Source of the DNA: Deuterostichococcus epilithicus
Lineage: Eukaryota > Chlorophyta > Trebouxiophyceae > Prasiolales > Stichococcaceae
DNA: 64,000 bases
Direction: 5' to 3'
Assembly (NCBI GenBank): GCA_033439295.1
Contig: JAVTLE010000010.1
Location: 1,674,001 to 1,738,000 of the forward strand
How positions within the stretch are numbered: position 1 is the first letter of the stretch; each line of letters begins with the position of its first letter. The notes beneath the pieces were generated by a model. It ran no database searches. It was not told the origin of the DNA and saw only the letters and a program-made list of their open reading frames with translations. Positions 1 through 64,000 of this stretch are shown in pieces. The translations under genes were made by a program, and so were the position numbers.

Positions 1-651
1 AGTCGGCGTCAATGCACTGACGGTGATGCCGAGGATGTTGCGAGAAACGAGAGTAAACATTCACTTTACAAGCGAGATAATATAGGCAACGCTAGCGCGC
101 GGAGCAAGCGATGCCGGATGAGTTCGACACCCAGGATCGCCCAAAAGGCATGCACCTGCAAGTTGCTGCCATCGCCTCCAGCACCCTCTCCACGCCCCAT
201 GGAGAACGCTTCTCACTTTGATTGCGGATTTTCTCTCCTCTCACACCGCATGCAGCACTGCTGCGCGAACATCGAAAGTGATGCTGGCGAAACAGAGCCC
301 TCATCCGAAACATGTGTGCATGTGACCGACAGCATGTATGGCACAACTGCGATTGCAAGCGACGCTTTCGAACACAAGGTCGAAGCACAGCGCGCGACTT
401 CTGCGTACCCAGACCCAGCCTCTAGACCACACCTCGGAGCAAGGGTCTGAGCCCATCGTAGCAAAGACTGTTCTGTTCAAACCACAAACTCGCACTGCCA
501 GCATCCTAACCATCTGTTGAATGATAAAATGATATGATAGACGTCAAAGTGCTACGACGACAGCTGTGTTGTCTTGCCACGTCCGCCAGATCTGAGCAGG
601 AACACGGTCGCACCGGTCACTGCCGGTCGCCAACAGTCCGCCAAACTGTGC
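1..651. other. No supported gene at the left edge
   Basis: I see no exon with a family resemblance or a convincing splice pair here. The short ORFs on both strands have arginine/cysteine/serine-rich shadow composition. The stretch lies immediately downstream of the minus-strand gene ending at 652, so it probably holds that gene's 3' untranslated region and intergenic DNA. Confidence 0.5.
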
Positions 652-2590
652 CTAAAAAACTGAGAGGTGGAGCTTGAAGTCCCACTCGACACGTGCCTTC
701 TCCAGGGCGGCTGCGTCGGCTGCGGCTGGCTCGCTGCCGCGCCGCGCCACAAGCAGCCGCCCGACCTTCTGAACTGTTGCGGGCTTCAGCCCGAAGGCCG
801 CCTCCAGGAAATACGCCGCCGCCGCCAGCCGCTGCCCCAGCTGCGGGATGGCTGTCGAGAGGTCGATCGAGGTTTTGAACTCAGCAACGTCCACGTACAC
901 GTCTGAGCTGCCTGACTGTATGTCGACCTGGCCACGGCAGTCGAACTGCAGCTGCTCCGCTGGCAGCCGTAAGTCACTGATGCTGGCCATCGCGTAATTG
1001 GAGGCAAGGTAGAACCCCGGGCGGGCTGCCGCGTTGAGGCACATGATGCCAGCGCCCTCCGGGCGCATCAGCTCCCGCGCCTGCCGAGGAGGCAGAGTGA
1101 CGGTGAGTCCGCGGTAACAAGTGGTCTGAGCGAATCTCGAGATGAGGCGGCGGCGGGTAGTTGATGCATCTGAACCAGTCAACACACATGAGGGGAAAAT
1201 CACAGTGCAAGCAAAGTCCTCCGGCGCCATGCGCATCATTGCACACCTTCTCCTCGTCAGAGGCGCACGCCTGCACCTGCAGCAGACATGCCAGGCTCGA
1301 GTTGATGCATCTGAACCAGTCAACACACATGAGGGGAAAATCACAGTGTAAGCAAAGTCCTCCGGCGCCATGCGCATCATTGCACACCTTCTCCTCGTCA
1401 GAGGCGCACGCCTGCACCTGCAGCAGACGTGCCAGGCTCGTCCGCACCGCCTTGTCATCGCAGGAGCCGATGAAGGCGCCCAGCGCGGCTGGCTGGCACT
1501 CGTCGTCCACAAACCAGGGCTGCGTCAGCAGTCCGTTGCTCTGCAGCACCTCTTGGAAGGCGCGGAGTAGTCGGGCAGAGATGTTGTCCTGCACGAGTGC
1601 CTTCACCACGTAAAACACATCAGCCGGACTAACAATATTCGAACTAGGCTCCAATCTCCAATTGCTCAAGCCCTGCAGTGACATCTCGTGTCAGCACACT
1701 GCCAGGGGGACTGCATACATCAGACTCGGCAGACGGATAGCAGCAGGACTCGGGCAGTGCACAGCAAGCGCCGCTTAGTACGTGGTGAGTTGAATTCAGG
1801 TTGGACCTGGCAAACGCGCAAGACGATGGCGAGGCCTTCCTCCAGCGGCGCCCGCCGCCGGATGTCCGACTGCAGAGCGGCATTGGGGATGAGGCGGATC
1901 ATGTCCTGCAGGGACACTGCCAGCAGCGGCTCCACATATGTGTCGCCAAACTGCCGGGCGGCTTTGCGCCGCACGCGGTCCTCTTCTTGCGCCACACTGC
2001 TGCACCACGACCGCCAGCTGCGAATGCGAACGCGACACACACATGGTGTCAAATAAGCATACGTGGCTCGCACATTCATTGCCGAGACAAGTCGCAGGTC
2101 ACAGGCCAAGGTCCCAAAGCAACCTCACATGACACATCGTTAACGTCCCAGACTCAACATGCCCAGGCCCGCCTGCTTGTTGGTCGCAGTGACCTGCTTG
2201 TTGGTCGAAGTGACCTGCTTGTTGGTCGCAGTGACCTGCTTGTTGGTCGCAGTGACCTGCTTGTTGGTCGCAGTGACCTGCTTGTTGGTCGCAGTGATCT
2301 GCTCGCGTAGGTCCTCAAACCCACGCCTCACCTCCTGCGTCAGCTGCTGCAACCGGAACCCAACTCCCCTGCATCCAGAGTGAACGAAAAAGCATTACGC
2401 GTCAGTGGTGTGTTTCAGCGTGGCACATCGCTCTGGCTCAGCCAGTGCAGCGATCAAACAGGATCTAGCTGCACACAGACACACTGATTCCACCTGGAAG
2501 CCCCAAGACAACTTTGCATTCATACCCGGTCGCAGGCCGCCGCGCTTGCGCGCGTGTCCGCACGCTGGGCCGCTGAGCGTATCTTTGCGC
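652..2590 (-). CDS. Heptad-repeat protein with possible PD-(D/E)XK-like C-terminal domain
   Basis: Unrecognised minus-strand multi-exon gene. Exons I can support, 5' to 3': about 2530-2590 (ends at a GTATGA donor), 2172-2368 (starts GVGFRLQQLTQEVRRGF, then six TNKQVTA-like heptads), about 1811-2024 (VAQEEDRVRRKAARQFGD), about 1441-1676 (ends ...ACASDEEK before GT), and 652-1107 (acceptor CTCCTCGGCAG). The heptads suggest a helical or coiled-coil segment. The last exon contains VDIQSGSSDVYVDVAEFKTS, whose D-(spacer)-E-x-K pattern on predicted strands resembles the core of PD-(D/E)XK nucleases. It is followed by a long helix and the C-terminus FKLHLSVF. The nuclease idea is inference from one motif. 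The start codon was not located. A 141-base tandem duplication copies the end of the fourth exon. Confidence 0.45.
1159..1440. repeat. 141-bp tandem duplication spanning an exon 3' end and its splice donor
   Basis: Two head-to-tail copies, 1159-1299 and 1300-1440, differ at only two positions that I can find (near 1209/1350 and 1288/1429). On the minus strand the unit holds the last codons of an exon (LLQVQACASDEEK), its GTGTGC donor and the following intron bases. The duplication therefore offers two equivalent donors. The unit length is a multiple of three. Confidence 0.9.
2172..2297 (-). repeat. Six 21-bp repeats encoding the heptad TNKQVTA
   Basis: Six units of 21 bases (plus-strand form ctgcttgttggtcgcagtgac) run without interruption, with one or two base changes. 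On the minus strand each encodes a T-N-K-Q-V-T-A type heptad, with an S in one copy. Each unit also contains CAG|GTCACT, a potential splice donor. Confidence 0.9.
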
Positions 2591-3144
2591 TCTGCAGGGG
2601 GTACTGGCAGCCGCTAGCCGCAACATCAGCGACGTGAGCTGTCGAGCTGAGTGAGGTACTGGAAATGCTGACACTACGATGGGAATGCGGGCCTCCGAGT
2701 CCCTCGCAAAGCCTTGTCACAAATGGCTCAAGTATTCGAGGAGTTCCAATGACTGCAAGCCTCAATAAGAAGCATGTTGTCGAGAACGCCGCACGGAGTG
2801 ACGGAGATGAGGCGAGGGCAAAACCCTGACCATACTCGTACACGTACGCCGTAGCCTGACCCGTCAGCAATGCAAATGCTTGCTCCGACAGCATTTGTCC
2901 ATGTGTGGCACAATCACGCTTCCGGAGACAATCCGGACGCGAGCCGGAGGAAAGCCTCCTTGTGGAATCCTTGTGGAGGGACACCGGGCCGCGGCTCTGC
3001 AGATGTTTGAAATATTTCAGTTATCTTTGTGACTGGCCTTAAGCACGCCTGTGCATGTCGCAGCTGATTGCACTACTGCAGTGAGCATTGTGTTGCAGCT
3101 TGAGATTTTCTGGGCTGTAATGCTTGGAGGAAAGGACAGTGCTC

Positions 3145-6100
3145 ATGGCACAGCTGGATGACAGTTCAGACGCCTCAGGCCAGAACAAGCGCACCCTGCG
3201 CGCCCGGCAGCCCGTGACATACAAGAACAACGTGAGTGCTACTGCTGGATTGCTCGAGTCCAGGGCAGCTGATGACAGATTCACCCCAAGCGCATGCGGC
3301 AGAGGCGCCATTACCACTGACCCCATCCGACACCTGCACAAGCGCCGCTGCTCATCCCGGTGCCGCAGTCCGACTACGTTGACCTTGGCGACTCGGATGA
3401 GGAGCTGCGCGCCGAGAAGCGGGCGCGCCTGGACAACCCGGCGCCCAGCGATGCGACATTGGACGCAGAAACCGCCTGGGCGCTCGGCTTCACGCCAACG
3501 ACAGTGACAACCGAGGAGGAGGATCTGCTGCCCGCCGACGGCGACGAGGGCGTGTACACCAGGGTGGGACATGTTGATGCTTTGCTCCAAGAAACTGCCG
3601 GATAAGCTGAAGTGCCATGTTCTAACAGTTGCAGTCGACCGGTTGGTTTGAGATGTTCGATCTAATAGAATGCAGCTGAAGCTGTGTTGCACGGCATGAT
3701 GTGACGTTCGTTGTGGTACGGGTGTCTCCACATTGTGCCAAAGCCGATGCTGCTTTCGCAGGTGCGCAACCATGTGCTGACGAAGTGGCGGGAGGATGTC
3801 TCCAGGTGAACCGCTCGCTCCTGTGGTAAATTTGCGCACAGTCGGTGACAATGAGATTCGATGCGGTGTGCTGATGCGCATCTTCACCCTCCCCACTGCA
3901 GGTGGCTGTCGGAGGCGGAGGCGGCCGCCGGCATCTGGCACCGCCACCACGCGTATGTCACGGTAGCATGGCACTTCCTGAACGACTCCGGGTACATCAA
4001 TTTTGGCGTGGCGCCGGACATCACCGCCAAAGTGATGGCCAGGCCCGCCAAGCGCGGCGCGGTGGTCATTGTAGGCGCTGGCATGGCAGGTGAGCCGTGC
4101 TGAAAAGTACAGGCACACGCTGCCGTGCTTTGCCAAGTTCCTGTGACGCTGATGTCCAGGACGCTTGTAAGATTGGCATCTCGGACGATGGAGCATGCGC
4201 ACTGTGCTGGTGTTCACCCTGGTCTCATCATGTAACCTCGCACAGGGCTGGCTGCTGCGCGGCAGCTGCGCGCCTTCGGGCACCCGGTCATCATCCTGGA
4301 GGGCAATGCGCGTCCGGGCGGTCGCGTGTACACCAAGCGCCTCGAGGTAGGCTTTTCACTCTCGGTGTCAGCGCTTTCAGGCTTCGGGCCGGCGGGAGTT
4401 GCTGTCCAGAATGCGGCAGGAGGCCACGCAAGTACGAGCTCTCTCAAGTACCCGGTTGCAACGGCCGTTTCTGCATGTGCTGAGCGCCGCCCGCCATTCC
4501 ATGGGGCCTCCTTCTCTGCGCGTCGGGGCGGCTGCGCGGTGGCCTTTGTGACGGCGCGAGCGCGGCGGCGGACGTGGGGGGCAGCACCGTGACGGCCATC
4601 ATCCTGACGGGCACGCCCCACAGGATATGACAGCTCTCCTGTGGGCTCTCAGGGCGGCGGCTCGAGCGCGGTGGCAGACTTGGGCGGCAGCATCCTGACG
4701 GGCATCGACGGCAACCCGCTGGCGGTGCTCGCGCGGCAGTTGCGCATCCCGCTGCACGCCATCAACTCGGAGGGGGTGCCCCTGTACTGCTCCAACGGCA
4801 AGGAGGCCAACCGGCGCCTCGACCAGCAGGTGCTCGGTGCCCCCGGGTCGCTCCTCGCGCCGGGGACCATACGAAGCAGGATTCTGCGCACCGTGGCAGC
4901 CTGTCGTCTTGTCCCGCTGCCTTTTCACTCTTTACAGGTGTGCAGGCCCTCCACGTGTCTTCTCTGGCATCTTCAGGCCGCGCGGTGGCTCTCAGGATAC
5001 AGAGCCAGCGCACCACGAAGAGGCTGCGCCGCCCTGTGAGCAATGCCGTGGGGACGCCCTGTCGGCACTGCCTCCCAGGCCGCAGCGCGTGAGCAGATGT
5101 AGCCGGAGGCATCACGCGATTCAAACAGCGAGTCAGCCCCTGCAGAAGCGAACGAGGGCAATTCAGTGCTGCCGCCCGAACCGCACAGGTGGAGCAGATG
5201 TACAACAAGCTGCTGGACGAGTCGGACCGCTTCCGGGAGGACATGGGCGACATCACTGACAACGTGTCGCTCGCCACCGCGCTGGAGGCCGCCTGGGAAG
5301 AGCTGCCCACGCGATCAGGTGCCTTTTTGGGAGATGAAATCCACGCAATGGCAGATGAGGCAGCAGGCCGGCGGTCGCGGGGCGTACGCAGCCCCCTGCT
5401 CGGCGGCCAACGACTGCACGGGCACTGCTTCTGCACCCGGACCGGATGGGAAGCGCATGCGCACCTGAGCGGGCATGCGGCATCATGCGACCTCCTCATA
5501 GCCTGCAACTGCACACCTACACCAACGTTGCCCGTGCCTGCTGCAGGGCAGCCGGAGGAGCGGCAGCTGCTGGACTGGCACATGGCCAACCTGGAGTTTG
5601 CCAACGCGCAGCTGCTGCGTCGGCTGTCCATGCGCAGCTGGGACCAGGACGACCCGCACGAGGTGCCCGGCATCCATGCCTTCCTGCCGGGTGCGCCGCA
5701 GGAGTTTGCAGGAATGTATCCCTTAGCCTCCTTGAATTGCGGTCTTGGTCAGGGCATTGACGACGAATAAAAGAAGGGCTGCCCATCACCCATACCGTGT
5801 TGCCGGGTGCGCCGGCGCCGCATCTCCGGGTGAGATGCTGAGCATTCCACATAGGAGGCATCACTTCGGCAGAGGTTTTAAAAGGACCCTCACGAGGTGC
5901 CCGGCACCCAAACCTTCCTGCCAGGTGCGACACAGCTGCCTCTGCCTTGGTGAAACGCTGCCTCGGCAGGGTGCTGGCGACCCTCAAGAGCCACCCGGCA
6001 CCCACCCCTTCCTGCCCGGTGCGACGCGGCCGCCTCTGCTTGCCAAACCTGCTGACCGGCTTCACTCCCAGGGCTGCGCTTCGCGCAGACTCCCAACAGG

Positions 6101-9100
6101 TGGCTCAAGAGGCGCCGAATGCGCCTGCCAGCGTGGGGCAGTTGAAGCCATCAAAGTGACTCAGCTACTCTGCAGCAGGTCATATACCCCCAGGGGCACC
6201 TGTCGGCCGTGGCCAGCACTCTGGTGCGTCACGACGGCTTGACCCTCGACAGTGACAAACGCAGGCGGCAACATCCGGCTGGTGGAGGCTCTGGCAAAGG
6301 GCATCCCCATCTTCTACAACCATGTGGTGTCGGGCATCGACTACTCCGAGGCAGGCGTCACCGTGCACACTGCACAGCAGTCGTTCACAGGTGCTGTTCG
6401 TGTTTGTTGTCCTTGTGACCATTTGCATGCAAAAGGCTACTGCTGGTGCGTGTCACAGAAGCAGGCTGGGAGCTGCAGCGAGACAGCCCCTGCTGCGCAA
6501 CCCCAGCCTCCAGTCACAGGAAGCGTCGGCAAGACAGCTTGCCGGCAGCTTGATGAACGAGTCCAGGTCCGGATGGTCATATCAGCCCGCGCCATCCTGA
6601 CCACGAGGGGGGTTGCGACTGCAGCGGAGGCGGCGCTGGTGACGGTGCCGCTGGGGGTGCTGAAGAAGGGCTGCATCAGCTTCCAGCCGCCGCTGCCGCA
6701 GCGCAAGCAGGAAGCCATTGCCCGCATGGGCTTCGGCATCCTCAACAAGGTGGGTGCTTCCTGTGTGGTGCACACTCAAATCCAGAACGCCCCAGGGGCG
6801 CCCTCATGTGCTGTTCCCGTCCTGAGGCAGGGAGCCAGTGCTGTGGCCCGTGACTTCACGTGAATCTCATTCTCTCTGTGCATCCCGAACGTCCATCCTC
6901 TTCCGTCTCGATTCCGTGGCAGGTCATCCTGCTGTTCCCGCGGGAGTTCTGGCCGAAGGACGCCGACATGTTTGGCCGCGTGGCCGAGACCACCGCCGAG
7001 CGCGGCGAGTTCTTCCTCTTCTACTCCTACGCCGACCTGGCAGGTACTTGTCAGTTGTATTCACAGTTGTATTCCTGATTTTACACGAATCTCCTGCGCT
7101 TTACAAACTCCTGCTTCATTGCTCATGGGAGGCAGCCCAGCCTGCTGCTCCACGCCTGTGGCGGAGTCCAGCTACACGAAGCGACATGCGTGGTGCCAGC
7201 ATCTCCCACTCAACACGCCAAGCACTGGGCAGCTCACGACTGCTCCGAACCACATTGCGTCACATGCGCATCAGCGCATGCGGGACGTAACGTCAGGTCG
7301 TGCACTGCGAGCACGTGCTCATGCCCAAGCTTCCGTGCCCCTGCCAGGTGGCTCCAGCTGACATCTGCCGCCCCAAACCCTGACCAAACAATTGGACCTG
7401 CTTGAGCCAGGCGGCCCGCTGCTGGCGGCGCTGGTGTCAGGCGATGCGGCGGTGGAATTCGAGAAGCAGACCCCGGACGCCATTGTGGCGCGGGTGCTGG
7501 CCGTTCTGGAGCGCATCTTCACCCCGCGCGGCGTCCGTGTACCTCAGCCGCTGCAGGTGCGTGCGCCTGGTTCCGCATGCTGGGGACGCGGGGTCTGGAT
7601 CTCGCCCGCAGCATGTCCCTGCCCATGTCATCTTGGTGTGAACCTGCGTCACGCTGTCACTGCCCGCCCTTGCGCTTGTCTCACTCACAAGGCTCTGCAC
7701 ATCTGGCAGAGCCTTGTGAGAGGACGCACACGAGGGCAGGCAGAGACAGCGCGCACGCCGCCGCGCTCAGAGCGTCAGCTGGCTTGCCATGTCAGCGGGT
7801 GCCCAAAGTGCATCGAGCACCCGGTCCCGAAGCCTCCGGCAAGGTGCAAGCAACTGCCAGTGCGCAGGCTGTGTGCACGCGGTGTGTGGCGGTGACCCGA
7901 CGGCCCGGTGGCAGCTGTGCCCGCTTGCGCATGGGCACCTCGGAAACCGCTCAGAGAGAGGGCGCCTGAAAAGGGAGTGCCTCCAATTGCAGGCGGTGTG
8001 CACGCGTTGGGGCTCCGACCCGATGGCGTACGGCAGCTACTCCAGCCTGTGCGTGGGCAGCGCCGGCGGCGAGGACTATGACGCGGTCGCGGACTCCGTG
8101 GGCAGCCGCCTGTACTTCGCCGGCGAGGCGACCACCAAAAAGTACCCCGCCACGATGCATGGCGCCTTCTCCACCGGCCTGCGTGAGGCGCGCGCTTCTC
8201 AATGACTTCCGGATCCTGAGCCTGCCACGACCACAAGGCTGCTGGCTGCATGCCTCTGAGAGCTCAACACCCTGGTGTGCCTCCAGTGCCTGGGTGTCAC
8301 GCTGCATTGATGTCTGGAGTTCACGTGTCTGCCCGCTGTGAGACCCGCCTAGTCACCGCGCCCCTGTGTCGTCCTGGCTCTGTCACAGCGTCTGCAGCCA
8401 CGACGAGCCATGTCTGCCCTTGTGTCAAAACAGGTACTGTGCAAGAAGTACTCACAGAAGTCTCGTCCGCGGCAGCTCAGCCGCTGCGGCATGCGCTGCT
8501 GGGACTGTGCCGACTGTCGTGGACCGTGTGCTGCAGGCCGCCAACATCAAAGCGACGCTGTCGAGGCGGGCGGCGGAGGCGGCGCTGCTGCGCAAGCGGC
8601 TGGACGCGCCCGCCACGCCCTCCCTGCCGGAGGCCAAGCCTCACACCGCGCAGCAGGCACGTGGCCAGAGGCTGATTGAACGCCCGGGGTCGCACCTCCA
8701 TTCATGGGGCAGACATCAGGCTCTGCAAACCCTACCATTTGGTTTTGGCCAAACGTGCGCTGTGGCTGCGCGGCGTCGTGATTGGTCTGAGAGTCGCATG
8801 GAGTCGGATCATTTGCCAGCTGCATTGAATGTGTCTCAAATGTGCAGTGTGCACGGCTGGACAGCAGTTCAGTGTGCACTGGTTGCGGCAAGAAGGGGGC
8901 CGAGCGCGGTCAGGCGTTTGGGAGACAAGCTTGTTGTCGGACCCCATGTTCGCAGAACCTGCAAGCACGGGACGGACTTCCCAGGTCGAACATCGAGCTC
9001 CGAAACCATCAGCGGAAGCATCACTGTCTGGAGTCCGAACCTCGCAGGAGGCGCGGGAGGCGGCGTCACGGCGCGCCGCCTCCAAAATCGGACATGGTTC

Positions 9101-10682
9101 CCGAAACGATCAGCGGAAGCATCTGTGTCCTCAAACATTGCAGGAGGCGCGGGAGGCGGCGTCACGGCGCGCCGCCGTCCAGCGCGCTGCGGAGCTGGAG
9201 GCGCTGCTGGACGCGGCCTTTGGCGACCCCGGGCGCCCGCCGGACCTGGAGTTCGGCTGCTTCGCCGCGGTGCTGGGCCCGGCGGGCAGCGGCTTCGAGG
9301 GCGAGGCGCTGCTGCGCATCGACACAGGTGCATGACACATCGCCTGTTTTGCTGCGGTCACAGCGCCAGCTTTGAGTGTAGGCGCTGCCCGTGGCGGCCG
9401 TGCTGTGGTTGCAGACAGCCTCGAGCGGGCTTGCCGACGGCTGCGAGTGTCGGAAACGCCTCCGGAAGCACCTAAGGAAGCCCCTTCCTAGAACCGAAGT
9501 GCCCATGCCCCCGCAGGCGATGCACGCGGCGGCTCCCGGCGGCACCTGCCCATGTTCGTGCAGCTCACGGCGCACCAGGCCACCATGTGCGCCTCAGCTT
9601 TGCTTCATCTGAAATCCGCAGTGCCGCTCAGCCGCGGCATAAGCTTTCGATATCTCGCACACTGACATGCAAGGGATGCATGGCTGGAAGGTCTTGAGCT
9701 CCAGCATGCAAGCTGCGTCACACCAGGCATGCGTCGCGGCTGTGATGGGGCTGCAAGACGGGCCTCAAAACATCTCGAGCCGCCCGCCGTGAAGTGATCC
9801 TGGATGCCCAACGGCAGGCTGCGGGACATGCGGGGCGGCGACGACGCGCGCATCGACGCGATGACGGGGCCAATGGGTGTGAAACTGGTGGGGCGGCCGC
9901 CGCTGCCGCCCCGGGCGGCGGACCTTCTGAAGGCGGTGCTCATCGCCCGTGGCACGCCGCTGCCTGTGCCGCAGTCGGCGCCGGCACCGCCGGCCGCCGC
10001 TGCACAGCAGCTGCCGGCAGCGTCCGATCAGGGGCCACCTTCAGCGGCGCGGCTCGGCCATGCTGTAGCACCGCAACTCGGCCAGCCTGCAGCGGCGCCA
10101 CAGGTGCCGCCCAGGGGGCCTCAGCCAGTGGCGGCAGCGGCGCAACCTGCCGCGTCTGCATGGCTGCCCCTGCGGCCACCTGCAGAGGTGCCACAGGTGC
10201 AGCCACAACTGCCAGATGTCGCCGCTGCCTGGCCGGCCGCGCAGGCGGCTGCGCAGGCGCTGCACCACGCGCCTGCGCCTGGAGCATGGGTGCCTGGTGG
10301 CGTTGCAAATGGCCCTGCGGCCACTGGTAGCACGGCGGCACCCACTGCCAGCAGCCAGCCGGCCCTGAGGCTGCCAGCGGCGATGCATCCGGATGCCATT
10401 GCGGCATGGCTATCGGCGCAGATCGCCGCTCGGTCAACGCCCGCACCGGCCGGCAGCGCGTGGAATGGAAGTGCGGCAGAGGCAAGCGTTTCGGTGCCGC
10501 TGCAGGCACAGCAGCCGGCGCAGCAGCCGGCGCAGCCAGCGCAGCCGGGCTCTTTTGCTGCGTTGATGACGATGCCGCTGGAGGAAGCACTCTCCCCTCC
10601 ACCCAGCAACACCAGGCAGCCGGGTGCGGGGGCAGCGCAGCATGCTGCAGCGGACGACAGCTTCAGCAACCCCGGTCTCTAG
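3145..10682 (+). CDS. LSD1/LDL-type lysine-specific histone demethylase
   Basis: FAD-dependent amine oxidase that would remove methyl groups from histone H3 lysine in the nucleus. Exons: 3145-3231, 3369-3563, 3762-3805, 3902-4089, 4246-4346, 4653-4829, 5189-5318, 5547-5690, 6265-6390, 6625-6749, 6923-7043, 7411-7556, 7993 to about 8190, then less certain exons near 8540-8660, 9144-9327, 9517 to about 9600, and about 9800-10682. Phases join cleanly through residue 528. An acidic N-terminus precedes a SWIRM domain ([19 protein letters not shown], then [18 protein letters not shown]). Next come the FAD motif [38 protein letters not shown], and MGFGILNK with the lysine matching human K661. The domain ends at [36 protein letters not shown] and GEFFLFYSY resemble plant LDL proteins, and I see no animal-type tower insertion. 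The tail has [12 protein letters not shown]...GVKLVGR and then a long Ala/Pro/Gln-rich stretch. The junction after about 8190 is unresolved. Confidence 0.9.
5656..6035 (+). repeat. Decayed copies of a demethylase exon 3' edge inside the next intron
   Basis: The end of the exon at 5547-5690 ([11 protein letters not shown] and its GTGCG donor) recurs in the following intron. Copies lie at about 5793-5830 (partial), 5891-5933 (reads [11 protein letters not shown]) and 5991-6035 (reads PGTHPFLPG). Each is followed by GTGCG, so each retains a donor-like site. Confidence 0.75.
9001..9180 (+). repeat. Duplicated splice acceptor and exon start in the demethylase gene
   Basis: The acceptor plus exon start [11 protein letters not shown] occurs twice, at 9041-9085 and 9137-9181. 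Each copy is preceded by a matching intron stretch (cgaaac.atcagcggaagcatc at 9001 and 9102). The exon-like parts are near identical. The second copy continues into the longer open exon, so the first is the likely extra copy. Confidence 0.8.
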
Positions 10683-11413
10683 ACCCTGCTCTGTCCATTC
10701 ACGCATACCTTGTACAACATTGGGTTCACAATCGACAGGTTGTGATTGTTTTCTGAGAAGCAGGCTTTGGGCAGAGCGAGACGGTGTCTCCGGAATCCGC
10801 CACCCTGGTGCGCAGCCACTAAGTTCAGACTGTGAAGCTTTGGTCGTCTCATGACCTCATTCACTGCGAGAGTTCACTGGCGAACGGCTGCAGCAACGGT
10901 CGCATAGCGGCTGCACAGGGTTCCGGAGTTGAGAGGCGCCAGGAGCCCAGGACAGTTCCGCCGCCCGAGTCTACAGCGAGAGTCCCGCAGGCCGAACTTG
11001 CTTGCAGATTGCAACTTGGCCCTGCCGCAGCCCTTTGAGCAGTTGCGACGACAAAACACAGCATCAGTCGCAGCGCTGTCGAACCTTTGTGTGTCCCTCA
11101 TTGTTGCTGCGCCCTCTGCTTACCAGGACACTCGGCGTGTCTGCTGCAATTGTACACGTTTGAACCAGCACGGTGGTATAGCTCTCGTGATTTGAAGCGA
11201 GTCGCATCGTTCTGTATCTCCAGCTTGGCACGGTCATCAGCTGCATCGAGCCCGACGGGAGTAGTGCCACTGCCTACTGCACGCAGCGCCGGCTGCTCAA
11301 TCCACTCTAGTTTTGGGCAAGCAGCACGCAGTGAGCCGGCTGCCATCGCACTTGTGCAGCCGGTCGGCAGGACATCGCTCAACACGAGATCGCGGAGCTG
11401 AAGGTATGTGGCC
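10683..11413. other. Intergenic region between demethylase and DCAF13 genes
   Basis: Both flanking genes are on the plus strand. I see no exon or RNA gene here. It should hold the 3' end of the demethylase transcript and the DCAF13 promoter and 5' leader, but I recognise no specific element. Confidence 0.5.
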
Positions 11414-14400
11414 ATGAAGGTGAAGGCCATCAACCGCAGCGAGGAGGCATGCACGCGCGAGCGGTCGCAAGACCTGCGCAAGGTGAGGAGCCACAAATTC
11501 GTGGCTGTTTCATTTTCTTGCTGGAATTGACCGCTCTGCTGTGTTTCAATCACAGCGCAGCAGACCATCCAGCATTAACGCCCCCTCGTCGGTGGCATGA
11601 CTGAAGCTGCTTTGCTGGGGGCTGCTGAGTCTCCAAGCATTCTGGTGATGCAAGGTGCACCGCAATCTGGACCCGGCGCTGCACCCGCACGAGAAGGCCA
11701 TCGAGTACACCCGGGCGCTGAATGCCGCAAAGCTGCAGCGCGTCTTTGCCAAGCCCTTCCTTGGGGCGCTGCCGCACGATGACGGCGTCACGGCGCTGGC
11801 GCGCAATCCCGCGCAGCTCAACAGCCTGGTGTCCGGCACAGCGGACGGCACCGTGCGACTGTGGGATGTCGCGGCGCAGCGCTGCCTGCGGCGGCTAGAA
11901 GGTGGGCGTCTGAAGCGGGCGTCGCAGACCATATTGCACCACAATGCCCTGTGGTGCAAAATGTCATGGCAGCTCACTGTCTTCTGAGCCTAAGCCTCAC
12001 ACAGCTTGGTGCTGCAAGCAAGCGAAAGCGCGGCCAGCAGAATCATCACCATTAACACGGATCCGGCTTGGATTGGCGCGCATGCCACACAAGGGCGCTA
12101 AAGGGCATCGCAGTCGCGCCTGGCGGCCTGAGATTTAGTGAGTCCAATTCGCAGGGCACACGGCGGCTGTCAAGGGTGTCGCCATCGCGCCCGGCGGCGA
12201 GACGGCGGTCTCCTGTTCTACAGACGCCACAGTGCGGCTGTGGAAGCTGCCGTATGCGCCCTTCCATGCGGGCAGCGTGGAGGAGACGGATCAGGCGGTG
12301 CTGCAGTTTCAGGGCGCGCACGGCTTCAGGTGGGTGGCGCTTCCGCCGCTCTGTGGGGGCATCCTTATGGGCGTCCCCTGGAACAAAGCAAACGCACATG
12401 CGGGCACTCGATGTCATCTGCGGCCGCATGGTGAGCCGGCCCTGACTAGTCAATCGCCGCCGTGCGAGGCTCCAGAGCTCGCTGGCATGTCTGCTGAGAT
12501 CGATCTGAAGGACGGCACACAACATCGCCTGTGCTCCTCACGCGGTGCCAATGGGCATGATCAGCCGCTGGAAGCTCGGGGAACACTGTGCGCCACCCAT
12601 CGCATGCGGCACTGACACTTCTGATCTAGCTGCAGCGAAATATTTACGGCCCACACACCATGCAAAGCTGCGGATGATGAGAAAACTGAAGATATCCGTT
12701 GTCTGAGGGGATCAGATGCTGGCTCCTGTGCGGACAACATTCTGAGCTCCAACTGACGCAGCACCCAACCTGCGACCTGCCTGACGAACGATATCGTTTG
12801 CCTGCCTCTCTTTTCCGCTCTACTGGAATCACGGCTGCCTGATCGCTGCGGGTGATGAGAAAACTGAAGATATCCGTTGTCTGAGGGAATCAGATGCTGG
12901 CTCCTGTGCGGACAACATTCTGAGCTCCAACTGACGCAGCACCCAACCAGCGACCTGCCTGACGAACGATATCGTTTGCCTGCCTCCCTTTTCCGCTCTA
13001 CTGGAATCATGGCTGCCTGATCGCTGCGGGTGATGGGAAAACTGAAGATATTCGTTGTCTGAGGGGATCAGATGCTGGCTCCTGTGCGGACAACATTCTG
13101 AGCTCCAACTTACGCAGCAATCAATTGGCCCAGCCACCCTGCAGGGGCCCTATTCGCAAAGGGCCACCCTCATGCGCCTGTGCTTCTTGCAGGGCAGCCT
13201 GCCGTCGACTGCCCGCCGCACACACGGTTGCTCATGCAGCCGTCTCTGACACCGCAGGGGCATCGACCACCACTGGCGGGACGATGTGTTTGCTACTGCC
13301 GGCGCCAAGGTGGATGTGTGGAGCCATGAGCGCTCGGAGCCGGTCAGCACCTTCACGTGGGGAGCTGACACCATCCACTCTGTGCGCTTCAACCCGGTGA
13401 GCGGTCCGCTGCAATGGCTCCACGACATGTCGCGTGCTGTGGCCCCGACTCACTCCTGACCCTCGGCAGCGCTCGAGAGCTTGCGGTCGCCACGCCTGGC
13501 GGCGCGTCCTGCTCCACCACTTGGGCAGGATAGCACCGCAGGCGGTCCGACTCGCATAGTCATCAACATGTCCGAGTGAAGCACCGTCGCTGGACGCACA
13601 CCGCGCCGTCGCTGGCTCACAGGCGGAGGCGGACATCCTGGCGACCACGGGCAGCGACCGCTCCATCGCGCTGTACGACCTGCGCTCCGGCAAGGCCATC
13701 CGCAAGCTCATCATGCAGACGCGCACAAACTCCGTGGCGTGGAACCCCATGGAGGCCTTCAACTTCGTGGCGGCCTCGGAGGACTGCAACCTGTACTCCT
13801 ACGACATGCGCAAGCTGGGCGCCGCGACCTGTGTGCACCAGGTGTGCGCTGCAGCAGAAGCCTGTCAGAACCCATTGTGTCCGATGGCGCCTCTCTTCAA
13901 TTGCGGCCTCCGCATGCTGCGCTGGCATTCCTCCTCTCTCAGGCACCCTGCCCATAGTCTTCCAGGCAGCCAAAAGTGCAAAGTCCCAATCGTATCCCGC
14001 ATTCTGAGGCCGCTCGTTTGCCGCCGCCCGCAGGATTTTGTGTCGGCGGTCATGGACGTGGACTTTTCGCCGACGGGGCGCGAGTTTGCCGCCGGCTCCT
14101 ACGACCGTTCCCTGCGCATCTTCTCCCATGCCGGCGGCCACAGCCGAGAGGTGTACCACACCAAGCGCATGCAGCGCGTATTCGCCGTACGCTTCTCCGG
14201 CGATGCCAGCTACGTGTTCTCCGGCAGCGACGACATGAACGTCCGCATCTGGAAGGTGCGATGCCGCGCCCGGGGCGGTGCTGGAATCTGCCTGAGAGAA
14301 TTCCGGCCCCTCAGTGCGGCGGGAGGGGCGCGGCAGTCTCCCGGCAGCGCAGTGCGCAACTGTCTGCGTGCCGGGCTCAGAGTATCGTTCCGGTGTGGCC

Positions 14401-15080
14401 TCTGCCGTGCAGCGCCCCGACGTCAGGTCGGACAGCCTCGCATGCGGACTTGCCAGCACCATGAGGCAGTGCCGGGTTCTGTGCGTGCAGGCGGACGCCA
14501 GCGAGCAGAGGGGCACGCTGCTGCCGCGGGAGAAGCAGAAGCAGGCGTACGACTCGGCGCTGGTGGACAGGTACAAGCACCTGCCGGAGGTCAGCCGCAT
14601 CGTGCGCCACCGCCACCTGCCCGCCGCCATCTACAAGGTGAGCGCTGTCAAGATAAGTGTGGCACGGACTTGGTCCGATCGACGTGGCCTGATCCGTTGG
14701 ATGTGGATCCACTCGATCAGCTGTGCGCATTGAATCATGCATGTTGGGCTTGTGAGAACGAAGTGGCAAGCTGAGACTGGGAGCCAGCATGGCGGTGGCG
14801 TGCTGGGGGCAGCGACTGCAGCGGCAGCACAGACCATTCCAGATCACATACGCCATGGACATGCGTGGCCTGCATGACCCCAATTGCGTTCGAGCTACAT
14901 GATGTTGCTCACTGATTTTAATCAGTGCCATCACGTCGCAATTCGCAGGCTGGGAAGACACGGCGGACGATTATTGATGCGGACGCCAAGAAGGAGCGTC
15001 GCCGCATCCAGCACAGCGCGCCGGGCAGCCGCGTCGTCAAGCCGGCCCGCAAGAAGAAGATAGTCACCATCCAGGAGTGA
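11414..15080 (+). CDS. DCAF13: DCAF13/SOF1 WD40 ribosome-biogenesis factor
   Basis: Nucleolar WD40 protein needed for 18S rRNA processing in the small-subunit processome. Its animal homologues also act as CUL4-DDB1 adaptors. Exons: 11414-11482, 11655-11901, 12155-12329, 13258-13396, 13623-13841, 14034-14255, 14491-14637, 14949-15080. The sum is 1350 bases, 449 residues, very close to the human protein. The start MKVKAINR, NLDPALHPHEKAIEYTRALN, RVFAKPFLGAL, GTADGTVRLWDV, GIDHHWRDDVFAT, TNSVAWNPMEAFNFVAA, YHTKRMQRV and GSDDMNVRIWK are hallmarks of the SOF1 family. The SOF1 domain after the propeller (REKQKQAYDS, IVRHRHLPAAIYK) and a basic C-terminus ending KKKIVTIQE are present. Intron 3 is swollen by 178-bp tandem repeats, and intron 2 carries a weak copy of the exon 3 start. 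Confidence 0.95.
12101..12198 (+). repeat. Weak copy of DCAF13 exon 3 start upstream of the true acceptor
   Basis: Bases 12101-12127 match 12172-12198, which encode KGVAIAPGG in exon 3, at 22 of 27 positions by eye. The upstream copy reads KGIAVAPGG. It lies in intron 2, about 71 bases upstream of the real coding segment. I judge it a decayed exon-edge duplication, less certain than the others. Confidence 0.5.
12667..13115. repeat. 178-bp tandem repeats within DCAF13 intron 3
   Basis: Units start at 12667, 12845 and 13023 (gctgcgg.tgatg.gaaaactga), giving a period of 178 bases. The first two are complete and nearly identical. The third runs about 93 bases and ends in the variant cagcaatcaattggcc. 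The units contain no coding similarity to flanking exons, so they differ from the exon-edge copies elsewhere. Confidence 0.9.
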
Positions 15081-15523
15081 CTTTCAGGGGTTACGTTGGT
15101 TGTCGCACAGTGTTTCCCGGTCGAGATTTGTGTCGCTCCAGTTTCAGAGCCCAGAAACGCCATTCTGACCGAGTGCAACACCCTCAAACGACCTGAGTCC
15201 TGCCCGGTGCGGGATGACTTGCACTGCGGCTGGACTGCGGCGCACAGGTTCGAGATTGCATACGCACTACGGATCGCGCACTTGTACAATTCATCACACT
15301 GCCAACAATCTGCAGGAGCTGCGCCCTGCTCACCTCAGTGCGAACGCAACTGCAACGCACAGATCGCACACCTTCGTGCCATCTCAGCACTACTGTTGAC
15401 TGCAATACCTTGATCGAATCTAGAACATCGCGATCGATGAGTCGAGCTTGAATCAGCAGTTTCTTCCTTCTTGTTCACTGGCGAATTCGATCTCGTGATC
15501 TGGACTCGGTGCACCTGGGCCTG

Positions 15524-17669
15524 ATGACGTTGCTGGGATCCCTCGGCTGGATCATCTTGGCAATCATTTTCGTGCCGTACCTGCTGCACCACGCGCTGCT
15601 GGGACTTTTCAAGGGCCGGGACCTCAAGAAACGTTATGGCGCGGAGTGGGCGCTAGTGACGGGCGCCAGCAGCGGTGCGACTCCCCACGTGCAGTGTACA
15701 GATTTTGCTCGCAGATGAGATGAGCTCAATCTCCACCCGCATCTGGGAGCTCATGCAGCTTCCTCGATGGTCAGCAGTCGCCGCATGTCACCGCAACCGC
15801 GCCGCCGGGCTGACTACCTCAAGCGATGCTCTTCAGCTTGTCGAGCAGCAGCATCGCCAGTGGCCTCCAGGCGACTACTGCCCGGTGCCCGACGACTGTC
15901 CCGTCCATGGCACGCAGGTATCGGCAAATCCATTGCGAGGAAGCTGGCGGCGCAGGGTCTGAATGTGGTGCTGGTTGCGCTGCAAGACGAGGTGCTGGAC
16001 GCCACCACCCGGGAGCTCAAGAAGGCTTTTCCCAAGATCCTGCTGCGCAAGGTGCGCTCGCCGGCAGCGGACAGCAGCAGCGACAGGCCCTGGATCTGCA
16101 TCTTCGTGCCTGGAATGCACCGGTGAAGCAGCGAGAACACCTGAAGAAGCATCGCAGCAGCCGATGACAGCTGGCGAGAACATGCCTGCCGCACGACCCT
16201 CGTGTACATGCGTCAGGTGGGCGTGAATCTGGGCAAGCCCGGCTATCTGGAAGAGGTGAAGAAGCAGACAGCCGACATCGACGTCGCAATCGTCTTCTGC
16301 AACGCGGGCTACATGCTCACCGGCTTCTTCGACAGCATGTGCGGCAGTGCACGCTGCGGCAATCACTGCTAAATCACACCATCAGCATGCCATGTGCTAG
16401 GAGCTTTCTCCATCGTGCACATGCATGCTTCAATACCTCGCAGAGGCTCCCCCCTGGACTTCAAACCGGCTGACGTTACAGTTCATGTTGATGTGCCGCA
16501 GGCCGCTGGAGGCGCAGCTGGCGAACATGGAGTGCAATGCGGGCAGCGCCGTGCAGATCACTCACCACTTCCTGGCCGAAATGGTGCGCTCCACGACAGA
16601 CAGGTCCTACTCCTTGCCAGTTGCGCACTCCAGCCGTGCAGAGGGCTGCAGCAGAGCCGCTGCCCTGCGTCTGTGCTCAAGGTCCTAACAGCACAATGCA
16701 AATGCGCTCAGCAGCAACATCCAACAATCTCGTGCTCCAACATCGTCACACGCTGTCCCGCCTGCAGAAAGCCAAGAAGCTGCGCGGCTGCTTTGTGTAC
16801 ACGTCTTCCGCCGCGGCGTCCATCGTGTCCCCCTTCACGGTGCTGTATGCGGCGACGAAGTCCTTCATCTCGGCATTTGGCGCCAGCCTGGCCGCCGAAG
16901 TCAAGGAGCTGGGCATCGATGTGCTGGTGTTCCACCCATCGCCCGTCGCCACCCGCTTCTATGACAAGGTAAGAAGCCGGGTCGCTGCTGCTGCTGCTGC
17001 TGCTGCCTCGGAGGCCACCGCAAGACATCAGCTGCGACAAGAATTCGAAGTCGCTCGCTCTCTTTTGGTGTGTGCAGCACCTTTGCTGAGCACAGCCCAA
17101 CACACGCTGGCACGGCGCCAGCTTAGGCGCACAAGGTCGACATGCTGGAGGCTTGCTGTCGCCACAAGTGCCCGCATTCAGTGTTGCTACCCATCTCGCA
17201 CAGGCGCACAAGATCGACATGCTGGACTTCTTCAAGTCCTTTGCCGTCAGCCCGGACGAGCTGCCAGACGTGGTGTTTGCCGCCATCGGGCGCACCGTGT
17301 GGCGCGACATTGGCGCTACCGCTGTCTCGTTCCGACTTGTGAGCATCCTGTCGCCCCGTGCTGGCCCGTTTCTGGTTGCAGTCGCCCTTCTGTCTGCCGA
17401 ACGCCAAGCATTGGAAGGTTCAAAAGTGATGTGCTAGGAGGTCTGCCCCTGCACACGAGCGCGTCGGCAGCATGCGCATATCGCATCATCACAGCAGAGT
17501 CGAATTTTGCCAGGGGCGGCGTCCGTTATATCTGATGCAAGTCATGCGTTTTTTTGACCTGCAGATGATGAAGCTGGTGGACTACAATTTCCTGGCAACC
17601 CTGACAGCAGCCATCGCGCAGTACATGCCAGACTTCAAGAAGCAGAGAGCGGACAATAAGGCGAGATGA
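15524..17669 (+). CDS. Short-chain dehydrogenase, 3-ketoacyl-CoA reductase-like
   Basis: NADPH-dependent SDR of the 17-beta-HSD12/very-long-chain 3-oxoacyl-CoA reductase group, probably in the ER membrane and used in fatty-acid elongation. Exons: 15524-15674, 15918-16051, 16217-16338, 16502-16583, 16768-16968, 17204-17338, 17565-17669. They sum to 930 bases, 309 residues, the usual family length. An N-terminal membrane segment (GWIILAIIFVPYLLHHALL) precedes the cofactor motif VTGASSG-IGKSIARKL, CNAGYMLTGFFDS, ECNAGSAVQITHHFL, the serine region VYTSSAAASIVSPF and the catalytic YAATK. The C-terminus is basic (DFKKQRADNKAR). Intron 5 has a CTG run and an extra copy of the exon 6 start. A TGTAA lies 71 bases past the stop. 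It could also be a steroid-type HSD, because substrate cannot be read from sequence. Confidence 0.9.
17126..17227 (+). repeat. Duplicated acceptor and exon start in the SDR gene
   Basis: The exon 6 start at 17204-17227 (AHKIDMLD) is preceded, 78 bases upstream at 17126-17149, by a copy reading AHKVDMLE. That copy also follows an AG (gcttag). The upstream copy soon loses similarity and reading frame. This is an acceptor-side exon-edge duplication. Confidence 0.75.
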
Positions 17670-17739
17670 TAGAAGCTTTTGATAAGGAGACCCTCTGACG
17701 AGCTCGCTGACTAGAGCGGAGAGCCTAATGTCATGCTGT

Positions 17740-17744
17740 TGTAA
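17740..17744 (+). other. TGTAA, candidate polyadenylation signal of the SDR gene
   Basis: TGTAA is the usual green-algal polyadenylation signal. Here it lies about 70 bases after the stop codon at 17669. A single pentamer is weak evidence. Confidence 0.4.
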
Positions 17745-17875
17745 TTTCATCAGCGCACTTGTTGCACAGCGTTCAATCGTGACCGGATCTGGGCAGTGTG
17801 TCCTGCACGGAGAACAGTTGCTGCTGCAGCTCAAACCACCTATTCAACCAACCCAGATCCGGCTTGTCTACAATT

Positions 17876-20706
17876 TCAGCTCTCAAGGTCGCTGTCAACG
17901 CCAGCGCCACACTGCTGATGCCGCGCGCGCGAGGCCATTGGCGCAATCCGCTGCTGCATGCTGTCCAGAGTCTCGGCCACCTTGCCAGGCGCCTCCTCGG
18001 CTTGGTCGTATGTTTGTCTGCACCATACTAGATGGGGCAATTCGGCTGCATTGTCAGCGCCACGCCGGGATCAACTGTGTCATCCAGCCGCGACCACCAA
18101 ATCCGAGGCGGCTGGAGATGGATGCGCTCACAAACTGTTCATGGCTCATGTCACGATCGTGTGCAGCATGCAACTCGAGGCTACACGTGGTATGTACCAT
18201 CGAGCACCGACAGCATGCAGTGGACCGGACCTGCGGGCCGCGATGTTGGTGATGTCCTCCAGCACCGCGGTGTCAATTTCGCCGGGCCGCCGCGCCTGCA
18301 GCTGCTCCAGCAGCGCCTCCAGCCGCTCGTCGTGCTCCCCCAGCCGACCGGCCAGCCGCATCTGGTGCAGTTGCCTGCTCCCCAGAGAGACGCAGTTTAC
18401 ACCCCCAAGCAGAAAACGTCTGAGACTCTTGCCCTGCCCAGGACCAGTGCCAGCGGCAGGACATCATCATCTTCACCTTCATGCATGTACAGGCCTGGGT
18501 GCGAGAAGGCGTCAACCCTCTTGCACCTGTCGACGGCGCCGACGACCTTGCGCAGCATCGAGACGTCACTCGTGAAGCCCTCAACGTCCATCGCCGGCCG
18601 CGCCTCCAGCGGCCGGCGCCCATGGAGCGCTGCCGCGAGCCGCCGCCGCGACGCCAGGACCCGCTCCTCGCACCGCGACTGCGCTGTGGCGCAGTTGGCC
18701 CGCAGCTGCTCCGCCTCGCTCTTGGTCCCTGCGGCGAGGGTGCCCGTGCTCATTCGTTCCATTTGCAATGAAGACTGCATCGAACGCCCCTTTGCGGACG
18801 GCTGCGTGCCGTGCGCAGCGCAGGGTGTGCTTGATCATGCACGCTACCGCGCTTGTTCGCGGATCCACTGCCATGTCGCTGGGCAGATGCTGCCCACCTC
18901 CCGCACTTTGCACAAATGCGACGGTAGAAACGCCTCGCACCTGGCCGCAGCCTGCTTCCTGTGCGCAGCCTGACACTGCTGCGCGGCTGCCAGGGCCTCT
19001 GCCGCCGTCGGCGGCGCCTCCTCGGCCTGCTGCACAAGCTGCTGCTTGGCGCGTGCATTCTTTGCCGCGGTCTCCTGACGCTGCACCTCCAGCTGTGCCA
19101 CGGATGCGGCAGCGAGTGCCTCCGTCGTTGCCTGCTCCTGGCGAGCTGCACAGCACGCACGATGGCGGTCAGAGGCTTGGGCATCGTGCCAGACGCTGCC
19201 GGTGCCAGCCGGCTGCTGCAGGAAGCCAGTTGCGCTGTGCCGGCGCTTGCTGCGATTGCTGCAGCCAAAGCCAGCTTATTGTGCGAGGCAACGTAGCGGC
19301 ACATCAGAGTACTTTCGACTCAAGTCACACATTTGGTCTTCCGTGCAGCCACTCCTTGCCGCTGCCGGCAGACGTGTGTGTGCGCAATCTGGCGGCCGAT
19401 GCAACTCTTGAAGGCTCACCAACGATGCAGTCCCGCAGGGAGCGCTGCGACTCAGCCTGAGCGACGCCCAGACGCTGCTGCGCCTCGTCTAGCTGAGCCT
19501 GCGGCAGCCAGCAGCAGCTCTGCTTCCCTCAGGAGCTGACAGATAGTGCACAGTTCTTCATGCTTCGCTGCTTCGTTATCCGGGCACTTCGAATCACGCC
19601 TCTGCGCAATCCGCTAATCCTGCTTCAGAGGTTTCTTTGTTGCAGAAGTCGCTGCTGAAATGAGCACTGCCTGCAGCAGCTCGCACTGTGTGCGGCACTC
19701 CTGCTCCGCTCCCGCCGGTCTTCCAGCAGCCTTGCGATGTGCTCCTGCGCCGCCTGCTCCTGCACTTAAGCGCACAGGGATTCGCGACACGCAGATTGCA
19801 AAGCAGTGATGGCACCTACAAACCTCGGAGGATAACCATGCAGCAAATGTGGCAGAAGTGTTTCAAATGTGCTCGCGGATCGTGCACATGTGGTCATCGA
19901 TAACTCTGCAGCACCGGCTCGCCTCGTGCTCGTGGCGGGCCTGCAGCGACTCCAGCTTCGACGCCAACGACTGCGCATCCAAGTGCGCATGCGGCGTGTG
20001 GCTCCTGTAGCTTGCACCGGCTTGCCGCAGCCCGCTCTGCCAGGACGGTTCACATCCCTGCGCCGGCGCCTCGGCGCCGTTGCCGCAGCACCCGCGGCCG
20101 CGCCGGTGCGGTGGCGCCTGGCCGTCGTGCAGGCGCCATGCACGCTCCTCTATGAGCAGCGCATGTGCGTCGCCGAGAGCCTTTGCAGCGCTTGCCATTG
20201 CTCATCAAGTGCTTCCTGCTCGCATGCGGTTGAGGCGCCGGTGCCAGCGATGAGAAGCGGGAGAGCTCGACGCTCAACGCAAACACGGCAAGGGGGTTGG
20301 ATGATGAGTGCGGTGTGCATGCGTGCGCACCCTCTGGAGGTCCCGGATCTCCTCAGCCTGCGCGGCAGCATCCCGCTCCAGCGACAGGATCGCTACGCTG
20401 GCTTGCGAGCTGTTGTCCAGCCGGTACAGCAGCTGTGCCTTGACCTTCTCTGCAGCGGCTGCAGAACGCAGGAATTTCGCATGCTACGGTTGCATGAATT
20501 CAATCACAGTCAGGCCAGAAGGAGCGCCGGCACGATCCTGCCGCTGCAAGTGCAGTTGGCCCCAGGCGAGCACGGCCAATTTGGACAACAAAAGACACGT
20601 ATCAACGGTGGTGTATCTCACATGCACGTTCGCTGAAGTTGATGAGCAGCTTCTTGGCATCCACTCGGGCCGAGCTGTCTTCAGAGCGCATCATCCGCGG
20701 GTCCAT
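17876..20706 (-). CDS. Coiled-coil protein of unknown function
   Basis: Minus-strand multi-exon gene, convergent with the SDR gene. The likely start is at 20706 (MDPRMMRSEDSSARVDAKKL). Supported exons include about 20335-20475 (RLDNSSQASVAILSLERD, QAEEIRDLQR), 19905-19975 (SLASKLESLQARHEHEAS), 19700-19765 (EQAAQEHIARLLEDRRER), about 19415-19490 (AQLDEAQQRLGVAQAESQ), about 18935-19150 (EVQRQETAAKNARAKQQLVQ), about 18560-18735 (TKSEAEQLRANCATAQSR), about 18240-18370 (MRLAGRLGEHDERLEALLEQ) and a last exon ending ARHQQCGAGVDSDLES at 17876. Composition is helical with heptad character throughout and no globular domain that I recognise. A structural, cytoskeletal or nuclear-pore-type role is possible but unsupported. 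Several junctions are unresolved. Confidence 0.55.
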
Positions 20707-21098
20707 ACACAGAGCCTCGTTGCACTACCATGCGCTGTATGTGTGCCTCAAGGCTGGTGGTGTCGCCTCGTCTGCTGTCTGCACACCACTCTTGCGTCTC
20801 GGAGCGGAGGGGCGCGTGATTCTTGGTTCCGCCGAGTGCCGCCTGTCAGGTCAGCAGCCAACAGCCAGCAGCTTTCGATCATACAGCAGCAGACCATGTG
20901 CAACGGGCTTTACAGACGTGAACGGTGTGATGGCACTGTGCGCAACGCTGCTGAACACCCCGCTGCTGAAACACCGCCAATGTCACGCCTGCGGCACGCC
21001 GCGGCCATGCTCGTGTCAGCCGTTGCTGCCCAAGCCTGGCCTGGGTGCGGCTCGCGCATCTGGACGGAGGTGCTTGCGACACCGTCCAGAGCACTGCA

Positions 21099-24000
21099 TC
21101 ATCCCTTGCTCCTGCTCTTGGAGGTGATGTATGTCTGTGGCAGCCCATAGGCTTCTGTCAGGAACTGCGCTGCGTTCTGCAGCTGGTCGCCTTGCAGCGC
21201 AATCTCCTTCCCTGCAGCCAATGAACCGGATCATTCACGATGAGCGCATCACCAAGCACCCAGCATCGTCCAGGGAGCAAGATACAAAACTTTCATTGTC
21301 TTGCAAGCAGGCTTGCGCCGCGCAGCATGATGCTCAGCGACGAGAACTCATGAGAACTCCATCTGCACCTGTCTCCGTCTTGCCAGGCAGCTTGGTGACA
21401 GAGGCGGAGGACTGAAAGCGCCGCTGCAGCGCGGTCGCCAGCTCTTCCGGGTCTATCGCAAACGCCTCCATGCCTGGAGCCCAGCACGGAGCGCCGTCGC
21501 CATCAGCCACCCATTCAAAAGTGTGCGCAGCTGCACCCCCGGACCAGTGCACGACTGCCCATGCCGTCCGCGACCCAAAAACCCGACAAATTCCCAAATC
21601 CGAGGCACTCGTTGTCCAAGAGGACATTTGCACACAAATATCATAGAACCCACCGGACAAGCGTGTGATGTGCTTCCGGCCGCCGGCCCGGTCCTCCAGC
21701 TGCACCAGCATGTTCCTCGGGCCGCCCTTTTGCAACACCTCCTTCTCCTCCTGCACAGTCAGTTGAGCGTCTCCAATCAGGTGTCGCCCAGCTCGGGGCC
21801 TTGCCAGAATTGCCTGACCTGAGGACTTTGGCCGAACAGCAGGGGCTTGGCGCACTCCCTGACATTGTTCAGCCACCGCCCACTCGCCCCTCACACGCCA
21901 CCAGCATGCGAGCGATTGCCAAGCGGCGCATCGCGTCAGGCTGCTCGATCGAGCACCTGCTGCGTGGTGCGCCGGATGCGGCTCCACAGCTGCAGCTTGC
22001 CCAGCAGCCGCCGGACCACCTCTGCCGTCTCTGCTGTGGTGCCCTCCTCTGCGCGACGCACACGCCGTCCACAGTGTCAGCGGACCCGCAATCGGTCTCA
22101 TCATGCGAGGTTCCTGGGCGCCGATGGCCACAACACAACTGCTAGCATGGTGCCCAAGGCTCATTTGCCAGCGCCCGAAGTCGGCAAACCCAATCTGCAC
22201 AGGCAGCAGGCACAACCGCACCAACCTGGCTGCTCGGACTTGTTGTAGAGCGAGCCTATCAGCAGGCGGTCCAGCTTCAACTGCGAAGCGTCCGCGGCCG
22301 GCGCCAGGCCGCCGGCCGCCGCATACTGCCGCAGCGCCGCCTCAACCTCCTTAGAGCTGTACAGCCTGTCCTTCGGGCCGCCGGCGCCAAAGACAGGCTG
22401 CAGTGACGAGGGTGTCCTGGCAGGCGGCAAAACATCATGAGGAGAAATTGCCTTATGGCTGTGGTGAAGGTGTGCAGAGACAGCATGCTGGCAAGGGTGG
22501 GAGGTGGGCAGCCCGTCCCGGGCCGCCCAATCTAGCACACCTGTCGGCGTCAGCGAGTCCTGACCTGGCAATCCATCATGCTACAGAGGGCTCACGCGGA
22601 CGTGCTGGGGCATCCCACCTGTACGCTGTGGCCACGCTGATCGTGGCGAGTGCTGCTGTTGCGCCCTTGCCAGCAGACTCTGCTGCCTGCCACAGAACAG
22701 CTCAATTGAGCAGGGCCAGCAGGCAAGTGCAATTTCATGCAGCCATAAAACAGTGCCATGCATCGCATCTGCAGGAACAAATGTTGTTCAGGCTATCTGG
22801 TAAGCACACTGGAGAGCAGCGCAGTGTTGGCAAGCCAGGTGCGATTGCATACTCGGGGCCATCAATTGGGGACAGCACGCCGCTGTGCATTTACAACGAG
22901 TGCTAGTAGCGCTGCCAGGCAAGCAGAAAGTGCAGCGCATCACACCGCTGGCGCCGCCTGCAGCCCGGAGGGCGCAGCCGCAGTGTACAGCGGATGCGAG
23001 CGGTTGACGCCCACGATGTGGTCCTGCTTGTGCACAAGTTTCTGCAAGTGCACCAGGAGCTCTTCCCATCAGATGGATCCAGGGTGGGTCTGCCGCCGAA
23101 GATGTGCCGGCACATCTTGAAAGCAGCATTGGAGGAGTGCATCAGGCGCAGCAATCAGTGCGGCAGCGGGAGGAGAGGGCTCGCCTGCTGCAGCAAGCCC
23201 TTCTTCTCGTGGACGCCGAGCAGCTTTGCCAGCTTCTTGAAGGTCGTCTTCTTCAGGTCTAGCGTCGCGCCTGCACATAGACACCGGCGCGCACGCCTCA
23301 GCGGTGCTGGACTTGCATTTGCAGTGTTGACTCAGGTCTCGATGTCACATGGGCGAGCAGCTGACAGCCAGGGCTGAGCGTGTTGGGCGCAGCCCCGTCG
23401 GCGCCTGTCCGTGGCGCAGTCGGGCCCGACAGCGACGATGTCCCCCTCGCAAGCAGTCGCGCGCCCCCACCTTCGGGCAGGCTGGGTATCATGTGCTTGG
23501 ACTGAAAGTCCGAGGTCATGATCGGCAGCTCGCCGTCCTGCACGCCGTGCAGGCCCGCCAGCATGCAGTGCACCGCCACTGCGTCCGGCGAGCTGATGTC
23601 CACCGCCGGCGCCGTAGCGGCGGCACCGTCGCCACTGCTGCCGCCGTTGCTGTGGCTGCCCGCCTCCGCCTGCGACTCGTCGACTGAGGCGGCGGGCCCT
23701 CCTGGAACGGGCGCCGCATCGCTGGTGATCGCCGGCTGTGAGTGCGCCACGCTAAGCTGCTGCACGCCGTCCGCCGCGGCGTCCGCTGCGCTGGCGCTGC
23801 TGTTTGCTGCGTGCTCGGCAGAGTCCTACATGGTTGCATTGGCCCAGCAGTCATGGTGTATGCCCAGAGACGACTCGGGCCATGGTCGGACACGAGCAGG
23901 ATGCGAAAGATGGCGCATTGCGGCTGGGCGTTGCCACTGCAGAATGCGGCGCCTGCTGCCGTGCAAGCGGCTGCCGGTCGTGGTGCTGCTCACGTGCGGG

Positions 24001-25236
24001 AAGATGCGCCCAGGCGTGAAGCTGGGGTGCGGCTGCGTCTTTGGGCCCATCGCCCACAACAGATCCGTGTATGTGTGTAGCACCTTCATACCTGCAAATT
24101 GCAAACAGCGTCTGCTTCTGCGTCGTCTTCGAGCCCCTACGCCTCGCTGGGGCAGCATGGGTCCTGTCCGCCGCAATGCTGGAGGCATGAAGTACCTTGA
24201 AGTGGCCAGTGCCAGTGCTCAGCGTCAGGCTGACCAGTACCCAGCCAGCCGGGTGCTGCAAGAGAGAGTTGCTGTGGGCAGGAAACCCACCGCGGCCCTT
24301 CATGCCGTTTGCTTTGGCTTCAGCTGTGCTGCACTCCATGACGCCGCACGCGAAGGGGTACGGGTGGCCCGGCACCCGCAGGCACACGGGCGTGCCCTCC
24401 GAAAACTGCGGCAACCCCTGGTCAACGATCACGCCCTGAAGAAACAAGTCCGCGCCGCCAAGCACCTGGTGAATGGGGCAGTGTCGGAAACGCATCAGCC
24501 AAATGTCACCTGCACAGCTAACTCCAGCGGACATCTGCGCACTTGGGCACGGGAATGTATGAGGGTGCCAAGCCAGCATGGACACAGCTGATGCCAGCCG
24601 CCATGCGTCCCACCTTGGGGCTGACTTCGGAGTAGGTGAGCAGCGATGGCAGTGCGTCTGGACACCTCCACAGCGTGTAAACCGTCGGCAGCAGCTGGTC
24701 GTGCACCTGCGCCCCAATGTGGCAAGTTTTGAACCGAAAACCTCGGCGGCACCGCCCTTTGGACCCATCTTGCACGCCTAAACCCGGCATGCGTCTTCAG
24801 GGACGCGTTCTAGCCGTCCTGCTCTGCTGCGCATCTGATAGCACACGGGCCCGCGATGGGGCTGGTGCCGGCGAAAGCCAAAACTCCTCACCTCGAAGAA
24901 CAGCGGCGGACCGCCATCTGCCAGGGAGTACACTGTCGCCCTGTTGGCGAGCTTCTGCATGGTCACTGAGGCCTTGGGCGGCACCAGCGCATCGATCGCC
25001 GCATCTGACAGCGCCGGGCAGGCCGCCGCCGCATCGGTACGCAGCTTCTTGACGTCTTTACCTGAATGATCAGTGTGTGATGTCGACCCTGTTCGGAAGT
25101 TGTTCAACATACGCCCTGGGTTCATGCTGCATCTGGACATGTGCCGCCGCACGCCGCAGCTGCATGTGGCTGGATGGACAATCCACCAACCCGAGAGGAC
25201 TCGTGACGTGACGACGGAAGCGTTCTTCTTGAACAT
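21099..25236 (-). CDS. EIF2D: Translation initiation factor eIF2D (ligatin)
   Basis: Cytosolic factor that delivers or removes tRNA at the ribosomal P site during non-canonical initiation and recycling. Exons 5' to 3': 25191-25236, 24892-25061, 24614-24706, 24291-24465, 23994-24091, 23471-23825, 23185-23270, 22946-23041, 22226-22397, 21957-22048, 21654-21750, 21369-21473, 21099-21211. The sum is 1698 bases, 565 residues, near the human 584. The N-terminal DUF1947/PUA part shows MFKKNASV, LLPTVYTLWRCPDALPSLL, VLGGADLFLQGVIV and GMKVLHTYTDLLWAMG. Next comes a low-complexity Ala/Ser linker, then the SWIB-like region (MTSDFQSKHMIPSLPEG, KKTTFKKLAKLL, HIVGVNRSHPLY). The C-terminal SUI1 domain has KHITRLSGMEAFAIDPEELA, QRRFQSSASVTKLPGK and EIALQGDQL, ending YITSKSRSKG. 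Intron 7 appears to use a GC donor (CAG|GCGAGC). Confidence 0.95.
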
Positions 25237-25634
25237 TTTGTCAGCAGGCGGCCCTCAAGGTGGGAACGGGCTGCTGAACAGCTGTGAACGGGGCGCGCCG
25301 TCTCCAGACATAGGCGTGCACTCCACGCTGCAGCAGGAGCAGCCGCTCAGTCCTACTGCTGCCAAATGCACTGTGCCCACGACAGGCTTGAAAATGATGA
25401 CATAGAACTTCACGGTCGCTACATTTTGCTGCTGGGTTGGGTTGACCCGCAAATTCCAAAACCCGAACGCCACGTGCCATGCCTCACGTGCCGTGCCGCA
25501 TCTGCAGCTTCCCCGCAGGCCATCGGGCCCGTGGCAATCTCGCAAAGCAGAAGAATTGTTCAAAAGGACCGTTCTCAGCTGATCAAGTGCATACTGTTGG
25601 CCAACGCTGCTGATTTGCTTGCTGCGCACTCGAA
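25237..25634. promoter_or_regulatory. Short divergent promoter region
   Basis: About 400 bases separate the eIF2D start (minus) from the start of the small plus-strand orphan, so both promoters should lie here. I recognise no TATA box or defined operator. Confidence 0.4.
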
Positions 25635-27126
25635 ATGGCACCGACCACCAAGGTGAGGTGCAGCGGGTGCAGCCGTGTGCACCTGCTTCTGCACGACTGG
25701 TGAAACGAGCGTAGCATGTAAATCGTAAAGTTTGAAGTCCGGCTGCGTTCCGTTGAATGACTGACGCCTCGACCGTGGTCAACACACAAGAACATCTCCT
25801 ATGCATGCGTGCATGCATGCACGCATTGGGTCACTGAACCTCACAAGAAAGCAACGGTCACGGAGTTGATTTTAAACTTCAACTGCGTTTTCTACACGCT
25901 GCAGGGCACGAAGGTGTTTGACTCTGCAGCCACAAAGGTCGGTGCGCAGCTGTCCCGCTGTTGGAACGTGTGTAGTGCACGAACGCCATCGCTGCGTGAC
26001 TGTCCCGTCTTCCGAGATGCCTCCAGTGCGGTGCGATAGTTGTGACGCTGTGCCTCAGGTCCCGAAGGGCTTCAAGAAGATCATTGCCGTGACCACCGCT
26101 GTGGGCATCGACCAGCATGGACAGGATCCAACGGTGCTGGATTCCTCTCATCCTCTGTCTGAGATTGTATGCATCGACCCTGAGGCCAGGTCGCTGATCA
26201 CCCCCTACGTTGCTGATTACCCCCTCACAGATGCGCAGGCTGCAGCTGTGAAGGCGGTGCGGCAGGCGCTGGAGCAGGTTTCATTGCCAGCCGCGCTGGA
26301 TCTGGCGCCGAACGGTGTGGAGGGGGTGAAGGCCAAAATCAAGATCGCTACGCCCAACCCGGTGAGTGCGGCTCTCTGGATTGAGTCGACAGGCCAACGA
26401 CATGTGCCTCTCCCTGCGGAGCACTCGCCTTGTTGCTGCGCGATGCAGTCACTTAGCCTCACACAATACAAACCAGCTTCGCCTGATTCTGCAGAAATCT
26501 GTTGATGTGGAGGCGCTGAAGGCTCTCGTGCCGTACTCATCAGTGGAAGTGAAGGTGCGAGACGACTCGGGTGAAGAGTGGTTGTCTCTGGTGATTCTTG
26601 CTGAAAGCATTCCATACTGGCATAGGCCCCCGACCAGTAGCAATGACAGCCTACATGCTTCTCCGGCAGTGCACATTGCTCAACGCTTGCTGCTTTGTTG
26701 AATATGACAGGTCGTGGGCGGTGGCCTCCGGTGGCACTCGGGAATCATCGTTCCAAAGCTCGGTGAGCAAACATGCAGAAACCGAGCCTAGACCTGCATG
26801 ACGAGTATGCGACGCCGACTGTGCGGTATTGATATCAGGCAGCAGATGCGTCGCCCTTGCATCCGGTTGCCACACAGCTATCCCCAGGGATCAGTTTACC
26901 TTCATGTTGCGGTGCCGCAGGTGACCCCGCAGCGGATGCGCAGATAGACGCTGACACATCTGATGACGACGAGCCAGCAGTGACCAGCGCGGACGAATTC
27001 CAGGTGTGTTAGTCGTGATGGCATGCTGCAGTTTTTTCGCAATTGCATGTCTGATACGAGCGTCACGCCGAGACATGTTGTGCGTTGATGCAGGTCGCTA
27101 TTGCTGCTGTGCGCATCGGATTTTGA
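25635..27126 (+). CDS. Small protein of unknown function, 193 residues
   Basis: A consistent seven-exon model: 25635-25652, 25905-25937, 26059-26361, 26495-26554, 26711-26762, 26921-27003, 27094-27126. The sum is 582 bases with all phases joining. The protein starts MAPTTKGTKVFDSAATKVPK. It continues with a predicted alpha/beta core (KKIIAVTTAVGIDQHG, SEIVCIDPEARSLI, AVKAVRQALEQ, VKAKIKIATPNPKSVD, VVGGGLRWHSGIIVPKLG), then an acidic segment (DADTSDDDEP), and ends VAIAAVRIGF. I do not recognise the family. The start was chosen because its codons run directly into a GTGAGG donor. A TGTAA lies about 95 bases after the stop. Confidence 0.65.
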
Positions 27127-27221
27127 TGGAGTCGCTGGCCACTGGCCCACTTTTACGACAAGCAGACAGATTTCGACACCGCATGCGATGGACGAGTTGC
27201 GAAAGATTTGCCAGTTCCTCT

Positions 27222-27226
27222 TGTAA
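27222..27226 (+). other. TGTAA, candidate polyadenylation signal
   Basis: The pentamer lies about 95 bases after the stop of the small orphan gene, within the sequence cttgtaaaatg. Spacing fits a chlorophyte signal, but this is a single weak motif. Confidence 0.35.
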
Positions 27227-27279
27227 AATGTACGACTGAGACTGCCGTCATGTGTGGTCGGGCACGAGGCCCTCCAGAA

Positions 27280-29295
27280 TTATGCGGCCGACTCTAGCAC
27301 CAGTTCTGCAGTATATCCTGCATCAGACTTTACCGCCGCATCCTGCATACTGTTCTCGCAACCCCTCTGGCAGCAGGTCGGCCACCTGAAGCAGCTCGAA
27401 AGGTGGCGATGGCTGGTCCAGGTGATCCTGCAGCATCGTGAACGAGCTTTTAGGCTCAATGCGCACCACAGGCAAGTCATCACGGACAGTCGACATGACA
27501 AGTGAGCGTTGTACAGGTGGGCAAACATCAGCACCTGCCACTCAGACTCCGCCATCTCTCGCAGCTGCAGAGTTCTTGTAAACACCTGTGGCCAAAAGCA
27601 AAGCTTAACCTAAGCGCAGTGATGTTGTATATCCCGTTGATTACCAGCACGCCAAAGTGTGGCAATGAACAGCACTCTCAAGCAGGGAGCAGCTCACCCC
27701 CCAGGCGTCCACAATGACCTCTGGCGGTCCCCGTGCGACCGACACCCAGTGCCCGTTCCGCAGCTCATGCAGGTAGAACCGCCACCTGCCCGCATATCAA
27801 GCGAGATACCGCAAAGCTTTCTCACGCATACGCCTCGGCATTCCGCTTCCCCGCTCTCAATAGCCGGCCTCCATGGTTTCAGCATTGGCAAGCGTCAGAT
27901 ATTTGCTCTAGCCCACATCATGGGTTGCAAAGATATTCTTTTGCAGCCCACCTGGGCTGCTCGACTCCATCAATCCACAGCCGCGCCGTCGCGCTGGCGC
28001 CACTGCTGTTGATGCGGAAGGCCGCCCGGCCCATGTCGAACTCGATGCCGTCGCCCCTCGCTTTGACCAGCGCCTGCGTGCTAGGCCAGGAGAACATCGT
28101 CAGCCTTTGTGCGAGATGCCGGAAGCAGCGGACTGGACTCAGATTGCACATATCATGTACTCGGAGTGATGCGCCAGCACCTCAGTGGCGATTGGTAGCT
28201 CTCAACACTATCTCTGTAACGAGCTGTTGTTATGATCGGCAGCACTTTAAGATAAATCACGACAATCGAGTAGGAAGTATTGTCAGCTAGTGTGGACGAT
28301 ATGAGTCATCAGCATCATGCCTTAATCCCAATCACCCTGAGTGCGACTGAAAGGTGTGTGATTCCCCTCTTTCCTCTCTCCCTCGCACACAGATCGAGCC
28401 GAGACTCAGCAGACCTCACAAGAGCAGCTGGCGACACACCTCCTTCAGGCTCCAGTGTTGCCTAAATGCCGCCGCCTTGCTCTCGTCATCCAAGCCAGCG
28501 CCCCTGATGGCTTGCCACTGCATCAGTGAACGTGGCCTCCGTTTAGGCAATCACGCTCACGAGAGTTGCAGCCTGACTAGTGCATATGAGACTCGGTGCA
28601 CTTGCCTCGTCAGGCGTGAACTGCCGGTCGAAGCTCGCGAAGAACGAATCTAAAGAGTCCTGCTTGGACCGCCGGACCTGCTGCGGCGCTGCCACATCCA
28701 CCCCGCAGATGCAGACTGGCTCCGCTGCCAGCACCACATAGTCCCCCTACACTGTACCAGAGACGTGAGAATCCAAGCCTGCTGCAAGCTGTAGATTGGT
28801 GGTGGATGTCACGGTTGGATGACCAAACGCAGCATGTCTGAGCCCATGGCATAGGTTTACCTCGTGAGAGACGTTGAAGTTGAAGTTCGGTGCCCCAGGG
28901 TGACGCGCGCTGCCCGCATAGAAAGGCTTTTTGCCACGCGTGCGCTGGATGCTGACAGCTTCAAATGGTACGCTTAGCGCATGGGACACGCACTGCAGCT
29001 GCAGCAGCCTGTGCATTTCACATGAGTTGCTTCAGCAGCAGTGAGGCCCACCAGCCGTGCCAGCGACCTTAGGAAGACAACGTCTCTTCTCATAGCCAAA
29101 AACCGGTTGCTGAGATGCAGCAGACCTGCTGACCAAGGCCCGCTTTTGGTCGTCTCGGAACTTGAAGCGTTGCACGGTCTGTCTGCTTTCCGGCGGCAGC
29201 AGGCCCAGCAAGAATTGCCACTCAGAATCTTCAGGAGCCCAGACCGAGATGTCGACAGCCCAGCGCAGCGTGAAGCGAGCCAGTTCTCGGCTCAT
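27280..29295 (-). CDS. 4'-phosphopantetheinyl transferase, AASDHPPT/Sfp type
   Basis: Transfers the phosphopantetheine arm of CoA to a conserved serine on acyl carrier domains. Exons: 29126-29295, 28861-29008, 28606-28746, 28440-28517, 27952-28073, 27698-27785, and a last exon starting 27585. The first six give exactly 249 codons. Visible motifs: LARFTLRWAVDISVW, LPPESRQTVQRFKFRDDQKR, RTRGKKPFY, the signature NFNFNVSHEGDYVVLAAEP, the metal-binding GVDVA, and the split WSLKE|ALVKARGDG motif across an intron. The exon ending FTPDE is followed by GCAAGTGC, a textbook GC donor. The 3' end is uncertain. Exon 7 may read on to 27280, or splice into a frame ending at 27323 (RIEPKSSFTMLQDHLDQPSP). The single-domain length suggests a broad-specificity eukaryotic enzyme rather than a synthase-fused one. 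Confidence 0.9.
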
Positions 29296-29908
29296 CACCG
29301 TGATTTTGACAGGTGATCTGCCGACCACAGTCGGGCTGCAGCCACATACCACCGCGTCTCACGAATAGAAGATGGCTTTTGCAAGAGATCGAGCAGCCAC
29401 CGGGGTTGTCGCGCGCACAATGGCCAGCTGCACCTCGCGAGATCCTGTCCCTGTTCCTCCTCGACGTTTGCACCCCCGCCAGCAGAGCAGACGCGGAGCG
29501 CAGTGATGGCGACTGCGGCAGCAGTCCTGCAGGCTCAAACCCTGAACCCCAAAATCCCTGAACCCGAACTTCTGATTTCCCAACAAGCTGCAAGCTGCAG
29601 GCGAGCAGACAGACACAGAGACAGGCAGGAGGCGGCAGGGGCAGGCAGGTGCGTGGGTGGGGGCAGCGAGGAGGAAGGAAGGGTAGCTGACTGGATCAAG
29701 TACTGGCATGTCACCCTCCAACTTTGCCGCCGCATGCGCCGTTTTGGTGCAATTCACTACACAGCATACCAGCTGGAAAGTGATAAGTATATAGGCTCGT
29801 CTCGAAAAAGACCCCGTCTCGAAAGACCCTTTTGCCCCTCTTGTACAGGTGGCCCAAGTCCAGTTGGAGGTTGGCAGTGTTGACATTCACGTCCTAGACT
29901 CCGTATCG
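29296..29908. other. Intergenic region between two minus-strand genes
   Basis: It lies upstream of the phosphopantetheinyl transferase and downstream of the cyclophilin fusion. A long plus ORF at 29503-29883 has shadow composition and no family resemblance. A purine-rich, CAGACAGA/GGCAGG-rich stretch sits at about 29600-29680, and a short direct repeat (gtctcgaaaaagaccc / gtctcgaaagaccc) at about 29800-29830. Confidence 0.45.
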
Positions 29909-31737
29909 TCACGAGGACCCGCCCACAGGAACGCCCAGCAGCTTTGCCTCAAACTCCTCCGCGGCCACGTCGGCGGCGTCCAGCTCGCCACAATCCGTGA
30001 TGACGATCTTTGAGGCGGGCTTGCCGTCGGGCGACCCCGCATGCGCAACGCGGCTGACGGTGTCAAAGCCGCCAACCACCTGTGCATTCGATGCGGCGGC
30101 CATGATGTTCGGTGCATGGCGCACACGCAACCCAAGGACATTCGTGCCGCCACTGCTGTGCCGCAGTAGCCGATTGGCAGCACATCAGATGACGAGCAGG
30201 AAGCCCGCCAGACCCCTGCCTACAGAGTGGGTGGCTGCCGTCCTGGTGCAGCGGAGGTTGGTGTGCGCACCTTGCCAAATACGGTGTGCTTGCCGTCGAG
30301 GTGCGGCGTCTGGTTGAGCGTGATGAAAAACTGCGACCCGTTCGTGTTCGGACCTGCAGGAGGACAATGCAACAATTTAGATCAGTCAGGCGCTTGCTGC
30401 TGCTGGGTCGCGATGACTGACTGCAGGGTTGCCCAGGCACGTTGCAGGCATTTGGCCCTAGCGCAGTATTGTGAGCTGTCAGCTGGCTCGAGAGGCAAAG
30501 AGGCACACCGGCGTTGGCCATGGACAGCAGAAAGCGGGCATCGTGGGCGATGTCGAAGTTCTCGTCATCAAATGAGCCGCCGTATATTGACTCGCCGCCG
30601 GTTCCGTCGCCTGTGCAGATGCAACGGCAATGTTCTCCCGCCATGCATGTTGCTGTCACTCATGCTGGATCAGGTCATGAGCACAACTCCTAGTGGGGAT
30701 CAGATTACGGGACGACGCTGTGCAGCAGTTGGAAGCACGCAAACGAACCGAAAGTGAAGTCTCCGCCCTGGATCATGAACCCAGGAATGATGCGGTGGAA
30801 GCTGCTGCCCTTGTAGTGCAGCGGCATCCCGTCTGCCGTGGAGCCCTGCACAGCGAACATCGCTCACGTGGCGAGCCGTGCGGTTTCATGACTGTGATCA
30901 TGTCAAGTACCGCACTCGTCCCAAGTCCAGCAGGGCAACGTCTTCAACGGTACGTATATCAGGAGGAACCCCAGGCTCGGCAGCATGGGCAGGGATCGCT
31001 GGCCTGCAGCCATTGAAATTAGAAGGAAAGCGGCGACCACACCTTCTCGCCGGTCGACAGCGCCCTGAAGTTCTCCACCGTCCGCGGCGCCGCGTCGCCA
31101 AACAGGCCCAATGTGACGCGCCCAATGGGCTTGCCGTCTTCCTCCAGGTCCATGAAAACATGTGTCGTGACCGCTGCTGCGGCCGACGCAGAAATATCTG
31201 ACTCCAGGATCTGCAGCCACTCCTCTTGCGCCGCCTTCTCGATGTTAACCTCCACGAAGCGCTGGCCGCTGTCCTCCTCGATGCTCCAGAAGCAGCCTGC
31301 AGCGGCGCTGCACGGTGTCAACGCACCAGGGGGTGTCGATGGCCGCCGGTGGTCAGCAGCTTGCGGCTCGATATCCTTGTCACTGGCCTGTTCCCTGGGC
31401 CTGCGCATGCCAACTTCGACTCTGGCGTGCACATCCACAGCTCCTGTATCCTGTAGTCGTCATACGATGCCACGCACATGCTGCTGTCGCCGCTCTTGCG
31501 GCCTTTGCAGCCAGGTGAACGCTGTCGCTGAAACCAAAGCAGGGTCTGCTCACCGTCAAGCTCGACGCGATGGCCGCCAAAGTCGCCCTCCAGCAACACT
31601 TCGTCATTCACCGCCAGTCGCAGCCGTGCGGGGTGCACCTCCCACTGCACATCCTTGCCGCGGATGTCGGCGCCAATGGGGACTCGCACAAGGATCTCGT
31701 CCGGGCCTTGCTTCCACGCCACTGCCAGCCCCGCTTT
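29909..31737 (-). CDS. CS-domain (p23/NudC-like) and cyclophilin fusion
   Basis: Predicted peptidyl-prolyl cis-trans isomerase with an N-terminal Hsp90-cochaperone-type fold. Exons: 31554-31737, 31043-31296, 30749-30845, 30519-30610, 30271-30353, 29909-30079, and at least one upstream first exon I could not place. The CS domain shows [56 protein letters not shown] and [11 protein letters not shown]. The cyclophilin follows directly: [93 protein letters not shown] and a short tail ending GVPVGGSS. The catalytic Arg (FHRIIP), Phe and Gln are present. The position of CypA Trp121 is His, which usually lowers cyclosporin affinity. No signal peptide can be judged without the first exon. Confidence 0.85.
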
Positions 31738-32190
31738 CTGCACGGGCGGCAGCCCAGCACGTCAGCCTGCACCACGCCGTGGCTGCCGCTGTGCATGGCA
31801 TTTGACAGCAACTCCTCTGATCGCAGGACGTATCGATGGGAGCGCCACGAGACGCTTATTACCTCCTTTAAAGCTGCGCACACATGCAGACCTCGCGAGT
31901 GGCGGCTGCGTGTCCTCAGCGTTGCGGCATTTGGCAGCGGATTGGCACAGCGGCCGGATGTAGACACCGCCTGCGGGGAGGTTCGTAGGTCCATCTTTCT
32001 CAAACTAGCCTGCGCACCGTGCTGTAATGCAGCTCGGGGCTGTATAAGTGCAATCTGGTGGAGCTTTCGAGAACGCCAGATCTTGTCTTGGAGTTCCGAC
32101 ATTGCGTCTGGGTAGACTGCTGCACAACCTTGTTTGCAACCTGCCCACTGACATCGTGAGCACCACTGCATTCCGTTTCTCAACGTCGGG
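31738..32190. promoter_or_regulatory. Divergent region between cyclophilin fusion and RecX genes
   Basis: It should contain the missing first exon of the minus-strand cyclophilin fusion and the promoters of both genes. A candidate minus-strand start near 32100 (MSELQDKIWRSRKLHQ) exists, but I could not splice it convincingly to the CS exon. Confidence 0.4.
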
Positions 32191-33784
32191 ATGCTGCGCG
32201 GCGGTCCCCAGTGCTTTTATCATGGCGCGGCATGCTGCCGCTTGCTGTCGCTGCGCTGTTGGCAGGCAGCCCCCAGCTCCGGCTTGCGCTCGCTTGCGAT
32301 CTCGGCGGATGTCTGCCGCACAGCTTTCGACTCCCTCACCCTGATGCGCTGTTCAGCTCGTAGCTTTGGGCCGATCGGCGCACGGGGTGCAGGGAGCATG
32401 CAGCAGCGGCCATCATGCTTCATGTACACTAGCGCCGTCCGGTGGCAGGATGTCGGCTCCAGCAAGTGTGGCGACGAGCACACCCAGCCAGAGAGTCTTG
32501 AAGATGATGGAGGCGCTTCCTTGCGCAGCAGCAAGGCGAGGTACGCCTGCCGGCAGCGGTGTGTTTGGAGCGCGCCGGTAATCATGCCTGGTCAATCCCG
32601 GCGCAGCCTGCACAGCCATCTGTTCCGCCCGGAGCCTGCTCGTGTCGGCAACGTGATGTGCAGTTGGAGCTGCAAGACCGCTGCAGCATGCTGCACACGC
32701 TGTGTTGCAGGGACAAGCAGGCAAAGGCGGAGCGTCGTGCCACGAACTCTGCGGCGGGCATGCTGTCGCGCCGGCCGCACTCCGAGCGTGAGCTGCGCCA
32801 CAAGCTGGCCGAGCGGGAGCACGAGTCCAGCGCCATCGATGCGGCCATGGAGCGGTTGCAGGAGCTGGTGCGCTGCACGCTCTCCATCCGAGAGTGCCAC
32901 GCCGTGCAGTTGCTGGCCTGCCGGGACCTGGGCGTGTCTGCAACTCGAGCCTGATCCTGCCTTCAAAGCACGGCACTCAATACGCGCTCAATTATGCTGT
33001 GTCCACGGTGCCATCTGTGCCACCTGCAAAACCTGTGACCCCACCGCTTCTCATTGAGTCATTTGCTTTGCACTGCAGGGCATGCAGGACAACAGGGAGT
33101 TCGCTGAGCTGTTTGTGCAATCCAAGTGGCGGCAGTCGCGCTGGGCACCCTCCCGCATCCGTCGGGTGCGCGGCAAAACGGATGCCCGCATGACCAGAGG
33201 CGGCAGCCACTTGCGGCTCTCCACAGCCTGGCAGCCAAGCTTCTGCGTGTCATGCAGGGACCAAAGCACCTGCCTGCAAATCAGCAGAAGGTTTGCCACA
33301 CGGTGTCTCGTACATCCAGGAGCTCGTGTCGAAGGGGCTTGCGCCCGACGACATCACCCACGGCCTGAGGAGCGTCTTTGGTGAGGAGATGCGGATCACG
33401 ATTCCCGCAGCCGATGAGGAGGACGAGGAAGTGACCGTCGACACCAGATTTGGTGCGCTTTGGTGGCCTCTCACACTGAGCGCATGTCGTGCGCAGCAAT
33501 GTCGGCTCTGCCATGTGCGTTCCAGGGTGCTGCCCTAGGCTGGACAGGCAGGTGGTGCCCATTGCATTCCCAGATCATCTCAGCGACAGGCTCACGAGCG
33601 CGTACATTGTCTGTTGTCAGATCCGCGGCACCACCTGCTGGAAGGCGCGCGGCGGCAGGCGGACCTCAGCCGTGGGCTGCCGCACGAGACGCGCAAGCGG
33701 CGGTTGGTCATGTGGCTGCAGCGGCGCGGCCACAGCTGGGACACCATAAGCAGCCTGTTGGACCAGGTCGATCTGGGCAAATGA
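32191..33784 (+). CDS. RecX-family regulator, probably organelle-targeted
   Basis: RecX proteins modulate RecA filaments in bacteria, and plant homologues are presumed to act on organellar RecA. Exons: 32191-32540, 32711-32867, 33079-33165, 33320-33452, 33621-33784. The sum is 891 bases, 296 residues, all phases joining. The N-terminal about 115 residues are rich in Arg/Ser/Ala/Cys and look like a transit peptide plus linker. Three-helix RecX repeats follow: AAGMLSRRPHSERELRHKLA, AIDAAMERLQELGMQDNREF, AELFVQSKWRQSRWAPSRIR, RELVSKGLAPDDITHGLRSV. After an acidic insert (AADEEDEEVTVD) comes the last repeat, RKRRLVMWLQRRGHSWDTIS. The upstream start at 32191 is preferred because it is in frame with exon 1. 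No RecA gene lies in the window. Confidence 0.85.
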
Positions 33785-34230
33785 CACAGGGAGCTAACTG
33801 CGAATGTTCGTGGGTTTTGACGATGAGGTCGTGTATCTGCACCTGGATCAACAAGCCGCATTTCGTTCACAAGGCTCGAAAGAACGGTTTCATTCCCCTG
33901 CTGATCGCCTTCATACGAATGGAGCGGGAGCCCTCTCGCACCCTGAATACATAAATGCATATGTGAGTACGCCTACGCTTGCCTGCACTTGGGTTCAAAC
34001 GCCTGTTGCGGGTTGAGCACGTACGGCTGTGCGCGAGCATCTCTCTTGCGTGTCGCTGAACTGTCATGCTGTTCCCAGCGTCACCGCGCCACACGACCAT
34101 CCGAACCAGCACCGTCAAAACGGGAACAGCCAAGGCTGCTGACGGCTGTCACAAGCAACCGACATCGGCACGTGTTCGCCAGACTGAGGCAGTCGTTGTG
34201 AACATATCTACTGATTTAACACATGTCCGT
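33785..34230. other. Convergent intergenic region, RecX and SEC12-like genes
   Basis: This short region lies between two 3' ends. I see no exon, RNA gene or clear polyadenylation signal in it. Confidence 0.45.
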
Positions 34231-36859
34231 TCAGACGTTGCTGTCGTACGGGTCCCGAAGCTCTCCTAGCAGCCGCTGCGCGCCGCGCCAGTGCAGGCGG
34301 ACGCCACGCACGGCGTGGACGTAGTACACCAGCGCCGCCAGCAGCAGCACGAGCAGCGGCACCAGCAGGGCCTTGGCCCCGCCGCGCCCGCGCTTCTTGA
34401 CGGTCGCGACGCAGGCGGAGGCATCTGCCGAGACGGACAGCAGCGCCGCCTCGCCGGCGGGCACCGCAACCGCGGTGGCAAACACCATGTGCGCCTGCCT
34501 GATGCGGCGCAGGCGCGTCAGCGACGCCGTGGACCAGGCGTGCACTTCGCCTGGGGCAGGTGAGAAGGGAAATAAGGATTGCTGTGACATTCGTCACGAG
34601 GCAGTCGTTGCATCGTGAGTTTCGCCGTTTGGCCACGTTTCAGCTCAGCAAATCGAGGCAGGTAGTGTAGTCAGCTGCGGCGGCAGGCTGTTGGCTTGAC
34701 ACTGCAGTCGGCAGTCTCTGTCGATCGATCCCCAGCCAGGAGCGGTAGGGAGCCAGCACCTTCCGAGGTGCCAAGCGCGAGGATGCCGCCTGTTGGCCCA
34801 ATGTCGAATGCGGTGATGGCGGAGGCGACTGCCTTGACCCTCCGCTTCAGCACAACATCACCCGCCTGGTCCTGCGGCATGCAGGAGACGCAGCGTCGGC
34901 TGTTTTCATTGCTTGCATCGAGGAGCAGTGCCCATGAGCACAGCGCCCATGACCGTGACGCGCCAGCTGCTGCCGAGCTGCGCTGCCGTCGAGCTGCACT
35001 GCCGGCGGTTGGCTGAGCAATGATGCCTGCACATTGCAGGGCGACGACGGTCACTCGCGGCAGCGACGTGTGGCAGCGCATGCTGCGACACCTGCTCCCA
35101 GTGCAGGAGGTAGCCGATGCCCGCTGCGTTGACGACTGTGAACAGGCCCAGGCTGCCGTCTCGTGCAAAGCGCGCCCTGTTGAAGGAGCCCCGCCGCATA
35201 TCTGCACAAACACATGCGGGGATTGGTACCCACGACAGGTGCCGACGGTGCTGACGCCCCTTCGCGGCCCTGATCTGGTCAGGTATGGAGCTCACAGGGG
35301 CTGCCCCTGAGCGGGTGCAGAACATACCACTTCAGGATGAACCATGCTCGTCATCTGTGGCCACCCTCAGCCACTGCAAGGTCAGGTGACCAAATCACCT
35401 TCAGGCAGGGCCAGCTTGAGCAGCTGCAGGCCGCGCTGCCAGTCCCACAGGCTGCAGGAGCCGTCCTCGCAGGCGACGGCGACCACCCGCTGCTGGTGCG
35501 CCACGCTGAAGTCGATGTCTCGCAACCCGTCCGGCAGCCCCTTGTCGCCCCTGTGCAGCCACGGTGCATGTGTTGAGGTTGGCGCTAGGAAGCAAGCAGC
35601 CACCCAGCTGCTGAGGCACCTGTCCCTACCCTCTCCCTGCTTGCCCTCCAGTGCACCCTGACCCTCCACAGCACGCTGCCTAGAAAACCAAACTTGCAGC
35701 ATCAAGCTGAGCAAGCGCTGGCGGCAAGTCAGCGCCGGCACCAGCATGACAAACATGGTGCAGGGGGTGTGACATCGCAACCTTTATGGAGTTGAATGCT
35801 CACAGCTGAAGATGTTTGGAGCACAGCGCAGAGGGTCAGAGCCGCCCAGGTGCACAGCGTGGGCGGTGGGCCATTTCAGCACTGTCGATGCGCCGCAGGG
35901 ACGGCGCAGCGCCTTGCACAAGCATGACTTCCAACGATACTGGAGCCTTGCAGCCTGATGCAGAAAGCCTCAGATGAGGAACGCCCTCATTCTGAGCATG
36001 GGCCAGCCTGACGACGTCAATGCGCCGCAGGACTCAGCGAGCCGCCGGTGCATCGCCTTGCACGAGCGTGACTGCCCCGACGCAAGGGCGTCTTGCAGCA
36101 TGATGGAGAGGAGCCTCACGTAAGGGAGGCGCGGGTTTTGAGCGTGGGCCAGTCCAGCACGGTCAGCGTGCCGTCCTCACCGCCCAGCGCCAGCAGCCGC
36201 CCGTCGCTGCTGAAAGACAGGCACTTTGCCACAGGCAGCGCCGACAGCACTCCCGCCTCCTCACCTGCAGCGGGCAGTCACACCTGGTGAGGATGTGCGG
36301 CTTGCTGAAGGCGCCGGCAAGCATCTGCCATGCGTCTGCCATGCGGGCTGGGGGCATGAGGAGTCAATCGCTCGGAACACTTGTCTGCTCGCAGGGGGAA
36401 ACAAAAGAAGGTTGCCGGACCTGTGACGAGCGAGAGGGATGGGGCGCCGCCGTCGCCGTCAGGCCGCGCCACGTTCACGCGGCAGAGGCCGCCGCCGCCG
36501 AGCGCCAGCACGAGCGCCTTGCCGCTGGGGTGCGCTGCCATGCGGATGGGGCAGTCCTCCAGCTCCAGGGCGGCCACCTCGTCCGACAGCTGCTCGCCGG
36601 CCACGGTAGCTGCAACCACCCTGCAGACCAGCAGCGGTGCGGCAGCGCATGAGCCCTGCTGGACTAAACGAGTGTGCGGCAAGTGCAAGTACGATGGCAA
36701 ACGTGGGATCAGCGGTGGAGACGAGGGTCCAGACCTGTTTTTGATGCCGCTGCTCTTCTTGCCGCCGCCTCCTGCGACAAAGACTGTGTCGCCCTCCGGC
36801 CAGGCCGCCGCGTACAGCGGCGCGCCATACTTGCGCGACTGCTGGGCCTGTTTTCCCAT
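34231..36859 (-). CDS. SEC12/PHF1-like WD40 membrane protein
   Basis: ER membrane protein related to SEC12, the exchange factor that loads SAR1 with GTP for COPII budding. The plant relative PHF1 supports ER exit of phosphate transporters. Exons: 36735-36859, 36421-36620, 36120-36264, 35399-35550, 35092-35201, 34760-34871, 34231-34550. The sum is 1164 bases, 387 residues, the length of PHF1/STL2P. It begins MGKQAQQSRKYGAPLYAAAW with VAGGGGKKSSGIKNR. WD-type blades follow: CPIRMAAHPSGKALVLALGG, VAKCLSFSSDGRLLALGGED, VVAVACEDGSCSLWDW, ITAFDIGPTGGILALGTSEG. The last exon encodes one transmembrane segment (ALLVPLLVLLLAALVYYVHA) near the C-terminus, so the propeller is cytosolic. Decayed copies of exon 3's donor end lie in intron 3. 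I cannot decide between a true SEC12 and a PHF1-like role. Confidence 0.9.
35819..36165 (-). repeat. Decayed copies of an exon 3' edge in SEC12-like intron 3
   Basis: The end of exon 3 with its CTTAC|GTGAGG donor (plus-strand 36110-36165) is echoed at about 35966-36035 and again at about 35819-35910. Shared pieces in plus-strand order include gtgggcca..(t)ccagcac and cttgcagc.tgatg.aga. A further piece, gccttgcac.agc.tgact, is shared by the two copies. Period is roughly 120-150 bases and identity is clearly reduced. Confidence 0.6.
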
Positions 36860-38427
36860 TGCAGTAGCTTTACCAAGGAAGCTCCAAGGGGTGCCTCAAA
36901 TACTCGTTACACGCCTCTGCGGCCGTACAATCCGAAATGGAAGCTGGGATGCAAGCAGCATACGATCTGTCATGCAAAAGGTCGCCGCGAAAGAGCCTAT
37001 GCGGATGCTTTGATCGTCCAATATAGGTTCATGCACAGAAACTGCTGACCTGAAAAGTAATTCTGCACAATGGTGCTGGACGCACAGGTGATCTTGTTTC
37101 GGAACCGCCAGCGAGAAGCCAGATGCTCACCGCAGTTGCAATGCAAGGAAAGTCAAATTTGCGTGAAGACCGAGTGGAATGTGGCATACTGTCCACCAGG
37201 CAGCGCTTGGTCGCTGCCGCGAGTATAAGTGGGTGGCAGACTGCCTACATGCCTCAACAAGAGGCAAGGCGCCTCAGCAGGAGAAGAAGACGATGGCTGG
37301 ACGGATGCCAGACATGCAGTGATAAGTTTCCCCTAAGCCTCTTTGTTTCTGGCAACAGCACATGACTGCCGGAGTATGGTACGAAAGCTTGGCACCCGCG
37401 GCTGCGCAGGCTGCGCTCGTCTATCATGACTCCTCGCATTCTGTGTGTCAGTCTCTGTTGACGATCCCAGGATCATCCCAGCTTCATGTCATTCTGTTGA
37501 TGCGGGGGCACATGCACCGGGCCGGCTGCATGTGTTTTGGTCTGACTTGCCGTCAGAGGATCGCACGAAGGAAATGCGCGGCTGCATCGCGCAGTGATGC
37601 ACTGAACTCGTGAGATGATGCCAGAACGAGGCTGCCGGTTAGGCCCTACTGCAGTGTGAGGGTAAGACTCTTCGCCCATCGCCAATGTGACACTTGTTGG
37701 CGGATGCTCTGCAGCATGCGACCTTTGACGCAGTGCTTCCCCTGGCAGTCAATCCCAGGCTTTGGCGACTGTAGACGGCGGCCGAAGTCTGCTTTGAGCA
37801 CGAGCTCGAGTCGGTCTAGGACGCCACTTCTTGGGAGTCGCATTGTGCTATGCTGGTGCAGTACTTTCAGCAAGTATACCACACCGCCGCCGCCTGGCCG
37901 GACAAAGCTCACACCAATCCCGAATTAGAGGGAATTGATTGTGACGGCGTTGAAGCTGTCCCTGCCGACAATGCAGTCCTCCTGCATCTGAGATTGTTGC
38001 CGCCCAAGGTAGCAGCACTGGGCAAAAACCATGAGCAGGCGGCGCCAGTAGTAAGGCACCTGCGAGCAAGGTGGTCTTCTGCAGGCACGGCTTTGGCGAG
38101 TTGCCTCCGAAACCGACAACATACTCCGCTCGAGCACGTCATCATGCGTGTCTCCGTGTAGGCTGCTCCTTTGCATACTGACCCTTGAAATCACCACCGC
38201 AGATTACGCCAGGCCGATGCGACTACTCAGCGAGTTTGCTGCATGTCCGACTGATGACTGGACAATTGCCTTGCATGCTGCGCGTGCCTTGTTGTCTCGA
38301 CACGCCAAGACACAGCTCGAATTCGCGTGCCGAAGCACTACTCGCACGGTGCTAGTAAAACACAACACTCCACGCAGCACTATCAGGCGCAAAAGCGCTG
38401 CTGCTAGCATCTGCAGCAGCAGGCAGC
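36860..38427. promoter_or_regulatory. Long divergent intergenic region without a supported gene
   Basis: It separates the SEC12-like start (minus) from the ARID-Tudor start (plus). ORFs on both strands were read, including a minus frame at 37646-37912, but none has splice partners or a family resemblance. Base composition looks less GC-rich than in the flanking exons. It should hold both promoters. I see no defined motif. Confidence 0.4.
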
Positions 38428-40401
38428 ATGAACACTGACGATGCAAGGTCGCTGCAGCCTGTTGAAGGCAGCCAGCAGCAGGCGGCAAATTCGGCGGGCA
38501 GCTCGCCAGCAGCCCGCAACGTACAGTTTGACAACAAATTAGCTGCTCCAGCCTCTGTGCTGCAGCAATCGAGCCCAGCAGCATCGGCTGCAGAAGAGGT
38601 CGCACCAGAGCAGACCGAGACTGGAACAGCGCATCAGGAGCCCACAAGCCGGGCCACTGCTGCACCATCGCCTGTGGCAAACGAGCAGATCGAGGACGGA
38701 CAGGTGTTCCTGGACCAGCTCAGTGGCTTCTTCGCGGCCAGAGGCGAGCGGCCCCCCCACCTCGTCAGGTACAGCACGACCTTCCCCCTTCCAAGGCCCT
38801 GTGCTTGTGCTAGCCCTCGCCACAACAAAGCATTGGGCTGCTGCTGTGCTTGGCATCGTCACAAGATGCTTCGAACCATCCTGCCTGGAGCCAACACCCT
38901 TGATGCCCTAATAAGCTGCCGGTCGACACATTGTGGTCGGCATATAAAATTTGTGCATCAGTGTAATAGGCACCTCATCGTTCTCTGTTTTAGTTTCTTA
39001 TCGTTCGCATGCAGGTGTCCAACATACCAGGTGCAATCTATCGAGGAAGTACCGTTGTGCGTACCCGATTCGACTGTGGCGCCTTCAGGCAGTAGTGGGG
39101 GCGCTGACCAGCAGAATGTTGCCAGCGCTCTCAGGCAGCCGCTCGGCCACTGAAATCGTTGCCGTGCCTTCTGCAGAAGGAGCCAGTCAACCTACACACG
39201 CTTTTCAACCTGGTGCAGCAGAACGGCGGCTTTGACGCGGTGTGCATGTCATGCCAAGGACCTTGTAGTGATAGTGGACTAGACTTGTACATCAAGCATC
39301 AGCAGGTAGCTTTGATTGCATAACACCAAAAGGCCAGGCCATGCCTCGTGTTATGTCTGTAGTGATAAGTTTTGCCGCCCAACCCATAAGGTGGCTGCAT
39401 CAAGGCTCAGGTGATGCTCAACAAGAAGTGGGCGAGCATCGGCAGAGCCGGTGGCTTGGAGAAACGCAGGCGCGACTCCTCGACCTTGACGCCAAACGCA
39501 CACCGTGGCACGCCAGCTGTACCCCTGATTGCTCGTGAGTGTTACCACTGTTGCTTTGTTTGGTGCCGGATATACAGATTGCCTGCAGCCTGGCATATCG
39601 TTATTCATCCCAGCCACCGAGCCCACTCCGCCGCAGGTCCGACCAACTGTCCACCGCCATCAAGAAGCTGTACCAGAAGTATCTGCTGGACTTTGACGAG
39701 GTGAGCCCGGCTGTATGATATAAAAGGAAACGACGATCGCACAGCACCCGCAGCGAAGAGCTTTTGGTCTCATGTGCCGCCAGTCTGCCAGACATATGTC
39801 GCCGACCAACACGCACGTGGGTCTCATGGCATGCACGCAGGCTCTGCGGAAGGAGGCGACGACTGGCAGACAGGCCTCGTGGCTGGCGGCTGCGGGGCCG
39901 GCGACGCCAGACACGGCGTCAGGCAGCCCCGCCACTTCTGGAGGCGATAGTGGCGAAGGGCCTGGCAAGGTAGCTTTGGTCCCAGCAGAACTCAAAAAGC
40001 CAATGTATGATGCTGTCTCCTGCAGGTTGGGGGCATCACACCGCACAAATTTTGCCAGCTTCAGCTGGCGCTTAGTAGTTGCAAGGCTGATGACAGGAAA
40101 CAGGCCACTACTATTGTGCTGACAACCCTCATGATGTTGTCGATGCTGTATAGGCGTTGTCGAAGCGAGCGCGCAGGACGCCGGCGTTGCTGGCGGGCGG
40201 CGACTTCTGCACCGGCACCCTCATCTACGACACGGTGGAGCTCAAAAGGAAGCAGCGCCCGCCGCCGGCAGCGCCCGGCAACCCGCGCCCCTCCAAGGCC
40301 GCAAAGACGTCCGCGAACGGCCTCAAGGCGGCCGGCGGCGGCGACGGCGCAGCGACGGACGGCGTGGCCGNCACCGGGGGCGCTGCTGGCAGCGACAGGC
40401 A

Positions 40402-40433
<32 letters not shown>

Positions 40434-43094
40434 TGGCGACAGTGGCAGCGGCGGATGCAGCCTTGTCGCCCAGCCCGCAGGAGGAATGGGTGCCAGGCAT
40501 GTAGCTCGGGGCTTGCAAGCATGTTGATTACTTCCGGGTCGGGCAAAGCAATAATTGCAGCTAAACTCAAAACTGCATGGAAGCTGCGCTTGCCGGCGCT
40601 ACCGGGGATGTTGCGGACCTGCCACAACAATGTGAGGTGCATCGGATCAGACAATAAAGTCTGACGGCGTCAGGCAATGCAGTGTCTTCTATCAGCCCCG
40701 GAGGTGCCGCTGGCGGGCGCACAGCTGGTGGGGCGTCGCATCGGCGTGCTGTGGCCTGAGCACTTCGCCTTCATCCGGGGGCGCATCACCGCCTACTCCC
40801 CCGAGGTGCGTCTCCATTGCAGCAGCAATCTGGCTGCATCTGCATCCAGCCAGCTTCCCAACCTGCGTCATGGCATTGCCTCCATGGCTGCGTCCGCGGT
40901 GGGCTGATGAGCTGATGTGAGGAGCATATGCCCATGTGCATCCCTCTTGCCGCCTGCATCGGCGGCGGCAGCTACGAAGACGACCAACACACAATGCAAC
41001 TGTCCTCAGGATCTTAGTGCTCGTGCAACGGCTGGGCATAAATGGCCTCACCTGCAGTAAAGGCTGCATGCGATGGAGCACGAGGTCGGCGACACTTACG
41101 GTGTTTTGAATTAAAAACCTTGAGAGATATAACTCCCGTCCGACGATAAAGTGGAGGTCACCACAGCATGGGCTGCACGCGGTGGAGTACGAGGACGGAG
41201 ACTCCGAGGTGCTCCACCTGGAGCGGGAGGAGTGGCAGCTGCTCATGGGTGGCGCGGCGGATCACGCCGGCGGCGACCCGGCATCGGCCCAAGCGGCAAC
41301 AGCAGTGCAGGTGCCTCTGCCTAATGACCGATCGGTTTTAGCAGCTGTGCATTATTGCTGCAAATTCTCTCCTTGGTCGGACATCAGTGATCGTTCGTGC
41401 AACTTTAGAGTGAGCGCTTTTGCAATGTGCAGGTGGTCTTTGATGTGCGTGGCGGCGTGGCCTAAGGCCCTACCTTGGGTTGAACACGAAATAGTGGCAA
41501 GCATGTGACTGCGCAGGGGATGGAGCAGACCACAAGCCGTGAACATGTGATGGAGCCGTATCTAAAGGTATTTCCGAACAGAATCTGCCCTGTTACATGC
41601 CTTCTTCTCAAAGGTGCACACATCAGCCACAGCCGCATGGGCCATCACAGCAGGCGTCGACTGACAGCTTTGACTGCGATGGGTTCTGATGCCGATCCCT
41701 CAGCACGAAGTCGCGTCGTTCAATGCTTGCTCGTCCCTGGCTCGGCAGACCTCAATCTCACCAGCCCTCACGGCCAGAAGACCTCCAAATCACACCGCTG
41801 CTTCATCTGCAGCCACCTCTGCCTTATTAGCGAATGCCTACATTAGCAAGTGCCTGCACAAGCAAAAGAGAGAGCGGTTGTGCACACCGTCCTGCAAGGG
41901 CGTCGTTCCTTGGGCAGGGTCGAGCAGCAGTGTCCAGGCCGCCTCCGCTTGCTATCACAGCACGACTGCTTTGGTGCAGGCCGCCGCCGAGGACAGCATC
42001 GTGAAGACGCGGCAGAAGGTGGCGTCACTGCGCAAGACCCTCCAGGTGAGACATGCCGCGTCAGGACACACGTCACGATGTCACGCAGCATACTACGCTC
42101 TTACGGCCCTCCAGTTGCCCGCAGCAACCACGCCGTCACCTGCCGGTGTGCCTTGCAACCATATCAAGCCGAGCACAGGTTTGTTGGCGCAGCAACAAGA
42201 AATTGCTCCTTCAGATCCTGTGTCTGCTGCCAACTTGCAGGATATGGAACACCGGTACAGCGCTAAAATCTCTAGCCTGGAGGACCGGCTTCGCAAGCTG
42301 CAGCAGGTGACGGCATTGTGGCAGCGTCTCCAGCACGGCTCCGATTGGCACTGCACATAGATATCCGCAGCGCTGGTTTGAGCAACGACCACGGGCTGGA
42401 AATTTGCACAAGTCTGGTCTGCATGTGCCAATCTCATCTGTATTACTCCAGCCATGTGGAGTAGTGCATATTCGCCACGATGAAACAGCTGCGCAGCAAC
42501 AACTGCAAATTCGCAGTGTACGCGAAAGATGGCAGGCGGAACATGGCAGGCGGAACGTCAGCCATTCTCGGAGCAGCTACCCTAGCCTCGGGTGCTCTCC
42601 CACACACATGACGGTGCAACGTCTTCAAATGACGCGTTGCCGATTCGCTCAAGAGGTATAGCTGCTATCTGCAGGTGGTGGCGCAGCGGCAGGAGGCGCT
42701 TGGCACCTCCAACGCCTCGGCCACGGCTTTCCGGCACGCCTTTGACGACCTGCTGCAGTCGCTCGCCTGGCCAACACCCAACGACGGCCCAGGCGGCAGC
42801 AACGGCGGCGGCGGAGGCGGCGGCGCCTCTGTGGGGCAGCTGCGCCTGCCGATCCTGTCAATGGCGATGGCGCCGGCGGCTGCAGCGGCGGCAATGGCAA
42901 TGTCGGCGCCCATAACGTCGGCGGCGGAGCCTGCTGCCGAAGCGGCTCTCCATGCGCCCAGAGACGCGACCAGTATCAGCGCCAGCGACAGCGCAGCCTG
43001 CGGGCCTGGCAGCGACTGCGGCGGTGCTCAGGCCTGCAGTGCCCAAGCCAGTCGGCAACTGGCCGCAAAAACCAGCCGGCGGGCAGCCATGTGA
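38428..43094 (+). CDS. ARID and Tudor-like domain chromatin protein
   Basis: Predicted nuclear DNA- and chromatin-binding protein. Supported exons: 38428-38768, part of 39010-39130, 39177-39239, about 39409-39530, 39637-39700, 39841-39969, 40154-40489, 40704-40805, 41167-41310, 41980-42045, 42241-42306, 42675-43094. A Gln/Ala/Ser-rich N-terminus precedes an ARID fold assembled over four exons: QVFLDQLSGFFAARGERPP, KEPVNLHTLFNLVQQNGGFD, VMLNKKWASIG, SDQLSTAIKKLYQKYLLDFD. A glycine-rich linker (GGC run near 40405-40433) leads to a Tudor/PDS5-type barrel: GRRIGVLWPEHFAFIRGRIT and HAVEYEDGDSEVLHLEREEW. Two coiled-coil exons follow (TRQKVASLRKTLQ, EHRYSAKISSLEDRLRKLQQ), then a Gly/Ala/Ser-rich tail. 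The junction between the third and fourth ARID exons is not resolved. One undetermined base sits at 40371. Confidence 0.8.
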
Positions 43095-43802
43095 TGAGGG
43101 TGCTGCTGCTGCAGCCACCACCACCGGCGTGCGGCCGGCCGTGGCGCAGTCATCGCGAGCCGGCAAAAGCCGCGGATGCACAGCCAGGCTCTGCCGCAGA
43201 CGCTGAGGCCAGTGCCTCCGAGGCGTCAACAAGGGCGGCTCCCTGCCTGCTGTCCCACCACCGCAGCAACAGCCAGTCACCGCGGCATTCGTGTTGGAGC
43301 CGGCTCCGCCACATGCAGCAGCACCAGTCGAAGGCAATAGCTGCGGAGCATCACCTACCAAGGCAGCCGGGCGCCGCCGGGCGCAGCAGGATCCCAGGCG
43401 TTATTACTTGACATGGTAATACCAGCTTGAGCAGTGCCAACGTCATGGGGCCCTCATCGACAACACCATGTCACAGTCCTCGATGTACATGAACTGACAG
43501 CTGATGAAGTCTACTGCGTAACCACCACGACTGGGCGTAAGATCTCGGGGTAGGATGGTCTGGGCGAATTTATCCGCCGCTTGAACCCCAAGAGCAGACT
43601 AAGAACAAGCAGGTCAAATTTCCACCGCTGAGCAATCAAAACTCCATTTGGCCAAATTCTGCAAGTCACTGAGCTTCTTCGCCCTGACAGCGCCTTGCAG
43701 GTACAATGCAATGCAATGGCTCATTGGCGACGCAAAGCTGAAGGCGACAGCGAAGCGATTGCTGTGTCCCCCCTCTCCCGTAGACATAAGCATTCTCACT
43801 CT
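43095..43802. other. Convergent intergenic region
   Basis: It separates the ARID-Tudor stop (plus) from the stop of the Pro/Ala/Gln-rich gene (minus). The plus strand stays open and Ala/Pro-rich to about 43410, so an additional 3' exon of the ARID gene is possible. Otherwise I see nothing. Confidence 0.4.
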
Positions 43803-44729
43803 CTAATTCTGGCGGGTTATGGATCGGACCACAGCCACGAAGACTCCGCCTGACACTTCCTGCTGTGGCGGAGCGGCTGAGAATGCACCGCCGCCCCTTG
43901 CAGCTGAAGGGAGTGCTGCCGACTGGGCTGGTGGCAGCCGTGAAGCACAGCCAGCTGTTGCCAGAGCCCCTTGAACAACCTCCGCTGCGGGCGGCTCCTG
44001 CGGTGCTACACTGCCGGCTGCGCGCTGCGCCTGCAGCTGCCCAGCGGTGGCGGGTGCTTGCGGAACACCAACCCCTGCCGCTGGGAGGACAGTGCGCTGG
44101 CCGGGCAGCGGCGGAGGCGCGGCTGCTGAGAGCACTGTGCTCGGAAGCGCCGGCGCTGGTGCTGCGGCGGCTGGGCGTCGCGCAACAGCGTCCACATCCG
44201 CTGTTCGGCACCAGCCGCCGGGTCCGTGGAAGCTTGGCGGCAGCATGGACCGCAGCAGTGGGCGGGCGGCAGGCTGCGTCTGCCACAGCTGCTGGCCCAC
44301 TGTCACGCCGACAGCGATGCCGGGAGTCCCCAGCCCGGCCGGCAGCGGCTGCGCCGGCCACGGCTGCTGCACGGTCGGCACGCCGATGGTCGTGCCGGCC
44401 GGGTCGAGTTGGCTGCCTGGAGCCGCAGGCACCCCACCCGAACCCGACGCCAAGTCCGCCGCCTGGACCTGCGCAGGGGGCGCGCCGGGGAGCGCGGCGA
44501 CCCATGCTGGTCCCTCATTGCTGACCACCCGGCGGCCAGTAGCAAGCTGTGCGATCGCCGGCGGCAGGCTACCCGGCAGCGATTGAGCGCAGGCTGCGCG
44601 GGCTGAGGTGCTCCCTCCGCCAGGGCCATGAGTCGCGGCGGCCTGCGCCGTCGGCCGCGGCTGCTCCGGCAGCTGCTGCGCTGTCTGCGGCGATGCCAGG
44701 CGAGGGTCACGCAGAGTGGCCCGCGCAGC

Positions 44730-44769
<40 letters not shown>

Positions 44770-47503
44770 AGCTGCGCAGCTGGCTGCTGCGCCGTCGGCT
44801 GCTGCGCCGGCGGTCGTGCCAGAGGCCGCGGCAGCCGCAGCGGAGGCATCCCTGGCTGTTGCTGCGGCGGATTTGCTGGCAGCCGCGGCGGCGGCCGCGC
44901 CCCCGTCAGCCCTGGCAACCCAGTCTGCGGCGGCGGCAGCGGAGGCGCTGTAGGCTGCTGCCGTCCCTGTGTTGGCGCGCTCATCTGCGACGCAGGTCCT
45001 GCTGCACCCTGTGGTGGCTTTGCTGGCACTGGCTGCGGCACCGCCGCCGGCCGCAGCACCGCTGGTGTCAGGAGCGTTGCCATCGGCCGCTGCGGTGCCA
45101 GCGGGGCAGGCGGCCGCAATGGCAGCGAAGGCGCCAGCGGCACCTGCGCCAACTGGCAACTATACTCAATGACATAGGCGTGAGACCAACCAGGTGCAGC
45201 CAATGGTAAGGGAGAGCAGATCTGCGACACCGACAGGCTCTGTGCTCCAGCTCAGTGCAAATTTCACCGACCTAACAGCAGCTGCGAACATCATGCTAGG
45301 AAGTGACGTCCTCTACATCAGGGCTGGAAGGTGCGTGTCATGGTGCAAAGCGCCTGGCACGGCCGCGCAGAGTACCATCTCCGCCGCGGCAGCTCGTTCG
45401 AGCTTCAAAGTATCGCACATCTTGCAGGGCGACAGGCCGTCCGATGGCCGCCCACTCGCCGGGCGACATGAGCACGCAATGGCCCGGGCCGGCGGCACCG
45501 CGCCGCCTCAGTGCGTCTCTGAGGCCCTCGAAGCTGCGCCGTGCCTCCTTGGCTGCAGCGTTTGCCGCCTACAGCCGAGAAACGGGACCGCAGCTGCTGC
45601 TCAGTCACATCAGACGCGGACTCGTGGGTGAGCTCCTGAGCAGAGTCACAGCAGGCGGAGTGCACCAGACGGGCTGAAAGCAGGGCCGCCCGGCGGCTGC
45701 GGCAGCAGGGCTGCTCGCCCTGGCCCGCCAACAGCACAGCCTCCACGGCAACGACTCACATGGCCTGCTTCAGTGGAAAATACCTACACATGCAAGGACG
45801 CTGAAGCTCACAGGAAGGGAGGCGTCCAAATGCTGCTGCTCGGCGCGCCAACCGCGCACCGCACGCTGCAGGGCCGCCAGCCGCGCCTTTCCCCGCGCTT
45901 TCTCGTCCTGAGTTTGGTTTCCAGGTCCCAAGCTTGGCTCAAGGCTTAGCCAAGTGACAAAAGCCTTCAGATTCACATCTGCAGCAGGTTTTCCAATGTT
46001 GGCGCCGTGCAATGCAGTCGCCAGTGAACGGTTTTCGGGCGCGCTCATGAGCGTGTCTTTGTTCACTCCCTACCCTCCTGCCCAGGTGGGGGTGCTCGAG
46101 CCAACATACTTGGCTGCCATGATGTCTTCTGTCATATGTCATTGGCAGCGTCATGCCGCAACATTGGCCAACAAGGCACAGGTCGCCCTCTGTCGCACCT
46201 TGATCCGTTGCGTCAGATCTGCCACCTGTGCCTGCAGGAGCTGCTCCTGCAGCGGAAGGCAGCGGAAGCGTCTCCTGCGTCTCCATAAGTGCGTGTGAAC
46301 AAGCCAAGAAAGGAAATGCGCGTCTTGTTGCAACTCGTCCAGCAACAGACTTCCATCAAGGTTCAACAATCTCACGATATACGTACACGTAGCAGGGGGA
46401 GATCACATAGGAAGCTGCCACTAGCTATATATGTGCAAACGCCGTCAACAGAAGGGACAGCTTCTCTCAACGTCCGCACCTCGCTCAGTGAGGCGTGTAC
46501 GTCAGCAACCTTGGCAGCAGCAGTCTGATCGGCTGGATTGCCATTATGGCGCTGCCTAGCCGCCTCGACAGGACTCTGCCGCCCCTCTGCCGCCAAAAGC
46601 GATGGCTGCTCCTCATCGGCCGGCGGCCCCCGGACGAATGCCGCAGACCTCCCCAGGCCGCCGCCCACCTGCGCTATAAAGCAGAGTCGCAGGTGGCCAG
46701 TGCTAGCTGTCGCCGCTTTCGATCCATCTATCACCGTTGCGGCCCAGTGCAGTCATGGCAGCTGCTCGCCTCCAGATGCATAGCAGCTAGGGGACCCGCT
46801 CATGGTGGCACCCTGCATAGAGCAGGTTTCCAACCAGCGGCCAACGGTCGGGTGTCAGGCAGCTTTAGCCAGCAGCAAAATTTTTCGTCCTTGCCGGAGG
46901 ACCCTCGGCGGCGACTGCGGAAATGCCGCCGGCGGAGACATTGGCATCTGACACCTGCGCCACCGCCCGGTGCAGCGCCTCCATGCCTGTGCCAGTGTGC
47001 AGAGCAATTACTTCCCTTCACTTCAGCTGCTGAAATCAAGGGCAAGCCACGCAGCTATTGGTGTTCATGCTGCAATTTACAAGCTTTCGCTACACACAAA
47101 GAGGATGGGGCGCAGTGTGCTGCAAGAGGTTGGCGCTGAGTGGCTTGGCTCCCAAGCAGAGTCGGGGTTCAACAGTGTTTCCATGGTAGATGATGGCAAT
47201 TTTTGATGCCGGCTGACCTGGAGATGGCGCTGGAATGGGCAGCTCCTGTGCGTCATCTTCCTCCTCTTGTTGTGGCAAGGCTCCCGCGGCACCGGCGCTG
47301 GGCTCTGCTACAGGCTGTACCTGCTCTGCTGCAGCAGGCTGTGGCTGAGGACTTATTCCCTCCGTCGCCACTACTACAGCCGCCGCCGCCGGAGGAGGAG
47401 CAGCAGTAGCGACCGACTCCAGCGGCGCGGAGAGTGCGTCGCCACCGCGGCCGGAACCACCGGCAGGCAGCCAGCCAGCCGGCCTCACCAGCGCGACACA
47501 CAC
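43803..47503 (-). CDS. Coiled-coil protein with long Pro/Ala/Gln-rich C-terminus
   Basis: Unrecognised minus-strand gene. The last exon runs from 43803 to an acceptor near 45143 (gttggcgcag) and encodes about 446 low-complexity residues rich in Pro, Ala and Gln, including Gln12 at 44733-44768, ending VVRSITRQN. Upstream exons with coding character are about 45400-45549 (EARRSFEGLRDALRRRG, HCVLMSPGEWAAIGRPVALQ), about 45605-45665 (ELTHESASDVTEQQLRSRFS), about 45850-46050 (ARGKARLAALQRAVRGWRAE), 46190-46240 (LQEQLLQAQVADLTQRIK), about 46460-46530 (AAAKVADVHASLSEVRTLRE) and 47210 to about 47500 (Ala/Pro/Glu-rich, QQEEEDDAQELPIPAPSP). The heptad-like exons predict coiled coil. It may extend past 47503. 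Start codon, exon count and function are unknown. Possible roles such as a transcriptional co-regulator are guesses. Confidence 0.45.
44733..44768 (-). repeat. CTG/CAG trinucleotide run, 12 units, encoding Gln12
   Basis: Twelve uninterrupted ctg triplets on the plus strand read as CAG on the coding minus strand. They give a Gln12 tract flanked by Gln/Ala-rich sequence in the last exon of the Pro/Ala/Gln-rich gene. Confidence 0.9.
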
Positions 47504-48576
47504 TGCCGCTTGCGTGTCAGGCCCTGGGAGCAGATCATCAGCGCAGGGTCAGCGCTTGGGCAGCGCTGTAACCAACAGACCTACTCGGTGTTGGCGGAGC
47601 ACCACTGTCCATGCTGCGGCCGTGCATGGCAGAAGCATGCATGCAGACACCGTAATAAGGAGGGATATTTCGCGAGACGCAGATAGCGGTCACCTTGAAA
47701 ACCTGGGCAAATGCGTCCGGCTGGTCCCGCTTCCTTTCACCGTCACTGGTGATGCCCCCTTCTGGCTGTCCTTCCTGCTAGTATGTGGATGACCTCACCA
47801 GATTCAGTGGCGAGCACGACGTGAGACGATGAGGCAGCTAGCACACGGTGTGACACATCATGGGCTGTGCCTCCATTGCTGAATTGCTTGTCGGATCGCA
47901 TCACCACATGCAGGCACTCATCAGGGTTGTGCAGCTGCACTGAGCACAGCACTCAAGTAGGAGGAGGACTGAGATTGCGTGCTCACGGCTGCAGACTCAG
48001 GATTCGGACGCCCAAATTGACCTTGCGCATCATCATCAATGCTGGCGGCCTCAGCCAGGGTCTGCATTCCGTCAGCCATGCACGAGCACAATTGCAGTTC
48101 GTGGGCCTGCAGCTGCTGATTCAGGTCAGCCTTCGTCTGCGCTGGACCACAATGAGCTGCGGCAGTTGCTGAGACCGCACTGACGTCCGGTCACAGCCGT
48201 GTGCTTCGAGGCGACTCAGTGTGCAGTGATTCAGAGCTGGTAACCGCAACATCAGAAGGAATGCTTCAGGGGTTGTGCGCCGCACAAACGTGACCTTACT
48301 GCCTCATAGCCACCAAGGCGCATCTATGTGCCTAAACCGCCGTATAATCCACACAGGGTCGTGAAACGAAGCTATGCGTAAACCCCATCAACGTATCAAA
48401 CAGGCTGCCGAATGCAATGCTTCGTCAACCTCCAGCGCCCGAGCAGGCCTCCAGGCAAACGAAATAGACACAAACAATATACAAGGTGCTGTCTGGCAGC
48501 CGCTTGGCAATGTTCTGCCAGCTTCAAATGGTCCTGCGCACTATTGCCACATTCGAATTGTGTAAAGAATCGGTCG
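47504..48576. other. Unresolved region, possible 5' exons of the coiled-coil gene
   Basis: On the minus strand there are short stretches with coding character: 47800-47950 (RVLAASSSHVVLATESG before a GTGAGG donor) and 47990-48150 (DLNQQLQAHELQLCSCMADG, TLAEAASIDDDAQGQFG). They could be first exons of the gene ending at 43803 or a separate short gene. No start codon or full splice chain could be fixed. 48180-48576 shows nothing. Confidence 0.3.
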
Positions 48577-51531
48577 CTAGAGCATGGAGCGGCCAGATTG
48601 GCTTGCAGACAGCCTGCCATCTGGTCCGATGACCAGGCTGCGTGTGACATGCTTCAGGCTTGGGCACCCCGTCAGGACCTGCAGTGCGGCAGGAGCCACT
48701 CAGGTGTTTGGCGCATGCAGTGCCAGCAGAGGCAGTCCAGTTGGAACTGCAATTATGCCGAGGACTACACATCAGCAGAAGACGTCCAGTAATGGCAGCT
48801 CACCATGGCTAGCTCCAGCTCGTCGTGCAGGGCTTTCAGCACCGCCTCCACGCCGCGCTGGCCGCCAAGAGTCAGGCCCCACAGCACCGGCCGCCCCAGT
48901 AGTACGGCGTCTGCCCCCAGCGCCAGCGCCTGCGAATCAGAATCTAGGATGTCGGGGCGCTCAACAATGCCAGGTCGATGTGCACCAGAGCGATGGCCTT
49001 CGCTGCCACCCGTCTACTACTACACAAGGCTGCTGGCCAGCATGGCAGTGCTTCTGTCTCAACAGCAGGGCAGCAAGCAAACTGGAGGAAAGCACACCTT
49101 GAGCACATCGGTGCCGCGGCGCATGCCGCCGTCCACGATGATGGGCACCCGGTGCCCTATGGCATCCACCACGTGCGGCAGCATCTCCACAGCTGAGGGC
49201 GCAAAGTCGCACTGCCGACCGCCGTGGTTGCTGCGGGCGCCACAACAGGCGCTGTTATGCATGCTTCGGAACTCTGGCAATGCAGGCTGCCAGCCTGTGA
49301 GGCCATTCCATGTTGCATCAGTCCTGATTACTCGGTCAGGATTCAGAATTTGGAACTCGTGTTACTGCGGAGTACCTGAGGATGATGCCGTCCACGCCGG
49401 CTTGCACTGCGAGCTGGGCGTCTGCGGGCGCCAGGATGCCCTGCAGCAGCAGAAACAGCGACGATTGTCTGGCGCAGGACCCGCTTCGGCTTGTGACAGA
49501 GGATGCGACGCTAGTTCAGCGCACTCCTAACCATTTCAGAGGTTGCAAATGTCGGGCAGGCGGCACATGCACGCCGTCAGCCTACCTTGACGAAGATGGG
49601 AAGGTGGGTGACGGTGCGCAGCCACTGCACAAACTCCCATGTAAGCGACGCGTCCAGGTGCTTTGCAAACACCTGGAATGGGCATGAGTGACGTCAGATG
49701 CGGACCATTTCAGATCCTGCTATCATGCCGCAGCAGTGTTCCTGATGCACAACACACATCCCTGACCAGCACTGCAACAGGCCGGGTCTGCCGCTGCGTG
49801 TCCACCTCAAAAGCACCTGTGCGATACCAGAGCCCTCTGCCTCACGGTTCTCGCTGTGCACGGCCAGCTTGAGATTCGACTGCTCCAGGTTGGCAAGCCG
49901 CAGTCCGACCGGCAGTGCGAACCTGGCGCAAGCAACCAAAAACCGCTGTCACAACCCATCGCTCATTGGACCGACCGCAATGAGGCATGCTGCCAACTGC
50001 TTGAAAATGCCCAATTCCACGCTCAGGCTCTTTGTGCAATCGCACCGATTGGTGACGTCCTCCTCCCGCTTTCCCAGCCTGCGCTGCACACAGAGGCTTG
50101 TCGAAACTGACGCCCCCGACATGCAGCGGCACAACAGCAGGTTCCATGGTGGCCACTTGCTTAAGTCGTCTACCGACCTTGGCGCATCGACCGTCACCAC
50201 CAGCGCTCCATAGCCAGCGTTCTCCGCCCTCTGCCAGGCAGCGCAAGCCGCGATCAGGCGCCCTGCAGCCTCGTTCAGCTCCAAAACACCATGCAGCGCT
50301 GCCTTCTTCCGGAAGTCATGCACCTTCTGCCATCCTTATCTGCACCGCTGCTACGAGGCTGCGGCTTGGAAGCAGCTCACCTGCACGATGTCGCGGGTGA
50401 AGCCCCGGTCCCGAAGCACATACAGCTGAAACATGAGGGTGCCTGGGTCCGCGCTGGCTGCCGCAACCGCCTCGAGCGTGCACGTGCCCATCGTGGACAC
50501 ACCCTGAGCAGCAACACCGCTGAACATGCAGATCTGTGGTAGCCAGACCAGCTTGCGGTGCGCCCAGCTGCGGCCGTCATGAGGCTGCTGCAAGTTCGCC
50601 CATGTGAGCAGAAGGCACAATCCGAAACGGCACCGCTTGAGGGTGGTTGCGCGCGACTGCTGTTCGTTCAGTGCTGCGCTGCAGAGATGGGGGTTGACAA
50701 CCTTGTACGATATCTCTCGGGTTCACGACCCGTGTTGCAGCAGGAAAGAGCGTGCCATCCTGCGGCCGGCAACAGAGCAGGCGCACGAGACGAAGCCAAC
50801 GTGACTTTTGTAATGTGGTCGTTCGTGGCAGCAGGAGGGAGGCGCACCATGCTGGTGCCCGCAACGGAGCAGGCGCGCGAGACGGCGAGCTCGCCGTCAG
50901 GGTGGGCCATGCACTGCATTGCCATTGGTGCCACCAGGATGGGCGTGCGCAGCCGCTTGCCTGCGCATCACGGACTCGGCAAGTTCGAAGAGGCCTTCAG
51001 TTGCTTGCGTGCATGCCACGCCACATCCCGGCTTGGACTGGCTGCCCGCCCCACACCTCATGCGATGACACGCAGGCAGCCAGCTACCCCGTGTCCACTC
51101 CACGAGTGCTCGCAAGGGAGGCTCGCTTCACCTCCTAGAGGCAAGAAACGGTGTGATTGCAAATTATGCCCACCGACGATGTCCAGCGACGTGTCGACTC
51201 GCGAGACGTCGACCATCATGCGAGGCAGCAGCCGCAGGCGCCCAAACACCGCACGGTTCTCCGCCAGTGTCGCCTCTGACTCGGCGCCGCTGCTGTAGTA
51301 GCCATATGCGTTGGCGCTGAGCTTGAGCTTCGCCTGTGCTAACCCAAAATCACCTATTCTGTTCATTGGCATTGCTTTCCAAGTATTTTGTGTGCATATA
51401 GCGAAGCAGCAGTCCACCTTGCCCTCCAGCTGCTCCAAATTTGCGAAGTTGAGCGACCCGGCCTGCCCAGGTTGGTCCTGCTGCCGCGGCCGCGAGGGCC
51501 GCATTGGCTGGGCGGTCTGCTCCGCCCCCAT
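48577..51531 (-). CDS. Peroxisomal FMN-dependent (S)-2-hydroxy-acid oxidase
   Basis: Glycolate/lactate oxidase family enzyme that oxidises 2-hydroxy acids to 2-oxo acids with H2O2 formation. Exons: 51418-51531, 51174-51333, 50848-50960, 50381-50503, 50178-50230, 50046-50078, 49817-49922, 49586-49672, 49376-49440, 49098-49230, 48804-48929, 48577-48678. The sum is 1215 bases, 404 residues. Active-site elements are intact: [13 protein letters not shown] (Tyr24 of spinach GLO), FQLYVLRDR (Tyr129), LPIFVKGIL (Lys230), LSNHGGRQ (His254 and Arg257) and [28 protein letters not shown] for FMN phosphate. The Trp108 position is Met ([11 protein letters not shown]), so substrate preference may differ from plant glycolate oxidase, for example lactate. 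The C-terminus is Ser-Met-Leu, an accepted minor plant peroxisomal signal. The N-terminus has a Gln/Pro/Arg-rich extension of about 25 residues. Confidence 0.95.
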
Positions 51532-52017
51532 CGGGCTAAGCTGCTAAATTGAGGCTCTGAAGTTGTAGGCTGGAGACTGAGATAGGCGCGCTTCGGAGCA
51601 GGGCTGCCACCAGAGGGTGCACTAGCATCGACCGTGCGCGGGGCGCTCAGGTCGCCTGTGGAGCAGTGACTTGATGATTGCTGGTCTGGAGGGTTTACTG
51701 AGGAGGACAGGCGACCTGCAGTCACTTTGCGCTCTGAGAAACAACGAAATCGACACGCTGGCCAACGGTATGCATGCAGGAAGCCAGTCTTGCGGGATCG
51801 GCAAGTGAAGCTTTCGGAGGGCTGATGGAGGATCAGAAACCAGTACAGATAGTGTCGAGAAGCGGTCTGCAACCTGCTAATGGCAAACTGAGCAAGTGCA
51901 CCTCGAGATCAGCTTCTTCTTTCTTCACCTCAGAAAACATTGCGTAGGAGAGATTGCAGCATCTGTTGCACTTTCGCGCAACATCTGCATGTACAGGGTG
52001 CTTTGCAGCTCGCCAAG
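51532..52017. promoter_or_regulatory. Divergent promoter region, hydroxy-acid oxidase and PsbP-like genes
   Basis: Less than 500 bases separate two divergent start regions of genes tied to photosynthesis (photorespiratory-type oxidase and a thylakoid protein). Shared light regulation is possible, but I see no defined element. Confidence 0.35.
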
Positions 52018-53996
52018 ATGCAGGCTGTGCCGATGCACGCGCGGCCCCGCACATTCAGTGTCGGTCCATCCCGGTGTTGTGTCCCGGTGGCATTGCAGCA
52101 TAGGCACACAGCAGCGCGAAGGAATCACCGGGAACCTACAGTAGCACAGGGTGATTCAAATGAGAGTAACGGTGAGGCAGCCGTGAAACAGTATGATTTT
52201 TGCCCAGCATCCCGTGCGTCATTGGTGCATATCCCTGCTGCTCCCCGAGCGGAGCAACTCAGCGCAGACGTGCACTCCTATGCGCAGAAAGCAATGCGAC
52301 CTCCAGCACAGAGAGCAAGCCGCGGCCGTTCGGCGACCCAGTCGAGACAGTTCAGTGGGGCGGCACGCTGCCGAGCGGCCGGCGAGCTGTTGTCGGCGGC
52401 CTCACAGGGCTGACGATCGCGCTGGTAGGCAACCTGGGCGGCCTGACCAGCTTCCTGCTTAGCCTGGACGGCGGCAGGCTCGCCGCACGGTCGCAGGCGG
52501 ATGTCCTTATCCCGGTGCTTGGCTACAAGCGGGCGCTCAACAAGCAGACAGGCTATGGTGAGTTAAGAGCTTGAGGCTTTGTATGATTCCAAGCTATATT
52601 TGCCTTGCATACCCTTGCGGGGGTCTGCAATCAGCAGCTTCCAGCTTCGAACCTGATACCAACGTGCTTCTCACCCGTGCCGTGCAGAGTTCCAGTACCC
52701 GGCGAGCTGGCTGGTCGACCAGCGCCTCTTCCGGCGCGCGGCGGAGCAGGCGGAGCGGCAGCGCTCGCTTGACCTGCCCTCCCTGCGGTACGCATGCAAA
52801 GAGGTCACATCTGCATGGCGCCCTGAACCTGCCTGCTCATCTGGCGCATCCCCATTTGCTTCACAATGTCAGCCATTCATTGTCGTTGTTGTTGTCGTCA
52901 TTTTTCTGTTTCGACTCACGAGTCAGATGCACATGGTCCTGTGACCTCTCCTTGCACAGGAAGCAGCCCAAAGCGGAGCGGCGCGTGGCTGAGCCCACCA
53001 TCGCATACGGTCCGGCTGGCAGCACGGGCGAGGAGAACATCAGCATCATTGCAGCGCCCATCCAGCCGGGCTTCAGGTGCTGCTGCAGTTGCTGCAGGCG
53101 CCAAGTTGACTGACATGGTGCTGCAATGCTGGTCTCGGCGAGCTGCTTCTAGCATGCCGCACGATAGTAGGGTTTATACTTACCGTGCAGCGCTGCTGGG
53201 TGCAGTGCACGGCACGATCTCGAGAAGTCTTGTCAAGGAGCGCCTGCACAGATGGTCTTGCAAAGTCGTCCCTCTGATTGGGTTCCTGATCGCTGTTTGT
53301 CTTGGCGAGCAGGCTGGACGAGCTAGGGACCGCAGAGCAGGCAGGGCAGCGCTTCCTGTCGACGACCGTGGCGCCAGAGGGCTCCGGCCGGGAGGCCAAC
53401 CTTCTGTCTGCCACCTCCAGGTGCATCTGTTCTGCTTATTCAAGTGTCTGTAGCCTCATTGCTTGGGCCATGATGCCCATTGCTGATCCGCCGCCAATGA
53501 GCGCGTGCAACATGCGAACAAAGAGGATGCTTGTGCCTGGGCACCTCTCTGCAAAGCCTTTAGGATTGCAAGCTGCCTGCACCTGCGCCTCGCAGGCAAG
53601 ACGAGAATGGCACCACTTACTACAATCTGGAGTTTACCGTCAGGAGCCCCACTTTGTTCCGTCACAACATGTCGGTGTATGCCGCCAGGTGTGTGTGTTG
53701 TCTGAAATGTTCTTCCTTCCCGAACCCTGTGTGCTGGAAGCAGGTGTTGAGGCTCATGCAGTGGTGCTGCGAGAGACGGCAGTTTCGTCTGCTGCGACGC
53801 ACCAACACGCGCCAGCCTCCTGCGGCGCCTGCATGACTGTGCTAAGAGCATTTCAGTCACAACCACGATGCATGCGGACGTATGTGCCTGCAGGGGAGGG
53901 CTGTTGTACACGCTCAACGTGCAGTGTCCAGAGAGCAAGTGGGCAGCGGAAGAGGAAAAGTTGAGGCCCATCGCACAGTCGCTCCACATACTTTAA
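52018..53996 (+). CDS. PsbP-domain thylakoid lumen protein
   Basis: Member of the PsbP/PPL/PPD family of lumenal proteins that support photosystem assembly or NDH function. Exons with certain phases: an exon ending 52557, 52688-52787, 52960-53076, 53313-53420, 53596-53688, 53894-53996. The first start and the split of the transit peptide are uncertain. The 52018 ATG opens an Arg/Ala/Pro-rich leader, and the main frame near 52200-52557 carries it on. A bipartite signal is visible: GRRAVVGGLTGLTIALVGNL resembles a twin-arginine lumen-targeting segment. The mature domain shows EFQYPASWLVDQRLFRRAAE, APIQPGF, RLDELGTAEQAGQRFLSTTV, EGSGREANLLSATSR, ENGTTYYNLEFTVRSPTLFR and LLYTLNVQCPESKWAAEEEK, ending QSLHIL. 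Which PPD subclass it belongs to cannot be decided here. Confidence 0.85.
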
Positions 53997-54587
53997 AGGA
54001 CATACTGCATGGTTTTGACAGTATTTCAGGGCTGAATTTAAGCAGCAGTTCTGCCTCTAGAGAATCAATACCACTACGAATCACATATGACGACTCAGCT
54101 GACAGTTGTAGGTGTTCGCAAACACTTCGACCAAAACCGGTGCGCACTTGAGCACTAGGGTGGCACGAGACGATGACTGTACAGAGCACCAAGGAGATAC
54201 GCAGCGCGCCAATGAGACGACGCTGATGGCTGGGACATCCCAACACACAAATTCAGATAGACCTTGCGCGGATATCGTGAAGTGCACCAGCCCCACCCCC
54301 AAACTTGCTACCTATCAGGCGAGCACGCCTCACGTTCCTTGTTCTAGATTTCTGCAAACAGCGCATCCAGCCGCCAGCGCCGCCCAACACATGCTATTTC
54401 AGTACTTTGCACCGCTCCTGAGGTTCTACTGCCAGCTGACGTGGGCTGCATCACCGAAGGTGCACGATCCCCTTGTCAGCGGTCGCTGTGGAAGAAGATC
54501 CTGACATCTCTAAAGCCGCATCAGCGGCCGGCCCATTGCGCTGTGGCTCGCTGCTGCCAGCTGCCCAGTGGCGCCCCGTGCACAACT
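53997..54587. other. Convergent intergenic region, PsbP-like and kinase genes
   Basis: Both neighbouring genes end here. I see no exon, RNA gene or repeat. It looks richer in A and T than the flanking exons, as expected for 3' untranslated DNA. Confidence 0.45.
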
Positions 54588-57500
54588 TCACAGCCTGACG
54601 CCGCCGCCGGCAAGACAGCCGCAGCAGCCGGGCCCGCGCTCGCTTTTGGCAGCCTTCACGGCACGCATGTCCGCCTCGTCCCACCGCTTGGCGACGCCAG
54701 AGTCCCGCATCGCACGCAGCCGCTTGGCGACCTGCGGGTTTGCCAGCAGGCAGCGTCTCACGCTGGACGCGCGCGCACCAGGCGCTTCCAGCCTCGTGCC
54801 TGGCCGGCTGCAACGTCCTGGCCATCCTTGTGCACTGCCTGTGCTGTCGTGCCGGGCGGTGCCACGATGTGTCCAACATGCACAGTGCTAGGCTCCCAAG
54901 GAAAAGGGGTGGGGGGGACTCTGAGGAGGTAGGGCACCTTTGCGGCGGAGGGGCGGGACAGGGGGTTGGACGCCCAGCAGTCGGCGATGAGGGCGCGGAC
55001 CTCGGGCGGCCAGTCGTCCGGCAGCGGCTGCCTGAAGCCGCCAGCCACCCGCTCGGCGTACTGAAACACCCGGTCCACCATGTCTGCACGCGCAAGTACT
55101 CGGGTGACATGCGCATCGCCATACTGTGCTGCTTGGGTCCATGGGGCTGGCAGTCGACAAGACATGCGGTGAGCAGTCGGCATCTGCTGCAGGCAGCAGA
55201 CAGAGGCTGTCCCGCAGCGCGGTGCCGGGGTCGCGGCGACGCTTGTCACGGCTGTGTTGTGACCGGGTGGACGCGCTGGTCGATGCGGGCCGCCACACGC
55301 ACCCTCGCCGGAGACGATGGCGATGGTGGGCGTGTAGCTGAGCAACTCCCACATGACGACGCCCAACGAGAAGACGTCCACCTTCTCGTTATAAAATGTG
55401 CCGCGCAGCACCTGCGGGCAAAGGAGACTGGCGTCATCGTTCCCTGATGTAGACCACAGCGCACTCCAGAATCCCGCTGTGTGGGGCCTACCACATGTAT
55501 GCTCGGATTGTTTTCAGGGTTCATCCGGTGCACCCCAGAGCTGGTGCACCCCAGATGTGCTGCCGTGCAGCAGGTTGACGCCGCATCATTCAAGATAAGG
55601 TTCCCTCTTGGAGGTCACTCCCGATGGCACCTGTTGATTGCCAGTGTGCACAGGCGGACGTGTTCAGACCCATTCTGAAATTAATGTCATTGCGGGAGGG
55701 GGCAGGAGGCGGTGACTCGCCTCGGGCGCCATGTAGCACAGGCTGCCGGTCTGGCCGGTCATGCGGTAGGCCATGTTGGCGCTGGCCAGGTGCACGCTGC
55801 CGTCGTAGGCGCTGCCCTCCGATGCCATGCCGCAGCTGACCTTTGCCAGGGACACCTGTGGGCCACAGAGCAGAGCTATCGATAGGTAAAAGGTTCGAGA
55901 GGCTCGCGCTGTCAGAGCTGCCCTCGAACGCGATGCCGCAGCGGACCTTTGCCAGGAACACTTGCGGCCATAGACAAAGGGCTCATAAGATGGGGGGTTC
56001 AGGGAAGCAGCGCTGCCCTCTTGACGCCATGCCACGACCGACATTCGCCAGCAACCCCTGCAGCAGCAGGTTGACTCAGCAACTGATGCAAGGGTCAAAC
56101 GGACGCCACGCCGCAGCTGACCTTGTCTAGCGAGATCTGCGGCCATGGAGCCAAGATTTTGGGATTAGCAGGTTCAGTTTGCAAGTTCAGGGAAGCAAGC
56201 GGCTATCAGAGCTGCCCTTGGGATGCCACGCCGCAGCCATGGCGGCGCGCGGTCCAGTATGGCTGAGCATGCCGTTGCATGAGCTCTGGAGCGTGACCTG
56301 CCAGATGCGAGATGAGATTGCGCGAGCGCCATCCACTGCAGGGCTTGCATCGAAAACTGGAGGACGATCACCCGCCCAGCAGTCGGGTTGATGTCCTCTG
56401 AACCCGCTGATTTGCTCGGCCGTCTGGATATGCTCCCGACATTCGACACACATCTACCATCAGTTCCTAGCCGAAACTCCAGTGTCTGTGTCCAGAGGAA
56501 GAACGCCGAACGCATGACGTCATTTGCATGAGGAAGTTCCGAGGAGCACCCTGCGCAGCTGCTGCATGAGGTGGGCGCGGCGGGTGCTGCTGGCACCGCT
56601 GTGCGCTGCGACCATCGGCGAGTCGTTGCCGCCGCTGCCGCAGCTGTCCACCGAGCTGCGCCGTGTGCTCCGGCGCCCAGCCACCTGGCACAGGACACAC
56701 AATGATCAGACAGGCGCTGGGAATAGGGGAGGATGGCAGGATGTGCTGTCGTACACATGGTGAAGCATGCAGGCCGGCAAGGTGGCAGATGTACAGTTGC
56801 TCTTCAGGAGGCAACAGGTTCCTGGTGGTCTCGGAATGAGGGGCGAGTTGCTTCGCGGGAAAAGGTCGACTGTTGCAGCCTGTTGCCTTGCGCCGGCGGG
56901 ACGTCACGCACCAGTGCGAGGAGTGCCTTCACGCTGCCGTGGGCGCTGGGGTTGTGGCTGGCCCTCGCGGTGGTGCCAGGGACACCTGACATGCCGCCGG
57001 CGCCAGAGTCGCCCGCAAGGCCGCTGCCGTCCCCGCCGCGGCTGACCCGCAGCTTGGCCGCCACCTCCGCATTCAGCGCCGCCTGCTGCACCGGCGCACT
57101 GCCGGCCCTGTCGCCATCCAGCTCCCGAGAGGCAGCCCTGCAAACATCCACTCAGGTTGCGGTCTTGGCGCTCAAAGCGGCTGCATGACTTGGAAGATGC
57201 AGCCTCGCAATTCGAATTTGCATCCTCTGTTGACGGTGCAGCTGACGGTGCCGCGAGTCGCTCTGCACGAGCACAGGAGTCCCCTGCTATGGCTGCTTCG
57301 GAATGTTGCCGGTTTTTCTCGGATGCTCTGTCCGGGCATGTAGGGAAGGTGGAAAGCTTGCAGGCCGCCCACCTGATGCCACGCAGGCGCTGGGCCACGC
57401 CGCTGCCGCGAGGTAGCGGCGGCAGCCGTGCAGCAGGGCCATCAACCTCGCCGCGGCCCAGGAACCCCATGGACTTGGTCGCGAGGCACGGCGGCCTGGG

Positions 57501-58274
57501 CGGCAGCGCGAGCCCCTGCAGCAACACTCGCCAACGGCGGCGTCAGCCGGTTGGGGTCTGTGTCTCGATGGCATCCTGGCTAGCGACCGATGCGTCACCT
57601 GCTGCACATGCCGAGCCGCCCGGGAGCTGCCGCTTCGCAAAACCCCTTGGCCTGGCCAGCGGCCGCACTTGAGCAACACACACATGCCGGCATGCGCCCA
57701 GCTCGCATGCCACCGACCTCGCATCTTGGCTGTGCGGGCGCACCTGCAGCATGGTGCGCGACAGGGGACCGCTGTTGGAGCGGCGGGCCAGCGCCTCCTC
57801 AACGACCTCGTCGGCGTCCAGTGACAGGTCGTCCAGTTGCGCGCTGTCCTCCCGAGACAGCCGAGGCGGCGCCGCATGCGCCTGCAATGGCAGGCTTGCG
57901 ACTGAGTCGGGGGCAGCAGCAGTGGTGATGCAGGGGCTCCCGGTGTTGATCAAGCTGTCACCTTGTGATGCTTGAGGGCCGCGGCAGCTGGCATGCCCGG
58001 CGGAAGCCTGCTGCAGAGCTGGTCGGAGGCTCGCTGCAGCAGGCGATCACAGAGGGGACAGCGCTGAAAGAGGGAGGTGGGCAGACCCAGCAAGGGAAGG
58101 GCACCTGGCAGGGCAGAGGCTGTGGCCTCCGCTGGTGCCAGCCGTCTGCGCCCTCCTGCCACTGCGCCGCCTGCGGCGCCTCGCTTTCAGACCAGCGCCG
58201 AAACTCCTCCTGCTCCTGCTGCTGCCGCTGCTGGTGCAGGCAATACTCCTGGGCCAGGGCTGCCAGCGGACTTG

Positions 58275-58336
<62 letters not shown>

Positions 58337-61300
58337 GCTGCGCAGGACGCCTCCTGCTGCAGCAAGTCCGGCCTGACGAGCGGCACCGCCGCCGCACGAC
58401 CGGGTGGCAGTGGTCCCTCGGGGATGCTCTCGAAGCTGTCCGGACCACTGTGGCGCGGCCCGCTGCCACCGCCGCCGTGCGGGCTGCCTACCATGGTCGC
58501 ATCTGGCGACTGGCTCTGGCCCATGTGAGCCGCCGCTGCCGCCGCCCCCATCGCCTCCGCCGTTCGCCGCAGCAGCTCCTGCTGCACGATGATGTTTGCC
58601 GCCATGGCCGGCGAGTGCCCCGCTCGGGCAACCGCCGCCGCCGCGGCCTGAGCCGCCGCCGCATCCGCCGCTGACACCTGAGCGGCTGCGGCCGGCACGA
58701 GCGGGGGCTGCGCGGGCTGCTCGCCTGGCGCCTCGTCAGACGACACCCGCGGCCCCTGCTGCCAGGCGGCGTAGTCCGTGGAGCACCGCCGCTCCTGCTG
58801 CGCTGCCAGGGCGTCAAAGCCCATACCCCTGAGCAGCGACTGCAGCTGCTCCGTGCTCTGCGCCATGGGCACGCCAGAAGCCACGTCCTACGGGACATGA
58901 GAGGCCAGCCTGAGTATTATCACAGGGCCTTGCCGATACATGCCATCTGCACTGGACCACACTCCTGCAACCCTGTAACACCTGCGACGTTGGTTCAACG
59001 ACACCAAACACGCAGCGCAGCCCGATGCGGCAGCAGGGGCGAGGCAGGAGGACGCTACGGGAGCAGCGCCGACCGATCAGACCGCGCGCCCGAGCAGTTT
59101 CTGGCACGTGTTTACCCGCTCACCTTGATGCACTTGTGCAGCCCAAAGTCGGCCAACTTGGCGTCAGCCTTGCCCGGCACGGGGCTGGTCAGCAGGATGT
59201 TCTCCAATTTCAGGTCGCGGTGCACGATGAGCGGCGAGAAGTGGTGCAGGTACGCCAGCGCCTCTGCGATCTGCAGCGCCCACCGCAGTGCGTCCTGTGC
59301 AGGTTGGAGCGCCAAGGTTGGAACAGGGATCCCTGACAATGAATGTTGTGAGCGCACACGGAAGGCGAATTTCGAGAATTCCATCGCTCTTTGCTATGCC
59401 CAACCGCAGCGCGTCCTCCAGCAGGAGCACAGAGTCAGATATGGGAAAGCTACAGGGCAGGTGCGCTGACATGCTATCCCAAGCCCTCGTGTGCATGATG
59501 TAGCACAGCACACTTGTCAAGCCCAGCAGCTGGTGACCGCCTCTTCGGTTGACGACCCCTTCATGTGCATGGCACGATCTGAGGGTTCTGTGGCATGTCA
59601 AGCTCGCCGACCCAATACATGTGACCCAGTCCAGCACACTTGTCAGGTGAAGGTGACACAAGACTGTCGGGTCCACACCTGGCGCCCGAAGAGGCGGTGG
59701 TCCAGAGTGGAGTAGTATGCGTCCACCAGCAGCGCCTTGAGCGTGCCGCCCGCCATCAGCTCCTGCAGAATGAATCCATCTGGGATTCACCAGGTTTCTT
59801 GACGTTGGGGTTACCTTGACCACTGGTTGGCTGGCCTTCGTGCACCAAGGCAGTGGACACGAGGCAGCATGCGTGACGGCTCTTGCCGCAGCGACCCAGG
59901 AGAACCTGCGGCTGAGCGGGCGGCGGAAGGGAGCAGACGCGGGGCAGGGGTCACACCTGGACCAAGAACATGGATCGCCGCATTGCCTCGGCGCTCTCGT
60001 TCCGCATCGCGCCAACGCCCTTGAACTCCACTATCGCCGGGTGTCGCAGCTGCCGCAGCACTGCGCGCAGAAGCAGAGCCCCTCGATGAACTGTCCAACT
60101 TGCGTCATGGCAGTGCTTGTCCTAGTCGCAGACAATCACCAGCAAACTTCCACATCACTGCCCCTGCAGCCGCGTGCGCTGGCCGCCATTCCCGACTTTG
60201 ACCAATCGCCTGTGCCGGTCGAAGCTCCCGAGGCTGAGCACATGCAGCACCTCCACGGTTCATGCGGGTTCCGGATCCCCGGTTTTGGTTTCAAGGCGCA
60301 CCGTCAGTCTCGGCGATGAAGCCGTGCAGCTCCGTCTCGTCGCCCAGCACCGCGGGCTTGAGCTGCTTCACGGCCACCAGCTGACCGCCGCTTTTCGACG
60401 CCCTGTCCAGCGACGAAGCCTGCGACGGCCGCCGGAAGGAGGGCGCCCGCGACATGGACCGTCGGCGGCCGGGCGCTTGGGTTTTGGCGTCCTGCGCCGT
60501 GCTGAGTCGCCGCAGCCGGCACTTCTGTACGGTCGCAAAGGCGCCCTGCCCCAGCGGCTCCTGCATGGCAGGTGGCAGATGTTCATAAGGGAGGCGTTTG
60601 ACAGGTTTCCGGTCAGCTGTCCGGACGCCTGTTGGTGGTACCTCCACCTGCAGAGCCCAGCAGCACGCAGGCCTGAGATCTGTGGGCTTGCAGTGCAGCT
60701 GTCCTGACGTCATGCCTCATTCTCTCGCCGTCCAAGTGTGTAGCGGTGCTCTGCAAGAAGTCGAGCAGTGCAGTGGGGTGGGGGGGCTCACGAAGTTGTC
60801 GAGCTGCGCGGCATCGATGTACATGTCGCCGCAAAGGTTGCGCAGCAGCCTGCTAGCGTCTGCGTCCCGGAGCTCCGCGTCCCGCAGACCGTCCTCAAAC
60901 CGCACTTCCGCATCCTGCATGTGATGAGCTCCATCTCTGGGCTTTTGGAAGGCAAACCCTGAAGACCAGATGCTGCGATGAGACGGGACGGGATGTCGCC
61001 CTTTTGACTGCGGTCCACCAATCAGCAGCCAGTCAAAGGCTGGCCGGGTTGCGGGTCCATTGTGCAGGTCCGCCATTGGCAGCTTCGTGACTTCTGCACG
61101 CTGCAATTGCAGTTGGTTGCTTAGCCATGTCGCACTTGGTCAGCTTCCGCAGGCGCTGCGCTGAGGTGGCCCATGCTGCCGGCGTGCTGGTTCGAGGACG
61201 GCAGCCCGTCGCTGCTTAGGCTGCCCGCATTGGCCATCTCCATGTCCTTCAGCCGCTGGTCCGACGCCACCCGCTTGATCTTTGCGTCGCGTGCATCACA

Positions 61301-61738
61301 ATTGCCTGCGGCGGGTGATATGATGACTTTGAAAGCTTAATTTGTTCAAGATGATGGACCTGCGACCCTGGGAATTGACTGAACGGCGAGCAAATGAAAA
61401 CATCTTCTGTGCTGACACGATGCCGCCGCGGGCGCACCTTCGCTGAGGATGTCAAAGAACAGCGAGGCGTCGCCCACCAGCTTGCGCTGCACCGATTTGA
61501 TGAGCTCAGACTCGTGCTCAGCCGAAGCAAAGCCGCTGCGCGTCATGAGAGAGCCCGCCTTGGGCGGCGTGCCGTTGGGCGCCAGGCCGCTGAGGTTTTC
61601 AGCTGACCGGGACAGTTTCATGCCGGCAGGAGCGGTCATGGTGAAGCGCCCCCGCCGGCTGCCGTCCGGCATGGGCACAGGCGCAGTCGGCATGCGGCGG
61701 GCAGTGGGCTGGACCCCGACATCGATGTCGGCCGCCAT
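54588..61738 (-). CDS. TKL/Raf-like protein kinase with a large activation-segment insert
   Basis: Predicted serine/threonine kinase. Early exons join in phase: 61438-61738, 61136-61305, 60792-60914, 60302-60647, 59957-60060, 59679-59762, 59124-59294, 58105-58887. Later ones are less certain at their edges: about 57745-57950, about 56925-57138, about 56555-56692, then 55721-55855, 55303-55411, about 54942-55082, 54588 to about 54745. About 200 N-terminal residues ([36 protein letters not shown]) precede [65 protein letters not shown] and [12 protein letters not shown]. Then several hundred residues of low complexity, including Gln20 and [13 protein letters not shown], interrupt the domain. 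It resumes at [54 protein letters not shown] and [11 protein letters not shown]. The C-terminus is basic and Cys/Gly-rich. All catalytic residues are present. The intron after APE uses a GC donor. Confidence 0.85.
55811..56240 (-). repeat. Series of decayed exon-start copies in a kinase intron
   Basis: The acceptor-side edge of the exon 55721-55855 ([15 protein letters not shown]) is repeated upstream in its intron at about 55916-55972 ([14 protein letters not shown]), 56010-56060, 56104-56152 and, partially, 56205-56240. Spacing is near 95-100 bases. The pieces atgccgcagctgacctttgcc and ggaagc..gcgct..ccct recur with increasing divergence. Confidence 0.8.
58276..58335 (-). repeat. CTG/CAG trinucleotide run, 20 units, encoding Gln20
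   Basis: Twenty uninterrupted ctg triplets on the plus strand read as CAG in the kinase exon 58105-58887. They give a pure Gln20 tract inside the insert between the kinase DFG and APE motifs. Purity makes length variation between isolates likely. Confidence 0.95.
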
Positions 61739-62269
61739 CCGCTGCTCCGGGTCTTACAGCATGTGGAGTGCAGGCGGCGGGCGGCGGGTCAGCTGCAGCA
61801 GCAGAGGAAGTAGTCTCGAGCAGCCATTCCCTAAAGGAGCGTTGCTTGTGCGGAGTTGCTAACAAATTCTTTGCCGAGTACCGCGGCTTTGCACCAGCGC
61901 CGCGCAAGATCAAGAAGGGCCGGAAGCAGGGCAACTAGCACATCGGCTCTCACCTCTACTGTCGAAGACCGGCAGCCCACGATCGACGGTTGAGTTTGCA
62001 CTGATTTGCCGTCTATGCAGCGGGAGAGAAGCACGAGGAGAGTCCACGCTACGTCCGACTCCCCGGTTGTGACGTCAAGGGACGAACGACAAGCAGCGAG
62101 AGTACTGCCGGCTGTTTACGCAGCAGCCGACTCCGTATCGGCCGGCAAAAGTTTCTCACGAACTTTGCTTGCAGCTCGTCGAGCGGCTGATGCGCGCATT
62201 GTGCATTGTGCCGCTGCACGAGTCAAACAAAGCAGATGGCTGACTAATTTCTGTGCTTTTGCCGACCCC

Positions 62270-62664
62270 TCGTGGACGGCAAAGCTGCTTTCACGGACGG
62301 TCTTTCTCGACCTGCACAATCTTCTGTGTGCACAGCCTGCCTCCGCGAGTTTCTCCACTTTGAGCTGCGTGACCGAAAGTCCCTGAAAATCTCCGGAATT
62401 GAAATTTTCAGGGGGTCCGTCGTACTTCGGCTCTGCGACAGCATCATCGCCATCGGCATTTCCTGAGCTGCGTAGCAAGGACGAATCAACTTCTTCGCGC
62501 CCCCACACAGAAGCCGCGAAGCCAGGCACCGCAGGCTTGCGGCAGCCGCCACTCAGCCGCGCCGCCGCCGCACAACACTCACCCTGCACACCCAGGCTTG
62601 CCGCTTGCCGCAGCGACGGCTTCTGCGATGGCCTAGAGTGGCGATGAGCAAGTGGCGCAAACAT
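62270..62664 (-). CDS. Possible first exon of an unidentified minus-strand gene
   Basis: A minus frame starting MFAPLAHRHSRPSQKPSLRQ at 62664 stays open through VWGREEVDSSLLRSSGNADG, EPKYDGPPENFNSGDFQG and LSVTQLKVEKLAEAGC. It looks more protein-like than most shadows and could be a transit-type leader. It overlaps the EIF1AD start by about 20 bases on the opposite strand. No downstream exon could be joined. It might be a separate gene or a 5' exon of the kinase gene. Confidence 0.25.
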
Positions 62665-63604
62665 GTGACGCAAGCGACGGAGCATCTGGAGCCGCCCTGC
62701 GATGGACAGCAGATCGCGCAAGCCGTCGGCAGCCGCGGCAGCAACCTCATCGAGGTGAGAAGTTTGTGCTGTTTCCTCTCTTGGGAGCAGGGAGCCCGCT
62801 GTGATGACGCGCGTGCAACTGTCACAGCTTGCACATGTTGGACATGCATGTGGCGGCCGTGCTAACCGGCAGTCACCAGCCGCTGTGCCTCCACAAGCAA
62901 GCACATGCAGTGTCTGGCATGCAGGTGAAGCTGCCGGACGGCCAGCAGACGCTGTGCGTGCTGCCGTCCAAGTTCAACAAGAAGCTGTGGGTGAAGCGCG
63001 GCGGCTTCCTGATTATTGAGCACGGCGAGGTGGACCCGCAGCAGAGCGTGACCGGCACCATTGTGAACGTGCTCTACGAGAAGGACATCCGCCACCTGCA
63101 GTCCCTGCCCGGTGTCTGGTGCGCGGTGTCTTCATCAGTGCTTCTGCTCTTCTGTTTGGAGACAGGACACGGTGGACATTGTGGAGTTCGCATTGCGGTG
63201 CTCAGTCATTTGAGGTTGCCTGCACGCAGGCCCGAGAGCTTTGCGAAGCAGGCAAAGGTTAGCGATGACGATGCGGAAGGTGGGTGTTGGAATCATCTCG
63301 TACATGGTTGATGTATTGTCAACAAGCATTTGCTGGCGGTCATGCCACTGCATGAGCTGCGCACGGTGCCGTTGGATGTGATGGGCGAGTGTCTTAGCGT
63401 TGCCACCCAAAACGTGCAGGGGTGCAGCTCAAGGACCTGGAGGACGCAGTGCCGGATGAGGGTGCCAAGCTGACAGCAGAGGAGGAACAGGAATTTTACA
63501 GCTCTGATGACGAAAACCTGCCGCCGCTGCGGCCCAACACCAATCGGCCAATCCGGGAGTACACATATTCTGACGACGAAAGCTCCTCTGACGACGATGC
63601 CTGA
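62644..63604 (+). CDS. EIF1AD: EIF1AD-like RNA-binding protein (eIF1A domain)
   Basis: Small OB-fold protein related to eIF1A; the animal homologue, EIF1AD/haponin, is a probable RNA-binding nuclear protein. Exons: 62644-62754, 62925-63118, 63230-63279, 63420-63604. The sum is 540 bases, 179 residues, close to the human protein. Hallmarks: MSKWRKHV, QQIAQAVGSRGSNLIEVKLP, LCVLPSKFNKKLWVKRGGFL, IVNVLYEKDIRHLQSLPG, VWPESFAKQAK, and the acidic C-terminus EFYSSDDENLPPLRPNTNRP, YSDDESSSDDDA. The exon 2 donor was set at GTCTG|GTGCGC because it restores the family's WPE-F sequence across the junction. The start is the first ATG and gives the expected family N-terminus. Confidence 0.95.
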
Positions 63605-63756
63605 AATGCATCTGCTAATCTGAACACAACCCTGGTTTGTGAGAGTCTGTGTCAGCCCCGAAGTATCTACCTAGATATCTGTCCACTGGCTTCTTGAGTC
63701 AAAGTGTTGCGAATTCATGCTTTGCCACATTATGGGGAAGCAGCACCAAAAAGAAG

Positions 63757-63870
63757 CTACATGATGTCGTCGATGTCAAGGGTGCCGTTCGCCAGAGCCA
63801 CCAGGGTGTCACGCAGCTTGCCCACATGTGCCGCCTCGGCCAGCGGCGTCTTGCCTTCATTGTCCTCAGC
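63757..63870 (-). CDS. Last exon of an ankyrin-repeat protein (partial, runs off the window)
   Basis: After a CTTGCTGCAG acceptor, the minus strand reads AEDNEGKTPLAEAAHVGKLR, a clear ankyrin repeat (DxEGxTPLxxAAxxG), then DTLVALANGTLDIDDIM and a stop at 63757. The rest of the gene lies beyond the right edge or in exons between 63871 and 64000 that I could not identify. Function cannot be assigned from one repeat. Confidence 0.7.
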   Translation of the reverse strand, partial: AEDNEGKTPLAEAAHVGKLRDTLVALANGTLDIDDIM

Positions 63871-64000
63871 CTGCAGCAAGTATCAAGCCTTTAGGCAGCC
63901 CACACCAACCAGTAGAACAGCCACCACTGCATGTGCACGGCGAGTGACAGCCACAAGAAAAGCCCGTTGCCAGGCACTATGCACGAACACGTGGTGTTTC

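Follow-up and report, generated by a model that had tools for sequence, protein, structure and literature searches.

Exon-edge copies in adjoining introns of the green alga Deuterostichococcus epilithicus: probably decayed tandem duplications, with a junction footprint sharper than neutral decay gives

Background

A 2009 paper by Gao and Lynch reportedly deals, to judge by its title, with internal gene duplications and intron creation across eukaryotes. At induced breaks in mouse and human cells, 3' overhangs of about 43-50 nt gave small tandem duplications by end-joining, with CST/Pol alpha-primase fill-in (PMC8355091). Intron gain by tandem genomic duplication is described in PMC3443670; PMC4974935 and PMC2891723 appear to deal with the same subject. 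Our literature search, confined to titles and abstract openings and with subscription papers largely out of reach, returned no report of exon edges repeated in adjoining introns; we make no claim that such repeats are unpublished. A Chlorella genome paper may mention repeats of exon ends. The Coccomyxa paper (PMC3446292) has no mention of exon-edge repeats in the passages covered.

A sequence-only reading of one stretch of 64,000 nucleotides (the window) had claimed that, in several unrelated genes, a splice junction and some adjoining coding bases recur inside the neighboring intron. We analyzed the window together with 25 further 10-kb stretches, 314 kb in total.

Results

Exon-edge copies and the gene models that define them

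Exons and introns were predicted ab initio with a self-trained HMM gene finder, which was applied without retraining to the later stretches; before counting, low-complexity repeats were dropped and predicted internal exons shorter than 36 nt were relabeled as intron. Of 1114 predicted junctions in 314 kb, 49 have their exon edge repeated within the intron next to it (11 of 260 within the window, 38 of 854 outside). Donor edges account for 20 and acceptor edges for 29, in keeping with the earlier claim that both are hit. The rate is uneven: copies occur at 44 of 822 junctions in the first set, at 2 of 224 in the six stretches that followed and at 3 of 68 in the final pair of stretches. A rate of about 5%, fixed beforehand for those six (L020-L025), thus failed, and the junction excess expected there was not clear, at two junction copies versus two intronic pairs; the two copies reach 46 and 33 nt into the exon, as predicted, and one of them ends within 15 nt of the junction. 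Local direct repeats, whatever their kind, are far above chance: 234 kb hold 241 at a score of at least 16, overlapping ones counted separately, versus a mean of 4.0 per dinucleotide-shuffled set (five sets), and 177 versus 0.4 at a score of at least 18. The low-complexity filter reduces the 241 to 79 clusters.

Repeats of the kind described are present at all seven places named beforehand (1159, 5651, 9000, 12079, 17125, 35819 and 55821; Table 1), of which 35819 is the weakest; DCAF13, put forward as a possible case, does carry a copy, and so do four junctions not previously listed (4552, 7864, 41055 and 50750). Protein homology backs the exon joins 5690/6265 and 7556/7993 of the LSD1-like gene and 11901/12155 of the DCAF13/SOF1 gene, two genes that the gene finder had fused into a single model. 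The LSD1 alignment covers the junction at 4653 loosely, and those at 1388, 9144, 17204, 36120, 41167, 50848 and 55856 are placed solely by the gene model. Exon-edge copies also mislead gene finders: inner copies were miscalled as exons at two places at least, and the repeat at L015 9178 is absent from the 49 because its inner copy was made an exon. A Pfam search with one 48-aa exon returned no match. The sampled sequence encodes what we take to be a PsbP-like protein; the genome is intron-rich, with TTTAGGG telomeres and a GC content of about 62%. The protein, the telomeres and the GC content are suggestive of a green alga.

Table 1. Repeats in the window (positions are those of the window; percentages are identities)
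Feature	Positions	Strand	Description
Heptad-repeat gene, donor side	1159..1440	-	141-bp tandem pair, 99%; ab initio exon 1388-1588; unit = exon edge 1388-1440 plus 88 nt of intron; copy 1159-1299 (exon-edge part 1247-1299)
Acceptor-side copy	4552..4706	+	4552-4600 (intron 4347-4652) copies 4658-4706; exon from 4653; 84% over 49 nt, offset 106
LSD1-like gene (demethylase)	5651..6029	+	Exon edge 5651-5690, donor 5691; three copies in intron 5691-6264 (5767-5817, 5885-5935, 5979-6029), 63-86% to exon edge; four copies with exon edge, spacings 116, 118, 94
Short acceptor-edge copy	7864..8009	+	7864-7884 copies 7989-8009; exon from 7993; 90% over 21 nt, offset 125; weak, score 17
Acceptor-side tandem duplication	9000..9176	+	Copy 9000-9080, original 9101-9176; exon from 9144; spacer homologous too; repeats 9000/9101 90%, 9038/9134 95%
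DCAF13/SOF1 gene	12079..12198	+	12079-12127 copies acceptor edge 12150-12198; exon from 12155; 73% over 49 nt, offset 71, score 20
178-bp tandem array lying wholly in an intron, junction spared	12667..13119	+	2.5 copies, 96%
SDR gene	17125..17226	+	17125-17149 copies acceptor edge 17202-17226; exon from 17204; 96% over 25 nt
SEC12-like WD gene, donor side (weakest case)	35830..36191	-	Two degenerate ~150-nt units; intron 35551-36119, exon 36120-36264; units 65% to each other (142 aligned), only 47-48% to exon; best exon match 71% over 48 nt
Acceptor-edge copy	41055..41202	+	41055-41093 copies 41164-41202; exon from 41167; 79% over 39 nt, offset 109
Donor-edge copy	50750..50884	-	50750-50792 copies 50842-50884; exon 50848-50960; 81% over 43 nt, offset 92
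Kinase gene, acceptor side	55811..56149	-	Exon edge 55811-55855; copies 55917-55967, 56023-56063, 56102-56142; intron 55856-56549; four copies with exon edge, spacings 106, 96, 79; weak fifth near 56215

Tandem units, arrays and intron length

The youngest cases are head-to-tail units: the 141-bp pair at 99%, whose seam has no microhomology by eye, a 133-bp repeat at 92% with two units and a partial third (L015 9178-9469), and the wholly intronic 178-bp array. The duplication at 9000 of the window, with its homologous spacer, is another young head-to-tail case. The proposal of graded ages is borne out, and the 99% pair shows a process active into the recent past. Full head-to-tail units with both sides of the junction are seen in young cases and in several arrays. 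Some older introns hold three to five copies, and two of the LSD1-like copies have bases in common that are absent from the exon. Young events in the repeat list, judged by eye, are both junctional and intronic, and are too few to show targeting. Offsets are mostly 70-150 bp, the distance from a copy to the junction that it copies is 71-286 nt, and offsets that are a multiple of three (9 of 37) are not in excess. Introns with copies have a median length of 462 nt versus 231 nt for those without (p=4e-14; 44 vs 479 introns). The association with long introns also appears by length class: in 294 of the 314 kb, copies are present in 38 of the 163 introns that measure 300-2000 nt and in 3 of the 285 below 250 nt.

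Spacers between copy and original are more alike than controls (Wilcoxon p=8e-5; 35 of 44 cases entered). In two later tests, which 46 and 48 of the 49 cases entered, homology reached p<0.05 in 9 of 46 (Fisher p=2e-5; swapped controls 3 of 47) and, when anchored, in 17 of 48 (Fisher 3e-10, against a shuffled null only, with the 1159 pair counted as positive untested, its repeat spanning the spacer). The kinase and LSD1 spacers are alike, at p=0.005 each. Three pairs of at least 89% identity have no spacer homology (L027 3845, L015 7460 and the SDR pair at 17204 of the window, where it was tested and not found), which counts against decay of tandem units. The swapped controls also show that spacers from one gene to another are not unusually similar, and a family of introner elements is accordingly disfavored.

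Junction clustering and constraint on the copies

Junctions are overlapped more often than shuffled placement predicts. With offsets of at least 60, 50 of 87 clusters overlap a junction with one copy coding, versus 29.6 +/- 4.4 expected. The claim of clustering at junctions therefore stands as an excess, but a junction-directed process need not be invoked for most of it. Over-representation is stronger still where both copies are coding (23 vs 7.4). Under-represented are wholly intronic clusters (4 vs 23.3, a count at offsets of at least 60 that excludes at least five intronic pairs at offsets 27-59 in L008, L009, L017, L023 and L027, because no junction copy has an offset below 71), intergenic clusters (4 vs 10.1) and those outside all four classes (6 vs 16.6). 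Over-representation thus tracks constraint, and visibility that depends on conservation predicts the same order; the clustering is partly of this kind, because the exon half of a duplication is recognizable longest. The homologous block reaches the junction, 76% of copies ending within 15 nt of it versus 28% under uniform placement, and mean identity falls from about 0.67 over the first 40 exon nt to the background of 0.27 by intron position +10.

Coding constraint on the copies is weak or absent. Mismatches by codon position are 0.185/0.155/0.231; among changed codons 195 are non-synonymous versus 226 expected and 84 synonymous versus 61 expected; stop codons number 2 versus 6.9 expected (P=0.04). 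On the codon-position mismatches and the frequency of non-synonymous changes, we reject coding or alternative exons. The decoy splice sites that the sequence-only reading envisaged show no sign of being selected or purged: AG/GT is retained in 25 of 37 copies, near the expectation from a per-base identity of about 80%, and selected decoys are disfavored.

Comparison with simulated decay

The simulations use assumed exon rates and indel spectra, with the intron indel rate a main free parameter, and their results shift with the settings. At birth, simulated placement yields roughly two units across a junction for each intronic one. At constant rate, neutral decay gives an intron-only to junction ratio of 0.94-1.13 (4 vs 49 seen), similarity more than 15 nt into the intron in 40-58% of cases (2 of 49 seen) and significant spacer homology in 66-83% (17 of 48 seen). 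Simulated identity at +10 to +19 is 0.36-0.53, and the observed profile is steeper. Ages skewed toward the old yield 19.1 intron-only pairs at 0.12 indels per substitution and 5.3 at 0.3, and 0.6 indels (mean 10 nt) brings spacer homology to 33-66% by identity class, 23-55% being seen; indels at such a rate would hardly leave array spacings as regular as those observed (116/118/94 and 106/96/79). Copy-to-copy similarity within introns favors exon-derived sequence, by 9 versus 3 at a score of at least 16 and 9 versus 8 at 14 or more. Neutral simulations thus miss the observed pattern, and an account by tandem duplication and decay is incomplete: the junction bias exceeds the simple prediction, and the sharpness of the footprint is left unaccounted for.

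Discussion

The reading that we favor, with a probability of about 0.57, is that small tandem duplications recur, that those straddling a junction are kept silent by splicing and that they then decay. Such duplications would recur in genes here, certain arrays expanding to three to five copies, and may be born by end-joining of staggered breaks or nicks, or by replication slippage. Where a unit spans an exon-intron junction, the outer, original splice site would stay in use, as we presume for most genes, and the event would be silent, with the protein unchanged, for that reason. The inner unit, made up of a piece of exon edge, the splice site and adjoining intron sequence, would become intron, lengthening it by about one unit, and would then decay under little coding constraint. 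Its exon half would outlast the rest because its partner is conserved coding sequence, while the intron half would fade earlier because both partners drift; old events would thus come to resemble exon-edge copies that stop at the splice site.

The residual excess over neutral decay partly sustains the earlier suspicion of a process specific to junctions. In a bolder and less probable reading, a block of about 50 nt (exon edge plus splice site) would be copied or protected under the guidance of the splice junctions, introns would grow by copies of their own borders, and the block would outlast other intron sequence by more than neutral decay allows. It is unlikely that the copies, tandem in origin, evolve several-fold slower than the surrounding intron, whether kept similar by gene conversion from the exon or selected, for example as backup or decoy splice signals. 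With copies simulated at 0.15 of the intron rate, spacer homology is 0.33 (0.35 seen), reach beyond 15 nt is 0.15 (0.04 seen) and the intron-only ratio is 0.25 (0.08 seen), a better fit on these three measures than the three neutral settings tried, and the stop deficit and the lean of within-intron similarity to exon-derived sequence point the same way. Nevertheless, the same model predicts an identity of at least 0.88 in 47% of copies where 22% is seen, AG/GT is retained at about the rate of an ordinary base, non-synonymous changes are common, and the codon shift and part of the stop deficit would follow from synonymous drift in the exon partner. Quite improbable is copying linked to junctions, for example by templated repair near transcribed junctions, in which a segment of exon edge with its splice site, about 40-65 nt long, would be inserted some 40-110 nt away and the intervening sequence not duplicated. 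The identity drop by +10 that is steeper than simulated decay, the absence of detectable homology in most spacers and the rarity of intron-only pairs favor it, but the youngest cases are full tandem units, and regularly spaced arrays with common spacers would be hard to obtain. A random template, moreover, would not respect the junction at which homology ends, and random templated insertion is disfavored.

That the repeats are traces of intron birth through tandem duplication of exonic AGGT, and not of growth, is very improbable, although the mutation is of the same type and the model likewise leaves exon-like sequence in introns (PMC3443670). It wants a copy of the upstream edge at the extreme 3' end of the intron and one of the downstream edge at its 5' end, whereas here copy and copied junction are 71-286 nt apart in introns with a median of 462 nt, and certain copies reiterate; this geometry refutes it weakly. 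Least credible of all is an artefact of assembly or gene prediction. In its favor, exons were called ab initio in a genome used without annotation, and assembly error could conceivably explain two young pairs (96-99%), but copies at 70-90% identity are not expected of such errors, homology backs the LSD1-like and DCAF13 joins, and the repeats far outnumber those in shuffled sequence.

If recurrent tandem duplication silenced by splicing is the true account, small duplications at exon borders would be one visible way in which introns lengthen, with a trace in 38 of the 163 introns in the 300-2000 nt class above; since the exon half is a conserved anchor, such borders reveal intron-growth events that are otherwise invisible. 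Should the residual excess survive comparison with a sister species, it would suggest that copying or preservation is tied to splice junctions, and we know of no mechanism for either.

Three described systems come close. Like the duplications at staggered breaks (PMC8355091), the units here are head-to-tail and of tens of bp, with a seam free of microhomology by eye at 1159; unlike them, they are seen as a historical product only, in an algal genome, at offsets mostly of 70-150 bp and across splice junctions. Introner elements (PMC9860276) also place repeated sequence in introns at genome scale, but they are many copies of one element, whereas our search looked for each repeat at its own junction alone and found it there. 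With intron gain by tandem genomic duplication (PMC3443670), our cases share a local duplication that is tolerated as splicing removes the extra sequence; there a new intron arises inside an exon, whereas here an existing intron would lengthen and keep its outer boundaries.

Frequency of exon-edge copies

The genome holding the window comprises 46.8 Mb in 21 contigs, with TTTAGGG telomeres; the window itself has a GC content of about 62% and intron-rich genes. A simple gene finder was self-trained on 234 kb, made up of the window plus 17 other 10-kb stretches. It predicted 51 genes with 481 exons and 430 introns, the introns having a median length of 240 nt, and was then run unchanged on eight more stretches (314 kb in all). 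The LSD1-like demethylase and DCAF13/SOF1 products match solved structures across the exon joins flanking the repeats; the SDR, SEC12-like, kinase and PsbP-like genes are putative assignments from their predicted protein sequences. Ungapped local repeats at most 900 nt apart were listed for every stretch, and those of all kinds scoring at least 16 numbered 241 in the first 234 kb, compared with 4.0 per shuffled set.

The sequence-only reading had named seven places, that in DCAF13 tentatively, at which exon edges of both kinds recur inside adjoining introns. All seven contain repeats as described, that of the SEC12-like gene being weak, and four additional window junctions carry copies. Across the 314 kb, 49 of 1114 predicted junctions (20 donor, 29 acceptor) have their own exon edge copied in the adjoining intron. 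Frequency is uneven, with copies at 44 of 822 junctions in the first set, at 2 of 224 in six further stretches and at 3 of 68 in the final two. Of four predictions fixed beforehand for the six, the rate (about 5%) failed. The predicted exon reach fitted there (46 and 33 nt), one of the two copies ended within 15 nt of the junction, and junction copies had no clear majority over intronic pairs (2 versus 2, one intronic pair having an offset of 27). Among the further stretches, L004 (7/32 junctions) and L015 (5/36) are rich, and L005, L006, L008, L009, L011, L021-L024 and L026 have none; introns in copy-free stretches are often, though not always, shorter.

Structure and origin of the copies

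Repeats and related features (L numbers, further 10-kb stretches of the same genome)
Stretch	Position (strand)	Feature	Unit	Identity
Window	1159-1588 (-)	Tandem pair, heptad-repeat gene; unit a multiple of three, one open frame across exon, intron part and copy	141 bp	99%
Window	1247-1276	Inner copy taken as exon by gene finder		
Window	2172-2303 (-)	About six repeat copies in predicted coding region of the same gene; seven-residue repeat TNKQVTA	21 bp	97%
Window	9000/9101	Demethylase pair, spacer homologous		
Window	12667	Wholly intronic array	178 bp	96%
Window	58276-58341 (-)	CTG run (about 22 units) in kinase gene, giving long glutamine tract		
L015	7353-7460	Copy lacking about 17 nt of the original, including acceptor AG (by eye)		
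L015	9178	Tandem duplication, two units and partial third	133 bp	92%
L015	9178-9469	Inner copy taken as exon by gene finder		
L020	8294-8860	Tandem/local repeats outside predicted genes	Offsets such as 72-76, 104, 143-150	
L025	2283-2841	Tandem/local repeats outside predicted genes	Offsets 334, 340	

The youngest events are head-to-tail duplications, and the LSD1, kinase and SEC12 introns each hold several units. Two LSD1 copies have bases in common that are absent from the exon, which implies that copies arose from copies. Spacer likeness across cases exceeds that of controls. Together with the ends at the junction, these features favour tandem duplication of units that would straddle the junction, the outer splice site remaining in use. 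No microhomology was seen by eye at the seam of the 141-bp pair, whose inner donor, if used, would add 47 in-frame residues to the ab initio gene model. Exon-edge repeats can yield false exons in ab initio annotation. At L015 7353-7460, where spacer homology was not significant in two spacer tests, the inner acceptor was perhaps lost via a small deletion.

Original and copy lie 71-286 nt apart in the first set, with no excess of multiples of three (9/37). The copied part extends 17-83 nt into the exon, most of these exons measuring 100-230 nt, and similarity stops within 15 nt past the junction in 47 of 49 cases; mean identity, about 0.67 across the first 40 exon nt, is at background by intron position +10. 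The splice dinucleotide is retained in 25 of 37 copies. Coding constraint on the copies is little: mismatches by codon position are 0.185, 0.155 and 0.231, and changed codons are non-synonymous in 195 cases (226 expected) and synonymous in 84 (61 expected), with 2 stops against 6.9 expected (P=0.04), a shift to which synonymous drift of the exon partner would contribute at least part. In 294 kb, copy-bearing introns are about twice as long as others: among introns measuring 300-2000 nt, 38 of 163 contain copies, versus 3 of 285 below 250 nt. Of the copies, 76% end no more than 15 nt from the junction (28% under uniform placement). The short exon reach may come from a unit needing about 45 nt of intron, a rule we infer; reach beyond 65 nt was 10-15% in simulations with it and 31-34% without, compared with 3/49 seen.

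Clustering at junctions

When 87 repeat clusters with offsets of at least 60 were compared with shuffled positions, clusters with both copies coding were over-represented (23 versus 7.4 expected), as were those with one coding copy (50 versus 29.6), bearing out the clustering that the sequence-only reading had left unexplained. Intronic (4 versus 23.3) and intergenic (4 versus 10.1) clusters, with neither copy coding, were under-represented, and 6 clusters fell in none of the four classes (16.6 expected). Since this order matches that predicted if constrained sequence stays visible longer, conservation-dependent visibility can account for much of the clustering, with no junction-directed process needed.

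Neutral decay fits incompletely. Random tandem duplications were placed on real introns, left to decay neutrally and detected as in the real data. At constant rate, intron-only and junction pairs were about equal (4 versus 49 seen), similarity ran more than 15 nt into the intron in 40-58% (2/49 seen), and spacer homology was detectable in 66-83% (17/48 seen). Fitting older ages lowered the expected intron-only pairs to 19.1, or to 5.3 with more indels, and with frequent long indels spacer homology fell to 33-66%, depending on identity class, where the data show 23-55%; the regular spacings of arrays argue against very frequent large indels. In simulation, slowing the copies to about 0.15 times the rate of the intron reproduces the spacer result but yields too many very similar copies. 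The few intronic copy-to-copy comparisons lean towards slow evolution (9 versus 3, or 9 versus 8 at a lower threshold). Because of these misfits we hold the probability of neutral tandem duplication with decay at a little under 0.6, and consider slow-evolving copies or a junction-linked process, taken together, the less likely alternatives.

Comparison with known systems

Literature searches brought up papers on intron gain by tandem duplication, but none of the titles and abstract openings covered, drawn from a library with few subscription papers, describes a build-up of exon-edge copies in the introns beside them. Candidate routes for the birth of the units would be replication slippage or the end-joining of staggered breaks, which is known from mammalian cells to generate such duplications in tandem (PMC8355091).
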